NCBI RefSeq assembly: GCF_009646095.1
Contig: NZ_CP045725.1
Coordinates: 682,001 to 746,000, forward strand
Source of the DNA: Raineyella fluvialis
GTDB taxonomy: Bacteria; Actinomycetota; Actinomycetes; Propionibacteriales; Propionibacteriaceae
Reading direction: 5' to 3'
Length of the DNA stretch: 64,000 nucleotides
The notes beneath the pieces are model-generated. The model saw only the letters and a list, made by a program, of their open reading frames with translations. It made no database searches and was not told the origin of the DNA. Shown here piece by piece: positions 1 through 64,000 of the stretch (position 1 is its first letter; each line of letters starts with the position of its first letter). The position numbers and the translations under genes are program-made.

Positions 1-549
1 GATCCCGGCACAGCCGCCATCCCGGAGCCTGTCCTGCACGCGTACACGGCCGAACGGCGGGAGGCCTTGGGCATCCCCGCCTCCACCGCCTTCCTGGAGG
101 ACTCCACTTACTGGAACCCGTCCTGGACGCTCGCGCGGGGAGCCATCCAGACCACGGACATCACCGACATGACCGCCACAGCGGAGGCCATCGGCTCCGG
201 CAGGCTGCTGTCGAAGGAGTCCCACGCCCTGCAGGTCAGCACAGGCCTGCGCGGGCGTACGACCCCTCTCGACGGGTGTCCCACCTGCATGGCGCAGGGC
301 GAGGGGTACAGCTACGGGATGGGCGTGGTGACGAGCGGCAACTGGGTGCTCCAGAACCCGATGTTCGGCGGCTACTCCGCGGTCGAAGGCTCCCTGCCCT
401 CGAAGCGGATCGCGATCGGGGTCGTCGCGACGTACGAGGCGGCAGCCTTCGATTCCTCCGGCTCGGTACCCAACCGGGCGCAGGACCTGTTCAGACTGAT
501 CGGTGCCGCGGCGGCACCCGAGGATGCGCCGCCGACACCGCACCGCTGA
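1..549 (+). CDS. Beta-lactamase-related serine hydrolase / D-Ala-D-Ala carboxypeptidase-like protein, C-terminal part
   Basis: The reading frame is open from base 1, so the gene begins outside the window; 182 C-terminal residues are present. The segment YSYGMGVV, followed by NPMFGGYSAVEGSLPSKRIAIGVVATY, corresponds to the C-terminal part of class C beta-lactamase-like hydrolases, where the last strands of the sheet surround the active site. The SxxK and YxN catalytic motifs would lie upstream and cannot be checked. No signal peptide or anchor is visible in this part. The stop overlaps the convergent LysR gene by about 60 bases. Family assignment is moderate; substrate unknown. Confidence 0.6.
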   Translation, partial: DPGTAAIPEPVLHAYTAERREALGIPASTAFLEDSTYWNPSWTLARGAIQTTDITDMTATAEAIGSGRLLSKESHALQVSTGLRGRTTPLDGCPTCMAQGEGYSYGMGVVTSGNWVLQNPMFGGYSAVEGSLPSKRIAIGVVATYEAAAFDSSGSVPNRAQDLFRLIGAAAAPEDAPPTPHR

Positions 550-1472
550 CCGGCGTCTGCGGCGCCGGGTGGTGCCGCACCGTGGGGTTGTGGGTCCCGG
601 CGACCGCCACGAGCTCGGCCGCGATCCCCCGGGGGGCTGCCCGGTCCGCCACACCGCCTGAAGCGGCCGGGTCAGATCGAGTCCTTCGATCGGCACGACG
701 GCCAGTTCGCCCGTCCGTGCCGGGCCGGCCACGACCAGATCGCTGAGGACGCCCGGGGCGACCCCGGCCTGGACGGTCGCGCGGACACCGGCGTTGCTGT
801 TCAGGACAGCTGCTGCAGGTGCCAGCGTCAGGGGTGCCAAGGCGTGCTCCAGGACGGCCCGGGTGCCCGAGCCCACCTCGCGGATGACCAAGGGGTCCTG
901 GCCAGTTCGTCGGGATCCACACTCGTCTTCCGGTGCCAGGGGTGGTCGGGCGTGACCACCAGCACGAGGCGGTCCCGGGTCACCTCGCGATGGACCAGCC
1001 CGGGAGTGGGGCTAGGGTCCTCGATGAAGCCGAGGTCGAGCTCACCGGCCAGGACGAGCCTGGTGACCTCGGCGGAGTTCTCCACTCTGAGCCGCACCCG
1101 GTCCTCCGGATGCCGACGCCGCAGCTCGGCCAGCCAGGCCGGGAAGAGGTGTTCGGCGATCGTCATGGACGCCGCGACCTCGAGGTGCCCGGGGGCGGCC
1201 GATTCCAGCGATCGAAGGGCCAGTGCCAGGGCATCCGCCTGCTGCACCAGCGGCCTCGCCCAGGCGACCACTGCCTGTCCCGCCTCGGTCGGTTCACTGC
1301 CGCGGGGCGTTCGGCGGAAGAGCACGACGCGCAACTCCCGCTCGAAGCGGCGTACGGTTCGGCTGGCATTGGCCTCCGCCATGCCGACCCACCGCGCACC
1401 GGCGCCGACACTTCCCCGATCGGCGATGGCGACCAGCAACTCGAGGACCTCGAGGCTCGGATACTTGGTCAC
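491..1472 (-). CDS. LysR-family transcriptional regulator, frameshifted twice
   Basis: The N-terminus carries a LysR winged HTH (LEVLELLVAIADRGSVGAGARWVGMAEANASRTVRRFE, residues about 5-45) followed by the substrate-binding domain. The domain is split over three frames. One base is missing in the G-run at 892-895; restoring it gives the continuation PLVIREVGSGTRAVLEHAL and LNSNAGVRATVQAGVAPGVLSDLV. A second base is missing at the C/G run 626-636; restoring it gives GIAAELVAVAG and the stop at 491. With both bases restored the length is 327 residues, normal for LysR. Start chosen at GTG (VTKYPSLEVLE), because the extra upstream residues have no family resemblance. It lies just downstream of the TDT transporter on the same strand and may control it. 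Effector unknown. Confidence 0.75.
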
Positions 1473-1504
1473 CCCAGGATGATACGGAGCCGGCGGCACG
1501 GCCG

Positions 1505-2620
1505 TCAGGCGGTGAGGCCCCGACGCGCAACGGCATGGATGGAGGCGATCAGACACAAGGTCACAGTGCCGGCGAGAATCAAGGTGGCGGCCTCACCGGT
1601 GGTGGTCAGGAACGGCTGCCCGGTGCCCCTGCCCAGGAGCACGGCGCCCAAGGCCAGCGTGCCGATCGGAAACGTGAGGGCCCACCATCCGGGACTGAAC
1701 GGCATGCGCAACAGGAAGCCTCGCCCGGTCACCACGACCGCCCAACCGACGAGGGGTATCCCGACGCCCAGCATCAGGTAGCCGTACGCATTTGCCGCCT
1801 GCTGGACGATGTGGACGACCGGCAGTGCCAGCAGGGGTTTCGCCTGGGCCGCGATGGACTGCACCGCGGCTGTCGACTGCCCGACCATTCCCAGCGGGAT
1901 CCACGCGGAGGCGGATGCCACGAGGGCGATCGGGGCGACGCGCCAGTGGTGGTGGTACGCCACGGTGAAGACGATCGTGCCGAGGCACAGGGACAGAAAG
2001 AAACACGTGATCGTGGTCATGAGCAGCCAGATCTGTGCTGAACCGACCAAGCGCGGCACCAGCGCGGCACCAGTCGTTGCCGAGACCATCGGGCCGACCA
2101 CGGCGAGGCCCCAGACCGTCGTGGGCGCACCGCAATCACGTCCGACCAGCCGGGCCCCGAACCCCAGGGCCGCCAGCAGACCGATGAGGGTTCCGATCGA
2201 CCACAGCACACCGTCGAGCAACCAAGCCGTGGACGTGAGCTCCGGCCACCACGCAGGGACGACGGTGGCGGTGCAGGATCCCACGGCGAGGAGCCCCATC
2301 GACACGGTCCCCCACATCGGCGCTTTGTCGGTGTCGCGAACTGTCACCGTGAAGTTGCGGCGGTCGTGGGCGACGCGGCGGAGGAATCCTGCGGTGAGGA
2401 CGATCAGCACCGTCCACGCCAGGACCATCGCGACCCCGGCCATCGCCTGCGCCCCGGGGAGCCGCTCGGCGAACGTCTGGAGCAACGTGCCCAGGATGCC
2501 CGTGCCCATGACGGCCGGATACCACGACGGTCCGAGTGGCGGCAGGGCAGCGACGGGAGCACAGGGGGATCCCGTCGCCGGCGGGACGGGGCGGGCAAGG
2601 GAGACTGTCACACCTGACAT
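1505..2620 (-). CDS. TDT family (TehA/SLAC1-like) transporter
   Basis: 371 residues, almost entirely hydrophobic with about ten predicted membrane segments, starting with GPSWYPAVMGTGILGTLLQT, the usual first helix of the tellurite-resistance/dicarboxylate transporter (TDT) family. TehA/SLAC1 relatives export small anions such as malate, sulfite or nitrate; the substrate here cannot be told from sequence. ATG start at 2620. It is followed after 32 bases by the LysR regulator gene in the same direction, so the two may form one unit. Confidence 0.75.
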   Translation of the reverse strand: MSGVTVSLARPVPPATGSPCAPVAALPPLGPSWYPAVMGTGILGTLLQTFAERLPGAQAMAGVAMVLAWTVLIVLTAGFLRRVAHDRRNFTVTVRDTDKAPMWGTVSMGLLAVGSCTATVVPAWWPELTSTAWLLDGVLWSIGTLIGLLAALGFGARLVGRDCGAPTTVWGLAVVGPMVSATTGAALVPRLVGSAQIWLLMTTITCFFLSLCLGTIVFTVAYHHHWRVAPIALVASASAWIPLGMVGQSTAAVQSIAAQAKPLLALPVVHIVQQAANAYGYLMLGVGIPLVGWAVVVTGRGFLLRMPFSPGWWALTFPIGTLALGAVLLGRGTGQPFLTTTGEAATLILAGTVTLCLIASIHAVARRGLTA

Positions 2621-2735
2621 CCTTCGCGCCGAGCCCGACCGGCGGTAGCCCCCGGCGAGGCAGCAGGTCCTATCAGCCTGATAGGACCCATCGAAGGCGA
2701 GAGTTCCCGGGAGCGCAGCACCGTCCGGCCATGCG

Positions 2736-3479
2736 CTACCGGGCGATCTCCCGGCGCTCGGACGCCGGCGCGAGGAAGGGGATCCGCGGCATCAACAGGT
2801 CGACGCCGACGACCCTGACAGCGGGTGCCACCGCCAGGGACCAGGCGACGGACGCCAGGACATCGGTCGGGAAATGCATCGCGTCGATCATGATCGCCAG
2901 GGCCACGACGATGACGAGCACCGTCCCGATGACCTTCCACGGACGCTGCCAGCGGGTGCCTCGCAGCAGGTACGCCACCGCGATGACGAACGCGACGATG
3001 AAGACGGTGTGGCCACTCGGGAACGAGGCGTCGGTCTGCACGGGCGAGAAGGCGTGCGGCATGAGCGCCGCATCGGGCCGGGGCCGGTGGACGAGGAGCT
3101 TGACGACGGCCGACGGCAGCCAGGTCACCGCGACGAGGCCACCGAACGCGATCGCGGTGCGCAGGCTCTTGCCGACCAGCCAGATCAGCGCACAGATCAC
3201 CGCCGTGATGATGATCGCCGGCACGGGGCTGATGATGTGGTAGATCGCCGAGGTGAGACTGCCGAAGGCCCCGGAATGCAGGCTGTTCATTGCCTTGGCG
3301 AGTGGCAGGTCCACGGGGTGCGACTTCAGCAGGAATCCCAGACCGGTGATCAGCAGGATCGCCACCACCGCCACCAGGATGAGCGTCAGGGGATAGTCCG
3401 ACCGGCGGAAGATGCCGTTCTCGTTCTCCTCCTGGAGAGCTCGCCGCGGGGTGGAGGGCAGATGATCCGGGACAGTCAT
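2736..3479 (-). CDS. PAP2-family membrane phosphatase
   Basis: About 247 residues with an N-terminal membrane segment and several later ones. The three phosphatase motifs of the PAP2 superfamily are present: KLLVHRPRP (about residues 120-130), FPSGHT, and the last histidine in DAMHFPTDVLAS. Such enzymes remove phosphate from lipid phosphates (phosphatidic acid or undecaprenyl diphosphate) on the outer membrane face. ATG at 3479 is chosen; a GTG at 3503 would add eight polar residues. Neither has a strong ribosome binding site. Confidence 0.8.
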   Translation of the reverse strand: MTVPDHLPSTPRRALQEENENGIFRRSDYPLTLILVAVVAILLITGLGFLLKSHPVDLPLAKAMNSLHSGAFGSLTSAIYHIISPVPAIIITAVICALIWLVGKSLRTAIAFGGLVAVTWLPSAVVKLLVHRPRPDAALMPHAFSPVQTDASFPSGHTVFIVAFVIAVAYLLRGTRWQRPWKVIGTVLVIVVALAIMIDAMHFPTDVLASVAWSLAVAPAVRVVGVDLLMPRIPFLAPASERREIAR

Positions 3480-3638
3480 GACAGGTTTCGCGCTTTCTCT
3501 CACTCGTCGGACAGGGGACGTACCGCTGTGCCGTCATCATCCAACCAGACGGGGCAACACCAGCACCGATCCCGGGCCGTTCCTGAGCGATGGATTAAAG
3601 CCTGAAGCGTCTCAGCAGTTTCTGAGAAGACCAGCGCC

Positions 3639-3644
3639 TAGCCT
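3639..3644 (+). promoter_or_regulatory. Candidate -10 box (TAGCCT) for the LCP gene
   Basis: TAGCCT matches the TANNNT -10 pattern seen before many genes of this window and lies about 50 bases upstream of the LCP start, leaving a short leader with a GGAGAAGC ribosome site. Confidence 0.4.
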
Positions 3645-3694
3645 GGGCGGATCAGTCCCAGGGAGCCCCTGCCGCCCGACCAGCCAGGAGAAGC

Positions 3695-5014
3695 ATGATC
3701 AGGTCCGACCGGGCATCCCAACTGCCCCCTGCCCGCCGCGCCGCGCCCGTCGCCGATGGCCGGCCGCGCCGCGTCTGGCGCCGCCTCGGAATCGGCGCCG
3801 TGGCCCTCGTGGTCGCCGTCGTCCTGGCCCTCGGGGTCTTCCTGTTCTCGGTCTACCAGGGGGTGCACCGGTCATCGGCCCTCGGCGCCGACGCCCAGGT
3901 GAGCATGAACGGGCCGGTCGACATGCTCATCATGGGTCTCGACAGCCGGCTCGACGAGAACGGCAAGCCGCTACCGGAAGACATCTACAACGCGTTGCAT
4001 GCCGGTGAGGCCTCGACGGGCGGTCTGAACTCGAACGTCCTGATGTACGTCCATATCCCCGCCGACGGGTCAGCCGCCAGCGTCTTCTCCATCCCCCGCG
4101 ACGACTATGTCGACATCCCCGGCTGCCCGGACGGTGTCTGCAAGGCGAAGATCAAGGAGGCGTACGGTCTCGCCTTCGACGCCTCCCAGCGCGCCCTGGC
4201 CCGTCAGGGCAAGACCGGTGACGACGCCTACCAGAAGTCCCGCGACGCCGGGCGTTCCGCCGAGATCGCCACGGTGAACCAGTTCCTCGGGGTCAGGATC
4301 AACCATTTCACCGAAGTGACGATGGTGGCGTTCTTCCAGATCGCCCAGGTCGTCCAGCCCGTCACGGTGTGCGTGAAGCAGGACACCCAGGACTCCTACT
4401 CCGGCGCGAACTTCCACGCCGGCAAGCAGCAGATCAACGCCCAGCAGGCAGTCGCGTTCGTCCGACAGCGGCGGGACAACGTCCATCCGCAGCTGGAGTT
4501 CACCGACCTCGACCGGTCCCGGCGCCAGCAGGCGTTCCTGGTGTCGCTGTTCAACCAGCTCAAGCAGGCCAACACCTTCCTGAACCCTGCGAAGCTCTCC
4601 GGGATCATCGGCGTGGCCAAGCAGAACCTCGTCATCGACTCCGGTCTGAACCCGCTCTCCCTGGCCCCGATCGCCGCAAACCTCTCCGGCACCAAGCTGC
4701 ACTTCTACACCCTGCCGGTGGAGCGCTTCGGCACTGATCCCTCAGGCCAGTCGGTCAACATCGTGGACCCGACAGCGGTGCGCCAGACGGTGCAACGGCT
4801 GCTCAACCCTCCGCCGCCGAGCACCCCGACGCCCACGCCGACGCCCAGCCCGACCTCGTCGGCCTCCCGGACGACGACCAAGAAGCACCCCACCACCCCG
4901 ACCCCTTCCGCGGTGGCGCCCACGCCCGTGGACGCCACCGGCGGCGGGACGGCGGGGCCGGCCCCGACAGCCCTGACGGATCTTTCCGGCGCCGGAGTGG
5001 CCTGCGTGAAGTAG
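3695..5014 (+). CDS. LytR-CpsA-Psr (LCP) family glycopolymer ligase
   Basis: 439 residues: basic cytoplasmic tail (1-28), one membrane helix (about 29-52), then the extracellular LCP domain. Family hallmarks seen are DMLIMGLDSR, the SIPRD motif with the following DDYVDIPG, the long insert ending in the VNQFLGVRINHFTEV helix, and FVRQRRDN near residue 250. The C-terminus is a Pro/Thr/Ser-rich linker (about 365-420). LCP proteins transfer lipid-linked glycopolymers onto peptidoglycan or, in mycolata, arabinogalactan. The ATG start has the strong site AGGAGAAGC. A terminator follows directly. Confidence 0.88.
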   Translation: MIRSDRASQLPPARRAAPVADGRPRRVWRRLGIGAVALVVAVVLALGVFLFSVYQGVHRSSALGADAQVSMNGPVDMLIMGLDSRLDENGKPLPEDIYNALHAGEASTGGLNSNVLMYVHIPADGSAASVFSIPRDDYVDIPGCPDGVCKAKIKEAYGLAFDASQRALARQGKTGDDAYQKSRDAGRSAEIATVNQFLGVRINHFTEVTMVAFFQIAQVVQPVTVCVKQDTQDSYSGANFHAGKQQINAQQAVAFVRQRRDNVHPQLEFTDLDRSRRQQAFLVSLFNQLKQANTFLNPAKLSGIIGVAKQNLVIDSGLNPLSLAPIAANLSGTKLHFYTLPVERFGTDPSGQSVNIVDPTAVRQTVQRLLNPPPPSTPTPTPTPSPTSSASRTTTKKHPTTPTPSAVAPTPVDATGGGTAGPAPTALTDLSGAGVACVK

Positions 5015-5016
5015 TG

Positions 5017-5042
5017 GGTCACGACCCCCGGGGGCCGTGACC
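5017..5042 (+). terminator. Rho-independent-type hairpin after the LCP gene
   Basis: GGTCACG...CGTGACC arms enclose CCCCC/GGGGG; no T tract follows, as is common in high-G+C actinobacteria. Confidence 0.55.
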
Positions 5043-5054
5043 GTTGCCGGTACC

Positions 5055-5060
5055 TAGGCT
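5055..5060 (+). promoter_or_regulatory. -10 box TAGGCT of a probable leaderless transcript
   Basis: TAGGCT ends six bases before the GTG start of the hydrolase gene, so the transcript should begin at or next to the start codon. There is no ribosome site between them. Confidence 0.5.
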
Positions 5061-5066
5061 CGTGGT

Positions 5067-6358
5067 GTGCGTACGACGACCGAGACACTGCCGGGCCTGA
5101 CCCTCACCACCCTGACCCTCGACGCGCCCCTCGACCATGCGGATCCCCGGGCGGGCACCCTCGAGGTCTTCGCGCGGGTGGTGACCGGTGAGGACGGCGC
5201 CGGCAAGCCCTATCTGGTCTTCCTGCAGGGCGGGCCGGGTAACGAGGCGCCGCGCCCTACCCTGTCCCCGGCGGCACCGTCGTGGTTGCCCCGGGCGCTG
5301 GCGGATTTCCAGGTGGTCATGGTCGACCAGCGGGGGACGGGGCGCTCGACCCCCATCTCCACCACCGTGGTGACGCGTGACGGTCGGCCGGAGGCCAGTG
5401 TCACTCCCCCGCTCGCAGGCCTGAGCGTCCCAGACGCGGCCGCCTATCTGACGCATCTGCGCGCCGACGAGATCGTCAACGACTGCGAGCTGGTGCGGGA
5501 GGCCCTCGGAATCCGCACCTGGACGGTGCTCGGGCAGTCCTTCGGCGGCTTCACCACCCTGCGGTACCTCTCCGCGCATCCGGAGTCTCTGGAGGGGGCC
5601 ATCCTCACTGGTGGGCTCAGCGCGGTCGGCCGTCCGATCGACGACATCTACTCGACCACGTGGCAGATCATGACCAGGAAGTCAGAGGAGCACTACCGCC
5701 GCTTCCCCGGGGACCGCGATCGGGTGCGTACGCTCAGCAGGCTGTGCGCCGAGGGCCGGATCAGCCTGCCCAACGGCGACCTCGTCTCGCCGGACCGGTT
5801 CCGCACGGTCGGCGTGCGCCTCGGCATGCAGGGAGGCCCTGAGCAGTTGCACTATCTGCTCGGCCTCGACCCCGGGTCGTCGGCTTTCGCCCATGACCTC
5901 GCCGCCGCGTTGCCCTTCGGTGGACGCAACCCGCTCTACGCCGTCCTCCATGAGTCCTGCTACGCGGATGGTGTGGCGACCCGCTGGTCGGCCGACCGGA
6001 CGATGCCCGACCGGGTGCGCGAGGACGTGACGCTGCTCGGTGGGGAGCACCTGCACCGCACCCTCTTCACCGAGGACACCGAGTTGGCGCCGTTCGCCGA
6101 GGTGGCCGACCTGCTCGCCGAGCACGAGTGGAGCCCGCTCTACGACCCGAGCGGCTCGCGGCGGCCGACGTGCCGGTCGCCGCGGCCGTCTACCACCACG
6201 ACGCGTACGTGCCGGTGGACTACTCGCTGGAGACGGCGGCCCTGCTCCCTGACTGCCGCACCTGGGTGACCAGTGAGTACGAGCACAACGGGCTGCGGAT
6301 GGACTCCGCCGTCCTCGATCACCTGATCGGACTGCTGCGGGGACGCCGCTGGCTCTAG
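5067..6358 (+). CDS. Alpha/beta hydrolase, proline iminopeptidase-like (S33), frameshifted near the 3' end
   Basis: The first frame gives a S33-type peptidase fold: VFLQGGPGNEAPRP (oxyanion HGGPG-like motif, about residue 50), DQRGTGRS (about 90), and the nucleophile elbow GQSFGGF (about residue 155). The frame breaks at the CCC run near 6147. With one added base the protein continues as DPERLAAADVPVAAAVYHHDAYVPVDYS (carrying the acid) and EYEHNGLRMDS (catalytic His), to the stop at 6358, 430 residues in all. Proline iminopeptidases release N-terminal proline from peptides in the cytoplasm. Likely a sequencing error, since all catalytic elements survive. Confidence 0.8.
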
Positions 6359-6381
6359 CCACGGGCAGTTCAGGCGTCAAG

Positions 6382-6396
6382 AGGATAGCCTTACTT
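6382..6396. promoter_or_regulatory. Possible IdeR/DtxR-type iron box
   Basis: AGGATAGCCTTACTT agrees at 12 of 15 positions with the core AGGTTAGCCTAACCT of the DtxR/IdeR operator. It lies in the short gap before the YciI gene. It could equally be a -10 region. Confidence 0.25.
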
Positions 6397-6473
6397 CACC
6401 GGCGGCCCGCCCTGGCAGGAGGGCATCCCGAGGTACGAGCCAGCCCGCAGACCACCGACGAGAGGACGACTCC

Positions 6474-6824
6474 ATGCCGCAATACCTGCTGTCCGTACAC
6501 CACGGCGACGAGGACGCGATGGGCCAGGGCGCTCCGGCCGAACAGATCCTCGCCGACGTCGCCGCCTTCAACAACGCCCTCCTGGCCGACGACCGGATGG
6601 TCTTCGCCGGCGGCCTGCTGCCCGCGTCGGAGGCCAGGGTCGTCGATGCGACCGGCCCCAAGGTCGAGATGCGCCGCGGCACGTTCCTACCGGGGGCCCT
6701 GCAACTCGGCGGCTTCTGGGTCGTCCGTGCCGCCGATGCCACCGAGGCGCTCGAGCTGGCGGAGCGTGCCTCCGCCGCGTGTCGCCTGGCCGTCGAGGTG
6801 CGGCCGTTCCAGGAAGAGAGCTGA
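6474..6824 (+). CDS. YciI-like (DGPF domain) protein
   Basis: 116 residues of the YCII-related dimeric alpha/beta-barrel family: MPQYLLSVHH at the N-terminus, a middle GGLLPASEARVV strand and a C-terminal GGFWVVRAADATEALELAERAS region, as in actinobacterial homologues often linked to sigma factors. The function of most members is unknown; some have dehydrochlorinase-like or antibiotic-monooxygenase-like folds. ATG start with GAGAGG upstream. Converges with the minus-strand tad cluster. Confidence 0.8.
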   Translation: MPQYLLSVHHGDEDAMGQGAPAEQILADVAAFNNALLADDRMVFAGGLLPASEARVVDATGPKVEMRRGTFLPGALQLGGFWVVRAADATEALELAERASAACRLAVEVRPFQEES

Positions 6825-6843
6825 ACCGGCTGGTCCTACCTGC

Positions 6844-7509
6844 TCACATTTCCAGCGTGACCAGCTCCACGGGGTCGATGCCCGACTCGCGCAAGGTGGT
6901 GGCGTACGGGTCGGTGGCGAAGGCGAACCCGCCACCGCCTACTTCCTCCAGGCGTCGGACACCGAGGTGTGCGCCGCCGAGGTCGAGAGTGAGCCGCCCC
7001 TCGGCACGGGACAACATCCCACTGCCATCGGGTGCCGGGATCCGACCCGGGTCACGTGGGTCGAGCGCCCCCAGGGCCAGCACGCCGTCGGCACACTCGC
7101 CGGCACGGACCGGCTCCGCGAAGGACACACCGGCGTCGGTGCTCTCGAACGGGAGGACCCACTGGCCACTGCCGCGCGCGGCGTCCGTGAGGTCGACGAC
7201 GAGGACATCGGCCACCACCCCCTCCGCCGCATCGGGCCGGGTCCGATAGGCGGCGGCCGCCCCTGCTTGCCACTCCAGACCCGTGTCGGGGTCCGCTTCG
7301 ACCAGGGGCATCACCGCGGCGCGCACCAGACCGACCCAGCGCGGCCCCAAGCCCTCGACGAGGGCCGGAGCGGGAACCACGCTCCAGTCTGCCGCGACCT
7401 GCAGGACGAGGCCGAAATCCTCGCGGGCCAGGACGAGCGCCTGGCCGCTCGCCTCCAGGGCGCGACGCAACACGAGCTCCTGGCAGAACGTCTCGAACCA
7501 CGAATCCAT
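6844..7509 (-). CDS. Uncharacterised protein at the end of the tad cluster
   Basis: 221 residues, no membrane segment, acidic and Val/Leu/Asp-rich (DVLVVDLTDAARG, LTLDLGGAHLGVRRLEEVGGGGFAFATDPYA). I do not recognise a family. The ATG start (MDSWFETFCQELV) has GGATAGGGG before it. It begins four bases after the stop of the TadE-like gene, so it is the last gene of the tad operon and probably cotranscribed. A role in pilus assembly or its control is inference from position only. Confidence 0.6.
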   Translation of the reverse strand: MDSWFETFCQELVLRRALEASGQALVLAREDFGLVLQVAADWSVVPAPALVEGLGPRWVGLVRAAVMPLVEADPDTGLEWQAGAAAAYRTRPDAAEGVVADVLVVDLTDAARGSGQWVLPFESTDAGVSFAEPVRAGECADGVLALGALDPRDPGRIPAPDGSGMLSRAEGRLTLDLGGAHLGVRRLEEVGGGGFAFATDPYATTLRESGIDPVELVTLEM

Positions 7510-7513
7510 GCCC

Positions 7514-7939
7514 CTATCCTGCCCTGTCGGCTCCTGGCACTGCCGCCGCACCGGCCGCGCGAGCCGCACGAGCCACGCTGGCCTCGCCCGACCCCGCATG
7601 AGCGACAGCGCTGAGGCTGCGCGGCATCCCAGGCACCCTCGTGGCGACCGGCCACTGGACCTCCGCGCTGATCACGTACCGATGCAGATCACCCACCTCG
7701 CGGCACCCCGTGAGCGCTGCGGGCGCCTCGGCCGCCACCTGCCGGCGTGCAGCGGGGCACGGTGGATAGCCGGAGGCGTAAGCCACAGCACCGGCCAGGG
7801 CTGCGCGATCAGCAGCGCCTCGGACGCGGTGCAGCGCGATCGCGTAGGCCCCGCCGACGGCACCGACCCAGGTGAGCACGAGCAGGATCACTCCCACACC
7901 GCAGAGCAGCAGCGTCCCCGATCCTCTCTGCTCCTTCAC
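7514..7939 (-). CDS. Rv3654c-like TadE-type protein (Flp pilus minor component)
   Basis: 141 residues: short basic start (MKEQRGSGTLLLCGVG), one membrane helix (about 8-35), then HRVRGAADRAALAGAVAYASG, the pattern of the helicase/secretion-neighbourhood TadE-like family found in actinobacterial tad loci. Such proteins have a prepilin-like N-terminal helix and are thought to be exported minor pilins. The start codon overlaps the stop of the preceding TadE gene by four bases (ATGA), showing translational coupling. Confidence 0.75.
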   Translation of the reverse strand: MKEQRGSGTLLLCGVGVILLVLTWVGAVGGAYAIALHRVRGAADRAALAGAVAYASGYPPCPAARRQVAAEAPAALTGCREVGDLHRYVISAEVQWPVATRVPGMPRSLSAVAHAGSGEASVARAARAAGAAAVPGADRAG

Positions 7940-8292
7940 GACGCGCTCCCCGGCTCACGCAGCACCCGTGCTTCGGCGACGAGCACCACCCGCTCCGGAC
8001 GCCCCGCGGGTCCGCTGGGCAGCTCACCACGGACGCGGACCACGCCGCTCTCCTGGGTGACGGTGAGCCGGGTGCCGGCGGGAGCGTCGGCCCGCGCATC
8101 AACGACGCCCATCCGGTCCCCACGGGCTGACTGCCGGGCTACTTCCGCGACGGTGTCCTCCAACAGGAGCTGACGCGTGAACAGGTGCAGACCCCAGCCG
8201 AAGACCAGGGTCATCAGGACGATGACGACGGTGCCGAGGGCCAACTCGGCGGTCACCATGCCACGGTCCGATCGGACCTCACGACGCTGCAC
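7936..8292 (-). CDS. tadE: TadE-like pseudopilin
   Basis: 118 residues: RSDRGMVTAELALGTVVIVLMTLVFGWG is the typical TadE N-terminus, with a charged residue before the hydrophobic helix and the Glu (TAEL) of prepilin-like helices. A predicted extracellular tail follows. GTG start at 8292 chosen because GGAGGAGG lies about nine bases upstream; longer readings add unrelated residues. Overlaps the next gene by ATGA. Confidence 0.78.
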   Translation of the reverse strand: MQRREVRSDRGMVTAELALGTVVIVLMTLVFGWGLHLFTRQLLLEDTVAEVARQSARGDRMGVVDARADAPAGTRLTVTQESGVVRVRGELPSGPAGRPERVVLVAEARVLREPGSAS

Positions 8293-8380
8293 GGCACAGC
8301 CTCCTCCATCGGTGGGATAGAACGCGGCCCGCACGCGGTGGTGATCCCACGGTCGGGGACCACCACCGGTACGGAGGGCC

Positions 8381-8731
8381 TCAGACTCCGAGGCCCTTGG
8401 AGGCCATCACGGCCCGGAAGATCGCCATCACGAGCTGGAGCAGCATGTCGAGGAACTCGGGGTTGCGGAAGACGTTAATCAGGCCGGTCACGAGGGCGAC
8501 GGCGGCGACGGTGCCGACGGCGTACTCGGCGGTGGCCATGCCCCGCTCGTCGGCGTGGCGCGCGCGCCGGGGACGGCCCTGCTGGACCGTCACCGGCGCC
8601 GTCGTCCCGCACTCGCCGGAGTCGTCGGTGTCGTCGAGTTCGTCGTCCAGGTCGTCATCGAAGCGATCGTCGAGGTCGAACTCGTCGTCGTCGGCGGCGT
8701 TGATGGGCTCGGTGGTGATGATGTGGCTCAT
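8381..8731 (-). CDS. DUF4244 protein, probable Flp-type major pilin
   Basis: 116 residues. An unusual acidic stretch (DDDEFDLDDRFDDDLDDELDD, about residues 13-35) precedes the pilin-like segment ADERGMATAEYAVGTVAAVALVTGLINVF, whose G-M-x-T-A-E-Y pattern fits prepilin peptidase cleavage after Gly. It ends in a short amphipathic helix (LLQLVMAIFRAVMASKGLGV). DUF4244 proteins take the Flp position in actinobacterial tad clusters. ATG start with GAAAGGGAAG upstream. It has its own upstream region containing the paired TCCACAG motif. No prepilin peptidase gene is in the window. Confidence 0.8.
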   Translation of the reverse strand: MSHIITTEPINAADDDEFDLDDRFDDDLDDELDDTDDSGECGTTAPVTVQQGRPRRARHADERGMATAEYAVGTVAAVALVTGLINVFRNPEFLDMLLQLVMAIFRAVMASKGLGV

Positions 8732-8820
8732 GGCTTCCCTTTCAGTGCCCGGCACCCCTGCGGCCCGGGCTCGACGGGAGCGTGGGACACGGTGGGGCTG
8801 CGGGGTCATCGGCCCGATTC

Positions 8821-8860
8821 CCTGTGGATCGAGCCCGGTGAGGGGGTTGCCCTGTGGACG
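8821..8860. promoter_or_regulatory. Paired TCCACAG motif, copy 1 (before the DUF4244 pilin gene)
   Basis: Two CCTGTGGA boxes (starting 8821 and 8851, 30 bp apart) lie between the tadC stop and the pilin gene, about 90 bases upstream of the pilin start. The same pair recurs at 12871-12908 and 51953-51990. Confidence 0.5.
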
Positions 8861-8862
8861 GA

Positions 8863-9642
8863 TCAGCCGAGGAGGTGGGGAAGAGTGCCGGCGATGACGG
8901 GAACCACCCCCACCAGTAGGAAGGCGGGCAGGTAGCAGGCCATCAATGGCAGCACACTGCGGACTCCGACCGTGCGGGCCCTCGCCAGGACGTCTGCGTG
9001 CCGCTCGTGGCGCGCCCGATCGGCGTGGGCCTGCAACAACTCGACGAGGGCGGAGCCGCTCTCCACCGACCGGGCGAGGTCACGCGCCACCATCGACCAG
9101 ACCGGATCGTCGACGAGGCGACGCCAGGCCCGTGCTTCGGCGTCGCCGATGGCCACTTGGCCGAGTACACCCCCGATGTCATCGGCCAGCGGTCCTCCGA
9201 ATGCTCCGGCGACGGCTGCCGCGGCTCCCCTGACCGGCAGGCCCGCCGCCAGGCAGGATGCCATCAGCTCCAGTGCCCCTGGTAGGTCGGCCGCCAGGCG
9301 TCGCCGCCGCCGGCGTTCCGCCGGGGAGACAACCCGCCCGCTGGCCACGTACGCCCCAGCAGCCACGGCCATGACGATCAGGGGCGCGAACCACCCCGCT
9401 GCGGTGGACAGGACCACCACCCCCGCGGCGCCTCCGGCGCTCATCGCCACCCGTGCCCGGGTCTCGGGATCCGGCGCCCCCGGGACCGGCCGCGCGAGCC
9501 GTTCCCACGCCCTGACCGGCCACGAAGCGGCCCGCTCGCCCAGCAACCGACGCGGGCCGCGGGGTGGAGCCGGCACGACCAGCCCCACGACACCCGCGGC
9601 CAGCGCCGCGACCACGGTCGCGAGGGCGCTCCCCGGATCCAT
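8863..9642 (-). CDS. tadC: TadC, type II/IV secretion membrane platform protein
   Basis: 259 residues with N- and C-terminal membrane segments and the type II secretion F domain in between (LAADLPGALELMASCLAAGLPVRGAAAAVA..., then the ARDLARSVESGSALVELLQAHADRARHERHADVLARA region). It forms, with TadB, the inner-membrane platform on which the TadA ATPase acts. It starts one base after the tadB stop. Confidence 0.85.
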   Translation of the reverse strand: MDPGSALATVVAALAAGVVGLVVPAPPRGPRRLLGERAASWPVRAWERLARPVPGAPDPETRARVAMSAGGAAGVVVLSTAAGWFAPLIVMAVAAGAYVASGRVVSPAERRRRRRLAADLPGALELMASCLAAGLPVRGAAAAVAGAFGGPLADDIGGVLGQVAIGDAEARAWRRLVDDPVWSMVARDLARSVESGSALVELLQAHADRARHERHADVLARARTVGVRSVLPLMACYLPAFLLVGVVPVIAGTLPHLLG

Positions 9643-9643
9643 T

Positions 9644-10473
9644 TCAGTCCTCCCGTCCGGGTGAACGCGCCAGGGCCCTGGTCCACAGGGCCCCGATGCT
9701 CGCCAGCACGACCGCGGCGACGCTGCAGGCCAGCCCCACCGTTGTGTGCAGCAGGAAGTCGACCGGCCGGCCCCCGATCGAGTACCCGAGGCCGATCCCG
9801 ACGACGGGCAGGACCGCCATCAGCTGTCCGGTTGCCTGGGCCGAGGCGAGTTCGGCGCGGACCAGGCGGGACACTTCGGCATCCCGCTCCAGCGCACCGG
9901 CCACCTGGTCGAGGGAGGGCCCCATCGGTGCCCCGCAGGCCTGGGAGACCTCCCAGGCCCGGGCGAGGTCGAGGAGGCCGGCACAGCCAGGCTCCAACGC
10001 CTGTGCGCGCCAGGTCCGCACCACATCGTCGCCGACGAGCAAGGCCGCTGCAGCCCGGGCGAGGACGGGGCAGTCCCCCGCCACCAGGCCGACCGCCGCT
10101 TCCGCTGCCCGCCCTGCGCGCACCTCGGCCGCGACCATGCCGCAGGCTCGGGCGACCTCGGTCTCCGCCCTGGTCCGGGCAGAGCGTTTCCTCCGAGAGC
10201 GGGCGAGCGACACCACGGTCGCGACCGGCACGATCACCAGCACGATGTACGCGGCCGCCCTGGGACCCTGCACCAGCCAAGCCACGACCAGCACCAGGGC
10301 TGCCACCGGTATCCAGAGCAGGGGCCCACGGAGTCGCCGTGGCCTGCGCGCAGCGGCCGGGTGCGGGCCTGCCGCCGAGCCCTGATCCAACCGCGACACA
10401 GCTCGGCGTCGGGTGCCCCGAGGATGAGCACGACAGCGGTCGCCGCACACAGCGCCACGACAGCGGCACTCAT
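9644..10473 (-). CDS. tadB: TadB, type II/IV secretion membrane platform protein, frameshifted
   Basis: The start ATG (10473) overlaps the tadA stop by ATGA and opens MSAAVVALCAATAVVLILG, a membrane helix. The frame is lost at the C-run 10415-10418; adding one base gives GGTRRRAVSRLDQGSAAG and joins it to the second helix (LLWIPVAALVLVVAWLV) and the F domain (EVARACGMVAAEVRAGRAAEAAVGLVAGDCPVLARAA). Corrected length 276 residues, normal for actinobacterial TadB. Confidence 0.82.
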
Positions 10474-11618
10474 CGCGCGACCCGTGCCAGGAACTCCTCC
10501 GCGGCAGGCCCGTGGTGCACTGTGCCGTCCGCGCCGAAACTGACTGCCTCGCGGACAGCCAGGCCTGCTGCGGCGTCCCGTCCGAACATCCCGATCTGGG
10601 CCACCCGGCGACGCCCGTCCTCGTCGCGGCGCAGGTGCACGACGACGTGCAGAGCCGCCAGTGCTTGGGCCTGCGTCGCCTCCCGTCCCATGCCACCCAG
10701 GGCGGCCAGCGCCTCGAGGCGGGCCGGGACATCGGCCGGGGAGTTCGCATGGACGGTCCCGCATCCTCCCTCGTGCCCGGTGTTCAGCGCGGCGAGGAGG
10801 TCGCACAGTTCAGCGCCGCGGACCTCCCCCACGACGACGCGGTCGGGTCGCATCCGCAGCGCCTGTCTCACGAGGGTGGCCAGACCGAGGGCACCGCTGC
10901 CCTCCGCGTTCGGGGGACGACCCTCGAGACGTATGCAATGAGGATGCGGTGGATCCAGCTCACGGGAGTCCTCCACCACGACGAGGCGCTGGTCGGTGGG
11001 CACCAGGCCGAGCAGGGTGCCGAGCACAGTGGTCTTGCCGCTGCCAGTTCCCCCGGAGACCAGGAACGCGAGCCGGCGCTCCACCAGGCCCTCGAGCAGC
11101 GGCACGCCGACCGGCGGCAGCGTGCCCCGGTCCACCAGGTCCGCGAGGGTGAATCGCTTGCGCGAGGGGATGCGCAGCGAGATACAGGTGCCCGGATCGG
11201 CAACGGACCCGAGAACGGCGTGCACCCGGGTCCCGTCCGGCAGGCGCGCATCGACATAGGGAGCGGCATCATCCAGGCGTCGACCCACGCGAGCCGCGAG
11301 GCGCAACGCCAACCGTCGCACCTCCTCGTCGCTGCCGAAGACGAGCGGCGTGCGCTCCAAACCGTGCCCCCGGTCGATCCACACCTGGTCCGGCCCGTTG
11401 ACCAGGACATCGGTCACTCCCGGCAGGGTCAGCAACGGCTCGAGGACGCCTGCCCCATACGACTCGCGGTGCAGCCGCTCGACCGCGTCGTAGAGCAGGG
11501 CGTCGGTCACCACGAGTCCCTCGGCCCGCATGGCCGCCGCGATGTCCCCGGTCGTCGGTGGGTGACCAAGACCGGCGAGGGCCGGCCGGAGCCGGTCGAG
11601 GTCGACCAGACCGGTCAT
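10470..11618 (-). CDS. tadA: TadA/CpaF-type secretion ATPase
   Basis: 382 residues of the VirB11/CpaF ATPase family. Seen: N-terminal GVTDVLVNGPDQVWIDRG, Walker A GGTGSGKTT (about residue 193), Asp box VVVEDSRELD, Walker B-like LRMRPDRVVVGEVRG and the His box TGHEGGCGTVHANS. It powers Flp pilin assembly at the inner membrane. ATG at 11618 overlaps the stop of the ssd gene (ATGA). Further upstream codons lack family resemblance. Confidence 0.9.
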   Translation of the reverse strand: MTGLVDLDRLRPALAGLGHPPTTGDIAAAMRAEGLVVTDALLYDAVERLHRESYGAGVLEPLLTLPGVTDVLVNGPDQVWIDRGHGLERTPLVFGSDEEVRRLALRLAARVGRRLDDAAPYVDARLPDGTRVHAVLGSVADPGTCISLRIPSRKRFTLADLVDRGTLPPVGVPLLEGLVERRLAFLVSGGTGSGKTTVLGTLLGLVPTDQRLVVVEDSRELDPPHPHCIRLEGRPPNAEGSGALGLATLVRQALRMRPDRVVVGEVRGAELCDLLAALNTGHEGGCGTVHANSPADVPARLEALAALGGMGREATQAQALAALHVVVHLRRDEDGRRRVAQIGMFGRDAAAGLAVREAVSFGADGTVHHGPAAEEFLARVAR

Positions 11619-12820
11619 CGTCGCCGGTCCCGTCCCGCGCCGCCCTGTCGGGTCCCGGTGCCGGCTGTGGCCGGCATGGCATCGAGGCTGGTCAGCAGGC
11701 CGGCGCAGGCCGTCACCCACGACCGGCGGGCCACGCGCCAGGGCGGGTCGCCACGCTCGGCCGCCACGGGTAGGCGGGGATCGTGCGGCAGGACTCCGGC
11801 GACCGGGACGCCGACGGTCTCCGCCACCACGGCAGGATCGGTCCCCCGTCCTGGCTCGTGGTCGCTGCGACGCGCGGCGATCCAGGGGTCCATCCCCTCG
11901 GCGGCGCAGTGCATCGCCACCTGACGGGCCGAGGCGAGGTGTCGGACGCCCGGCCCTGCCACGACGAGGACGCTGCCGGCGCGCGCCAGGTGTCGTCCCC
12001 AAGGAGGGCTCAGGGCGACGTCCAGCACGACGAGGTCGTACGTCACGCGGGCCGCCCCGAGGACGCTCTCGACGGCCGCGTCGTCGGGGAGCAAACCCTC
12101 GGCCGAACGCCCCATCGCCAGGACGTCGACGCCGTCACCGCCGGGCAGTCGCCCGGCGAGTGATCCCAGGGCACCGCGCGCTCGCGCTAGGTCGTCCCAC
12201 CGCCACCCGGGTGAACGTTCAAGGCCGACCAGCAGGTCGATCCCACCGGCCCACGGGTCCAGGTCCACCAGGACGGGATGGCGCCCGGCGAGGGCTGCCG
12301 CGCCGGCCAGTCCCGCCGCGGTCGTCGACGCCCCGGCGCCGCCGCCACCGGAGACGACGGCGAGCGTTCTGGCTCCTTCACCGGGCGGAGTACCGCCCAG
12401 TGCCCGGCCCAGCACTGCCGTGTCCCGGGGGACGACCACGAGACTGGCCCCCAGGGGCGCCGACCACCGGCACAGGTCTGCGGCGTCGGTCTCCTCACCG
12501 AGCAGGTGCACCCCGTCGCGCCGAGGCAGGCCGAGCTCGGCGACGGCCGGCGCGGCGTCGACCAGGACCAGGACGGTGCCGGCGGCGGCCCAGCGCGCCG
12601 GCAGGAGGGGTGGTTCGAGCAGGATCGGCGCCGTGGCGCCGAGTGCAGTGGTGACCGATTCCACGGCGCGGAGGAGATCGGTCCGGGTGCCGACGAGCAC
12701 GGTCGTGGATCGCGGGACGGACCGCGACGGCGTGGGCAGGCGCCGGGACCCACCCAGGCCCCCGATCGACGATTCGGTGGGCAGTGCCTCGGAGCGGGCA
12801 TGACGCGGCAGCACATCCAT
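11615..12820 (-). CDS. Ssd/CpaE-like (TadZ) ParA-family protein
   Basis: About 401 residues: an N-terminal receiver-like region (TTVLVGTRTDLLRAVESVTTA...) and a C-terminal MinD/ParA domain with a deviant Walker A, AVVSGGGGAGASTTAAGLAGAAALAG (about residue 155 on), and VLVDLDPWAGGIDLLVG. Relatives position the pilus machine (TadZ/CpaE); mycobacterial Ssd also affects septation. Start placed at ATG 12820 (MDVLPRHAR); a CATCCT six bases upstream could be a -10 box of a leaderless transcript. First gene of the tad operon. Confidence 0.8.
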   Translation of the reverse strand: MDVLPRHARSEALPTESSIGGLGGSRRLPTPSRSVPRSTTVLVGTRTDLLRAVESVTTALGATAPILLEPPLLPARWAAAGTVLVLVDAAPAVAELGLPRRDGVHLLGEETDAADLCRWSAPLGASLVVVPRDTAVLGRALGGTPPGEGARTLAVVSGGGGAGASTTAAGLAGAAALAGRHPVLVDLDPWAGGIDLLVGLERSPGWRWDDLARARGALGSLAGRLPGGDGVDVLAMGRSAEGLLPDDAAVESVLGAARVTYDLVVLDVALSPPWGRHLARAGSVLVVAGPGVRHLASARQVAMHCAAEGMDPWIAARRSDHEPGRGTDPAVVAETVGVPVAGVLPHDPRLPVAAERGDPPWRVARRSWVTACAGLLTSLDAMPATAGTGTRQGGAGRDRRR

Positions 12821-12870
12821 GGCCCGAGGATGGGTCGCGGGACCGGCCGACAGCCCGACACCACAAGATC

Positions 12871-12908
12871 TGTGGACAACCCGCACCGTCAGGCCCACCT
12901 GTGGAGAA
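12871..12908. promoter_or_regulatory. Paired TCCACAG motif, copy 2 (before ssd-tadABC)
   Basis: TGTGGACAA (12871) and TGTGGAGAA (12900) are 29 bp apart and about 50 bases upstream of the ssd start. The first is identical to the actinobacterial DnaA-box consensus TTGTCCACA read on the other strand. Confidence 0.55.
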
Positions 12909-12969
12909 TCGGCCGGCAGCCGTGAGTCGAATCACAACGTAACCCTTTCGCGACCACCGGCACCACTGG

Positions 12970-13140
12970 TATGAATTGAGCAAGGGTCACACCCCGCACA
13001 GCAGCCAGGCACCCACGCAGCGATCGACCGTCTTCGAGGGCGTAGCAGCCGGCCTCACGCCGACTGGCACGACACGGCAGTGCGCCTGATCACCTGGTCT
13101 GAGGTGTCCTGAGGGACCCGCCCCTGGGCGGGTCCCTCAG
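12970..13140 (+). ncRNA. Candidate small RNA between ssd and the methyltransferase gene
   Basis: The two flanking genes diverge, yet a perfect 14-bp terminator hairpin lies between them, so something must be transcribed inside the gap. TATGAA (12970-12975) could be its -10 on the plus strand, giving a transcript of about 155 bases ending at the hairpin. No convincing coding frame is seen. As I recall, M. tuberculosis has the 6C RNA (B11) next to ssd; I cannot find the C-rich loops of that family here, so identity is open. Strand is uncertain, since the hairpin is symmetrical. Confidence 0.35.
13109..13140. terminator. Strong terminator hairpin, 14-bp perfect stem, 4-base loop
   Basis: CTGAGGGACCCGCC (13109-13122) pairs with GGCGGGTCCCTCAG (13127-13140). 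It lies between divergent genes and therefore cannot serve either of them. Confidence 0.75.
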
Positions 13141-13170
13141 CATGTCGGGGCTGCTCTGACCCGCCCCCCG

Positions 13171-13176
13171 TAGAGT
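13171..13176 (+). promoter_or_regulatory. -10 box TAGAGT, probable leaderless start
   Basis: TAGAGT ends seven bases before the methyltransferase ATG with no ribosome site in between. Confidence 0.5.
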
Positions 13177-13183
13177 GGGGCCC

Positions 13184-13927
13184 ATGCCTTCCCCTCGCAC
13201 CAATCACCCGGGTGCGGCCATGGCCTGGCTGCTGCCGGATGCCGGTGCCCAGGTCCTCGACCTGTGCACCGGGACGGGCGCGTTCACCGCTGATCTGGTG
13301 CGCTGCGGACACCGTGTCTTCGGTATCACCGCGGACGCCCGCGTCGCCCAGCAGGTCGCCGCACGCGCGACGGGTGCGACAGTCATCCGGGCGAGTGCCG
13401 ACCGGTTGCCGTTCCGCCCGCGGTGGTTCGACGTGGTGACGATCGCCGGACAGCGGGCCCGCTCGGCGGAGGCCTTCCCCGAAGCCGTGCGGGTGCTGCG
13501 GCCCGGCGGCCATCTCGGCGTCCTCCGGACGACACGGGACGACACGGTGCCCTGGGTACGCAGATTGGCCAAGCTCTTGCAGTCGTACGACCCCACGGCG
13601 ATGACGACCGCGACCTCAGGTCCGTCCCAGGAGGAGGTGCTCTCCGGCGGCTGGTTCATCGCCTCGGAGACGAAGGCCTTCCGCCATTGGGTGCCGATCG
13701 ACCGCCCCGGCCTGCTGGCCATGGTGGAGGGCCGCCCGCGGATCCGCCAACTGCCCGAGGCCGACCGGCAGGACCTGATCGCGAAGGTCACCGGCCTCTT
13801 CGACGACATCGCCCGGGGACACGAGGTGATGCTGCCCTACCGGGTCGAGTGCCGGAAGGCCTGGCCCGATCCCGAGCGCCAGGCGATCGAGCCCTCGATC
13901 ACGGTCGGCATTCACATGCGTTGGTGA
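13184..13927 (+). CDS. Class I SAM-dependent methyltransferase
   Basis: 247 residues. Motif I is VLDLCTGTGAFTADLV (about 24-39), then VFGITADARVAQQVAAR (motif II region), and FPEAVRVLRPGGHLGVLR (post-I/III). It resembles UbiE/Methyltransf_11 proteins of actinobacteria. Substrate unknown. ATG at 13184 chosen over an upstream GTG because the TAGAGT -10 box overlaps the GTG. Converges on the RND gene with only 19 bases between the stops. Confidence 0.8.
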   Translation: MPSPRTNHPGAAMAWLLPDAGAQVLDLCTGTGAFTADLVRCGHRVFGITADARVAQQVAARATGATVIRASADRLPFRPRWFDVVTIAGQRARSAEAFPEAVRVLRPGGHLGVLRTTRDDTVPWVRRLAKLLQSYDPTAMTTATSGPSQEEVLSGGWFIASETKAFRHWVPIDRPGLLAMVEGRPRIRQLPEADRQDLIAKVTGLFDDIARGHEVMLPYRVECRKAWPDPERQAIEPSITVGIHMRW

Positions 13928-13946
13928 CGCCGACGCGCCGCCGCCC

Positions 13947-16900
13947 TCACGACCTCGGGGCCACCTCGTCGCTCTCGAGCAGGCCGCGGCGCGGCACCGG
14001 TGTCGTCTCCTCGGCTGCTGCGGGCCACGGCCGGCGCTCTCCCCGGCCGGACCGGCGTCTGCTGACCACGGCGGGCTCGAGATGCTTGGCCAGCCGCTGC
14101 TCCCGGCGTACGTCCCTGCGCTCGCCGACCCCCTCGACCAGTGTGTAGAGCACCGGGACAAGGATCAGGGTGAGAAGGGTGGAGGAGACCAGGCCGCCGA
14201 TCACCACGATGGCCAGTGGCTTGGAGATGAACACCCCTCCTCCGCTCAGCCCCAAGCCCATCGGGGCCAGCGCGAGGACGGTGGCCAGGGCGGTCATGAC
14301 GATGGGCCGGAGCCGGTGCCGGGCGCCTTCCTGAACGGCATCGTCGATGGACCGGCCACGGTCGCGGTACTGGTTGATCAGGTCGATCAGCACGATGGCG
14401 TTCGTGACCACGATGCCGACCAGCATGAGCGCGCCGATCATCGAGGGGACGCCCAGCGGGGTCTTCGTGAGGACCAGGGCGGCGATCGCGCCGACGCCGG
14501 CGAACGGGACGGACACCAGCAGGATCAGCGGCTGGATCAGCGACCTGAACGTCGCCACCATCACGACGTAGACGAGGGCGATGGCGACCAGCAGTGCCAA
14601 CCCGAGCTGACTGAAGGCCTTCTGCTGGTCGGCGCTGACTCCGCCGACGCTGACGCTGACCCCGCGGGCGCCGGCACCGCGGCGACCTTCGCGGAGACCG
14701 CACGGGTGACCGCGCCCAGGTCGGAGCCCGCCGGAGTGACCGACACCGTCGCGCTGCGGCGTCCCTGGCTGCGAGCGATGGAGGTCGCCACGTCCGTCTG
14801 CCGGATGTCGGCGATGTCGCCCAGCCGCACCGTCGTCGACTGCGGCTTCGCTGCCTGCGCGGCCTGCGCGGCCTGCGCGGCCTGGGCGGCCGATGTCCTG
14901 GGGGCGACGGTGGGGGTCGTGGGGGTCGTGGGGGTCGCCGGCGCCTTCACCACCGTGGCGGGCACCTTGAGGTCGCGCAGCGCGTCGAGCCCGACGGGAG
15001 CGTCACCGACGCTGATCATCACGTCCTTGGTCACGCCGTCGGTCTCCACCTGCGCCACCTGTTGCGGGGCCAGCGCCGCCTTGACACTCGAGGAGACCGT
15101 ACGCTCGTCGACGCCCTTCTCGGCCGCCTTCGTACGATCCAGGTCGACGACGACGGTGGGCCGGTCGGCGGTCAGTGTGTCGGTCACGCCCGCCGAACCC
15201 TCGAGGTCGGTGAGCGCCTCGTGGACGGCGGTGGTGGCGCTGCGCAGTCGGTCGGTGTCCGGCGCGGTCACGGTCACGTCGATGGTGCTGGTCCCGTAGC
15301 CCGCCTGGGCCGCGACCGCGACCTCACCGACGCCGGTGAGGGGCTTGACCGCGTCGCGGACCTGCTGCTGGACGGCCACCTGGTCGGCGCCCGGGTCGGT
15401 GGTGACGGAGAAGATCGCCTTGTCGGCCCCGCCCCCGGTGAACATCGACTCCGCGCCGCCGCCCCCGATCGTCGTCTGCACCGTCGCGACGCCGGCGACA
15501 CTCCGCAACGCCTCCTCCACACTGCGGGCCTGGCGGTCCTGCTCGGCCAGGGACAGTGCGGGCCGGAACTTCTGCGTCACGGTCAGGGTGTTCTGGCCGG
15601 TGTCGCCGAGGAAGTTCGTCTGCAGTCGCGGCACGAGGGCACCCGACAGGCCGAGCAGTACGACGGCGACGACCACGGTCAGCCACGGGTGGCGTACGGC
15701 TGCGGTGAGCGAGGGCAGGTAGACCCGCTGCATCGGCGTACGGCGCGGACGCCCGGTCGCGTCGTCGAGGGCGGTGACGTGACTGCGGGACCGCTCCGGC
15801 AGGAACCAGTAGGCCAACACCGGCACGATCGTCAGCGCCACCACGAGTGAGGACAGCAGAGCCAGGGAACTGGTGATGGCGAAGGGGCGGAAGAGTTCGC
15901 CGACCTGACCGCCGACGAGCGCCAGCGGCAGGAACACCGCCACGGTGGTCAGCGTCGACGCGGTGATCGCCGTGGCGACCTCCCGAACACCGGTGAGCAC
16001 CGCCTCCTGGCGGCGTTGCCCTTCCCCCAGGTGGCGCTGGATGTTCTCGATCACGACGATCGAGTCGTCCACCACGCGTCCGATCGCCATCGTCAGGGCG
16101 CCCAGGGTGAGCATGTTCAGCGAGTAGCCGGCCGTCCCCATGCCGATCAGGGCCATCAGGACCGAGACGGGGATCGACACCGCCGTGACGAGGGTGGGCC
16201 GCAGCGAGGCGAGGAAGAGCAGGATGACGACGACGGCCATCAGCAGGCCCAGTCCGCCCTCGACCAGCAGGTTGTGGATCGAGTCCGAGATGAACGGCGC
16301 CTGGTCGAAGACGACGGTGGTGTGAGCGCCGTGCCCCAGCGCGGCATCGAGGCCGGCGAGCTTGTCGCGGATCTGACCGGAGATCGCGACACTGTTGCCG
16401 TCGGGTGTCTTCGTCACGGACAGTGCGAGGCTCTCGCGGCCGTTGGTCCTGGCCAGAGAGGTGGCCGGCGCTTCGCGCTCGCTCACCCTCGCGACGTCGT
16501 CGACGCGAACGGCGGCCCCGGTGGGGCTCGTCATCGTGACGGCGGCGACGTCCGCGGCCGCGGTATAGCGCTCACCGACGGTCACGGTGAGTTCCTGGTC
16601 CCCGGACCGCAGGGCCCCGCCCGCGGCGGGTGCACCCGCGGAGCCGATCGCCTGCTGGAGTTGCGCCACCGTGACGCCCTTGTCCGACAGTCTGGCGTCG
16701 TCGACCGCAACGAGCACCTGCGGGATGGGCGCCCCGGCCACGCTCACGGTGCGGACGCCGTCGACCTTCTCGATCTCGGGGACGACGAGCGTACGGACCC
16801 GCTCGGCCAACTGTCCCGCCGAGGTGTCGTCGGCGACAGCCAGCTGGAGCACCGGGACGTCGTCGATGCTGCCGGTGAGCACCTGGGTCGTGATCCCGTC

Positions 16901-17263
16901 GGGCAGCACTCCCTCGACGCGGGAGATGGCCGCCTTGGCGTCCTGCTGTACCGACGACATGTTCGAGCCGTAACGCATCTGCAGGGTGACGGTGGACGAA
17001 CCGGCGGCCGACACCGACGAACTGCTCTCCAGACCCTGGAGTGAGGCGACGGCCTGCTCGATCGGGATCGTCACGCGCTGCTCGACGACCGCCGGTGAGG
17101 CGCCGGGATAGGACACGTACACGACGGCCACCGGTACCGAGATCCGCGGGATCAACTCCTGGCGCAGCCGGCCGGTGCTGATCACCCCGAACAACAGCAC
17201 GAAGACGGTGATCAGGGCGATCAGGGCCCTGTTACGCATGCTCAAGCCGGCAAGTCGGCCCAT
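13947..17263 (-). CDS. RND efflux transporter (AcrB/SwrC-like), frameshifted
   Basis: 1105 residues after correction. First helix ALIALITVFVLLFGV, PISVPVAVVYVSYPGASPAVVEQRVTIPIEQAV porter-domain start, GRVVDDSIVVIENIQRHL (conserved DD of helix IV) and the second half LGVPSMIGALMLVGIVVTNAIVLIDLINQ. The frame breaks at the C-run 14660-14663; one base restores AGVSVSVGGVSADQQKAFSQLG. SwrC-like single-component RND pumps of Gram-positives export lipopeptides or drugs; no membrane-fusion partner is present here. ATG 17263 has GGGAGGGACCAG upstream. A low-complexity Ala/Gln and Pro/Thr stretch sits in the second extracellular loop. Confidence 0.85.
14850..14938. repeat. In-frame tandem repeats in the RND gene
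   Basis: About four copies of the 9-mer GCCTGCGCG (14850-14890, coding AQA repeats) and three of GTGGGGGTC (about 14909-14937, coding PTT repeats). They lie in an extracytoplasmic loop and may vary in number between strains. Confidence 0.65.
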
Positions 17264-17394
17264 CTGGTCCCTCCCGAGGTCCCCGCCATTCTCCCAGAAC
17301 GCGCACCGAGGGCAGCGAGGCACTAGGCTCGGGCGTGGAACGCCCCCGCTTCCCTTCCCCCGTCAGCCGCAGCACCACCCAGGAGACAACCGCC

Positions 17395-17886
17395 ATGGCC
17401 GATCAGATCAGTGACCTCCTGAAGAACATCACCGACGACGTCAAGATCATCGTCAAGGGCGAGGTCGATCTCGCCAAGGCCGAGCTGATGCCGAAGGCGA
17501 AGAACCTCGGGATCGGTGGCGGCCTGTTCGCCGCTGCCGGCGTGATGGCGATGTTCGCGCTGACCCATCTGATGACCGCGGCCGGCTTCGGCCTGGCGGT
17601 CGCCTACTCCGGCGGTACCTTCTCCGCCGGCCCGGCCTGGGGTTTCCTCACCATCGGTGGCGCCTTCCTGATCCTCGCCGGAGTCCTCGCCGGCATCGGC
17701 TTCGGTCGCGTCAAGGCGGCCACGCGGCGGGGCATGCTGCCCGCCGAGACCATCGACCAGGCGACGACCACGGTCGACGGTGCGAGGGCCGCCATCACCC
17801 GCGGCAAGGCCGAGGCCGAGGCCGACGCGGAGGCCCGCAAGGCGGCGAAGAGCAGCGAGGCCTGGGTGGGCGCCGACCGGATCTGA
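17395..17886 (+). CDS. Phage holin superfamily III-like (DUF1469) membrane protein
   Basis: 163 residues: an amphipathic N-terminus (MADQISDLLKNITDDVKIIVKGEVDLAKAEL), two membrane segments (about 42-68 and 80-108) and a charged Ala/Glu/Lys-rich C-terminal helix. This layout is the Phage_holin_3_6 family, widespread as a non-phage housekeeping protein in actinobacteria. Function unknown. ATG start with AGGAGAC upstream; a TAGGCT -10 box lies about 60 bases before it. Confidence 0.8.
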   Translation: MADQISDLLKNITDDVKIIVKGEVDLAKAELMPKAKNLGIGGGLFAAAGVMAMFALTHLMTAAGFGLAVAYSGGTFSAGPAWGFLTIGGAFLILAGVLAGIGFGRVKAATRRGMLPAETIDQATTTVDGARAAITRGKAEAEADAEARKAAKSSEAWVGADRI

Positions 17887-17901
17887 CCCGCCGCAGGGCG
17901 A

Positions 17902-18699
17902 TCAGCGGGTGGGGTTGTGATCCCGCCCGAACCGGGGCGGCACCGGGCGTACGCGCTCGTGGTCCCACGGCAGCGCCCACCCGGCGAGGTCGATGATCGC
18001 GTCGACCAGATGCGCGGTGAGCCCCCAGATGAACAGGTCGTCGACGATGAACGCGGGGCCGCTGCGGCCTCCGGGATAGTGCACCGTCGCCCGGTTGGCC
18101 GGGTCGACCAGCCGGCCCACCTCGACCTGGTGCAGCGCGGCGATCTCTCCGGGGTCGTTCACCTCGACCGGGTGCGGGGTGTGCCACCAGGCCACCACGG
18201 TGCTGACGTCGAAGCCGCTCACCGCGACGTGGGCCGCCGGAAGGACGCCGAGCACCCGGAACGAGTCGGGCCGCACCGCGGCCTCCTCGCCGGCCTCGCG
18301 CTGCGCCGTCCCGATCGCCCCCTCGTCGCCCTGCGCCCAGGTGCCGCCCGGGAAGGCGATCTGGCCGGCGTGCTTGCGCAGATGCGAGGACTTCTCCACG
18401 AACAGCAGCCGCGGCGCCGGCGGGCGGGTGTCGAACAGTGCGAGGACGGCCGCACGCCGTCCGCCTTGGGCCGCGCGGTCGATCAGGATGCGCTGCTGAG
18501 TCTCGGGCCGGCCCAACTGCTGACGGAGCGTACGCAGCACCGCCGGGAGCGGCTGCTGGGCCGCCGGCCTCTCGTCGAGTTCGACGTCGCGCTCCCCGAG
18601 GTCGCGGGGGTAGCCGGTGAGCGGTCGGGGGTGCTCGGGACTGTCTGTCGCATCGTCGAGGAAATCCGGTCCCTCGACGTCGGGAATCCGCTCCACCAT
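17902..18699 (-). CDS. Nudix hydrolase, CoA pyrophosphatase type
   Basis: 265 residues. The Nudix box GGTWAQGDEGAIGTAQREAGEEAAV (about residues 115-139) is preceded by LLFVEKSSHLRKHAGQIAFPGG, the UPF0035/CoA pyrophosphatase signature; it would cleave CoA to 3',5'-ADP and phosphopantetheine. ATG 18699 is chosen because TAGAGT stands seven bases upstream, overlapping the alternative GTG at 18708. It follows tlpA in the nth-tlpA-nudix order. Confidence 0.85.
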   Translation of the reverse strand: MVERIPDVEGPDFLDDATDSPEHPRPLTGYPRDLGERDVELDERPAAQQPLPAVLRTLRQQLGRPETQQRILIDRAAQGGRRAAVLALFDTRPPAPRLLFVEKSSHLRKHAGQIAFPGGTWAQGDEGAIGTAQREAGEEAAVRPDSFRVLGVLPAAHVAVSGFDVSTVVAWWHTPHPVEVNDPGEIAALHQVEVGRLVDPANRATVHYPGGRSGPAFIVDDLFIWGLTAHLVDAIIDLAGWALPWDHERVRPVPPRFGRDHNPTR

Positions 18700-18706
18700 G
18701 CCCGCC

Positions 18707-18712
18707 ACTCTA
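18707..18712 (-). promoter_or_regulatory. -10 box TAGAGT before the Nudix gene
   Basis: On the minus strand TAGAGT ends seven bases before the ATG at 18699, so the Nudix gene probably has a leaderless transcript of its own. Confidence 0.45.
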
Positions 18713-18753
18713 CGCAGCGCACCCAGCGTCGACCACTCGCCGGAGCCGACCGG

Positions 18754-19416
18754 CTACGACGTGCCCAGGTGGTCGCGCAGCAGTCCGCGTAACTGGTCGG
18801 CCGACGTGAGCGCTCCGGCGTGGCGGTAGACGATCCGGCCGGAGGCATCGACCAGCACCGTCTGAGGGATGCCGACGACACCCAACTGGGAGGAGAACCG
18901 GCGATCGGGGTCCGCCACCTGGGCGTACGACCAGCGTTGGGCCCCCGCGAAGTCGAGAGCTGCCGCCGGATCCGGGTCGGCCACATCCACCCCGATGAAC
19001 CGCACCGTCGTCGCCGACTCCTTCGACACCTCGGCGAGGAACGGAGCCTCCGTACGGCAGGGTCCGCACCAGGTCGCCCAGAGATTGACGACCATCGGCG
19101 TCCCTCGCAGGGCGGCCAGGTCGACCGGCCCCGATCCGTCGAGGCAGGCGGTGGTGACCGCCGGCAGCCCGTCCGCCGCGGCACCGGACCCGCCGGCAGC
19201 CCCAGAGGCTGGACACGGGGCGATACCGAGGGCCGCCCGCTTGGCGACCAGGGCCGGATCCGGCGAAGCGGCACCGCTCGTCGACACGGCGGTCGCCGGA
19301 GCAGCGGTCGCCGGAGCGCTGCCGAGCGGCTGGACGGGCTGGGTCGTCGCGCACCCGGCCGCCAGCACCATGACGGCCACCGCGACGAGCGCGGGCGCCG
19401 TACGCCTCCCGCTCAT
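18754..19416 (-). CDS. TlpA/ResA-like thioredoxin-fold lipoprotein
   Basis: 220 residues: signal peptide with lipobox VLAAGC (Cys about 22), an Ala/Pro-rich linker, then a redoxin domain with [24 protein letters not shown] (WCGPC active site, about residue 125) and the cis-Pro in [16 protein letters not shown]. It would work outside the membrane as a disulfide reductase or in cytochrome c maturation. The start overlaps the nth stop by ATGA. Confidence 0.87.
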
Positions 19417-20132
19417 CCGCGGGGCTCCCGGACCAGGGCCGCCGCCTTCACGGGGTCGGTCTCCCCCTCGCCGTACGCCGGGCAGAGCGCCGCCACCGGG
19501 CAGGCCCCGCAGGCGGGCCGGCGGGCATGGCAGCGACGTCGGCCGTGCCAGATCAAGTGGTGGCACAGCATCACCCAGTCGCGCGGCGGGAACAGCGCCC
19601 CGACCTCGGCCTCCACCTTGTCCGGGTCGGTCTGGGTGGTCCAGCCGAACCGTCGGGCGAGTCGCCCGAAGTGCGTGTCCACCGTGATCCCCGGCACGCC
19701 GAAGGCATTGCCCAGCACGACGTTCGCCGTCTTGCGGCCGACCCCGGGCAGGGTGACCAGCTCCGGCAACGTCCGCGGCACCTCGCCGCCGAAGTCGTCC
19801 AGCACCCGGCGCCCCAGCCGCAGCAGTGCCTCGCTCTTGGCCCGATAGAAGCCCAGGGGCCGCAGGACCTCCTCCAGCTCCGTACGATCCGCGCCTGCCA
19901 GCGCCTCGGGATCGGGCCAACGGTCGAAGAGCACCGGCGTCGTCGCGTTCACCCGGACATCGGTGGTCTGCGCCGACAGGATGGTCGCCACCAGCAGCTC
20001 CCAGGCGGACCCGAAGTCCAGCTCCGCCCGGGCATCCGGGTAGGTCTCGGCAAGGATGCGGTCGATGCGGCGGGCTCGCCGGACCAGTGCCGTCCTCGTC
20101 TCCCTCCCGTCGAGGGCATCGCGCGCGCTCAC
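19413..20132 (-). CDS. nth: Endonuclease III
   Basis: 239 residues. HhH motif [21 protein letters not shown], the catalytic Asp in [13 protein letters not shown], and the C-terminal [4Fe-4S] cluster with cysteines in [17 protein letters not shown]. It removes oxidised pyrimidines and nicks AP sites in base excision repair. GTG 20132 is taken as start because TACCCT lies six bases upstream (leaderless); an open frame continues far upstream but has no homology. Confidence 0.92.
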
Positions 20133-20138
20133 TCCAGC

Positions 20139-20144
20139 AGGGTA
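20139..20144 (-). promoter_or_regulatory. -10 box TACCCT before nth
   Basis: Minus-strand TACCCT with a six-base gap to GTG; fits the leaderless pattern of the window. Confidence 0.4.
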
Positions 20145-20276
20145 ACCGCCGCGCCCTACGGCCGGCGCGGGAAGGCGTTCCCTCGGAACATGTGACCGAC
20201 CCACCCATCCCCTGCGACACGGCTCACGCTGAACGGCTAGTCTAGGCGCGTAACCACGGCCAGCGCAGGAGGAAAA

Positions 20277-20954
20277 GTGGATCCGGACGTGCTCAAGCAG
20301 GCACCCCTGTTCCGGGGACTGGATCGCGAGGCGACCAACGCCCTGGCCCACACCATGTCGAGCATCCGCCTGAGTCGGGGTGCGGTCCTCTTCCACGAGG
20401 GCGACACCGGTAACCAGCTGTACATCGTGGTGTCCGGAAAGATCAAGCTGGGTCGCACCGGCGCGACCGGTCGGGAGAACCTCATGGAGGTGCTCGGGCC
20501 GGGACAGATGTTCGGCGAGCTGTCGGTCTTCGACCCGGGACCCCGCTCGACCACCGCGACGGCCGTCACCGCGGCGGAACTGCGCTGCCTCGAGCACGAG
20601 GACCTGGTCCAGTGGCTCAAGGAGTACCCGCAGGTCGCCCAGGGCATCATGGCCCAGCTGGCGCGCCGCCTGCGCCACGCCAACGACTCGGTCAGCGACC
20701 TGGTCTTCTCCGATGTCCCCGGCCGGGTCGCCAAGGCACTGGTCGATCTCTCCGGCCGGTTCGGCGAGCAGCGGCCCGAGGGCATGCTGGTGCACCACGA
20801 TCTGACCCAGGAGGAGCTGGCCCAGCTGGTCGGGGCCTCGCGGGAAACGGTGAACAAGGCACTGGCCGACTTCGCCGCCCGCGGCTGGATCCGCCTCGAG
20901 CCGCGTTCGGTGACCATCCTCGACATGGACCGGGTGTCCCGGCGAGCCCGCTAG
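20277..20954 (+). CDS. crp: Crp/GlxR-type cAMP receptor regulator
   Basis: 225 residues: N-terminal cyclic-nucleotide-binding barrel ([20 protein letters not shown], then [21 protein letters not shown], the phosphate-binding cassette with Gly-Glu and Arg-Ser-Thr), a long dimer helix, and a winged HTH ([30 protein letters not shown]). Very close to actinobacterial Crp/GlxR, a global regulator. GTG start with a perfect AGGAGGAAAA site; TAGTCT at 20238-20243 is the probable -10. Divergent from nth, as in mycobacteria. Confidence 0.92.
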
Positions 20955-20963
20955 TCTGACGCC

Positions 20964-21128
20964 ATGACCAAGTGGGAGTACGTGACCGTCCCTGTCCTGA
21001 CGCACGCGACCAAGCAGATCCTCGACAACTGGGGCATCGACGGCTGGGAATTGGTCCAGGTCGTCCCCGGCCCCAACCCGGAGAACCTCGTCGCCTACCT
21101 CAAGCGGCCCCTCGAGGCCGGGAAGTGA
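20964..21128 (+). CDS. DUF4177 small protein
   Basis: 54 residues, [20 protein letters not shown] followed by [17 protein letters not shown] and a C-terminal AYLKRPL, the full DUF4177 pattern (short beta-alpha-beta protein of unknown function). TAGTCT (20952-20957) ends six bases before the ATG, so the transcript is probably leaderless. The stop overlaps the GTG of the RidA gene (GTGA), implying coupling. Confidence 0.85.
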
Positions 21129-21583
21129 GTCCGACCTCGCGGCTCGCCGACCTCGGTCTCACCCTGCCGAGCGTGGCGGTCCCGGTGGGGGCGTACGTTC
21201 CCGCCCGGCGCCACGGTGACCTGGTCACCACCTCCGGCCAGCTGCCCTTGGTCGAGGGCACCCTGCCGCTGACCGGCAAGGTCGGCGCCGAGGTGAACGC
21301 CGAGCAGGCCCGCGAGCTGGCCCGCACCGCCGCCCTGAACGCCTTGGCGGCCGCGGCCGAGGCCGCCGGTGGGCTCGACGCCATCACTGGCGTGTCCCGG
21401 GTCTGCGTCTTCGTCGCCAGCGACCCGGCCTTCACCGCCCAGGCGGCCGTGGCCAACGGCGCCAGCGAACTGCTCGGTGACGTCTTCGGCGACGCCGGAC
21501 GCCACGTCCGTAGCGCCGTCGGCGTGGCCGTCCTCCCGCTCGACTCGCCCGTCGAGGTCGAGCTGACCGTCACCCTCGGCTGA
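21125..21583 (+). CDS. RidA/YjgF family enamine/imine deaminase-like protein
   Basis: 152 residues of the YjgF/RidA fold ([47 protein letters not shown]...[56 protein letters not shown]). It belongs to the longer actinobacterial subgroup, and the usual RidA Arg (R105 in enteric enzymes) is represented by the Arg of GRHVRSAVG. Cytosolic; deaminates or buffers reactive enamines in typical members. Start overlaps the preceding stop. Confidence 0.85.
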
Positions 21584-21674
21584 GGGCACCGGCCCACCGA
21601 TCGGCCCGACCCGGAGCCGGTCACCTCCCCCAGCAGACGATCGCGTCGGCACCGCCGCGCGACGAGGAGTCATC

Positions 21675-22430
21675 GTGACCGAACCTGTGCGCATCCTCGT
21701 GCCCAACCCCGGGGCGATGACCCTGGAAGGAACCAACACCTGGATCCTTCCCGGTGCCGGCGGCACCCCGGCCATCGTCATCGACCCGGGACCCTCAGAC
21801 TTCGGCCACCTCAACCGCGTCCGGGCCGCCTGCCCGGACGGGATCTCCGAGATCTGGATCACCCACGGGCATGCCGATCACGTCGGCGGCGCGATGCGGC
21901 TCGCCGAGTGGACGGGCAGCCCCATCCGGGCGTACGACCCCGCGATCTCGATGACCGACCCGCTGCGCGACGGCGAACGCGGGCAGGTCGGCGGGAACGC
22001 GGTCATCTGCGTCACACTCCCGGGGCACACCCGCGACTCCATCGGCTTCATCGTCTTCCTCGACGACGGACCGGTGCTGTTCTGCGGGGACACGATCCTG
22101 GGCCGGGGCACGACCCAGATCAGCTGGCCTGACGGCAATCTCGCCCAGTATCTGGCCACGCTGGACAAGATGGAGCGCCTGGTCCAGCTGTTCCGCGTCC
22201 GTCGGCTGATGCCCGGACACGGTCCGGTGATCATGGAACCGACCGCCACGATCCGCGCCTACCGCGAGCACCGCCTGCAGCGGCTCGACCAGATCCGGGC
22301 GGCCTACCAGAAGGGTCACACCTCGGTCGCCGCGCTCGTCGACGCGGTGTACGGCGACCTGGTGGGCCCCACCCAGAAGGCCGCCGAACTGACCGTCAGG
22401 GCACAGCTGGAGTACCTCGAACTGACGTGA
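21675..22430 (+). CDS. MBL-fold metallohydrolase (LACTB2-like)
   Basis: 251 residues. Zinc motif THGHADHVGG (about residues 62-71), later metal ligands in TLPGHTRDSIGF, FCGDTILGRG and MPGHGP. The C-terminal 60 residues form a winged-helix-like tail typical of the LACTB2 group, members of which are ribonucleases; the substrate here is not known. GTG start with GAGGAG upstream. Converges on whiB with 12 bases between stops. Confidence 0.85.
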   Translation: MTEPVRILVPNPGAMTLEGTNTWILPGAGGTPAIVIDPGPSDFGHLNRVRAACPDGISEIWITHGHADHVGGAMRLAEWTGSPIRAYDPAISMTDPLRDGERGQVGGNAVICVTLPGHTRDSIGFIVFLDDGPVLFCGDTILGRGTTQISWPDGNLAQYLATLDKMERLVQLFRVRRLMPGHGPVIMEPTATIRAYREHRLQRLDQIRAAYQKGHTSVAALVDAVYGDLVGPTQKAAELTVRAQLEYLELT

Positions 22431-22442
22431 GGTGGACCGGTC

Positions 22443-22772
22443 TCAGACCGCAGCGGCAGCCGCGGTCCTCTTCGCCGCCGGATGGTGCACGGCGCCCGGG
22501 ACCCGCCCGTCGTGCGCCCGCAGGAGGTCCGCCCACTCGGTGACCTCGGGGTTCTCGCGCAGGATCTTGCGACGCTCGCGCTCGGTGAGCCCGCCCCACA
22601 TCCCCCAGTTGATCCGGTTGTCCAGGGCTTCCGCCAGGCATTCCACCCGTACCGGGCAGCCCATGCAGATACCCCGTGCCTTGCGCTGGGCTGCTCCCTC
22701 TGCGAAGAGCTCGTCGAAACGACCTCCGCAATTCGCGTGTACTGCCCAGTCTTCACCGACAAGTGCGGTCAC
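22443..22772 (-). CDS. WhiB-family iron-sulfur regulator (WhiB4-like by context)
   Basis: 109 residues with the four cluster cysteines (HANCGGRF, then CMGCPVRVEC), the GMWGG turn (WGMWGGLTERERRKIL) and a basic C-terminus with AAKRTAAAAAV. WhiB proteins bind [4Fe-4S] and act with sigma factor region 4. Its place next to ponA2 matches mycobacterial whiB4 as I recall. GTG 22772 preceded by AAAGGCGGGG is preferred to longer readings. Confidence 0.88.
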   Translation of the reverse strand: MTALVGEDWAVHANCGGRFDELFAEGAAQRKARGICMGCPVRVECLAEALDNRINWGMWGGLTERERRKILRENPEVTEWADLLRAHDGRVPGAVHHPAAKRTAAAAAV

Positions 22773-23080
22773 GATGACCCCGCCTTTCGATCCGTCGTTG
22801 GAGCGGTGCGGCTCAAGCTCGCCCGAAGATCCCCCTGATCCCCGGAGTACCCACCACTCGACCGACTGAATCCCCGGTGACGAACGGCGCCTGTTTGCCG
22901 TCCGGCCGGATGAGTGGACCAATCACCCAAGTGGTGTTACTCGGGCCATCGTAGCCCCTAGCGGTTCAGCGGTACACCGTGGCTCACCAGGCGTACTATG
23001 TCCTCCACGAGAGGCTCGTCACGTCGAGCCGGCTCCCGACCCTCCGACGCATAACCATTGGGTCGTATCCCCCCGTCACG

Positions 23081-23086
23081 TAGTCT
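23081..23086 (+). promoter_or_regulatory. -10 box TAGTCT, probable leaderless start of ponA2
   Basis: TAGTCT ends seven bases before the GTG at 23094, and no ribosome site lies between. Confidence 0.45.
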
Positions 23087-23093
23087 CTGATAT

Positions 23094-25445
23094 GTGTCGG
23101 ACAATCCTCGCCCCGGAAGCAGCACGCAGGCGCTCCTGACGCTCCTGGTGGTGAGCGTCCTGATGGGTGTGCTCGCGGCCGGCTTCGTCATGCCAGGCGT
23201 CGGCGTCGCCTCCGCAACCCTCAAGGCGGCTGCCGCCGGGTTGCAGGACCTGCCCACGAACCTGGAGACACCACCCCAGGCGGAGCGTTCGACGCTGCTG
23301 ATGTCGGACGGCACGCGACTCGCGACCTTCTACGACGAGAACCGCGTCTACGTCCCGCTCTCCGAGATCGCCCCGGTGATGCAGCACGCGCAGATCGACA
23401 TCGAGGACAACCGCTTCTACCAGCACGGTGCCGTCGACGTGAAGGGCACGATCCGCGCGTTCCTGCGCAACAGCTCGGGCGGCTCCACCCAGGGCGGCTC
23501 GTCGATCACTCAGCAGTACGTGAAGCGGGTCCAGATCGAGACCGCGCTGGCCAACGGCAACGAGCAGGGCGTCCAGCAGGCGCAGGAGAAGTCGTACGGT
23601 CGCAAGGTGCAGGAGATGCGCTACGCGATCGCCCTGGAGAAGCGCCTCTCGAAGGACCAGATCCTGGAGCGTTACCTCAACATCGCCTACTACGGCGACG
23701 GAGCGTACGGGGTCGAGGCGGCGGCACGACACTTCTTCAACAAGTCGGCGAAGGAGCTGAACCTGGGCGAGGCGGCCATGCTCGCCGGCCTGGTGCAGAG
23801 CCCGGACGCCTACAACCCCCGGCTGCATCCCGAAGCCGCGACACAGCGGCGCAACGTGGTGCTGGACCGGATGGCACAGCTCGACCCCACCCTGCAGGAC
23901 CAGGTGAACAAGGCCAAGGCCACCACCTTCGATCCGTCCAAGGTCAACCCGACGCGCAACGGCTGTGCCTCCAGCACGTACCCGTTCGTCTGCGAGTACG
24001 CCGTCCACCAGCTGCTGCAGTCGCCCGCACTGGGCACGACGGTCCAGGATCGCGAGCGGATGCTGAACCGCGGCGGCCTCACCATCAAGCTGACCATCGA
24101 CCCGCGCGTCCAGGAGTCGGCGCAGCAGGCCGTGTCGGATGTCGTCTCGGACAAGGACCCGGCGCTCGGCACGATGGTGATGGTCAAGCCCGGCACCGGC
24201 GAGATCCAGGCGATGGCCCAGAGCCGCCCCTCGGAGGGCAACGGCGACGGTGAGACGTTCTACAACTACAACGCCACCAAGGCGATGGGCGGCGCCGAGG
24301 GCTACCAGGCGGGCTCGACCTTCAAGATCTTCACCCTGGCCGCGGCCATGGAGAAGGGCATCCCCACCAGCCAGACCTACCCGGCGGACTCCCCGATGAG
24401 CTTCCAGGGCACGACCTTCCAGTCGTGCAACGGACCGTTCGTCCTGCGCGAGCCGTGGACGGTGGCGAACTCGACCCGCTCGGCCCCGTCGATGGATCTC
24501 CAGACCGCCACCGACTGGTCGGTGAACACGTTCTACGTGCAGCTGATCCGCGACGCCGGAGTCTGCAACGCCACCAGGATGGCGCAGAAGGTCGGCGTGC
24601 AGCTGGCCAGTGGCGGCGACATCGTCAAGGACTTCAACCGCACCCCGTCCTTCGTCCTCGGTGTCGCCGAGGTCGCCCCGGTGTCGATGGCCGAGGCGAT
24701 GGCGACCTTCGCCTCCGGCGGTATCCACTGCGACTCGATCATCATCGGCTCGATGACGACCGTCGACGGGAAGCCGCTCGCCACCCCCACCGCGAACTGC
24801 CAGCGGACCATCGACGCCGATGTCGCCTCCTCGGTGAACAACATTCTCAAGGGCGTGTCCGCGAACGGCACCGGCCGTCCCGCCCATGTGGACGGCTACG
24901 ACGACCAAGCGGGCAAGACGGGTACGACCGACAGCAACCAGGCTGTGTGGTTCGTGGGGTACACCCCGGAACTGGCCGGCGCCTCGATGATCGCCATCGA
25001 CAAGACCAACTCGTTCTGGAACTCCCACAACAAGTCGCTGAAGGGTATTCGCCTCCCCGATTCCGGCACCTACCTGACCGGCACCGGCTCCGGCGACGCC
25101 GGGCGCATCTTCAAGTCGGCGATGAGCGCGGGGCTGGAGGGCAAGCCCGCGACGCCCTTCGGGCAGACGAAGCCGGAGTTCCAGACCGGCCAGATGGTCT
25201 CGCTCCCCCAGGGAGTGGACCAGATGAAACCCGACGATGCCCGCAAGGCCCTCGAGAACGCCGGTTTCACGGTGCAGCAGACGTACCTGTACAACGCGGC
25301 ACCGTACGGCACCTTCCTCGGCGTCACCCCGAAGAATCAGGCGCCGCAGTCCTCGACGGTGTACCTGAACTTCTCCGCGGGCCCCTCTCCCCAGGGCGGC
25401 GACCAGAGCCCCTCCCCCAGCCCGACCGCCACGAAGGGCAACTGA
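23094..25445 (+). CDS. ponA2: Class A penicillin-binding protein (PonA2-type) with PASTA domain
   Basis: 783 residues: one N-terminal membrane helix (about 12-35), glycosyltransferase domain GT51 with IEDNRFYQHGAVDVKGTIRA and QGGSSITQQYVK, then the transpeptidase with SxxK in AGSTFKIF (Ser about 406), SVN in DWSVNTFY and KTGTT (about 607). A PASTA domain (about 700-765) and a Ser/Pro tail follow. It polymerises and crosslinks peptidoglycan outside the membrane. The next gene starts one base after its stop. Confidence 0.93.
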   Translation: MSDNPRPGSSTQALLTLLVVSVLMGVLAAGFVMPGVGVASATLKAAAAGLQDLPTNLETPPQAERSTLLMSDGTRLATFYDENRVYVPLSEIAPVMQHAQIDIEDNRFYQHGAVDVKGTIRAFLRNSSGGSTQGGSSITQQYVKRVQIETALANGNEQGVQQAQEKSYGRKVQEMRYAIALEKRLSKDQILERYLNIAYYGDGAYGVEAAARHFFNKSAKELNLGEAAMLAGLVQSPDAYNPRLHPEAATQRRNVVLDRMAQLDPTLQDQVNKAKATTFDPSKVNPTRNGCASSTYPFVCEYAVHQLLQSPALGTTVQDRERMLNRGGLTIKLTIDPRVQESAQQAVSDVVSDKDPALGTMVMVKPGTGEIQAMAQSRPSEGNGDGETFYNYNATKAMGGAEGYQAGSTFKIFTLAAAMEKGIPTSQTYPADSPMSFQGTTFQSCNGPFVLREPWTVANSTRSAPSMDLQTATDWSVNTFYVQLIRDAGVCNATRMAQKVGVQLASGGDIVKDFNRTPSFVLGVAEVAPVSMAEAMATFASGGIHCDSIIIGSMTTVDGKPLATPTANCQRTIDADVASSVNNILKGVSANGTGRPAHVDGYDDQAGKTGTTDSNQAVWFVGYTPELAGASMIAIDKTNSFWNSHNKSLKGIRLPDSGTYLTGTGSGDAGRIFKSAMSAGLEGKPATPFGQTKPEFQTGQMVSLPQGVDQMKPDDARKALENAGFTVQQTYLYNAAPYGTFLGVTPKNQAPQSSTVYLNFSAGPSPQGGDQSPSPSPTATKGN

Positions 25446-25446
25446 G

Positions 25447-26364
25447 ATGGCGCCTGCCCGAATGGTGGGTCGTACGCTGCTCGGTGGCGCCGCGCTGGGG
25501 GCCGCCTGCGTGGCGTACGGGCACTTCGTCGAACTGAACGAGTTCCGGCTGCGCCGCTTCAGCCGCCGGCTCCTCCCCGCGGGCACGGCCCCGCTGCGGA
25601 TCCTGCACCTGTCAGACATCCACCTGCTGCCGTCGCACGGGGCGAAGCAGTCGTGGATCTCGCTGCTCGCCGGGCTGGAGCCCGACCTGGTGGTGAGTAC
25701 CGGGGACAGCCTGTCGTCCGACTCCGCGCTCGATCACCTCGAAGCCGCCCTCGGCCGGCTGCTCGACCGGCCCGGCGTCTTCGTCTTCGGATCCAACGAC
25801 TACTACCGGCCGGTCCTGAAGAACCCCACCGACTATGTCGTCAAGGGCCCCAGTTCGTACGACACCGCTACGCGGGCCGAACTGGACACCGAGGCGCTGC
25901 GGGCCCTCTTCACCGATCGTGGCTGGGCCGACCTGAACAACGCGGCGACCACGTTCGACCTGCTCGACCACCGGATCGAGTTCCGCGGCACCGACGACCC
26001 GCACATCCGCCGGGACGACTATGCCTCCGTGGCGGGACCCGCCGACCCGCAGGCCGACCTGCACATCGGTGTCGTCCACGCCCCGTACGCCCGGGTCCTC
26101 AACGCCATGACGGCCGACGGGATGGACCTGCTGATGGCGGGCCACACCCACGGCGGGCAGGTCTGTGTGCCCTTCTACGGGGCGCTGGCGACCAACTGCG
26201 ACCTGGACCGCAAACGGGTGAAGGGCCTGACGACCCACTCCACCGAGGGCCGGACGGCGGCGCTGCACGTGTCGGCAGGGCTGGGCACCTCACCGTTCGC
26301 TCCGTACCGGTTCGCCTGCCCGCCGGAGGCCACCCTGCTGACGCTGCTGCCGCGGGCGAGGTAG
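25447..26364 (+). CDS. Calcineurin-like metallophosphoesterase
   Basis: 305 residues with an N-terminal hydrophobic segment. Metal-ligand motifs LHLSDIHLLPSH (DxH), VVSTGDSLSS (GD), FVFGSNDYYRP (GNHD position) and MAGHTHGGQVCVPF (GHTH). Note GSND replacing GNHD, so the usual His of that motif is not present. The substrate is unknown; relatives cleave UDP-diacylglucosamine or other phosphoesters. Likely cotranscribed with ponA2 (one-base gap). Confidence 0.85.
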   Translation: MAPARMVGRTLLGGAALGAACVAYGHFVELNEFRLRRFSRRLLPAGTAPLRILHLSDIHLLPSHGAKQSWISLLAGLEPDLVVSTGDSLSSDSALDHLEAALGRLLDRPGVFVFGSNDYYRPVLKNPTDYVVKGPSSYDTATRAELDTEALRALFTDRGWADLNNAATTFDLLDHRIEFRGTDDPHIRRDDYASVAGPADPQADLHIGVVHAPYARVLNAMTADGMDLLMAGHTHGGQVCVPFYGALATNCDLDRKRVKGLTTHSTEGRTAALHVSAGLGTSPFAPYRFACPPEATLLTLLPRAR

Positions 26365-26460
26365 GCGTCCGGAGGCGCCGCTCGATTTTCCTCGTGGGAG
26401 CTGGTGCGCTATGGTTCTCTAGTGCTCGCGAGGGCATGACGCGCCGCCCGACAGGGCGGA

Positions 26461-26537
<77 letters not shown>

Positions 26538-26561
26538 TGTGATGTCTCAGGACATCGGAGA

Positions 26562-26590
26562 GCCCGAATCCTCTTTGTGGGGATTGGGGC
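26562..26590 (+). terminator. Probable terminator of the tRNA-Pro transcript
   Basis: GCCCGAATCC (26562-26571) pairs with GGATTGGGGC (26581-26590) with one mismatch, followed by the T-rich CTTTCTGGTTCTC. Confidence 0.5.
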
Positions 26591-26663
26591 CTTTCTGGTT
26601 CTCCGGCAAAGCTCGGACGTCGGACGAACCTGCTGCCAGGACGCCGAGGTTTCCTCTCCGCCC

Positions 26664-27515
26664 TCAGCGGTCGTGGGGAGCGTTGCGGCGTTCGTCGACA
26701 GCGGGCGCACCGGCCGCAGCGCCGGGCTGTCCTTGGGTGTCGCCGTAGAGGTAGAAATAGGCACCGGCGACGAACACTCCTGCGCCGACGGCATTGCCGA
26801 GGTACGCGAAGACCAGGTTGAGCGTGGTGTCGGCGAGGGAGAGGTCTCCGGCGCCGACCATCATCGCGGCCGGCAGGAAGAACATGTTCGCGACGACGTG
26901 GTCGAAACCGAGCGCCACGAAGGCGGTGATCGGCGGGACGATGGCGAGGATCTTGCCGCCCGTACTGGTGGCGGCCAGGGCGATCCAGACGGCCAGGCAC
27001 ACGAGCCAGTTGCAGCCGATGGCTCGGACGAACTGCTCCCAGTGCGACTCGGTGATCGCCTTGCCGGTGGCGATCGCGGCCAGCCGGGCGAAGTTGATCG
27101 AGCCCTTCGCGAACAGCCCGGTCTGGTCGGCCAACAGCCAGGCGACGAACACCGACCCGACCAGGTTGCCGATCGTGACCCACAACCAGTTGAGGGCCAG
27201 CTTGGCGAGCGTCACACGGCGGCTCAACACCGCGAGTGGCACCAGCATCATGTTGCCGGTCAGCAGGTCGGCCCCCGCGATCACGACCAGGATGAGACCC
27301 AGGCTGAAGGTCACCCCAGTCACCAGCGTGATCAGGCCGCCCCACGACTTGGGATCCAGACCGGCGGACGTGACGGTCGCCAGCAGGCCGCCGAAGGCGA
27401 TGTAGGCGCCGGCCAGGAAACCGGCGACAAGCGCCTTGGGAGGACTGGCGTTCGCCTTCGTCTCACCGGATGCAACAGCAAGCCGGGTGATCTCTGCCGG
27501 GGTGTTGAACGACAT
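26664..27515 (-). CDS. Formate/nitrite transporter (FNT) family channel
   Basis: 283 residues with six membrane segments. FNT signatures: KALVAGFLAGAYIAFGGLLA (first helix), GADLLTGNMM, NWLWVTIGNLVGS, IGCNWLVCLAVWIAL and FDHVVANMFFLPAAMM. It forms pentameric channels for formate, nitrite or related monovalent anions; formate would suit a facultatively fermentative organism, but this is inference. ATG with GGGAG upstream. Confidence 0.9.
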   Translation of the reverse strand: MSFNTPAEITRLAVASGETKANASPPKALVAGFLAGAYIAFGGLLATVTSAGLDPKSWGGLITLVTGVTFSLGLILVVIAGADLLTGNMMLVPLAVLSRRVTLAKLALNWLWVTIGNLVGSVFVAWLLADQTGLFAKGSINFARLAAIATGKAITESHWEQFVRAIGCNWLVCLAVWIALAATSTGGKILAIVPPITAFVALGFDHVVANMFFLPAAMMVGAGDLSLADTTLNLVFAYLGNAVGAGVFVAGAYFYLYGDTQGQPGAAAGAPAVDERRNAPHDR

Positions 27516-27628
27516 GGTCGACTCCCAAGGACATGGCGACAGCGCCTCTGCGTGGTGACAGCAGCGCCTCCCTGCACAGACGTGCGTTCGGCGCTGTGGA
27601 TCTAGATACCCGCCCGGGTCGCTTTCAC

Positions 27629-28276
27629 TCAGATGTGCGGGGACTCGCCAGGCACCGGCGGCAGGGGTGGCAGCGACGCCGGCGCCGTCGGGGCCATCAA
27701 GGCGGCCACGTTCAGCTTGGTACCCGCCATCTGCTTCAGCATGAAGTCGTGGTTGAGGTCGAGGATGGCCCGTGTCTCCGCGGCGATGACGGGGTTGCGG
27801 CTCAGGGTGAGCTCGTTGTCCTGTTGCTGCTCACCGGCCAGGGACCAGTTGGTCGATCCCTTGACGGTGTAGATGCCGTCGACGATCACGATCTTGAGGT
27901 GGGAGATCGCGTTGTGGACCGAACTGGTGCCGATGGCGATGCTGTTGCCGAAGCCGTCGTTCTGCCACTTGGCGAGGATGGCCTTCTCGTGGACGCCGGC
28001 CGCCTGAGTCCGGTCAAGGCTCATCTGGACGAAGACCTTCTCGTCGGACAACTTCTCCTGGATGATCCCGTTCAGGATGTCATCGTCGTAGCCGAACATG
28101 TTGACCACGATGGAGTGCTGGGCGGTGCCGAGCACGGCCACGAGCAGCCCATGGATGTCATCGCGCGGCGAGAAGAACGTACGTTCGTCGGCCGGGTACC
28201 CCTCGAGGAACCGGCCTTCCTTCTTGTAGATGCCGAGCCCGTCCCAGGAGAAGGGCACTGGCGCACTCGCGGTCAT
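27629..28276 (-). CDS. Phospholipase D-like protein with a single HKD motif
   Basis: 215 residues. SHLKIVIVDGIYTVKGSTNWSLAGEQQQDNEL is a classical HxKxxxxD motif with the following GSxN. Only one copy is present, so the enzyme would have to act as a dimer, like Nuc-type nucleases. The N-terminal half (FFSPRDDIHGLLVAVLGTAQHSIVVNMFGYDDD) fits the PLD fold. No signal peptide. ATG 28276 with GAGGAGG upstream. Divergent from helR across the RAE-like palindrome, with TATAAC as its probable -10. Confidence 0.75.
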   Translation of the reverse strand: MTASAPVPFSWDGLGIYKKEGRFLEGYPADERTFFSPRDDIHGLLVAVLGTAQHSIVVNMFGYDDDILNGIIQEKLSDEKVFVQMSLDRTQAAGVHEKAILAKWQNDGFGNSIAIGTSSVHNAISHLKIVIVDGIYTVKGSTNWSLAGEQQQDNELTLSRNPVIAAETRAILDLNHDFMLKQMAGTKLNVAALMAPTAPASLPPLPPVPGESPHI

Positions 28277-28329
28277 CCGGACCTCCTCGGACGGCGGTCG
28301 CGGACCCACGGCCTCACCGGCAATTTCAG

Positions 28330-28335
28330 GTTATA
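28330..28335 (-). promoter_or_regulatory. -10 box TATAAC for the PLD-like gene
   Basis: On the minus strand TTGCGG (28358-28353, inside the palindrome), 17 bases, TATAAC. Start of transcription would fall near 28323. Confidence 0.4.
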
Positions 28336-28344
28336 GCTGAGTGG

Positions 28345-28363
28345 GGGGCTTGCCGCAAGGCCC
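28345..28363. promoter_or_regulatory. RAE-like palindrome (rifamycin-associated element) upstream of helR
   Basis: GGGGCTTGC-C-GCAAGGCCC is a 19-bp inverted repeat with one mismatched pair, matching my memory of the element found before rifamycin-resistance genes and helR in actinomycetes. It contains TTGCCG on the plus strand (19 bases before CACAAT at 28375-28380) and TTGCGG on the minus strand (17 bases before TATAAC), so it covers both divergent -35 regions. Confidence 0.65.
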
Positions 28364-28439
28364 AGGGTCCGGCGCACAATCGGTGACCGCGACGCCACAG
28401 TTCCGCCGGTCGCCGCGTAGATCCGAGGGAGACGATGCC

Positions 28440-30581
28440 ATGACGCCTGCTACCCCCACGACCTTCGACCTCCCTCACCGTCTCGCCGCCAAGGCCGACC
28501 CCGCCCTGATCGCCGTCGACGAGGAGCACTTCGCTCTCATCGCCCGGACCCTCGAGAGGCAGGTGGTCAACCTCTCGGAGCGCCGCGACGCGCTGCGCAA
28601 GGCCCCGGGTGGCCGCGGACGGCAGGCGATGGACCGGGACCTGGAGATCCATCGGCTGACGGCGCGGCTGCGGGTGCTGGAGCGCTTCGGCCTCGACATC
28701 TGCCTGGGACGGATGGTCGCTGCCGGGGATCCGGACCCGGTGTACGTCGGCCGGCTCGGGCTGTCCGACGCCGACGGCGAGCCCTTGGTGATCGACTGGC
28801 GGGCGCCGGCCGCCGAGCCGTTCTTCGCCGCGAGCCACGGCGACCCGATGGGTCTGGTCAGTCGTCGCCGCTACCGCTGGTCCCGGGGCCGGGTCGTCGA
28901 CTACTGGGACGAGGTCTTCTCCCTGGAGGGATTGGCGGGAAGGGCCGCTCTGGACGACCAGTCCGCCTTCATCGCCAGCCTCGGCGACGCCCGCTCGCCG
29001 CGGATGCGGGACGTGCTGGCCACGATCCAGGCAGACCAGGACGCCGTCATCCGTGCCGACTCGCACGGTGCCCTCGTCGTCGACGGCGGTCCGGGAACCG
29101 GGAAGACGGTCGTCGCCCTGCACCGCGCGGCCTACCTGCTCTACGCCGACCCCCGGCTCGGCGCTCGACGTGGCGGGGTGTTGTTCGTCGGCCCCCACCA
29201 GCCCTATCTGGACTTCGTCGCCGATGTCCTGCCCAACCTCGGGGAGGACGGGGTACGTACGTGCACCCTGCGTGAACTGGTGCCGGAAGGGGCCCACGCG
29301 GGCGTCGAGGCCGACCCCCGGGTAGCCCGGCTGAAGGCTTCCGTCGCCATGGTGGACGCGGTGGAGTCGGCCGTACGTTTCTACGAGGAGCCGCCCACCG
29401 AGGACCTGACCGTCGAGACCGACTGGTCCGACATCCGGCTGCGGGCCGACGACTGGGCCGAGGCCTTCGAGGCCCCCGATCCCGGCACCCCTCACAACGA
29501 GGCGCGCGACGACGTGTGGGAGGCGTTGCTGGAGATCCTCGTCGACAACAGCGAGGACGACGAGGTGCCCGCGCAGGCGCTGCGACGCTCACTGGAACGC
29601 AACGACGACCTGCGCACCACCTTCCGGCGGGCGTGGCCGATCCTGTCGGCGACCGACCTCGTCTCCGATCTGTGGTCCGTGCCCGCCTACCTGCGCCATT
29701 GCGCGCCCTGGCTGACCGCCGACGATCGACGACTGCTGAGACGACCCGAGGGAGCGCCGTGGACGATGTCGGACCTTCCCCTCCTGGATTCACTGCGGGC
29801 ACGTCTCGGTGACCCGGAGGCCTCCCAGCGGCGCCGGCAGCACGGCGCCGCCCTGGCAGCCGACCGCGCGTACATGGATCAGGTCGTCGACAACATCCTG
29901 GCGGCCGATGACGACCCGGAGAGCGGGCTGAAACTGCTGCGCCGCGACAGCATGCGGGAGTCACTGCTGCACGACGACGTGCCCGACTCGACGGGCGAGC
30001 CGCTGGCGGGCCCGTTCGCGCACGTCGTCGTCGACGAAGCCCAGGAGATCACCGACGCGGAATGGCAGATGCTGCTGCGCCGCTGCCCGTCCCGCAGCTT
30101 CACCATCGTCGGTGATCGTGCCCAGGCCCGTCACGGCTTCACCGAGTCGTGGCAGGAACGCCTCGGCCGAGTCGGCTTCGACACCGTCCGGCACGCGACG
30201 CTGACGATCAACTACCGGACCCCGGAGGAGATCATGGTTGTGGCCGCACCAGTCATCCGCGCGGCACTGCCCGGCGCGAACGTCCCGACCTCCATCCGCC
30301 GCACCGGCATCCCCGTCACGTACGGCGCCGTCGCCGAGCGGGACCCGATCATCCGGGCCTGGCTCTCCGAACACGCCGAAGGCGTCGCCTGCGTCGTCGG
30401 CGACCCGACCTTCACCGGCACCGAGCGGGTCCGTTCACTGTCGCCGGTGGAGGTCAAGGGTCTGGAGTTCGACCTCGTCGTCCTGGTCGAGCCGGCGGCG
30501 TTCGGGGCGGGCATCGAGGGAGCCGTCGACCGCTACGTCGCCATGACCCGCTCCACCCGGGAACTGGTCATCCTCACCTGA
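28440..30581 (+). CDS. helR: HelR/HelD-type RNA polymerase recycling ATPase
   Basis: 713 residues of the UvrD-like superfamily 1 fold. An N-terminal coiled-coil arm (residues about 20-90, LERQVVNLSERRDALRK) is followed by the typical HelD segment YVGRLGLSDADGEPLVIDWRAPAAEPFF, Walker A GGPGTGKTVVALHRAAYLLY (about 215), Walker B HVVVDEAQEIT and motif VI-like YVAMTRSTRELVIL. HelR proteins displace rifamycins from RNA polymerase and recycle stalled enzyme. The RAE-like palindrome upstream supports HelR over plain HelD. ATG with GAGGGAG upstream. Confidence 0.85.
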   Translation: MTPATPTTFDLPHRLAAKADPALIAVDEEHFALIARTLERQVVNLSERRDALRKAPGGRGRQAMDRDLEIHRLTARLRVLERFGLDICLGRMVAAGDPDPVYVGRLGLSDADGEPLVIDWRAPAAEPFFAASHGDPMGLVSRRRYRWSRGRVVDYWDEVFSLEGLAGRAALDDQSAFIASLGDARSPRMRDVLATIQADQDAVIRADSHGALVVDGGPGTGKTVVALHRAAYLLYADPRLGARRGGVLFVGPHQPYLDFVADVLPNLGEDGVRTCTLRELVPEGAHAGVEADPRVARLKASVAMVDAVESAVRFYEEPPTEDLTVETDWSDIRLRADDWAEAFEAPDPGTPHNEARDDVWEALLEILVDNSEDDEVPAQALRRSLERNDDLRTTFRRAWPILSATDLVSDLWSVPAYLRHCAPWLTADDRRLLRRPEGAPWTMSDLPLLDSLRARLGDPEASQRRRQHGAALAADRAYMDQVVDNILAADDDPESGLKLLRRDSMRESLLHDDVPDSTGEPLAGPFAHVVVDEAQEITDAEWQMLLRRCPSRSFTIVGDRAQARHGFTESWQERLGRVGFDTVRHATLTINYRTPEEIMVVAAPVIRAALPGANVPTSIRRTGIPVTYGAVAERDPIIRAWLSEHAEGVACVVGDPTFTGTERVRSLSPVEVKGLEFDLVVLVEPAAFGAGIEGAVDRYVAMTRSTRELVILT

Positions 30582-30598
30582 GGGCCGCAGGGACGGAC

Positions 30599-30628
30599 AA
30601 GGGCCCCCGTCGATCGACGGGAGCCCTT
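30599..30628. terminator. Bidirectional terminator between helR and the OPT gene
   Basis: AAGGGC...GCCCTT outer arms and CCCGTCG-AT-CGACGGG inner arms with one C/A mismatch; it lies between convergent genes. Confidence 0.65.
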
Positions 30629-30654
30629 GCCCTCACGGTGTGAGTGTCGACGAC

Positions 30655-32655
30655 TCAGCGCTCGTCCGCCTCCGGGACGGAGTCGGCCCGAACGCTCAGG
30701 CGCTGCGTCCACCGGTAGAGGCCGAGCACGATCGCGGTGAAGACGATCACGCCGAGCCAGTTGGCGGCGGTGGCGAAGCTGTCGGGGACGAAACCGAGCG
30801 GCGATTCCTCGCCCGTCGCCGCGACGATACCGGCGAACACGACGCCGAACAGGCTCTCCCCGACGATCAGGCCAGTGGCCAGCAGGACGCCGAGCCGCTT
30901 GGCCCGTTCGGGCTTCGCCGTCCGGGAGGCCCAGGAATCGTAGAGCCGGCCGATGATGGCGCCGATCGGGATCATCAGGGTGAGGTCGATCGGCAGGTAC
31001 ATGCCCATGCCGACGGCCAGCGGTGGCAGGCGCAGGTGCTGCGTCGTGCGCCCGAGGATCTCGTCGATGACGATGACCACGACGCCGATCCCGGCACCGA
31101 GGCCGAGCAGGCCCCAGTCGAGCGAACCGCCGAAGACGCCCTGCGCGAGCGAGGAGATCAGCGAGGCCTGCGGGGCGGCCAAGGCGTCGGGGCCGGCACC
31201 GGGCGCGCCGGCGAAGCCGAAGCCGGTCTGCATCAGCTGCAACACGGGCGGGATGATGAGCGACCCGAAGACCACACCGATGATCAGGGCGACCTGCTGC
31301 TTCCAGGGGGTGGATCCGACGAGCTGGCCGGTCTTGAGGTCCTGCAGGTTGTCGTTGGAGATGGTCGCCACGCCGAAGACGACGGCGGCGGTGAACAGGG
31401 TGTAGGCGACCAGCGCCGGCACCTGGGACGGGTCGGCGCTGCCGTGCACGGCCCGGATCAGCAGCGCGATGGTCAGGATGATCAGGATGCCGACACCGGA
31501 GATCGGGCTGTTCGACGAACCGATCAGGCCGGCCATGTAGCCACAGACGGAGGCGACGGCGAGGCCGACGAGCAGCACGTAGATGATGCTGACGGTGACC
31601 AGGCCGCCCGCACTGGTGGCCAGCGGGGTCCCCCGGACGAAGAGCCACAGCATGAGGCCGATCGGGATCATCGAGGCCAGGGTGACGCCGCCGACCACGG
31701 TGATCGACAGGTCCCGCTCGGTCCGCGGCAGCCCCTCGCCGGAGCGGCGGGTGCGCAGGGTCCCGATCGCCTCGGCGATGCCGCGGAAGATCGGTCCGGA
31801 GATCTTCAGCAGCGTCCAGATGGCGGCGACGGCGATGGTGCCGGCGCCGATGAACCGGACATCGTGGGAGAACACGTGGTGGACCGCGGCGGAGAAGCTG
31901 CTGGCCGCGGACAGCTGACCAGTGGAGAACACCGGCAGCAGGACGCCGTACGAGACCAGGACGCCGACGATCATCGCGACACCGACGGTCAGCCCGACGA
32001 GATGGCCCACCCCGATCAGGGCCAGCGACAGACTCGCACCGAAGATCGAACCGCCGGAGCCGAAACGGAAGGCGGTCGTCAGGCTGTTGGCCAGGGCCTT
32101 GAAGGCTGCCAGCAACGAGAACCCGGCAGCGCTCAGGCCCCCGACCGCGATCACCCGCAGGCCGCGCTTGTTCTCCTCCGCGCCCTCACTGGTGTCGCCG
32201 ACCCGCAGGACCTCGGCTCCCGCGACGCCCTCGGGGTAGGGCAGGTCGGAGCCGGTGACCAGAGCCCGCCGCAGCGGGATCGAGTACATCACGCCGAGGA
32301 TGCCGCCGAGCGCGCACAGAGCGGCCGTCGTCCAGTACGGGAACCCGCTCCACCATCCGACGATGATCAGGCCGGGCAGGACGAAGATGATCGCCGAGAG
32401 GGTGCCCGCTGCTGACGCGATCGTCTGGACGATGTTGTTCTCGCGGACCGAGTGGTTGCGGAAGTAGCGCAGGATCGCCATGGAGATGACCGCCGCGGGG
32501 ATCGAGGTGGCGAATGTCAGGCCGACCTTGAGGCCGAGGTAGACGTTCGCCGCCGTGAACACCAAGGTGATCAGGCCCCCGATGACGACCCCGCGCAGGG
32601 TCAGCTCTCGCACGGACGTCTCCTGCGAGGGGGTGGTGGTTGTGGTGGTGGACAA
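30655..32655 (-). CDS. OPT family oligopeptide/metal-chelate transporter
   Basis: About 666 residues with some 14-16 membrane segments. VRELTLRGVVIGGLITLVFTAANVYLGLKVGLTFATSIPAAVISM is the conserved OPT N-terminus; SDLPYPEGVAGAEVLRVG and ISNDNLQDLKTGQLVGSTPWKQQVAL are other family hallmarks. The substrate (peptides or metal chelates) is unknown. The start is unsure: TTG at 32655 (LSTTTTTTPSQE) is the nearest codon to the conserved region; no good ribosome site is seen. Confidence 0.85.
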   Translation of the reverse strand: MSTTTTTTPSQETSVRELTLRGVVIGGLITLVFTAANVYLGLKVGLTFATSIPAAVISMAILRYFRNHSVRENNIVQTIASAAGTLSAIIFVLPGLIIVGWWSGFPYWTTAALCALGGILGVMYSIPLRRALVTGSDLPYPEGVAGAEVLRVGDTSEGAEENKRGLRVIAVGGLSAAGFSLLAAFKALANSLTTAFRFGSGGSIFGASLSLALIGVGHLVGLTVGVAMIVGVLVSYGVLLPVFSTGQLSAASSFSAAVHHVFSHDVRFIGAGTIAVAAIWTLLKISGPIFRGIAEAIGTLRTRRSGEGLPRTERDLSITVVGGVTLASMIPIGLMLWLFVRGTPLATSAGGLVTVSIIYVLLVGLAVASVCGYMAGLIGSSNSPISGVGILIILTIALLIRAVHGSADPSQVPALVAYTLFTAAVVFGVATISNDNLQDLKTGQLVGSTPWKQQVALIIGVVFGSLIIPPVLQLMQTGFGFAGAPGAGPDALAAPQASLISSLAQGVFGGSLDWGLLGLGAGIGVVVIVIDEILGRTTQHLRLPPLAVGMGMYLPIDLTLMIPIGAIIGRLYDSWASRTAKPERAKRLGVLLATGLIVGESLFGVVFAGIVAATGEESPLGFVPDSFATAANWLGVIVFTAIVLGLYRWTQRLSVRADSVPEADER

Positions 32656-32914
32656 AACAGACCTGCACTTTCTGAGGACATGACGAATCAGCCGTCCGTG
32701 GTGACTGCGCTGTTCGAGGGGACCCCGGACGCACGTCCGGCCATCCCTGTCCACGGATGAGGCGGCCCCGCCTCCGCCGAGCCGGGTGCGCGGCGGTTGG
32801 GAACGGCGTCGTTGCCATTCGAAAGACGCAGAAGGTCCTGCGCTTCCGCCCGTTGAGGGGCATGGTTTCCGTCGCCCCGAGAATACGCCGCCTTGGAATC
32901 GACGATGAGACCGG

Positions 32915-33640
32915 TCACCCCATGTAGGTTTCGTCGTCCACCCCGAGGTAGGTCCGCCGCACCCGTTCGTCTGCGATCAGGGCCTCGCCGGTGTCGGTGA
33001 AGGCCACCGAGCCCACCTCCATCACGTAGCCACGGTCCGCCAGTGCGAGTGCGGCTCGGGCGTTCTGCTCGACCAGGAGGATGGTGGTCCCGCCCGACTT
33101 GAGCTCGGCGATGGTGTCCATGATCGTCCGGGTCATGATCGGGGACAGCCCCATCGAGGGCTCGTCCAGCATCAGCAGGCTGGGCCGACTCATCAGGGCC
33201 CGCCCGATCGCCAGCATCTGCTGTTCCCCGCCGGAGAACAGTCCGGCCGCCTGGTGGCGGCGCTCTCCCAGCACCGGGAACAGCCCGTACACCCTCTCGA
33301 TGTCGGCCCGCACGCCGGCCGCGTCCCGCCGCATGTAGGCGCCGAGCATCAGATTGTCCTCGACGCTCATCCGCTGGAACAGCCGGCGTCCCTCCGGGCT
33401 GTGGGCGATGCCGCGTCGTACGACCTTGTGGGCCGGCAGTTGGTCGATCCGTTCACCCCGGAAGGTGATCGTGCCGCTGACCGGCCTGACCAGCCCGGAG
33501 ATCGTCCGCAGCGTGGTGGTCTTCCCGGCCCCGTTGGTGCCGAGCAGGCAGACGACCTGCCCCTCCTCCACGGTGAACGTGATCCCCTTGACGGCCCGGA
33601 CACGGCCGTACGCCACCACCAGGTCCTTGATCTCAAGCAC
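32915..33640 (-). CDS. livF: Branched-chain amino-acid ABC transporter ATPase LivF
   Basis: 241 residues: Walker A GTNGAGKTTTLRTISG, the LivF-type region SPEGRRLFQRMSVEDNLMLGAY, signature FSGGEQQMLAIGRAL, Walker B LLMLDEPSMGLSP. One of two ATPases of the uptake system. ATG start overlaps the livG stop by eight bases. Confidence 0.93.
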   Translation of the reverse strand: MLEIKDLVVAYGRVRAVKGITFTVEEGQVVCLLGTNGAGKTTTLRTISGLVRPVSGTITFRGERIDQLPAHKVVRRGIAHSPEGRRLFQRMSVEDNLMLGAYMRRDAAGVRADIERVYGLFPVLGERRHQAAGLFSGGEQQMLAIGRALMSRPSLLMLDEPSMGLSPIMTRTIMDTIAELKSGGTTILLVEQNARAALALADRGYVMEVGSVAFTDTGEALIADERVRRTYLGVDDETYMG

Positions 33641-34427
33641 GGTCGCCCTCCTCCGGTCCGCCGGCCACCGGGGCCCCGAGGTAGGCCTCGATCACCCGGG
33701 GGTCGCCCTGAACGGTGGCCGGGTCGCCCTCGACCAGCACCTCGCCCCGGACCAGGCAGGTCACCCGGTCGCAGAGACTGAAGATGAACCGCATGTCGTG
33801 CTCGATGACCAGGATCGCCAGGCCGAGCCAACGGATCCGGGTGATCAGGGCTTCGGCCTCGCGAGTCTCCTGCGGGTTCATCCCGGCGGTCGGCTCGTCG
33901 AGGAGCAGCAGCCGTGGGTCGGTCGCGAGTGCCCGGGCGATCTCCAGGCGCCGCTGGTCACCGTACGACAGGTTGCGGGCGAGCGCGTCCACGGCCCCCT
34001 CCAGCCCGACGAACTCCAGCCACTGCAGCCCGTGGGCGCGGGTCTCGGCCTCCTCACGCCGGTGCCGGGGCAGGCGGAGGACCGCGTCGAGCGCAGTGGT
34101 CCGGGTGCGGCAGTAGCGGCCGACCATGACGTTCTCCAGTGCCGTCATGTTATGGAAGAGCCGGATGTTCTGGAACGTACGGGCGACGCCGGCCATCGCG
34201 ACACGCCGCGGCTTCGGCGGTAGCAGCGCGCCGGCGAACCGGACCTCGCCCGAGGTCGGCCGATACATCCCCGTCAGGCAGTTGAAGAACGTGGTCTTGC
34301 CGGCGCCGTTCGGGCCGATCAGGCCGACGATCTCGCCGGGGTGGACGGCGAGGTCGACCTGGTTCACCGCGGTGAGTCCGCCGAACTGCATGCTCACCCG
34401 GCGGGCCTCGAGCAGGGGCTCGGTCAT
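33633..34427 (-). CDS. livG: Branched-chain amino-acid ABC transporter ATPase LivG
   Basis: 264 residues: Walker A GPNGAGKTTFFNCLTGMY, VARTFQNIRLFHNMTALENVMVG, signature NLSYGDQRRLEIARAL, Walker B LLLLDEPTAGMNP, then ILVIEHDMRFIFSLCDRVTCL, the LivG C-terminus. ATG 34427 with GAGGAGGGAG upstream; overlaps the livM stop by ATGA. Confidence 0.93.
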   Translation of the reverse strand: MTEPLLEARRVSMQFGGLTAVNQVDLAVHPGEIVGLIGPNGAGKTTFFNCLTGMYRPTSGEVRFAGALLPPKPRRVAMAGVARTFQNIRLFHNMTALENVMVGRYCRTRTTALDAVLRLPRHRREEAETRAHGLQWLEFVGLEGAVDALARNLSYGDQRRLEIARALATDPRLLLLDEPTAGMNPQETREAEALITRIRWLGLAILVIEHDMRFIFSLCDRVTCLVRGEVLVEGDPATVQGDPRVIEAYLGAPVAGGPEEGDRA

Positions 34428-36157
34428 CGGTGCTCCCTCCTCTGGATCCTCGGGCCGGTGACGGCCTGTGCGCCGGCCGGCGACGGGACCATGTCCTCGT
34501 CCTCGTCGTGGAATTCGAGTTGGCGGCGCTGGTCCGGCATCAGGCCCTCCGGGCGGATTCGCATCATCACCACGAGCAGGATGCCGAACATCAGCAGCCG
34601 GTAGTCCTGGAAGAAGCGCAGCTTCTCCGGCAGCAGCTTCAGGATCGAGGCGCCGACCACGACACCGCCGACGGTCCCCATGCCGCCGAGCACGATGCCG
34701 GCGACGAGGAAGGCGGACTCCATGAAGACGTACTGGTCGGGGGTGACGGAGACGTCCTGGTGCGCCTTCACCGCACCGGCGACGCCGGCGAGGAAGGCGC
34801 CGCCCGCGAAGGCGAGCAGCTTCAGCCCGAACACGTTGACGCCCATCGCCTCGGCCGCCTTTTCGTCCTCGCGGATGGCGACCCAGCCGCGGCCGATCCG
34901 GGAGTGGTTGAGGTTGCCGAAGACCAGGATGATCAGCCCGATGACCAGCAGCATCAGCCAGTAGTAGTTCGAGAAGCGGCCGATCGTCACGCCGAGGATG
35001 GCGTGCGGCTGACCGAAGTCGAAGCCGAGGACGTTGAGGTTGGGGATGCCGGGGATGCCGTTGGAGCCGTGGGTGAGGTTCGGGCCGTCCTGGCCGTCGA
35101 GGTTGTTCATCGTGATGCGGAAGATCTCTCCGAAGGCGAGGGTCACGATGGCCAGGTAGTCGCCGGAGACACGCAGCGTCGGCGAACCGATGATCAGGCC
35201 GAGGGTCGCGGAGATCGCGCCGGAGATGAGCACCACCACAAGGAACGGGGGGTGCCAGTTGATCGTCGCGAACGCGGAGGTGGACAGGGTCGCGGCGGTG
35301 AACGCGCCGGCGCCGAGGAAGGCGACGTAGCCGAGGTCGAGCAGACCGGCGAGGCCGACGACGATGTTGAGGCCCATCGCGGTGGCAGCGAAGATCAGCA
35401 CCTGGGAGGCGATCGACATGTTGGCGTCCGACCCGTGCTGCGTGAACGGGAAGGCGAAGGCCACCACGAACGCGGACAGGACGAGGACCTGCCTGTTGCG
35501 GGCCGCGGCGGCGCCCAGCCAGCCGAGGAGGCCGCTCGCGTGGGTGACGTAGACCGCCGCACCGAGGAACACCGCGAAGGCGATGAAGGCTCCCCCGTCG
35601 TCCTGGCCCAGCCCGTACGCCGCGGCGAAGAGCACACCGGCCATCGCGGCGACGATGCCGAGGATCTGCAGCCACCGCGGGGAACGCACCCGCTGCAGTG
35701 TCGGGGTCGGCCCCGCGGGCAGGACGAGCGTCCCGACAAGGGCCAGGACCGCCCCGGCCAGGGCCAGCCAGCCGCCCGGGTCGACGTTGACCAGGCCGCC
35801 GAGTTCGAGGGCGATGGACGCCATGATGACGACCAGGTACGCCGTCGCCCCGATGGCAGCGGCCCGGGCGCCGCCGTTCCCGTTCACCCGCGCGCGAAAC
35901 GGTGCCAGCAGCAGGACCAGCAGCACGACGCCGCCGATCAGGGAGAAGAACTGCAGCCCCGAGGGGCCGCCGGTGTACGTCATGTCGTCGAGGGCGGCCC
36001 GGCCGTACGCCCAGGAGAGGTAGGGGGTGCCGATGAGCAGCACCGCACCGACGACGGCCGTGACGCGGCCGGCGGCGGCCCGCCGGGACCGGCGCTGCCC
36101 GGATGGGAGGGTGGCGGGGGGATGCGGCGGGGCTGTCCGGGTGGTCGTGGTCATCAT
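34424..36157 (-). CDS. livM: Branched-chain amino-acid ABC transporter permease LivM
   Basis: 577 residues, longer than the usual 300-400 because of an N-terminal extension of about 220 residues with several extra membrane segments. The LivM core starts near QVLIFAATAMGLNIVVGLAGLLDLGYVAFLGAGAFTAA and contains ILGVTIGRFSNYYWLML, GRGWVAIREDEKAAEAMGVN and GGMGTVGGVVVGASIL. The acidic C-terminus (EFHDEDEDM) is unusual. ATG 36157 overlaps the livH stop. Confidence 0.9.
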   Translation of the reverse strand: MMTTTTRTAPPHPPATLPSGQRRSRRAAAGRVTAVVGAVLLIGTPYLSWAYGRAALDDMTYTGGPSGLQFFSLIGGVVLLVLLLAPFRARVNGNGGARAAAIGATAYLVVIMASIALELGGLVNVDPGGWLALAGAVLALVGTLVLPAGPTPTLQRVRSPRWLQILGIVAAMAGVLFAAAYGLGQDDGGAFIAFAVFLGAAVYVTHASGLLGWLGAAAARNRQVLVLSAFVVAFAFPFTQHGSDANMSIASQVLIFAATAMGLNIVVGLAGLLDLGYVAFLGAGAFTAATLSTSAFATINWHPPFLVVVLISGAISATLGLIIGSPTLRVSGDYLAIVTLAFGEIFRITMNNLDGQDGPNLTHGSNGIPGIPNLNVLGFDFGQPHAILGVTIGRFSNYYWLMLLVIGLIILVFGNLNHSRIGRGWVAIREDEKAAEAMGVNVFGLKLLAFAGGAFLAGVAGAVKAHQDVSVTPDQYVFMESAFLVAGIVLGGMGTVGGVVVGASILKLLPEKLRFFQDYRLLMFGILLVVMMRIRPEGLMPDQRRQLEFHDEDEDMVPSPAGAQAVTGPRIQRREHR

Positions 36158-37116
36158 GCGCGGTCCACCACCTTCGCGCCGAGCAGACCCTGCGGCCGGA
36201 AGACCAGCACCAGGATCAGGATGGCGAAGGCCCAGACGTCCTTCCAGGCCGAGCCGCCGAACTGGCCCGGGATGAAGGTGGTGGCCATCGATTCCGCCAC
36301 CCCGAGCACCAGGCCGCCGACGACGGCGCCGTTGATGTTGCCGATGCCGCCGAGGACCGCGGCGGTGAAGGCCTTCATCCCGGCCATGAAGCCCATCTGG
36401 AAGTCGATGGCGTTGTAGCGCAGCCCGTGAGCGACGCCGGCGACGGCCGCGAGCACCGCACCGAGGCCGAAGGCGGTGACGATGACCCGGTCGACATCGA
36501 TGCCCATCAGCCTGGCCGTGTCGGGGTCCTGGCTGGTCGCCTGCATGGCGCGTCCGATCGCCGTCCGGTTCACGAAGAACCACAGGAAGGCGGTGCACAG
36601 CGCGAGGGCGACGAGGGTGAAGATGGCCGAGTTGGGCACCAGCACCTCACCGATCCTGGTCGACGCGCCGGAGATGCCGCGGACGCTCGGGAAGGCGACG
36701 TTCTGTCGCGAATCGGGAAATCCTGGCAGTCGTCCGAAGAACAGGCGCACGATCTCCTGCAGCGCGATGGAGATGCCGATCGCCGTGATCAGGGGGGCGA
36801 GGCGAGGCGCGCCGCGCAGCGGCCGGTACGCGAGCCGCTCCATCAGCAGGGCGACGGACACCGAGACCGCGACACCCCCGAGGATCATCAGCGGCAGGAC
36901 CACGCCGAGAGCCTCGCCCGGCGAGAGGTCCGTCGGCCGCCCGATCACCACCCAGGTGGTGTACGCGCCGAACGCCCCGACCATGAAGATCTCACCGTGG
37001 GCGAAGTTGATCAGTTGAACGATCCCGTACACGACGGTGTAGCCGACGGCGATGAGCGCGTAGAGGGCGCCCAGGGACAGCCCGTTCACGAGTTGTTGCA
37101 GGAAGAGGTCCATCAT
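36154..37116 (-). CDS. livH: Branched-chain amino-acid ABC transporter permease LivH
   Basis: 320 residues, about eight membrane segments. LivH hallmarks: LVNGLSLGALYALIAVGYTVVYGIVQLINFAHGEIFMVGAF, LITAIGISIALQEIVRLFFG, GRAMQATSQDPDTARLMGIDVDRVI, GMKAFTAAVLGGIGNINGAVVGGLVLGV. ATG with GGAAGGC upstream. Confidence 0.92.
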   Translation of the reverse strand: MMDLFLQQLVNGLSLGALYALIAVGYTVVYGIVQLINFAHGEIFMVGAFGAYTTWVVIGRPTDLSPGEALGVVLPLMILGGVAVSVSVALLMERLAYRPLRGAPRLAPLITAIGISIALQEIVRLFFGRLPGFPDSRQNVAFPSVRGISGASTRIGEVLVPNSAIFTLVALALCTAFLWFFVNRTAIGRAMQATSQDPDTARLMGIDVDRVIVTAFGLGAVLAAVAGVAHGLRYNAIDFQMGFMAGMKAFTAAVLGGIGNINGAVVGGLVLGVAESMATTFIPGQFGGSAWKDVWAFAILILVLVFRPQGLLGAKVVDRA

Positions 37117-37226
37117 GTGCCTTCCCGGCGGCCGCGGGTCGCCGTAGGGTGCGCCCGGCCTGCCGGGGATGTGCCCGTGGGCACGCCCCCGGCAGGCGGA
37201 GATCAGTGAGTGGTCGGCCGATCCGG

Positions 37227-38447
37227 CTACTTGACCTCGTCGGTCGTGTTCGCCACCCAGGCGCCGTTCTCGACCTTGTAGACGGTCAGGACGCGGGTCC
37301 TGTTGTCGCCGAACTCGTCGAACGAGACGTTTCCGCTGGCGCCCTGGAAGTTGACCTTGCCGAGGGCATCGACCGTGGCGGCGCGAGCCGACGTGGCATC
37401 ACTCGCGGTGGGCAGCGAGACCTTGAGTGCGTTGATGATGGCGTTGGCGGCGTCGTACGCGTACAGGCCGTAGGTCGAGTAGCCGCTGGAGTAGCCGGCG
37501 GCCTTGTAGTCGCTGACGAACTGCTGCGCCGAAGGCAGCGACTCGGCGGGTGCGCCGACCGAGGTCACCAGGTCACCGGCGGTCGCCGAGCCGCCGTTGG
37601 TGATGTAGGCCGGGTCGTACATGCCGTCGCCGCCCATCAGCGGGATCTTCAGGCCGGCGTCCTTCATCTGCTTGGTGAGCAGCGAGCTGACCGGGTGCTC
37701 GCCGCCGTAGTAGAGCGCCTGCGGGGCGGTGGGCTTGATCTTGGCGATCACGGCCGCGAAGTCCTTGTCGTCCGGGTTGACTGTCTCGGCGGCGACGATG
37801 GTGCCGCCGCCGGCGGTGAAGGCCTTGGTGAACTCGGTGACCAGGCCCTGGCCGTACGCCTTCTTGTCATGGACCGTCGCCACCTTCTTGATGCCGGCGT
37901 TGAGCAGGTACTGAGCGGCGAACGGGCCCTGGATCGCGTCCGTCGTGCAGGTCCGGAAGTAGCTGGTGTACGTACGCTTCGGGTTGGTCGACGCCTCGGC
38001 GCCGCGGGTGAGCGTCGGGTTGGTGTTGGCCGGCGAGACGAGCGGGATCTTCGACGGGTCGAGGATCGGCTGGATCGCCTGACCGACGGACGAGTTCAGC
38101 GGGCCGACGACGGCCACGACGTCCTTGTCGCCGGCCAGCTTCGTGGCGGCGTTCTTGCCGACGTCGGGCGACGCCTGGTCGTCCTGGGCGTCGATCTGGA
38201 TCGTCCATCCGGCCAGCGCGTTGCTGGCGTTCGCCTGCTTGACGGCGAGGTCGACGGAGTTCTGGATGCCGGTGCCCATCGAGGACAGGCCACCCGAGAG
38301 CGGAGCGATCACACCGATCTTGACGACTTTCTTGGCGCCCGCGTCACCGGGGGCGGAACTCGCCCGGGTGCCGCAGGCGGTGAGGCTGAGCGAGGCGATC
38401 ACCAGGCTTGAGATGCCCAGCGCAAGGAAACGACGTCGTTCGGTCAC
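37227..38447 (-). CDS. livK: Branched-chain amino-acid ABC transporter substrate-binding lipoprotein LivK
   Basis: 406 residues: Tat/Sec-like signal with lipobox SLTAC (MTERRRFLALGISSLVIASLSLTAC), then the type I periplasmic-binding fold: VVKIGVIAPLSGGLSSMGTGIQNSVDLAVKQAN, VVAVVGPLNSSVGQAIQPIL, LVSPANTNPTLT. First gene of livKHMGF, with 110 bases to livH. GTG start with AGGGGAATC upstream; TAGCGT at 38511-38506 is the probable -10, giving a 50-base leader with a GCAGGC/GCCTGC hairpin. Confidence 0.9.
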   Translation of the reverse strand: MTERRRFLALGISSLVIASLSLTACGTRASSAPGDAGAKKVVKIGVIAPLSGGLSSMGTGIQNSVDLAVKQANASNALAGWTIQIDAQDDQASPDVGKNAATKLAGDKDVVAVVGPLNSSVGQAIQPILDPSKIPLVSPANTNPTLTRGAEASTNPKRTYTSYFRTCTTDAIQGPFAAQYLLNAGIKKVATVHDKKAYGQGLVTEFTKAFTAGGGTIVAAETVNPDDKDFAAVIAKIKPTAPQALYYGGEHPVSSLLTKQMKDAGLKIPLMGGDGMYDPAYITNGGSATAGDLVTSVGAPAESLPSAQQFVSDYKAAGYSSGYSTYGLYAYDAANAIINALKVSLPTASDATSARAATVDALGKVNFQGASGNVSFDEFGDNRTRVLTVYKVENGAWVANTTDEVK

Positions 38448-38809
38448 AGTAGATTCCCCTCCCAATCGTGCCGATCCGCAGGCTCTGGGCCTGCAGTTGA
38501 CCGGAACGCTAGGAGCCGAATCGCTCATTCGTGTTACGTCACAGGGTCGCCCCGGTTTCCGTCCGCGGGCGCAACGAGACTGTTACCCGGGCGGCACCGT
38601 ACGACCCGCTCCGCCGGCAATTCCTGGCAACCCGATGCTCCATGGGACCCGCGGCAACGCACCTTCGCCGCAGTGCTATCGCACCCGCTGCAACGTCGTG
38701 CAACAGCTCTCATGGCGCTCGACCGCGATGGCACTCTCGAATCACCAAGCCCCCCGGTCCCCTGCATGGATCGGGTGGCGCAAGCAGCACTGACACAACG
38801 AGGTGAGTC
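38448..38809. other. Divergent regulatory region between livK and the GPH transporter
   Basis: 362 bases without a gene. It holds the livK -10 box (TAGCGT on the minus strand, 38506-38511) and the leader hairpin. TGCAACGTCGTGCA (38689-38702) is a weak candidate LacI-type half-palindrome before the sugar transporter. Nothing else stands out. Confidence 0.4.
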
Positions 38810-40272
38810 ATGCAGAATGCAGTCGGCGCGGCGGAGGTCCCGGGACCGTCCAACCCACCGCGAAGCGCCCCTTCAGCATGAGGGACAAGATCGGCTACAT
38901 GTTCGGAGACTTCGGCAACGACTTCTCCTTCATCCTGCAGATGATGTTCTTCATGCTCTTCTACACCAACGTGGTGGGCATCAAGCCGGCACACATCGGC
39001 ACGCTCTTCCTCGTCGTCCGCGTGGTCGACGCCTTCGTGGACGTGGCCGTCGGCCGGTGGGTCGACCTGTCGAAGCCCACCAAGTTCGGCAAGTTCCGCC
39101 CGTGGATCCGGCGCTACGCCATCCCGGTCGCTCTGTCCTCCGCCCTGATGTACATGTCCTTCGTCGGGGACTTCCACAGCTACGGACTCCGGCTCGCCTG
39201 GATGGTCGTGTCGTACGCGCTGTGGGGCTCGCTGTTCTACTCGCTGATCAACATCCCTTACGGCTCGATGGCCTCGGTCATCTCCAACAAGCCCGAGGAC
39301 CGCGCGGCGCTCTCCGTCTTCCGCTCCACCGGCGCCACGCTCGCCATCCTGGTGATCCAGGTCGTGCTCCCGCTGGTCGTCTACGACAAGGTCGGCACCA
39401 AGGCCGTGCTGAACGGCGACAAGATGACCTGGGCCGCGATCGCCTGCGCCCTGCTGTCGGTCCTCTTCTACTTCCTCTGCTTCTCCAACGTCGAGGAGCG
39501 GGTCACGCCCCAGACCAAGGAGGTCGGTGAGCGCGAGAGCTTCGGCACGACGCTCCGCTCCCTGTTCACCAACCGCGGTCTGCTCGGCCTCGTTCTCGCC
39601 GCCCTGCTGCTCCTGGTCGCCAACCTGCTGACCAGCGCGATGACCGGCTACCTCTGGCTCGACTACTTCAACTCGAAGAGCCTGCAGTCGGCCGCTGGCT
39701 TCGCCGGCCTGGCCCCGACCCTGCTGCTGCTGGGTATCGCACCGTGGCTGTCGAACAAGTTCGGCAAGAAGGAGGTCGGCGTCGTCACGACCCTCCTCTG
39801 CGGCGTGATCAACATCGTCACCTTCTTCCTCCACCTGCAGAAGAGCCCGGTCACCTTCATCGTCCTCTTCGCCGTCGCGCAGTTCGCCCTGGCCACGTTC
39901 AACTACCTCATCTGGGCCTTCATCACCGACGTGATCGACTACCAGGAGGTCCGCACCGGCGAGCGCAACGACGGCACCGTCTACGCCATCTACTCCTGGT
40001 CCCGCAAGGTCGGTCAGGCCCTCGCCGGTGGTATCGGCGGCTGGGCACTGGGCTGGATCGGTTACCAGGTCGTCGCCAAGGGCCAGCCTGCGGTACAGCA
40101 GTCGGCCCAGACTCTGGACGGCATCTACTCGCTGTCGACGCTCGTCCCCGGCATCCTCTACCTCGCGGTCGCCGCTGCCCTGTTCTTCGTCTACCCGCTG
40201 GGCAAGAAGCTGGTCGCCAAGAACGTGGCCGAGCTGGAGCGCCGCCACGCCGCCGCGGCCGCTGCCCTCTGA
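38810..40272 (+). CDS. GPH family (glycoside-pentoside-hexuronide) sugar:cation symporter, frameshifted near the start
   Basis: Twelve membrane segments; MRDKIGYMFGDFGNDFSFILQMMFFMLFYTNVVGI and SLFYSLINIPYGSMASVISNKPEDRAALSVFR, ITDVIDYQEVRTGERNDGTVYAIYSWSRKVGQA are classical GPH (MelB/XynP) motifs. ATG 38810 has a perfect GAGGTGA site, but that frame stops after 23 codons. One base added in the C-run 38868-38871 joins MQNAVGAAEVPGPSNPPRSAP to FSMRDKIGYMF and gives 487 residues. A GTG at 38803 opens the main frame but its first residues look unnatural. Confidence 0.85.
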
Positions 40273-40293
40273 TCCACCCTGTCGCCACGCGCA

Positions 40294-40321
40294 ACGGGCC
40301 GTCCCTGAAGGGGCGGCCCGT
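40294..40321. terminator. Bidirectional terminator between the GPH and enoyl-CoA hydratase genes
   Basis: ACGGGCCG-TCCC-TGAA-GGGG-CGGCCCGT: 12-bp stem with one T-G pair and a four-base loop, between convergent genes. Confidence 0.7.
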
Positions 40322-40339
40322 CCGTGTGCCGGCGGCGAC

Positions 40340-41116
40340 TCAGCGGTGCCGGAACTCGGGCGGGCGCTTCTCGACGAAAGCCGCCATGCCCTCCTTCTGG
40401 TCCTCGGAGGCGAAGGCGGACTCGAAGAGCCGCCGTTCGTACCGCAGCCCCTGCTCCAGCGTCGTCTCGAAGGCGGCCTTGACTGCGTCCTTCGCCAGCA
40501 AGGTGGCGACCCGGGATTTCGAGGCGATGGTGGTGGCGACCTCGAGGGCGACGTCGAGCAGCTGGTCGGCGGACACGACACGACTGACCAGCCCGGATCG
40601 TTCGGCCTCGGCGGCGTCCATCGTCCGGCCGGTGAGCACCATGTCCATCGCCTTGGCCTTGCCGACGGCATGGGCCAGCCGCTGCGAGCCGCCCATCCCG
40701 GGCAGGACGCCGAGGTTGATCTCGGGCTGGCCGAAGATGGCGGTGTCGGCGGCGATGATGGTGTCGCACATCATCGCCAGTTCACAGCCGCCGCCGAGCG
40801 CGTAGCCGGCGACAGCCGCGACGACCGGGGTCCGGACCCGGTTCAAGCCCTCCCAGTCACCGAACCAGTCACGCAGGAACATCTCCGTCGCGGAACGCTC
40901 GGCCATCTCCTTGATGTCGGCCCCGGCCGCGAACGCACGCTCCGACCCGGTGAGGAGAATGCAGCCGATCCCCTCGTCCGCGTCGAACGTACGCAGGGCG
41001 TCGACCACCTCGTGCATCATCCCGATGCTGAGGGCATTGAGTGCCCCGGGGCGGTGCAGGGTGATCACACCCACCCGGCCCCGGGTCTCGACGAGGATGT
41101 AGTGCGGATCGGTCAC
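40340..41116 (-). CDS. Enoyl-CoA hydratase/isomerase family protein
   Basis: 258 residues of the crotonase fold: [24 protein letters not shown], the oxyanion-hole segment [10 protein letters not shown], and the second one [44 protein letters not shown] with both catalytic Glu of hydratases (E in GGGCELAMM and in QPEINLG). It would hydrate trans-2-enoyl-CoA in beta-oxidation. GTG start at 41116. Separate from jetC upstream (72-base gap). Confidence 0.9.
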
Positions 41117-41188
41117 GGCGGGCCCACTTCCTGACGACGTGCGGCAACGGTTCCGATCCTGCCGCATGCCGGGCCGTGACCCCAGCGA

Positions 41189-44100
41189 TCAGTCGATCGC
41201 GAATTCGTAGAGGCGCACCTCGCCGTCGCGATCCGGATTGCGGTTGACGTAGACGATCGAGCCGACGTAGTCCTCGAACGCCGCGGCCTTGTCCCGCGGC
41301 GCGCCGATCACCAGCTGGAAGCCGAGGCTCTGCAGCGCGTGCAGGGCTCGGCCGGTGTACTCCGAGTCGGCCTTGACGAATCCCTCGTCGAGCACGATCG
41401 GTGCGAACCGTGGCGCCTGGTCGGTGCCGTCGCCCAACTGGTAGCGCAGCGCGGCGCCCAGGATGAACGCGATCAGCTCCTGGCCCTCACCACCGGACTT
41501 GCCCGAGACGCCGTCGTGGACGATCGGCTCACCGTCCGGCCGGTGCTCGACCGCCCGGAACTCGACGTGCTCGCGGGCGTCGAACACCCGTCGGCGCCAC
41601 GCCTCCGCGGACGTCGACTGCTCGTCCAGCCGGGCCAGGTCGTGGCGCATCGCCAGGAACATCTGCTCGGTCACGTCCTCCTCGATCTCGGCCGTCCCTA
41701 CGGCGGTGTAGCGGATGATGGTCGCCCGGAAGTCGTCCAGATCGGCGGTGGCGATCGGCCGGTCCTCGATCTGCAGCCGTGATCCGTCGCGGAACTCGAC
41801 ACTGGACAGGGCCCGGTTGACCGGCAGGAGGCCGTCGCGGATGGAGCGGCGATCCTCCTCGATCTGCACCAGCAGCGTCCGCAGGCTGCGCTGCATGTCC
41901 TCGCGGGTCTTGGCGAGCCACTCGGTACGGGCGCGGGGAAGGTCGTCCGACTCCAGGTCGTCCAGGATCGCCTCGACCGCCTCCAGGGACGCGATGGTCT
42001 CGTCGATCTCCGCCCGCGGATCGACCCGCAGGTACTCGCGGAAGATGCCGACCAGGGCCGTCTCGGCGAGCTCCACGGCACCGGAGTGCTCGTGCGCCAG
42101 GGCACGCAGCCGTTCGGCGCTCATCGCCAGGGTGTCGCGGGCCCGGGCGGCGTCCACCGGCTCCGGGAACCCGAGCCGGCCGAGCGTCGTACGATCCTCG
42201 GCGCTCAGCTGGCCGCGGGACAGCACGTCCGACATCTCGTCCTGCAGGTCGACCAGGGCGCCCCACTCCTCGTCCAGCCCCGCGCGCTGCTCGCGAGCCT
42301 TGGCGGCGGCGCTCGTGTGGGCGACGTAGCGGTCGCGGGCGGCGGCGCGCTCGGTCTTCAGCGAGTCGAGGGTGCGATGGCCCTGGGTGAACCGGCCGAG
42401 CAGCTCGGCGGCATGGGCCTCGGCCGCCCGGGCCGACGCGACGTCGATCGAGGCCCACGTCTGCTCGGAGAGCCAGCGCAGCTCCCCCGCGACGTCGATG
42501 CCTTCGCGCCGGCGTCGGTCGAGGTCCTCCAGTTCGGTGTCGTGCCGGGCGATCTGGGCCCGCAGGGTCTCGGCGCGCGTCTCCAGCTCGGCGATCGTGC
42601 CGGCGTTGTCGAGACCCAGCCAGGAGGGCAGCTTCCGGTCGTCCTTGATCACCCGGCCCTGCGCGGCGGTGCGCATCCCGGCGAGGGTCACGGCGCCGGT
42701 GTAGCCCGCGGCGCGGGGGGCGTCGAGTCCGGCGGCGTCCTCGACGCACAGCACCGAATAGCCGGCGACGAGGTGATCGAGGAGCCATTCGGCGTAGGGG
42801 CCGTCCTCGTCCATCCGCAGCTTGTCCGGCACCGAGCCGGGCAGCACCGCAGGTGCCGCGTTGTGCGCGGGCCGCGCGGGCACCAGCACGACGCGGCCCC
42901 GCATCCGGTTGTCATTGACGTACGCCGTCACCCGGCGCCAATCCTCCGGCGCGACGATGATGTTCTGCGCGAGCTGGCCGAGCACCCGATCGACGGCGGT
43001 GGCCCAGCGGCGCTCCTCCGGCTTCACCTCCAGCAGTTCCCCGACGTACGGCAGCCGGGTCACGTCGATGCCGCAGGCCTCGGCGATGTCGCGGCGGGTG
43101 CGGTCGGCCTCGGCCGGCACGTTGGAGCGGCGGCGCTTGAGGGAGGCGATCTCCTCGCTCACCGCGCGCAGGTCGTCGCGGGCCCGGCCGCGGGCGGAGG
43201 CGGCATCGTACGAGGCCGACTTCCACTCCGCGTCCTGGTCGGGCAGGCCACGCAGGCGCTGGTGGAGGGCCTGGACCAGGGCGGCGAAGGCCGGCTCGTC
43301 CGCCGGTTCCTCGAAGCCCTGCCACTGTGCCCGGTCCACGTACGCCTGCCGGGCCGCCGTACGCTCCGCGAGCTGGGTGGCCGCCTCCTGCCGGCGCCGG
43401 ACCAGGTCCTCGGAGTCGCCGCCTCCCTTGGCGTAGTAGCGCTGGGTCAGCGCCTCCTCCTCGTCGCGGGCGGCGATCGCCTCGGCGTCGTGCTGCTTGG
43501 CGATGGCGCCGAGCTCGGTGGCGCGGGTGCGGTTGTCCTCGATGCGCGACGAGGCCCAGTCGAGCAGGTGTTCGGCGTTCCACAGTTCCAGCGGGCTGGG
43601 AGCGTCGTCGCCCTCCGCGTCCCCGAGCAGGCGCCACTCGGTGGCCGAATCGGTCATCGCCGCGCGATAGCGCGCCGCCAGCATCGGGACGTCCTTGAGC
43701 ACCTCGTAGCGGGTGCGGGCGTCCTCGAAGATGTCATAGAGCTGAGCGGCCTCGCGGTAGGTGACCAGGGCGGTCTCCCAGCGCTCCACGGCCAGTGGCC
43801 GGTCGAGCACGAAGTCCTTGAACAGCGCGTTGATCGAGAAGATGCCCTTCGACGCCTGGGCGTTGCGGAGCAGTTCGAGGGCCCGGCGCGACGACTCGTC
43901 GCTGCGCCCGATGCCGAGCACCCGGCACATCTCCTTCTCGAACTCGGGCTGCGAGGCCGTCACGAGGTCACGGTTGGGGTTGAGGAGGCGCTTGAGCGAG
44001 TTGGAGTCCAGGGGCCAGGTCCGGCTGCCCCGCAGCGGCTGGTCGATCGCCTCGTTGAGCCGCGACAGGTCGAAGTGGCCGCGGACCAGCAGGTAGCGGG

Positions 44101-44557
44101 TGGTGGAGTTGAGGTCAGCGTTGGCGGCGGCGTCCGCGCCGACCCACACCACCCGGGCGCCGGTGACATGTTCGTCCAGCCTGTTGGTCCAGGTGATCGC
44201 TGCCGCGGACGGGAACGGCCGGTCACCCGGCGGGCGCAGGTACTGGGTACGGGTCGTCCGCCCGTCGGCGGTGAGCACGTCGTCGATCTTGCCGCGGGCG
44301 TAGGAGTAGACGGTCCGTTCCGACCTCTTGCCGCCGTCATCGCGGGCGGCGCGGTTGAAGGCAGGCGGGTTGGGCATCATCACCGCGGACATGGCGTCGA
44401 GGATGGTCGACTTGCCCATGCCCGTGGGGCCGAGGATCGCGGTGCCGTCGCGGCGCACTTGCATGATGTGGTGGCCGCCGTAGCCGCCCCAGTTGACCAC
44501 CTGGACGGCGCTGATCCGCCACTGGTCAGGGCCGTCGGTGAGCAGTTCGTCGGTCAT
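41189..44557 (-). CDS. jetC: JetC/MksB-like SMC ATPase (MukB homologue)
   Basis: 1122 residues. N-terminal ATPase half: AVQVVNWGGYGGHHIMQV and Walker A GPTGMGKSTILDAMSAVMMPN (about residue 43). Long Ala/Glu/Arg coiled coils (about 330-520 and 650-900) flank a hinge-like part (VEDAAGLDAPRAAGYTGAVTL). C-terminal half: signature SGKSGGEGQELIAFILGAALRYQLG and Walker B APIVLDEGFVKADSEYTGRAL. This is the SMC subunit of MukBEF-like/Wadjet (Jet) condensins. It overlaps jetB by ATGA. No jetD follows; the next gene is an enoyl-CoA hydratase. Confidence 0.9.
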   Translation of the reverse strand: MTDELLTDGPDQWRISAVQVVNWGGYGGHHIMQVRRDGTAILGPTGMGKSTILDAMSAVMMPNPPAFNRAARDDGGKRSERTVYSYARGKIDDVLTADGRTTRTQYLRPPGDRPFPSAAAITWTNRLDEHVTGARVVWVGADAAANADLNSTTRYLLVRGHFDLSRLNEAIDQPLRGSRTWPLDSNSLKRLLNPNRDLVTASQPEFEKEMCRVLGIGRSDESSRRALELLRNAQASKGIFSINALFKDFVLDRPLAVERWETALVTYREAAQLYDIFEDARTRYEVLKDVPMLAARYRAAMTDSATEWRLLGDAEGDDAPSPLELWNAEHLLDWASSRIEDNRTRATELGAIAKQHDAEAIAARDEEEALTQRYYAKGGGDSEDLVRRRQEAATQLAERTAARQAYVDRAQWQGFEEPADEPAFAALVQALHQRLRGLPDQDAEWKSASYDAASARGRARDDLRAVSEEIASLKRRRSNVPAEADRTRRDIAEACGIDVTRLPYVGELLEVKPEERRWATAVDRVLGQLAQNIIVAPEDWRRVTAYVNDNRMRGRVVLVPARPAHNAAPAVLPGSVPDKLRMDEDGPYAEWLLDHLVAGYSVLCVEDAAGLDAPRAAGYTGAVTLAGMRTAAQGRVIKDDRKLPSWLGLDNAGTIAELETRAETLRAQIARHDTELEDLDRRRREGIDVAGELRWLSEQTWASIDVASARAAEAHAAELLGRFTQGHRTLDSLKTERAAARDRYVAHTSAAAKAREQRAGLDEEWGALVDLQDEMSDVLSRGQLSAEDRTTLGRLGFPEPVDAARARDTLAMSAERLRALAHEHSGAVELAETALVGIFREYLRVDPRAEIDETIASLEAVEAILDDLESDDLPRARTEWLAKTREDMQRSLRTLLVQIEEDRRSIRDGLLPVNRALSSVEFRDGSRLQIEDRPIATADLDDFRATIIRYTAVGTAEIEEDVTEQMFLAMRHDLARLDEQSTSAEAWRRRVFDAREHVEFRAVEHRPDGEPIVHDGVSGKSGGEGQELIAFILGAALRYQLGDGTDQAPRFAPIVLDEGFVKADSEYTGRALHALQSLGFQLVIGAPRDKAAAFEDYVGSIVYVNRNPDRDGEVRLYEFAID

Positions 44558-45273
44558 GCGTCCTCTGCCTCCTCTGCGGCGTCCGTCTGTTCGATGTCCG
44601 GGTCCGGGGCCGTCTCCGGGGCCGATCGCTCGCCCCCGGCGAGGACCTGCATCTGGTCACGGATGGCCGCCAGGCGATCGGGGGTCACCAGGGCGACCAC
44701 GGCCGGGGAGACGACCCAGGTGTCAGGGACGTCGGGGTCGGGACGCAGCAGCCCGAGCCGTTCGACCCCGCGCAGGGCGGTCTCGACGTCGCGCTGGAAG
44801 CCCGCCTCGTCGGTGTCGCTGGGATCGCGGAACCGGGCCAGGAAGTCGGTGGCCTCGTTCAGAGTAATCGCCACGGCCGCGTCGGCGGCGTCGGTGAACG
44901 CGTGCAACTGGCGCAGGTGGACGAGCAGCAGGGTCGCGTCCTTGCCCAGTGGCTTCTCCCGCCGCAGCACGATCGGCGCGTCCGGGTCGTCGACCTGGCG
45001 CTTGAAGGCGACGTCGTGCTCGTGGTCGATGACCAGGTCGAGGAACATGTCGGCCAGCCGGGCGCGGATCCTCGGCTCGTTGTCGATCAGCCCCTCCCAC
45101 GCCGCCGGGTGTCCGCTGCGGGTGATGTAGCGGGAGGTCAGCAGGGTCGCCAGGGCGCGGCGAGCCTGGTCGGGCAGCACCTCCGGGTCCGCGGGGGCGC
45201 CGAAGGCATCCTCCCCGTACGCCTCGGAGCGGGTGCCGAAGGCCTCGGGCTCGGTCGATCCGGATTCAGTCAT
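44554..45273 (-). CDS. jetB: JetB/MksE-like protein (DUF4194)
   Basis: 239 residues: acidic N-terminus, then RALATLLTSRYITRSGHPAAWEGLIDNEPRIRARLADMFLDLVIDHEHDVAFKRQVDD and KPLGKDATLLLVHLRQLHAFTDAADAAVAITLNEATDFL, the DUF4194 winged-helix pattern of JetB/MksE, the small kite subunit. ATG 45273 chosen (GTG at 45279 is in frame). It overlaps jetA by eight bases and jetC by four. Confidence 0.87.
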   Translation of the reverse strand: MTESGSTEPEAFGTRSEAYGEDAFGAPADPEVLPDQARRALATLLTSRYITRSGHPAAWEGLIDNEPRIRARLADMFLDLVIDHEHDVAFKRQVDDPDAPIVLRREKPLGKDATLLLVHLRQLHAFTDAADAAVAITLNEATDFLARFRDPSDTDEAGFQRDVETALRGVERLGLLRPDPDVPDTWVVSPAVVALVTPDRLAAIRDQMQVLAGGERSAPETAPDPDIEQTDAAEEAEDA

Positions 45274-46731
45274 TGCCACCGTCCTTGAGCGGGAGTGGTC
45301 CGTCGAAGTGCACCAGCGGGACGAGGACGTCGCGCGCCCTGCCGCTGGGGGTGATCAGGGTGACCCGTTCGGTCTCCCCCGGGTCGACCCGGCCGTGGGC
45401 CAGGCCGAGATCGAGCACGCCGAGGAGCACGACGAGTCGTCGGCAGGCCTCGGGGGTGGCGGCGAAGACCTTGGCGCCGGTGGTGGGGCCGGCGGCGACG
45501 AGGTCGTTGACCGTCGATGCGACCGCACGGGTCGAGGTGCCGGCCTGGACCATCATCAGTTCACGGTCCTCGGGCAGCATCCCGGACGGGGCGAGGGCCT
45601 CCAGCGGGTGTGCCTTGACCTCCTGGCTCGGCTGCCACAGCGCCGCCTGGGACATGTCGCGTACGTCGAGGGCGCCGACGCCGAGGACGTCCTCGATCAT
45701 CGCCCGTCCCGATCGGCGGCTGAGCTCGTCTCCCGCCTCGAGGACCTGGTCGACCAGGGTCAGCAGCCGCTGGTGGCGGCCACCGGAGGAGCGGGTGAGG
45801 AAGCGGCGCAGCGAGGCGGTCCACCGCGTGTACGCCGCCTCGACCTCGTGCTCCTCCTCCAGCAGGCTGGACATCAACGTCCGCAACGAGGCGCGGTCGT
45901 TGTCGCTGAGCGTGGTGGCGGCGAACTCCTGATCGAGGATCAGGTCGATGTCGCTGCGCAATGACTCTGCCTCGCGGGAGACGAGCAGGTCGGAGAAGCC
46001 GCGGTAGGCCCGGCCCTCCGGGGTCTGGGCGAGCAGGTCGTGCTCGTGCAGGAACTCCTCCACCGCCGCCCCCTTCGGGGTGCCGGTGCTGGAGACACCT
46101 GCCGCGACGGCGTGGTGGCGGCGTTCGATCATCGTGGTGAGCTGGCGGAAGTCGGCGGGGAGCGAGGCGAGCAGTCGCCGGACCTCGTCGAACTGTCGGC
46201 GCATCTCCTCCTCGGTCGCCGGGCGTACGTCGCCCGCCAGCAGCGCCTCCCGGCGCTCCTCCAGTTCGGCGATCCGCGCGTCCAGTCGGGCGATGTGGGC
46301 GTCGAGATCGGGGCTGGCCATGTCGGCGAGCCGGCGGACCGCGTCGGAGATCGAGCCGAGCCGGCTGTCCGACACGGTGCTCGACTCCCCCGAGGTGTCG
46401 CGGACGATCCGCAGAGCGCGCAGCGCGTTGTCGGACAGCTCGTACATCAGCCGGCCGTCCTCGGGGTCACGGCTGCGGACCAGCCAGTGGTCCTGGTCGA
46501 CCCATTTGCGGCAGTGCTCGGCGGGGTGGGGCTCTCCGGCAGCCCGAAGGCCTGCAGCGCCTCGGCAACCCGGCGATGGAACCACGCGGCGGAGACCGGC
46601 CCTTGGGCGGGTTCGAGGTGCTCGGAGAACAACGGCACCACCCACCACGCCGTGTGGGCGGACAGCAGCTTCAGGCTGGGGCTGTCCAGCGCGCCACGGA
46701 CCCGCGCCGGGTCGAGCGGTTCATCGGTCAC
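45266..46731 (-). CDS. jetA: JetA/MksF-like kleisin (DUF3375), frameshifted
   Basis: 488 residues after correction. The GTG start at 46731 (GAGGG upstream) opens MTDEPLDPARVRGALDSPSLKLLSAHTAWWVVPLFSEHLEP, the DUF3375 N-terminus; one base is missing in the G-run 46528-46531, after which ESPHPAEHCRKWVDQDHWLVRS continues with YELSDNALRALRIV. A coiled coil (LDARIAELEERREALLAG...) and the C-terminal winged helix follow. JetA bridges the SMC heads. First gene of jetABC. Confidence 0.87.
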
Positions 46732-46933
46732 GTGCCCTCGGTTCGTACGACTGTTCCTGCGACGGGCCATTCTTTCAGGCCCGGAGGCCGGACCGAAATC
46801 GCTCCGCGTCCCGGATGGCGGATCAGGAGTGACCGTCTGGCCGCGCGCCCAGCCTGTGTCGTGCAGCGGCGGCCCGCTGGTGGCTCTACGCTGGGAGACG
46901 TCGTCTCTTCGCCCACCGTGAGCTTGAGGTCCT

Positions 46934-48415
46934 GTGTTCCGTCGCCTGTCCGTCCGGCTGCTGGCCCTGGGATCCGGCATCCTCGCCGCGGGATCGCTCG
47001 GCTTCGCGTACGCCACGAACCCGTTCTCGCGATTCACCATCGTGCGCAACACGTACACGGCGCGGTTCACGCCGGACGGGCTGGAGACGGTCGATCGCAA
47101 CGACGCCCTGGTGCTGCGTCAGCACCGGATCTGGCGGGCGCTGGCCTACTACTCCTGCGGCATCAATGTGTTGCGGACGCGCTACCTCAGCAGTCCCCGC
47201 TCCGCCGCCGCGACCGTGGACGGGGTGATCCAGGACATTCACACGCTGCGGTTCGACCCGGATCGGCTGCTGTTGATCTCAGGGGACCAGTTCAGCGCGC
47301 TCTTCGTGCGCAATCTCGGGGTCTTCTTCTACCCGATGCTGGACCGGAGCATCCCCGGGGACGAAGCGGACTGGCAGGCCCGCCAACTGGTGTACCTGCA
47401 GACCGTCGGCTACGCGCTCGGCGTGTTCGCCCGCCACCCCGAGCTCACCACGACCATCGTGGCGACCGGGCGGCGGGCGGCGACCTGCGTGAACATCTAC
47501 GCCTACCCTTCCGACACCCTCTACGGGATGCTCTACGCGCTGGCAGCGCTGGCGCGGATCGAGCCGGCCCGTCCGGCGGCGTACGCCCCGGATCACCACC
47601 TGCTGGCCACCCGGGAGGCGGCGGCCGATCTGCTCGCCCGCTACGGCGCTTCCCTGGCAGCCCACTACCGGACCTACCGGGAGCGGGTCCTCGATCCGGA
47701 CACCGGCCTGGTGCGGAAGGACCTGCCACTGTCCGGGGCGAAGGACATCACCCGACGGTCCTCCGCCTTCTACGACAACGTGATCCTGTGGAAGACCATG
47801 CAGCTGGCCGGCAAGCTCGGGCTGGCCAGCGTGGACGACGAGGAGCTGGCCGCGTTCAAGCGGCAGATCCTCGCGGCGTTCTGGCTGCCGGAGCAGGGTC
47901 ACTTCCTGGAGGACCTGTCGAGTGAAGGGGTGCGCGCCTCCTACTACTCCTCGGACTGGTTGATCACCCTGGCGACGGGGTTCCTCGATCCGGCCGATCC
48001 GGCCGAACGGGACTACTTCGTCCGATCGGTCGACCACATCCGCGCGACGGGTATCGCCGAGCCGTTCGCGGTGAAGTACCACGCCGACACCCGCGCGCAC
48101 CGGCAGTACCCGGTGGTCCGGTTGGCCGTCGCGTCGTACGGGGGCGACTCGATCTGGAGCTTCTGGGGCATGGAGTACATCAAGGTCCTCCTCCTGCTGC
48201 ACCGCGCCACCGGGATCGCCGAGTACCGGGACGAGGCCGACCGCCATCTCGCCTCGTACGCGGCAGCGATGGTCCGCGACGGTGGCTTCCCGGAGGTGTA
48301 CGACACGGCGGGACGGATGCTCACCACACCGCTCTACCGCAGCATCCGCCAGACCGGATGGGTGATCGGCTTCGAACAGGCCCGGGAGATGGCGCGGGCC
48401 GCCCACGCGGGGTGA
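46934..48415 (+). CDS. Secreted/anchored six-hairpin-type glycosidase-like protein
   Basis: 493 residues. N-terminal hydrophobic segment (VRLLALGSGILAAGSLGFAYA) acts as signal or anchor. The rest alternates helices with Trp/Tyr/Asp-rich loops (IYAYPSDTLYGMLYALAALARI, SSAFYDNVILWKTMQLAGKLGL, YGGDSIWSFWGMEYIKVLLLLHRATG), as in alpha/alpha-barrel glycoside hydrolases such as GH15 or debranching enzymes. I cannot name the family or catalytic acids with certainty. GTG start with TGAGG upstream; divergent from jetA, about 200 bases apart. Confidence 0.6.
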   Translation: MFRRLSVRLLALGSGILAAGSLGFAYATNPFSRFTIVRNTYTARFTPDGLETVDRNDALVLRQHRIWRALAYYSCGINVLRTRYLSSPRSAAATVDGVIQDIHTLRFDPDRLLLISGDQFSALFVRNLGVFFYPMLDRSIPGDEADWQARQLVYLQTVGYALGVFARHPELTTTIVATGRRAATCVNIYAYPSDTLYGMLYALAALARIEPARPAAYAPDHHLLATREAAADLLARYGASLAAHYRTYRERVLDPDTGLVRKDLPLSGAKDITRRSSAFYDNVILWKTMQLAGKLGLASVDDEELAAFKRQILAAFWLPEQGHFLEDLSSEGVRASYYSSDWLITLATGFLDPADPAERDYFVRSVDHIRATGIAEPFAVKYHADTRAHRQYPVVRLAVASYGGDSIWSFWGMEYIKVLLLLHRATGIAEYRDEADRHLASYAAAMVRDGGFPEVYDTAGRMLTTPLYRSIRQTGWVIGFEQAREMARAAHAG

Positions 48416-48482
48416 GGAGGCGCGCTGCGGCGGTCTTCTCACCGCCGCTCGCCGACCCAGACAGGCAGGTGCCCGAGGTTGC

Positions 48483-48595
48483 GTGAGCGGATTCTGGCGG
48501 CACAGGCGTCCCGGACCGCCTCTCGCCTCCCGCGACCCACGGTTTGACGCCAGTCATCCACGGAACCGGCACATCTGCCGCCAGAATCCGCTCAC
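48483..48595. repeat. 20-bp perfect inverted repeat with 73-bp spacer
   Basis: GTGAGCGGATTCTGGCGGCA (48483-48502) and its exact reverse complement (48576-48595) bracket a gene-free 73 bp. No target-site duplication or transposase is seen. Could be a remnant of a small non-autonomous element or a long RNA stem. Confidence 0.7.
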
Positions 48596-48639
48596 CACCC
48601 GGAGCTGCCTCACGTTGCCCTCATGGCTGGACAACGACA

Positions 48640-48669
48640 ACCGGCCGTGACCCTGAGGTCACGGCCGGT
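48640..48669. terminator. Terminator of lysC
   Basis: ACCGGCCGTGACC-CTGA-GGTCACGGCCGGT: 13-bp perfect stem, just after the lysC stop on the minus strand. Confidence 0.75.
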
Positions 48670-48682
48670 CGGCAGAGTAGCG

Positions 48683-49957
48683 TCAGCGGCCGGTCCCCGC
48701 ATAGACCACTGCCTCGCCCTCGGCGTCAAGGCCGAATGCGGTGTGGGCGGCCCGGACGGCCTTGTCGACGTCGTCCTGGTCGACGACGACCGAGATGCGG
48801 ATCTCGGAGGTGGAGATCATGCCGATGTTGACGCCCGCATCGGCGAGCGCCTTGAAGAACTTGGCGGTGACGCCGGGGTGGGACCTCATGCCGACGCCGA
48901 TGACCGAAACCTTGCCGATCTGGTCGTCGTAGAGCAGCTCCTGGAAACCGACCGCGTCCTGGATGGACTTGAGCGTCTGGATCGCCTTGCGGGCGTCCTT
49001 CGTCGGCAGGGTGAAGGAGATCTCCGTACGCGAGGTGTCGACGCGGGAGACGTTCTGGACGATGACATCGATGTTGATGTCGGCCTCACCCAGAGCGGTG
49101 AAGATGGCCGCCGCCCGGCCGATCTGGTCCGGGACACCAACCACGGTGACCTTGGCCTCGCCGCGCTCGTGCGCGACACCGGTGATCATCGCCTGTTCCA
49201 TGCCAGGTCCTTTCTTGATGTCCTTGAGGGGCTTGACCCACGTGCCGGGCTTGTCGGTGAAGGATGAGCGGACATGCACCCGTACGTGCTCGCGGCGCGC
49301 ATACTCAACGCAACGCAGGTGCAGGATCTTGGCCCCGTTGGCCGCCATCTCGAGCATCTCCTCGTACGAGATCTCGGGGATCCGACGAGCGTTCGGGACG
49401 ATCCGCGGATCGGCGGTGAAGACGCCGTCGACGTCGGAGTAGATCTCGCAGAACTCGGCGTTGAGTGCCGCGGCCAGGGCCACAGCGGTGGTGTCGGAGG
49501 CGCCCCGGCCAAGGGTGGTGACGTCCTTGGTGTCCTGCGAGACGCCCTGGAAGCCGGCGACGATGACGATGTTGCCCTCCTCGAGGGCGGACTCGATGCG
49601 GCCGGGCGTGATGTCGATGATCCGGGCATCACCGTGCTTGGCGGTGGTGAGGACGCCGGCCTGAGAACCCGTGTACGACTGGGCCTCGGCCCCGAGGTCC
49701 GAGAGCGCCATCGCCAGCAGCGCGGCGGACTGACGCTCGCCGGTGGTGAGGAGCATGTCGAGCTCGCGCGCCTTCGGCATCGGCGAGACCTGCAGGGCCA
49801 GGTCCATCAGCTCATCGGTGGTGTCGCCCATGGCCGAAATGACGACGACCACGTCGTTGCCAGCCTGTTTGGCGGCCAGAACACGACGGGCCACGCGCTT
49901 GATGGCCTCGGCGTCCTCCACCGACGATCCGCCGTACTTCTGGACGATGCGGGGCAT
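48683..49957 (-). CDS. lysC: Aspartate kinase
   Basis: 424 residues: N-terminal kinase domain ([70 protein letters not shown]) and two ACT domains ([44 protein letters not shown]) that bind feedback inhibitors. It makes aspartyl phosphate for Lys, Thr, Met and DAP synthesis. ATG 49957 with AGGAGG upstream. No asd gene follows, unlike the lysC-asd order of corynebacteria. Confidence 0.94.
49199..49213 (-). promoter_or_regulatory. Internal start and ribosome site for the aspartokinase beta subunit
   Basis: Inside lysC, AAAGGA (49208-49213) stands before an in-frame ATG at 49201 ([13 protein letters not shown]), the same place where alpha2-beta2 aspartokinases start their small subunit. The product would cover 48683-49201, both ACT domains, 172 residues. 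Confidence 0.6.
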
Positions 49958-50042
49958 GCGGCCTCCTGTTTCACTCTGAGTCGAGCAACACGATATCGGG
50001 CCGGTCACTCAACGGGACAACGATCCGCCATGCGTAGGACGC

Positions 50043-50336
50043 TCAGTCCGATCCGCTCACCGCGTCGGGGTGGGTCGCGAGGAACTCATCGACCTCCGGG
50101 CTGGTGGCGACAACCGTGAGGCCGTCCTCCTTGGCCTGCTGAAGCCCGGCGCGGACCAGCGAAGCGAGCACATCCTCACTCTCGGGGTCGGCATTGGCCG
50201 TCCCCTCGGAGGGGCTCCCGGACATCTCGACGATTCCGCACTTCACCTGGTAGTCGAGGTGGCCCACCTCGTCACCGTCGAGGAGCGCCTCCCACCGCGA
50301 ACGATCCGGGTTGAAGCGGACACGAAGATCGGACAT
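50043..50336 (-). CDS. GNAT-like N-acetyltransferase (Acetyltransf_CG / YjdJ type)
   Basis: 97 residues, the minimal GNAT form: FNPDRSRWEALLDGDEVGHLDYQVKCGIVEM, then SLVRAGLQQAKEDGLTVVATSPEVDEFLATHP. The usual GxGxA/G loop of the CoA-binding motif is not present (DVLASLVRAG instead), so activity is doubtful. ATG 50336 with GAGGAG upstream. Likely its own unit; lysC starts 85 bases downstream. Confidence 0.65.
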   Translation of the reverse strand: MSDLRVRFNPDRSRWEALLDGDEVGHLDYQVKCGIVEMSGSPSEGTANADPESEDVLASLVRAGLQQAKEDGLTVVATSPEVDEFLATHPDAVSGSD

Positions 50337-50408
50337 CCGTGCTCCTCTCTGCCCCCTTGGTGCGATCTTCAGCGATCGTACGTCGGCCACCCATGGGCAC
50401 AGGACGAT

Positions 50409-51307
50409 TCATCGTGCGACCACGACGGAGGCGAGTTCACCGACGGTCACCACGAGCGACGCGGTGTTCGTCAGCGGGAAGGACCCGGACTGACCCATCG
50501 CGGTCCAGGAGAGATTCCAGCGGTGGGTCGCGGTGATTGTGTAGGTGCCCGGTCTCTCGTAGACGTGGCCGCAATCCGGGGACGGGGTTCCAGGCGGCTG
50601 CGCGCCGGCGACCCAAGGCGTGGAGGTGGTGCAGGTGACCCGAGTGCCGTCCCCCATGTCGTACGTGGCCGCCTGATGCTTGGCCGTCATCGTGAGGGTG
50701 ACGCCCGCCAGGGACACCGTCTCAGTCGTTGAGCTGGCCCCTCGCGCCACATCCACAGCGGCTGTCCGACTGCCACCATTTTCCACTGGTTCTTCGAGGG
50801 ATCCGGACCGATCCGCAGCGTCTGCCCCGGCAACCGCAGGGTCGCGGCGGCCTGGCGCGCCAGGACGGCAGGATCAACTGTGGGACCCGATCCGGCCCCG
50901 GCGGGAGCATTTCCTCCATTCAGCGGCACGAGGTTGTTCCATAGCCAGGCATTGGGGTCATTGAGCCCGTAGAAGCTGCGCTGGCGATCGAGCAACAGTT
51001 GCCGCAGTTCATCGCCGGAAATTGCTGCAGTATCGACCGCCAGTCCCCATCGCTCGCCACTCAATGGCACCCTCAATGGCCCCACATTCGAGGCGGACAA
51101 GTCACTCGTGCGCCCTGCAGCCGATCCTGCGGCACCCCCAAGAGACTGGATCGTTCCTTTCGCCGAATTAGCACCCTCAGCCGCAACACGTGCACCGATG
51201 GTGTCCGGAAGCGCGCCAGCCGCCCAAGACGGGATGCCGGCCGCCACGACCCCAACGAGCCCCACGACGATGCTCAGGATCATCCTCACGGCTCTCACAA
51301 TCCGCAC
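50409..51307 (-). CDS. Secreted PKD-like protein of unknown function, frameshifted
   Basis: 299 residues after correction. GTG start with AAGGAGG upstream; signal peptide MRIVRAVRMILSIVVGLVGVVAAGIPSWA. The middle has LLDRQRSFYGLNDPNAWLWNNLVPLN. One base is missing at the C-run 50738-50741, after which EGASSTTETVSLAGVTLTMTAKH continues into DMGDGTRVTCTT...SPDCGHVYERPGTYTITATHRWNLSWTAMG, a PKD-like beta sandwich with a disulfide pair. Similar proteins occur with tad pili in actinobacteria as far as I recall. Overlaps the lipoprotein gene by 13 bases. Confidence 0.7.
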
Positions 51308-51867
51308 ACATCCTCCTTGCTGGCATTTCCCTCAGAAACCCGCCAGGCGCCCTCCCCGCGATTGACCTTGATCTCAACACTCGCCATGTTTCCGGCTCCT
51401 AAAGTCTGTCCAGATTCAGACAGGAGCTTAATGTGAGAGCCGTTCTCGCATATACGCAGGACAACGGAATCCCGAGTGGCCGAAACTGGCACGATTTGCA
51501 TTATCTCCAAGCCCGAAGTGCCGTGGTAGCCATGCTTTTCGAGTAGCGCTAGATCTGACGCAACATCGCCCAGATACTGCCCTGACGCATACTTCGTCAT
51601 TTCTGGTGTAGGTGCGGCAGCGCCTCCCGCCACCACCAGTCGGTTCCGTTCCTTTGTGAACTCCCGATAGGCATGCACGGCCTCGTCGTAGGCTTTGGCC
51701 TCCTCGGCCTGAGCGGCGGCCAGCTCCGCGGTGCACGGCGCCCCCGAGGCATCCGGCGTGCAGGAGTACGACGGAGTAGGCACCGGAGCGGCCGCCTGGT
51801 TACTCCCGCACCCCGCCATGAGTCCGGTGATTCCGATGATCGTCAACACTGATGTGAACTTGCCCAT
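51295..51867 (-). CDS. Lipoprotein of unknown function, operon partner of the PKD-like protein
   Basis: 190 residues: signal MGKFTSVLTIIGITGLMAGC with lipobox LMAGC, a linker, a helical hairpin (AELAAAQAEEAKAYDEAVHAYREFTKERNRLVVAGG) and a small domain ending in VVLRICENGSHIKLL. This resembles short actinobacterial lipoproteins with a SnoaL/NTF2-like domain, but I cannot assign one. ATG 51867 has CGGGAAC upstream; a second ATG at 51882 is in frame. First gene of a two-gene operon headed by the paired TCCACAG motif. Confidence 0.7.
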   Translation of the reverse strand: MGKFTSVLTIIGITGLMAGCGSNQAAAPVPTPSYSCTPDASGAPCTAELAAAQAEEAKAYDEAVHAYREFTKERNRLVVAGGAAAPTPEMTKYASGQYLGDVASDLALLEKHGYHGTSGLEIMQIVPVSATRDSVVLRICENGSHIKLLSESGQTLGAGNMASVEIKVNRGEGAWRVSEGNASKEDVCGL

Positions 51868-51952
51868 GCGTTCCCGCAGCATCCCCTCGCCCCTCGGCCG
51901 GCTGCCCCCAGCTTTGCCCATAGGTGGTTCACCCCAGCGGCCACGCCGCGAC

Positions 51953-51990
51953 TTATCCACAGGCGCATCGCCGTCGTTCAGTTGTCCCCA
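51953..51990. promoter_or_regulatory. Paired TCCACAG motif, copy 3 (before the lipoprotein/PKD operon)
   Basis: TTATCCACAGG (51953) and TTGTCCCCAG (51982) have 29-bp spacing, about 85 bases upstream of the lipoprotein start. The first is a perfect TTATCCACA DnaA-box match. TATGGG closer to the gene may be the -10. Confidence 0.5.
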
Positions 51991-52103
51991 GCCTTCGCCG
52001 CACGGAGCCCTTACGCCGCGAGAGACGGCCTGCTGGCTGGAGCAGTACCCTGATCGCACGGGACCACCACTGGACCGCCAGGTGGGCGGATGGGGAGGGC
52101 AGG

Positions 52104-52720
52104 ATGCCGGCACCGGATTCAGCGGTCCCGTCCCGGAGTACCGCACGGCTCGCATTTTCGGCCGGGATCGTGGGCCTCGTGACGTTCATCGCTCTCGCGC
52201 TGATGTACGGCGTGGAGATCCCGCAGCACGTGGAGCAGCGGGTCTTCGGACCGCTCAGCGACTGGATGAGCGGCATCGGAACGCTGCTGGTCGCCGCGGT
52301 GATCCTCACGATGCCGTGGCCGACCCGATCCCTGCCAGCGCAACCATCGGCCGTGTGCTGGTCGCGATGGCGTCCGTGGCGGGCGCACTCGGCTCGTTCC
52401 TCCTCGTCACGCACGTCATCGGGTTCGTCCCCGGGACCGCGCTCGCCATGGCGGGACTCGTCGCTCAGGCGATCTGGCTCGCTCTCGTCCCGCGGAGAAT
52501 CGCCCGGGCTGGGCTCATCACCCGCCGGATGGGCAGGGTCGCGACGTGGCTCGGCTGGGCCTTCCTCGGCGGACTCGCGATCGTGTTGGCCGGGTTCGCC
52601 GACCCCGTGCCGACGCTGAGGTGGGCGCTCTTCATCGCCGGCGGGGTCGTCGGGCTCCTCGGATGGGTGGGCGCGCCGATCTGGTACCTCCTGCTCGGAG
52701 TCACCGGCCTGCGGCCCTGA
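52104..52720 (+). CDS. Multi-pass membrane protein of unknown function, frameshifted
   Basis: 205 residues after correction, with about six membrane segments (LAFSAGIVGLVTFIALALMYGV; GTLLVAAVILTMPW; VLVAMASVAGALGSFLLVTHVIGF; ALAMAGLVAQAIWLALV; WLGWAFLGGLAIVLAGF; WALFIAGGVVGLLGWVGAPIWYLLLG). The first frame is lost at 52318-52326; one extra base joins VILTMPW to DPIPASATIGRVLVAM (or PTPIPASATIGRV). ATG 52104 with GGGGAGGG upstream. No family recognised. Confidence 0.6.
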
Positions 52721-52800
52721 CCCTTTGGCTGTTGGATGCGCCGGTAGAGGGTTGCCGGCCCCGCAGCCGACGCACGACCGCCGCACGAACGGACGGTGGG

Positions 52801-52806
52801 CATAAT
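52801..52806 (+). promoter_or_regulatory. -10 box CATAAT, probable leaderless start
   Basis: CATAAT ends seven bases before the ATG at 52814. Confidence 0.45.
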
Positions 52807-52813
52807 GGCGACC

Positions 52814-53371
52814 ATGACGAGCGACCCCGGCTCCGGTGACGCCCAGCGTCCGCTCCCCCGCATCGGCGATGCCGAACGACAGGCGGCGGTGGACGAGTTG
52901 TCCGAGCACTACGTCGCTGGCCGGCTCGATGACGCCGAGTTCAACGAACGCATGGACTCGGCGCTCCAGGCCCGTACGATCCCGGATCTGATCCCCCTGT
53001 TCGCGGATCTGCCGACCCTCAATCCCCTGGCTCCTTGGTCCCAGCCGACGCAGCCGCCGCCCCTGAGTGCGTACGGTCCCCCCGCGCTCCCGCGTCGCCC
53101 CGGCACCGACCTCACGGCCGCGGGCCCCACGGAGCAGGGCTGGATGAGCCTGGTACGCGGGCTGCGGCCCATCATCTGGCCGATCGCCATCGCCCTGATC
53201 ATCTTCGCCCACGTTCCCGCGCCGCTGGTGATCTTCCTGGCGATCGTCCTCACCGTCGCCTCGTCGCGCATGCTCGGAAGCACCCGGCATCAGGAGCTAC
53301 CCCCGGGACCCCAGGGGCCCGGCCCCGGTCCGGGCGACCGCCCGTCGGGAGATCCGCCGAACCGCTCCTGA
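52814..53371 (+). CDS. DUF1707 domain membrane protein
   Basis: 185 residues: N-terminal DUF1707 (RIGDAERQAAVDELSEHYVAGRLDDAEFNERMDSALQARTIPDLIPLFADLP, residues about 16-68), a Pro-rich linker, two close membrane segments (about 110-152) and a Pro/Gly tail. DUF1707 is an actinobacterial helical domain often coupled to membrane or cell-wall stress proteins; its function is unknown. Start at ATG 52814 because of the -10 box just before it. Confidence 0.8.
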   Translation: MTSDPGSGDAQRPLPRIGDAERQAAVDELSEHYVAGRLDDAEFNERMDSALQARTIPDLIPLFADLPTLNPLAPWSQPTQPPPLSAYGPPALPRRPGTDLTAAGPTEQGWMSLVRGLRPIIWPIAIALIIFAHVPAPLVIFLAIVLTVASSRMLGSTRHQELPPGPQGPGPGPGDRPSGDPPNRS

Positions 53372-53400
53372 GCCACACTTCCGGACCCGCGCGAAAAGCC

Positions 53401-53436
53401 GAGGGGCGTACGCAGCCGCTGCCGCGTACGCCCCTC
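53401..53436. terminator. Bidirectional terminator between the DUF1707 gene and ileS
   Basis: GAGGGGCGTACGC and GCGTACGCCCCTC form a perfect 13-bp stem with a ten-base loop between convergent genes. Confidence 0.7.
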
Positions 53437-53467
53437 GAACGTCTGCCGGACCGAGCCGGCGCGAGCC

Positions 53468-56689
<3,222 letters not shown>

Positions 56690-56905
56690 GTCCGTCCTCG
56701 TCCGTACGTTTCCGTCCAGCCACGGCCGGCGCCGGGCTGCAGGAAGGGACGAGGGGACCCGCGGTACCACCCTTCTTGGCGGGACGCCGCAAGGTGCCCA
56801 CCCACTTCGTTCATGCCGCAGCCGGTTCTAGTGAGCCCTCCGAGGCATCGGACGGCCGTTCTTCCGGCAGCTCCGGGGTGATGGCCCCATCAATGCTGTG
56901 CGACG
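56690..56905 (-). promoter_or_regulatory. T-box riboswitch of ileS
   Basis: The leader holds AAGGGTGGTACCGCG, the T-box core that pairs with the free CCA end of tRNA, at about 56761-56775. Upstream, GATGGGGCCATCACCCCGG matches the short Stem I region with an ATC (isoleucine) codon at 56880-56882 as likely specifier. The following GGGTCCCCTCGTCCC can pair with the GGACGAGGAC ribosome site, so control should be on translation. This is the actinobacterial ultrashort-Stem I type. Confidence 0.8.
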
Positions 56906-56911
56906 GCTGTC

Positions 56912-56940
56912 ATTGTAGGCGCGGGCTCGTCTCGGCCCAA
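56912..56940 (-). promoter_or_regulatory. ileS promoter TTGGGC-17-TACAAT
   Basis: Minus-strand TTGGGC (56940-56935), 17-base spacer, TACAAT (56917-56912), a good sigma-A type -10; transcription would start near 56905 at the head of the T-box. Confidence 0.6.
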
Positions 56941-57060
56941 GTCCCCGGCGGAGGTTCTCCGGCGGAGCCTCCTTTTCCGGGGGTTCCCGGGGGACGGCCT
57001 CCACACCTAGCCTGGATTCCGTCAGGGCACCGTCTGGGGGGATGGTTCCGCCCTGCAGCG

Positions 57061-57105
57061 GATTGCTGGTGGCAGGGCCCGGGGGGACCCCTGTCACCAG
57101 CAATC
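57061..57105. terminator. Terminator of the two-component operon
   Basis: GATTGCTGGTG (57061-57071) pairs with CACCAGCAATC (57095-57105) and CAGGG with CCCTG inside: about 17 bp. It overlaps the last codon of the response regulator. Confidence 0.7.
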
Positions 57106-57745
57106 AGTCGACCAGATCCCCGGGCCCGGTGCCGAGCATCCGCTCCAGATCCGCCGGGGAGGCATCCCGCAGGCAGCGCGACAGCTTGTTCGACACGGCC
57201 TCCATGTGCTCGCGCGCCACCCGCTCGGTGATGAACAGGCGTTGCGCGATCGACGCCCATCTCTCACCCCGCGCGCGGGCACTCAGCACCTGGCGCTGGC
57301 GTTCGGTGAGTTCCGGCAGCCCGCCACGACGATCCAGGAGTTCGGTGAGGCTCAACAGGGACGGCGGCAGCACCGCGCCACCGGCGGCCGCTTCCCGGAA
57401 GTCCGCCTCGGCCACGGCGCTCGGAGCGCTCTTGCGCACCAGCCCCTGGGCGCCCGCCTGGAGACACCGCGCGAGCACCAGCGGGCGGCTCTCGTCGGTG
57501 TAGAGGCAGATCCGGTAGCCGGCCGCGCTCACCGCCCCGATGGCCGCCGTCCCCTGACGTACGTCGGGGTCGTCGGCCACCAGGTGCAGGTCGAGCACGA
57601 CAAGATCGGCCGAGGGACGCTGCTCGAGCAGCGGCTCGATCGTGGGCCAGGCGCCGACGACCTCGACGCCCGGGTGGACCAGGCCGAACGCCTCGCGGAC
57701 GAGCGTGCTGTCGTCGATGACCACGACGCGGGGCCGGGGCGTCAC
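57104..57745 (-). CDS. NarL/LuxR-type response regulator
   Basis: 213 residues: receiver domain VVVIDDSTLVREAFGLV with phospho-acceptor Asp in LVVLDLHLV (about 52) and Lys in LVRKSAPS, then LuxR HTH (LPELTERQRQVLSARARGERWASIAQRLFITERVAREHMEAVSNKL). The HTH departs from the usual NarL sequence and lacks the common S-V-x-T-H pattern. ATG overlaps the kinase stop by ATGA. Confidence 0.85.
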   Translation of the reverse strand: MTPRPRVVVIDDSTLVREAFGLVHPGVEVVGAWPTIEPLLEQRPSADLVVLDLHLVADDPDVRQGTAAIGAVSAAGYRICLYTDESRPLVLARCLQAGAQGLVRKSAPSAVAEADFREAAAGGAVLPPSLLSLTELLDRRGGLPELTERQRQVLSARARGERWASIAQRLFITERVAREHMEAVSNKLSRCLRDASPADLERMLGTGPGDLVD

Positions 57746-58986
57746 CGATGCTCCCGGGCGTCCGGGACCGCCACCGGTCCCGAGAGGGTGACCGCGCAGC
57801 CTTCGCCGGGGGCCGAGTCGATCTCGACGGCGATCCCCCGCTTCGTCAGGGCAGCCAGCACCTGCGTGCGGAGGCCGAAGCCGTACGTCGCGGGGTCGGC
57901 GGTGAATCCCACCCCGTCGTCGCGGACGACGACTTCCCAGCGATCGCCCGTCGTGTCGGCGTGCACCCAGACCGTCGAGGCCCTGGCATGGCGCCGTACG
58001 TTGTGCAGCAGGGTCTCCACCGCCTGCGCGACGGCCACCGCGTCGGACGCCACCAGGAGGGCGTCGGCCCCGAGGGCCGTCGACAGTTCCAGCGGCAGGT
58101 CCGCGAAGCCGTCCACCGCCTCGCCGAGCACGTCCCCCAACCGGACTCTCCCGGAGTCCGCCTCGCCGACGCGCCCGGCTCCTCCCGTGGGAGAGGCGAG
58201 GTAGTGGCGCAACCTGTTCGCCTCGGCCAGGGCCTGCCTGCGGACGGCGGGCAACACCTCGTCTGGGGTCGCCTCATCACCGAGCAGGCGCAGGATGCCG
58301 CTGGTGTCGTGCACCGTCATCCGGTAGCGGTCGAGCTCCATCTGTCGGGTGGCCAGCAGCGCCTCCTGATGGGCGTCGTGCGTCCGCTGCGCGAGGATCC
58401 GCCAGTACTGCGACACCAGCGAGATGGCGAGGGCGAAGACCGGATAGTTGAGGGCGTTCGCCACCACCGACACCTGGCCGTAGGGGCCCCCGGCGGCGAT
58501 CAGGAGCCAATAGTAGTAACCACCCACTGCCACGGAGAGCAGGAACGTCCGCGGCACGGAGTGCATCCATACCCCGGCCGCGGCGACGCTCAACTGTGCG
58601 AAACCGAAGACCGAGACGGTCCAGGAGCCGAGCAGTTCGGACCCGGGCATGATGTGCGTGAACGCGGGCATCGCTGCGAGGGAGAGGACGAGGCTCGCCC
58701 ATCCCCAGGGCGCGGCCGGGACGGTCCCCCGACGCAGCGTCCCGATGCAGCCGCCGACCACCACGCCACTCAGCGTCATGGTGAGGGCGAGGTACCAGGC
58801 CCTTGCCGCGGCCAATGGAAGACCGGCAGGCATGGCGATCAGCGCTTGGGTGACGACGCCGGCGCCGAGCACGACGAAGATGACTCCCAGGGCCAGCTCG
58901 GCGTCGTCGCGTGGGTCGTGCCCATCGGTGCCGAGCGTGGCGACGCGCAGCCACCATCTCCCCTTGTCGTCCCCCACGGGACCCAT
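57742..58986 (-). CDS. Sensor histidine kinase with membrane sensor region
   Basis: 414 residues: six or so membrane segments (about 30-200), then a dimerisation helix with the phospho-His in RYRMTVHDTSGILRLL (about 224) and a GHKL ATPase domain (ETLLHNVRRHARASTVWVHAD N-box, VVRDDGVGFTADPATYGFGL). HisKA_3-like kinases pair with NarL regulators; the signal is unknown. ATG at 58986. Confidence 0.83.
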   Translation of the reverse strand: MGPVGDDKGRWWLRVATLGTDGHDPRDDAELALGVIFVVLGAGVVTQALIAMPAGLPLAAARAWYLALTMTLSGVVVGGCIGTLRRGTVPAAPWGWASLVLSLAAMPAFTHIMPGSELLGSWTVSVFGFAQLSVAAAGVWMHSVPRTFLLSVAVGGYYYWLLIAAGGPYGQVSVVANALNYPVFALAISLVSQYWRILAQRTHDAHQEALLATRQMELDRYRMTVHDTSGILRLLGDEATPDEVLPAVRRQALAEANRLRHYLASPTGGAGRVGEADSGRVRLGDVLGEAVDGFADLPLELSTALGADALLVASDAVAVAQAVETLLHNVRRHARASTVWVHADTTGDRWEVVVRDDGVGFTADPATYGFGLRTQVLAALTKRGIAVEIDSAPGEGCAVTLSGPVAVPDAREHR

Positions 58987-59020
58987 TATTGGCCTGCGTG
59001 ACCTGGTCCGTCAGGATCGG

Positions 59021-59869
59021 TCAGGACAACAGCGCCTCGAGGGTCTCGGCGAAGCCGTCCTGGTCACAGCTCGGCACGATCCGATCGGCGACGGCGAGCA
59101 GTTCGGGCTCGGCGTTGGCGACCGCCACGCCGACGCCCGCCCACTGGAGCATGTCGAGGTCGTTGAGGCCGTCACCGAACGCGACGACCTGGGTGGCGGG
59201 CACGTCGAGCAGCGCGGTCAGCCGTTGCAGGCCGTACGCCTTGCCGATGCCGGCGGCGGAGATCTCGAGGAAGGGCGCGCCGGAGGAGGTCGCCCGCAGG
59301 CCCGTCAGCCCCAGCCCCGCGAACGCGGCGAGAAGGTCCCGAGTGCTGAGCACCGGGTGACGGACGACCATCTTGAGGTTCGGGCAGTCGGCGAGGGCCG
59401 CGCGATCCACCACCTGCATCGTCCGGGGGTCACGGCTGTGATCCTCCCAGACGCTGAGTTCGGCGTAGCCGGCCTCGACGAGGAAGCCGTCGCCGCCGTC
59501 ACGGATCGCGCAGAAGCGTACGTCCGGCACGGCCTCGGCCAGCCGCGCGATCAGGTCACGCTGGGCGTCGACCGTCATCGTCGCCTCGAAGAATCGCTGC
59601 CCCGTCACGAGGTCGAGGCCGAGGGCGCCGTTGGAGCACACCGCCCAGCCGCCGAAGGCCTCGGCGAGTTGGACGAACTGGGGGGCGACGGCCAGCACCC
59701 CGACCCGCTGGCGGGCGGTCACCGGCACGACCAGCACCCCGGCGTCGGCCGCAGCCCTCAGTGCCGCCTCGGTGCGGGGACTCACCGTCCGATCCGTACG
59801 CAGCAGCGTGTTGTCGAGATCCGTCGCGACGACCCGCGGCCGGGCCACGACGGCGTCAGGTGAGGGCAC
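59021..59869 (-). CDS. Cof-type HAD-IIB hydrolase
   Basis: 282 residues: motif [15 protein letters not shown], motif [10 protein letters not shown], Lys in [11 protein letters not shown], motif [33 protein letters not shown] sugar-phosphate-like phosphatase of the Cof group. Its GTG start overlaps the recR stop by 14 bases, so it is third in ybaB-recR-HAD. Confidence 0.88.
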
Positions 59870-60460
59870 GGCGCCCCTCGAACGCCCGGCCGAGGGTGAC
59901 CTCGTCGGCGTACTCCAGGTCGCCGCCGACCGGCAGTCCGCTGGCCAGGCGCGACACCGTGAGCCCCATCGGCAGCAGCAGCCGGCTCAGGTAGGTCGCC
60001 GTCGCCTCACCCTCGATGGTCGGGTTGGTGGCGATGATGACCTCCTGCACCGACCCGTCGGCGAGCCGGCCGACGAGCTCACGGATGTGCAGCTGGTCGG
60101 GGCCCACGCCGTTCACCGGGCTGATACAGCCCCGAGCACGTGGTAGCGGCCGCGGAACTCGCGGGTGCGCTCGATCGCCACGACGTCCTTGGCATCCTCG
60201 ACGACACAGATCAGGGCCCGGTCACGGCGCTGATCGCGGCAGATCGAGCAGGTGTCACCCTCCGAGACGTTGAAGCACGTCGTGCAGAAGTGGATCCGGT
60301 CCTTGACCTGCACCAAGGCCTCCACCAGCCGCATCACGTCCTCCTTCTCGGCGGACATCACGTGGAAGGCGATGCGCTGGGCGGACTTCGGCCCGATCCC
60401 GGGCAGCTGACCGAGTTCGGTGATCAGGTCCTGGATCGGGCCGTCGTAGATGGCAGCCAC
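59856..60460 (-). CDS. recR: Recombination protein RecR, frameshifted
   Basis: 201 residues after correction. N-terminal HhH ([22 protein letters not shown]), four-Cys zinc finger ([17 protein letters not shown]), Toprim domain ([29 protein letters not shown]). The frame is lost at the C-run 60130-60133; one base gives [24 protein letters not shown] and the rest of Toprim ([23 protein letters not shown]). RecR loads RecA with RecF/RecO. GTG 60460 directly follows the ybaB stop. Confidence 0.9.
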
Positions 60461-60796
60461 TCAGAGACCGAAACCCATCCCGCCGGCGAGCGGGCCCAGC
60501 TTCTGCTGCGCGAGGGCGGCGGCCTGGTTGTTGGCGTCGCGCAGGGCAGCCACGATCAGGTCACCGAGGCTCTCGGTGTCCTCGGGGTCGCAGGCCTCGG
60601 GCTTGATGCTCACCGAGGTGACCTCACCGGAGCCGGTCATCACCACGGTGACCAGCCCGCCCCCGGCACTGCCCGAGATCGAGGTGACGGCAAGCTCCGC
60701 CTGGGCCTGCTGCACCTGGGCCTGCATGGCCTGCGCCTGCTGCATCAGTGCGTTCATGTCGAATCCCTGGGGCATTTCGGGCAATCCCTCGGTCAT
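60461..60796 (-). CDS. ybaB: YbaB/EbfC nucleoid-associated protein
   Basis: 111 residues: Gln/Met-rich helix (MNALMQQAQAMQAQVQQAQAELA) and the core strand region GGLVTVVMTGSGEVTSVSIKPEACDPEDTESLGDLIVAALRDANNQA. Dimeric DNA-binding protein usually between dnaX and recR. ATG 60796 with AAAGGA upstream; -10 TAGTCT at 60840-60835. Confidence 0.92.
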   Translation of the reverse strand: MTEGLPEMPQGFDMNALMQQAQAMQAQVQQAQAELAVTSISGSAGGGLVTVVMTGSGEVTSVSIKPEACDPEDTESLGDLIVAALRDANNQAAALAQQKLGPLAGGMGFGL

Positions 60797-60834
60797 CGGG
60801 GTCCTTTCGCCGTGCGGTCGCGGTGTGCGCTCCA

Positions 60835-60840
60835 AGACTA
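60835..60840 (-). promoter_or_regulatory. -10 box TAGTCT of ybaB-recR-HAD
   Basis: Minus-strand TAGTCT about 38 bases before the ybaB start; shows that the operon has its own promoter here, apart from dnaX. Confidence 0.45.
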
Positions 60841-60900
60841 GGTGCATCCACCGACGGTCGGCGTCGGCACCGGGTCGGTGGCCGGGCCCGCTGATGCCCT

Positions 60901-61001
60901 CGCGGATCTTCCACCACCTCGCGGATCTTCAAGGACCCCGCGGATCTCATGACGTCCGCGAGAAGTCAGGAGTGTCCGCGAAGAACCTGAACGTCCGCGA
61001 A
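60901..61001. repeat. Phased array of six half-sites: three CGCGGATCT, then three inverted GTCCGCGA
   Basis: CGCGGATCT begins at 60901, 60920 and 60939; the inverted TCCGCGA follows at 60955, 60975 and 60994. Spacing is 19-20 bases, about two helical turns. It lies in the 305-base gap between ybaB and the divergent ADH gene; nothing else is seen in this gap apart from the ybaB -10 box. Confidence 0.6.
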
Positions 61002-61101
61002 GCCGCCACGCCGGCCCTCGCCACGTCATTCCATGACCGGAACCCCCGCCTGAGCACCCGCCGGCGTGATGGACTGGGGGAAGCTCGACGTGGAGGTGAT
61101 C

Positions 61102-62112
61102 ATGCGCGCGTGGCAGGTGCGTTCCCCCGGACCGCTGGAGAGCGGACCGCTGGAACTCGTCGAGAAGGAGACCCCGACCCCCGGCGAGGGCGAGGTGCTG
61201 GTCCGGGTCCTGACCTGCGGGGTCTGCCGTACGGACCTCCACGTCACCGAGGGTGATCTGCCGGCCCACCGGCAACGGGTGACGCCCGGGCATGAGATCG
61301 TCGGCCAGGTCGTCGGTGCCGGACCGGGCACGACCCGCTTCACCACCGGTGAACGGGTCGGGATCCCCTGGCTGCGGCGGACCTGCGGCGTCTGCCGCCA
61401 CTGCCGCACCGGCCGGGAGAACCTGTGCCGCCGCTCCCTCTACACCGGCTGGGACGCCGACGGCGGCTACGCCGAGTACACCACGGTGCCGGAGGGCTTC
61501 GCCTACCGACTGCCCGCCCGCTTCGACGACGCCACCGCCGCGCCGCTGCTGTGCGCCGGGATCATCGGTTACCGTGCGCTGCGCCGGGCGAACGTGCCCC
61601 CGGGTGGCCGGCTCGGTCTCTACGGCTTCGGTGGCAGTGCGCACCTGACCGCCCAGGTCGCGCTGGCCCAGGGCCTCGAGGTGCACGTACTGACCCGGGG
61701 CGAGCAGGCCCGACGGTTCGCCCTCGGCCTCGGCTGCGCCTCGGCCGGCGATGCCCGGGACATGCCGCCGGTCGCGCTCGACTCCGCGATCATCTTCGCG
61801 CCGGCCGGTGACATCGTGCCGTACGCCCTCGCGGCGATCGGCCCCGGTGGGACGGTGGCCTGCGCCGGCATCCACTTGTCCGAGATCCCCGCCCTCGACT
61901 ACCAGGCGGCCCTGTTCCACGAGAAGACACTGACCAGCGTCGAGTCCAACACGCGGCGCGACGGCGAGGAGTTCCTCCTCCTGGCCGATCGGCTGGGCCT
62001 GCACCCCACCACCCACGAATATCCCTTCGAGGAGGCCGACCGGGCGCTGCAGTATCTGGCGCGCGGTGACATCGAGGGTGCCGGGGTGCTGCGGATCGCC
62101 GAAGCGGTCTGA
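61102..62112 (+). CDS. Zinc-dependent alcohol dehydrogenase (MDR family)
   Basis: 336 residues. Catalytic zinc Cys in [10 protein letters not shown], then the zinc motif [12 protein letters not shown], four structural-zinc cysteines [15 protein letters not shown], the NAD(P) motif [18 protein letters not shown] (GFGGSA). The AdhP/YjgB-like actinobacterial subgroup oxidises or reduces short alcohols and aldehydes. ATG 61102 with the perfect site GGAGGTGATC; a longer start upstream is unlikely. Confidence 0.9.
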
Positions 62113-62173
62113 GCGACGCGTGCCTGGCGGCGGCGCCGGCACGTGAGCCCTTCCCAACCGTCCGCCCGGCGCC

Positions 62174-62179
62174 TAGCGT
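62174..62179 (+). promoter_or_regulatory. -10 box TAGCGT, probable leaderless start
   Basis: TAGCGT ends eight bases before the ATG at 62188. Confidence 0.4.
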
Positions 62180-62187
62180 GACGAAGC

Positions 62188-63219
62188 ATGCGACCGTTCC
62201 CCACGCTGCGCGTCCCGATCATCGCCGCCCCCATGGCCGGCGGCCCCTCCACCCCCGCCCTGGTGAACGCCGTCGGCGCGGCCGGTGGGCTCGGCTTCCT
62301 CGCGGGTGGCTACCGCTCGGCGGAGGATCTGGCGGCCCAGATCGCGGCGGTCCGGGCGGCCGGCACCGCCGACTTCGGGGTCAATCTCTTCGTCCCCGAC
62401 ACCACACCGATCGACACCGAGGCCGTCTCCGCCTACCGTCAGGCGCTGCTCCCGCTGGCGGCCCAACTGGGCGTCGACGACCTCCCCGAGGCGCACCCCG
62501 ACGACGATGGTTGGCGGGCCAAGATCGAGCTGTTGGTGGCCTCCCCCGTGCCGGTCGTCTCGTTCACCTTCGGCCTGCCTGATCGGACGACCGTCGAGCG
62601 GCTGCACGGGGCCGGCAGCGTCCTGATCGGCGGCGTGACCTCGGTGCCGGACGCCCTGGCGGCCAGGGAGCGCGGGCTGGATGCCCTCGTCGTCCAGGGG
62701 CCGGAGGCGGGCGGGCACCAGTTCACCTTTCATACGGCCGACCCGGCCCCGACCACGCCGCTGGAGGAATTGTTCGCCGCGGTCCGTGACGCGGTGCCGG
62801 GGCCGCTGATCGCCTCGGGCGGTCTGGCGGATGCCCCCGCCGTCCGCCGGATGATCGATGCCGGCGCGGTGGCGGTGCAGCTGGGCACCGCTTTCCTGCT
62901 GACCCCGGAGGCCGGCACCAACGCCACCCACCGCGCGGCCCTGACCGATCCCGGCTTCACCCGGACGATCCTGACGCGGGCCTTCTCCGGGCGGTGGGCC
63001 CGCGGCCTGGCCAATGCCTACGTCGAGGCGTACGACGCCCTCGCCCCAGCGGCCTACCCGGCCGTCAACCAGATCGCCGGGCCGATCCGGCGGATGGCTG
63101 CGGCCTCGGGCGACCCGCAGCACACGCATCTCTGGGCGGGGACGGCCTGGCGCAAGGTGATCGAGGCACCGGCCGCCGAGGTGCTGGCGGAGCTGTGGCC
63201 GGGCGGCACGAGTGACTGA
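62188..63219 (+). CDS. Nitronate monooxygenase (2-nitropropane dioxygenase type)
   Basis: 343 residues, TIM barrel with FMN: VPIIAAPMAGGPSTPALVNAVGAAGGLGFLAGGY, FGVNLFVPD, GLDALVVQGPEAGGHQFTFH (catalytic His in EAGGH), LIASGGLADAPAVRRMIDAGAVAVQLGTAFLLTPEAGT (phosphate-binding). It oxidises alkyl nitronates such as propionate-3-nitronate. Confidence 0.88.
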   Translation: MRPFPTLRVPIIAAPMAGGPSTPALVNAVGAAGGLGFLAGGYRSAEDLAAQIAAVRAAGTADFGVNLFVPDTTPIDTEAVSAYRQALLPLAAQLGVDDLPEAHPDDDGWRAKIELLVASPVPVVSFTFGLPDRTTVERLHGAGSVLIGGVTSVPDALAARERGLDALVVQGPEAGGHQFTFHTADPAPTTPLEELFAAVRDAVPGPLIASGGLADAPAVRRMIDAGAVAVQLGTAFLLTPEAGTNATHRAALTDPGFTRTILTRAFSGRWARGLANAYVEAYDALAPAAYPAVNQIAGPIRRMAAASGDPQHTHLWAGTAWRKVIEAPAAEVLAELWPGGTSD

Positions 63220-63241
63220 TCCCGGGACCGGGCGACCTCGC

Positions 63242-63421
63242 TCAGTGTGACCGGTCGGCGGCCGCCTCGGCCCGGAGCCGCGCCAGCTCGGCGCTGAGCT
63301 CAGGATCCTCCCGGACCAGCCACACCAAGCCACAGTCCTCCGGACCACTCGCCCCCGGATAACACAGGCTGCAGGTGTCGCCGGGGCGCACCGGGCACTT
63401 CGGGTCCGGCCGGTGAGCCAT
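63242..63421 (-). CDS. Small Cys-rich protein (DUF6767-like)
   Basis: 59 residues with CPVRPGDTCSLCYPGASGPEDCGLVWLV and a charged helical C-terminus. Cysteines at CPV, CSLC and DCG could bind a metal. A small uncharacterised actinobacterial family, as I recall DUF6767. ATG 63421 with a perfect AGGAGGTGA site. Confidence 0.7.
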   Translation of the reverse strand: MAHRPDPKCPVRPGDTCSLCYPGASGPEDCGLVWLVREDPELSAELARLRAEAAADRSH

Positions 63422-63479
63422 CGTCACCTCCTGTTGAGGAATCAACTACGACGGTCATCGTACGCCGCCCGGGAACCGC

Positions 63480-64000
63480 TCAGCCGGCGAGGCCGGAGTC
63501 CTGCTGTTCCTCGAGCAGCAACTCCGCGCCCAACACGTTGGTGAGCAGATCCGCGGCGCTCTCGTACCCTTCACCGACCGTCACGTCCTCATCGGTGTAC
63601 GCGGCGGCCTCCTCCTCGGGCGTGAGTTCCTTGGGCGGCGGCGGGACCGCGGCCACCTGCGAGTACCGACTCGGCCGCTGCGCCGGCTCGTCCTTGGCGG
63701 GGGGCGGCGCCGTGGGCGTCGGCTCTACGGGCGCGGAAGGCCGCTCCACGGCGGCCGGAGCGGCGAACTGCGAGGCGTACAGGTCGTCCTCCGGCGGCGG
63801 CTCGTCCCAGGGGTCGTCCGGCGGTTCCGTGGGCGGGGGAGCCGAGGTCGGGCCGGCGGACGGGCGGCCACGACGGGTCCCCCGCGGTCGCTGAGGATCG
63901 GCGGACGCAGGCACAGGAGCGGTCGCCGGGGCAGGAGCGGCGGAGGGGGCCGGCACGGGCGCAGGCCGCTGGCGGCCCTCGGGCCGTTCGGGTCGGCCGC
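63480..64000 (-). CDS. dnaX: DNA polymerase III subunit gamma/tau, C-terminal part
   Basis: 173 residues, frame open to the window edge. A Pro/Ala/Arg-rich linker (APAPATAPVPASADPQRPRG...) leads to the conserved actinobacterial DnaX end: DDPWDEPPPEDDLYASQFAA and a final acidic helix EGYESAADLLTNVLGAELLLEEQQDSGLAG. The ATPase domain lies outside the window. Identity is supported by the closeness of ybaB and recR. Confidence 0.75.
   Translation of the reverse strand, partial: GRPERPEGRQRPAPVPAPSAAPAPATAPVPASADPQRPRGTRRGRPSAGPTSAPPPTEPPDDPWDEPPPEDDLYASQFAAPAAVERPSAPVEPTPTAPPPAKDEPAQRPSRYSQVAAVPPPPKELTPEEEAAAYTDEDVTVGEGYESAADLLTNVLGAELLLEEQQDSGLAG

Follow-up and report, generated by a model that had tools for sequence, protein, structure and literature searches.

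A paired TCCACAG element as the probable upstream half of a natural-competence promoter in many Actinomycetes

A pair of TCCACAG-type boxes very probably constitutes the upstream half of a promoter driving a natural-competence regulon in many bacteria of the class Actinomycetes, as judged from sequence comparison across genomes. The promoter would consist of two direct boxes and a -10 element at a fixed distance, the resulting mRNA often being leaderless. This level of confidence covers the promoter and its regulon, the identity of the binder lying outside it. The predicted targets comprise the Tad pilus, ComEA/ComEC, YraN-ComM, SSB, ComF, RecA, an M23 wall peptidase, DUF4192 and AbiEi_4/DUF559 nuclease-like proteins. 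Competence has been known in the Actinomycetota for over four decades, and the available text of a 2026 paper on M. luteus describes its upstream signals and regulatory cascade as still to be identified (PMC12849477).

In the window, i.e. the whole 64-kb stretch of DNA analysed, two gene-directed pairs were confirmed on the minus strand, with boxes 30 and 29 bp apart, where the original prediction had placed them (8821/8851 and 12871/12900). The features concerned are the following:

8852..8858, minus strand: box 1 of the pilin promoter (TCCACAG), exact match in the motif search
8822..8828, minus strand: box 2 of the pilin promoter (TCCACAG), 30 bp after box 1
8779..8784, minus strand: predicted -10 of the pilin promoter (CACGCT), A at +39 and T at +43 after box 2; putative promoter function
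8381..8731, minus strand: DUF4244 Flp/Tad pilin gene after the first pair (Pfam PF14029, 2.9e-12), start 91 bp after box 2
12899..12905, minus strand: box 1 of the ssd-tadABC promoter, exact TCCACAG in the motif search
12870..12876, minus strand: box 2 of the ssd-tadABC promoter, exact TCCACAG, 29 bp after box 1
12827..12832, minus strand: predicted -10 of ssd-tadABC (CATCCT); the transcript would begin with the ssd start codon and thus be leaderless
11615..12820, minus strand: ssd, ParA/MinD-like and TadZ-like (PF01656, 3.1e-7), start codon 50 bp after box 2
10470..11624, minus strand: tadA ATPase gene (PF00437, 7.4e-52)
9644..10477, minus strand: putative tadB, by position (Pfam search: 0 families)
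8863..9642, minus strand: tadC (PF00482, 2.4e-14)
51956..51991, plus strand: third pair, TCCACAG at 51956-51962 then TCCCCAG at 51985-51991, 29 bp apart; not accepted as a regulon promoter
51295..51867, minus strand: lipoprotein gene, no Pfam family, Shine-Dalgarno-like leader
50687..51307, minus strand: gene of a secreted PKD-like protein, second in the lipoprotein operon, no Pfam family

A pair like the exact pairs 1 and 2 was yielded by none of 100 shuffles, and single TCCACAG boxes were not enriched in the window (11, against a mean of 7.8 in shuffles). As had been stated, no further pair exists there: the three listed are the only matches to TCCMCAG-N20-25-TCCMCAG.

The scan of the whole genome and of its relatives, proposed at the outset, placed the pair before comEA-comEC, yraN-comM, ssb, comF, recA and tad genes. 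The window's genome holds eight matches to TCCMCAG-N20-25-TCCMCAG and none to the reversed pattern, seven of the eight being directed at a gene (ssd-tadABC, the DUF4244 pilin, comEA(-comEC), yraN-comM, an M23 peptidase, DUF4192 and a sigma factor). With ssb and AbiEi_4/DUF559 added to these, the regulon is predicted to comprise nine operons in this genome, two of them tad operons. Pairs numbered 127 against 38 for the control in 20 genomes (the window's own and 19 relatives), and 140 against 9 in 118 genomes of the class (own included). The 184 pairs examined are a subset of these, duplicate loci (L248, L257 and L258) and overlapping repeats (in L013, L031 and L283) having been dropped before counting. 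When references were taken from other genomes, those from the pair's own genome being excluded, 119 of the 184, in 41 of 57 genomes, preceded the same gene families in the same direction; the other 65 had no assigned same-direction target, one of them being placed in the opposite direction; target-gene representatives were backed by Pfam or NCBIfam matches. Some genomes gave no excess over control (G012, 4 vs 13; G015, 2 vs 3; G004, 0 vs 2), and a strict pair is missing from 65 of the 118 class genomes. The presence of the DUF4244 pilin is uninformative as a marker of the regulon, 104 of the 118 class genomes having one. Genes read as dnaB carry DnaA-like boxes in another geometry. A single cis element was found before the genes for an uptake pilus, ComEA/ComEC, ssDNA binding and recombination, the combination by which natural competence was to be recognised. 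The pair common to both groups supports the original suggestion that Tad pilus genes may be co-regulated with DNA uptake.

When comEA loci were gathered without use of the motif, the pair appeared in 9 of 80, and in all nine an in-frame start lay 49-52 bp downstream. Permuted cores applied to the same 80 loci gave at most one locus with pair and start in 117 of 119 cases, the other two cores containing TCCAC. Among actinomycetotal comEA loci the pair is confined to 9 of 59; it is absent from those of Streptomyces, Mycobacterium, Nocardia and Actinomadura, as well as from those of Micropruina and Propioniciclava, which likely belong to the same family as the window organism. Relaxed boxes, in a scan that carried no control of its own, raised the count to 14 of 80, including three Aeromicrobium loci with the same spacing.

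The architecture of these promoters is regular. The box consensus is mostly YYGTCCACAG. As the boxes repeat directly and are not palindromic, the two phased dimers first imagined as the bound form are not the natural reading. The fixed spacing that had been proposed holds nearly constant inside each genome and varies between genomes (N19-N26), its variance being 0.36 inside genomes and 3.06 among them. Of 126 assigned pairs, 113 are followed by a -10-like AnnnT at +38-42 from box 2, against a background of 6.6%, and 13 have none at that place. Of the 34 pairs that have no start codon at 47-53 bp, all from gene lists chosen by hand from earlier target assignments, 33 show it, other offsets giving a mean of 1.4 and a maximum of 3. 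It is present in all 12 comEA promoters (nine motif-blind, three from the relaxed-box scan). In the class sample, A-11 was found in 31 of 45 and T-7 in 33 of 45, and the base before the A is often C or T. No conserved -35 was seen at paired-box promoters. Many of the targets have their start codon some 50 bp past box 2; leaders are found at most ssb, yraN and DUF4244 genes, and the leaderless state is therefore not general.

These data bear on the simplest alternative, namely that no shared regulatory role unites the pairs, these being DnaA boxes of the ordinary, scattered kind or chance occurrences. The 65 pairs lacking a same-direction target would suit it, as would the boxes of dnaB-like genes with their other geometry; nevertheless, it is extremely improbable in the face of same-direction placement before the same families, of AnnnT in 113 of 126 pairs and of the start geometry at all nine motif-blind comEA loci. 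For the regulon members it is refuted by the motif-blind comEA test together with the AnnnT tests.

The third pair of the window fared differently. It is present, with its boxes 29 bp apart, yet the second box is TCCCCAG and the direction is away from the lipoprotein operon, its boxes lying about 88-128 bp from the lipoprotein start. The proposed link of this operon with Tad was not upheld, the pair being inverted and without the -10 of most assigned pairs; AnnnT at +38-42 is absent after it in the window's genome (G000) and at locus L056 of G003. The inverted arrangement is conserved in three of four species of the genus, occurring in G000, G001 and one of the four G003 copies, and is absent in G002 and in the second of the two G003 copies looked at. 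No common gene was seen on its other side in the genomes of the genus. For now, wrong direction, missing -10 and lack of a common opposite gene led to the operon being rejected as a regulon member. In G028, an inverted pair lies beside a lipoprotein homologue, the gene it precedes being an ATP-dependent DNA ligase.

Regarding the mechanism, one DNA-binding activator would occupy both boxes, at about -54 and -84, and recruit RNA polymerase to a core promoter with no conserved -35. Leaderless mRNAs would be made at many targets, and the pilus, uptake channel, wall-opening and recombination proteins would be produced together. Within the genus of the window organism, feedback is probably added by a sigma factor that is itself under this type of promoter. 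That this sigma factor, encoded after dnaG, is instead the one by which the competence promoters are read is very unlikely. The pair does stand upstream of its gene in all four genomes of the genus, and sigma-70 regions 2 and 4 are present; however, 33 of the 37 genomes searched, many with the regulon, have no orthologue (the best matches score far lower), and -35/-10 elements do not take the form of two identical direct boxes at about -54 and -84. As a general regulator it was thus rejected, its orthologues being limited to 4 of 37 genomes and to one genus. The arrangement resembles the cin-box of streptococcal SigmaX (ComX), one promoter element for almost all com genes, described as an eight-bp sequence in the available part of PMC8467076. 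The cin-box is, however, read by an alternative sigma factor, whereas here two upstream boxes accompany an ordinary-looking -10. Moreover, in a ComX-type system the sigma factor would be common to the genomes carrying the element, and the only one seen behind the pair, with its 4 of 37 genomes, is confined to a single genus.

The AbiEi_4/DUF559 proteins could themselves be autoregulated regulators, placing a winged-helix domain on the boxes. No other family stands behind the pair as often (19 of 184 pairs, 15 genomes), the AbiEi_4 match was above cut-off in two of three such proteins scanned (weak in the third), and the best Foldseek match of one was the AbiEi antitoxin 6y8q (E 6.8e-5). Several copies, nevertheless, lie behind pairs in one genome (G006, loci L017, L063 and L065, related to proteins of other genomes), their sequences diverge strongly (18-60% identity to the first) against a constant box, and the C-terminal half keeps nuclease-type residues. 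A DNA-processing effector is the better fit, and the regulatory role is very improbable.

As to the activator, DnaA and a dedicated protein are about equally likely. DnaA has a chance close to, and short of, even of being the binder of the paired boxes. Two points favour it, namely the identity of the box with the actinomycete DnaA box as published and the lack of any other protein with that recognition domain: PF08299 (DnaA_C) gave one match in G000, one in each of 19 of 20 relatives and none in the incomplete G005, so that no DnaA paralogue was found as a possible regulator in these genomes. In the available text of PMC4285127, the actinobacterial DnaA box is TT(G/C)TCCACA, the same as the first nine positions of the competence box, and TCCCCA, a variant that is tolerated, is identical to the weak W-box known from Caulobacter. 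Unlike DnaA boxes, the competence boxes form fixed pairs in one orientation at a set distance from the -10. The original prediction had named DnaA as an alternative binder; the match with the published box stands, and position 3 differs from the oriC boxes of the same genomes. In fact, G occupies that position in 102 of 126 competence boxes and in 37 of 91 oriC boxes (p 2e-9), the latter set coming from 17 oriC regions and possibly including non-functional cores. Among boxes with two pyrimidines the figures are 93 of 112 and 31 of 64, oriC boxes having a pyrimidine at positions 1-2 in fractions of 0.79/0.82. At position 10 the two kinds do not differ significantly, G being found in 14 of 18 comEA boxes from the motif-blind set and in 50 of 91 from oriC (p 0.11). 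Given the strong difference at position 3, the reading of competence boxes as indistinguishable from oriC DnaA boxes was dropped. That DnaA acts as a direct master activator of competence across much of the class, from two boxes at about -54 and -84 with no evident -35, is put forward tentatively.

A dedicated, still unnamed activator, a dimer of flexible reach whose site merely resembles the DnaA box and which was lost with the regulon in Streptomyces, Mycobacterium and others, may account for the same promoters, and this too falls a little below an even chance. The G bias at position 3 argues for it, as do the spacing, fixed within and different between genomes, and the lack of the pair at comEA in genera certain to have DnaA. 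For DnaA, a spacing that is long and specific to the lineage is unusual. Competence in M. luteus, in the portions available of PMC6667448 and PMC12849477, responds to nutrients and cell density, which also points to a dedicated activator. Nevertheless, no regulator gene was found to have the pair across most lineages, the nine-position match to TT(G/C)TCCACA would be a coincidence, and TTGTCCACA is the listed high-affinity DnaA form, so that the G bias alone is no argument against DnaA. No BldC-like HTH_17 regulator was recognisable in G000 among its five HTH_17 (PF12728) matches, which seem to lie in mobile-element or unrelated contexts.

In Bacillus subtilis, ComK boxes are AT-rich palindromic halves upstream of late competence promoters. 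The present element is similar in having paired sites at a set spacing for what would be one activator, and dissimilar in being made of GC-rich direct repeats near the DnaA-box sequence. No ComK homologue was found in M. luteus according to the available text of PMC6667448 and PMC4322843. For M. luteus, in which competence is proven, the available text of the literature reports a genetic screen pointing to the HTH_17 protein Mlut_14660, control that also involves ppGpp and amino acids, and a need for a CpaB protein in transformation, while describing no promoter motif or binding site. The machinery reported there is the same (Tad pili, ComEA/EC, CpaB), and G113 has the pair at a CpaB-like gene. 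MtrA, an actinobacterial regulator, likewise has sites at oriC; their sequence, GTCACAGCG in the accessible table of PMC4285127, differs from the competence box.

The element common to tad, comEA/EC, comM, ssb, comF and recA over many families is a handle for isolating the regulator, and it predicts which actinobacteria retain a competence programme. New suspected players are also brought forward, namely DUF4192, the AbiEi_4/DUF559 nuclease-like proteins and the M23 peptidase beside rpsB. If DnaA were indeed the competence activator, DNA uptake would be wired to the replication state of the cell. In either case, the paired boxes represent a first concrete handle on how actinobacteria may switch on gene uptake.

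Single TCCACAG boxes are not in excess in the window (11 copies, with 7.8 expected from shuffles), and exact pairs with the predicted spacing occur twice, against none in 100 shuffles. Both exact pairs lie on the minus strand and are oriented with the genes they precede, the DUF4244 pilin gene and ssd-tadABC, a placement that agrees with the original prediction. The third predicted pair (51956/51985, plus strand) is present, but one of its boxes is the imperfect TCCCCAG. That further pairs might be found before tad and competence genes was borne out by scanning the whole 3.65 Mb genome, of which the window represents bases 682001-746000, with the pattern TCCMCAG-N20-25-TCCMCAG: eight matches were obtained, seven of them oriented with the gene they precede, against none for the reversed pattern, used as control. 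The pairs outside the window were located as follows, dnaG, rpsB, xerC and the comEC start having been identified by reading translations.

Pairs of the own genome outside the window
before a DUF4192 gene
before comEA, then comEC
before the sigma-70 family gene after dnaG
before yraN-comM
before the M23 peptidase gene between rpsB and xerC

When the final G was omitted from the pattern, the ssb gene and an AbiEi_4/DUF559 gene were also matched. The machinery for natural transformation includes ComEA, ComM, SSB and the Tad pilus; dprA presumably follows comM, judging by other genomes. In M. luteus, all tad genes but tadB are essential for natural transformation, according to the excerpt of PMC4322843.

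The pairs recur over the class. In 20 genomes (the own genome and 19 relatives), the same pattern matched 127 times and the control 38 times, 13 of the latter in one genome. In an even sample of 118 genomes across the class, the own genome among them, GTCCACAG-N18-25-GTCCACAG matched 140 times, in 53 genomes, and its control 9 times, in 7 genomes. From 120 fetched regions and the loci given by the searches, 184 distinct pairs in 57 genomes were drawn, of which 119 precede a same-direction gene of one of eleven families when references come from other genomes only (126 if same-genome references are allowed); one is opposite in direction to its family gene and 64 are without an assigned target. 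One-off targets were a comEC, a RecQ-like helicase, a CpaB-like gene and an ATP-dependent DNA ligase.

Pairs before each target family
AbiEi_4/DUF559, 19
SSB, 17
ssd, 16
comEA, 15
M23, 13
yraN(-comM), 12
DUF4244, 8
DUF4192, 8
comF, 5
sigma factor, 3
recA, 3

Moreover, comEA homologues from named genomes were chosen by protein only, the best 80 loci being retained (59 Actinomycetota by their titles). A TCCNCA pair 27-30 bp apart was present in nine (two Propionibacteriaceae, Marmoricola, Nocardioides, Actinopolymorpha, Jiangella, Arcanobacterium and two MAGs, labelled Actinomycetales and Micrococcales), all with an in-frame start codon 49-52 bp downstream of box 2, the box nearer the gene. Among 119 permutations of the core, 117 gave at most one comEA locus with pair and start; the remaining two, with 10 such loci, both contain TCCAC. 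Permitting mismatches, in a search run without control, added three Aeromicrobium loci with the same spacing. Within the 80-locus set, the pair was not found in the loci of Streptomyces, Mycobacterium, Nocardia, Actinomadura, Micropruina and Propioniciclava. The best comEA relatives point to Propionibacteriaceae as the probable family of the own genome.

Of 50 promoters from the own genome and its relatives, aligned on the start codon, 34 had A at -11 and 32 had T at -7; in the class sample the figures were 31 and 33 of 45 (background 0.069 for A and 0.134 for T), with a Shine-Dalgarno-like string in only six of the 45. No conserved -35 was seen in either set of aligned promoters. A-11/T-7 may be read as a degenerate -10, with a predicted transcript start at or adjacent to the start codon. 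What decided the matter were pairs lacking a start codon at this position, before ssb, yraN, DUF4244 and ssd genes: 33 of 34 had AnnnT with the A at 38-42 bp past box 2, other positional windows giving a mean of 1.4 and a maximum of 3. Box 2 and the -10-like sequence are therefore geometrically coupled, independently of the translation start. The element accompanies 113 of the 126 pairs with an assigned target and 19 of the 58 without (background 6.6%), and all 12 comEA promoters, three from Aeromicrobium included.

Furthermore, for 103 pairs from 19 genomes with at least three pairs each, the inter-box distance had a mean variance of 0.36 within genomes against a variance of means of 3.06 between genomes (N19 to N26), whereas box 2 and the -10 stayed at an almost unchanged distance. 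This suggests direct contact between the polymerase and the protein bound at box 2, with box 1 occupied by that protein's partner.

Several single loci were also recorded. The DNA ligase gene (L340:2164-3465, genome G028), possibly a competence ligase, has its pair 50 bp upstream and AnnnT with A at +40. Pairs lie 49-51 bp before a DUF222-like, a PD-(D/E)XK nuclease and an XRE-type regulator gene (L269, L289 and L325, single genomes), with AnnnT at +38-42 in the first two and absent in the third. The CpaB-like SAF-domain gene (L247:655-1449, G113) has a pair upstream; transformation in M. luteus requires its CpaB homologue, Mlut_14650. In genomes G048 and G070 (L304-L310), the inter-box sequence, GCGCACACCCC-like, is nearly identical among several promoters, as if reading extended beyond the boxes. 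DnaA-like box groups of mostly different geometry lie near genes read as dnaB (L102 in the own genome, L316 in G044, L064 in G006), with AnnnT at +38-42 in L064.

The lipoprotein/PKD operon, predicted to be under the same control, was not counted as a member of the regulon. Among homologues sought in 14 genomes, an inverted pair lies about 88-128 bp before the lipoprotein gene in three of four species of the genus (window 51956-51991; L056/L336; L338), one of which, G003, has four copies of the lipoprotein. This pair is directed away from the lipoprotein gene, no gene shared by the loci compared was recognised on its other side, AnnnT at +38-42 is absent in the own genome and in G003 locus L056, and the gene has a Shine-Dalgarno-like leader of its own. 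Nevertheless, the conservation of the inverted pair asks for an explanation.

As to the protein that reads the pairs, one unlikely candidate is the sigma-70 family factor after dnaG (L006:1590-2336, about 2766978-2767721 of the own genome), which has regions 2 and 4 and a pair in its own promoter; it is nearest to SigB/RpoD-type models, yet far below their cut-offs, and, among the 37 genomes searched, is confined to the genus. No family lies behind the pair more often than the proteins that combine an AbiEi_4 winged helix with a DUF559/REase-like part (19 of the 184 pairs, in 15 genomes; L103, L055, L023, L305 and others). Their winged-helix domain would suit regulators binding the boxes, but the C-terminal half has invariant S, E, D and E residues, as in PD-(D/E)XK nucleases, and from their sequences they look like effectors.

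DnaA had been proposed as an alternative binder. The competence box consensus, YYGTCCACAG, matches the actinomycete DnaA box TT(G/C)TCCACA, listed in its high-affinity form as TTGTCCACA in the excerpt of PMC4285127, which also gives TCCCCA as a weak DnaA box in Caulobacter, similar to the TCCCCAG variant found here. For comparison, 91 boxes with a TCCACA core and similar flanks were taken from the 17 of 20 oriC regions that could be located. At position 10, G stands in 50 of these boxes and in 14 of the 18 from the motif-blind comEA loci (p = 0.11). Position 3 does differ: G occupies it in 102 of 126 competence boxes with a -10 against 37 of the 91 oriC boxes (p = 2e-9), and in 93 of 112 against 31 of 64 where the first two places are pyrimidines; since some of the oriC cores may be non-functional, and high-affinity DnaA sites would themselves favour G, this only weakens DnaA. 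The inter-box spacing, long and lineage-specific, and the nutritional control of competence in M. luteus also speak against it. A DnaA recognition domain occurs in only one protein per genome. A dedicated activator is, in our estimate, a possibility level with DnaA. Because a nine-position match is improbable for a random regulator, DnaA is tentatively, and narrowly, kept first.

No report of such a motif appeared among the literature matches listed, judged from titles and abstract starts. In M. luteus, whose competence is also treated in PMC8467076, PMC6667448 and PMC4322843 as far as their excerpts go, the upstream signals and cascade of competence are still to be identified, according to the excerpt of a 2026 paper (PMC12849477). 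The pairs would activate the genes behind them and bring about their co-expression, from mRNAs that may be leaderless.
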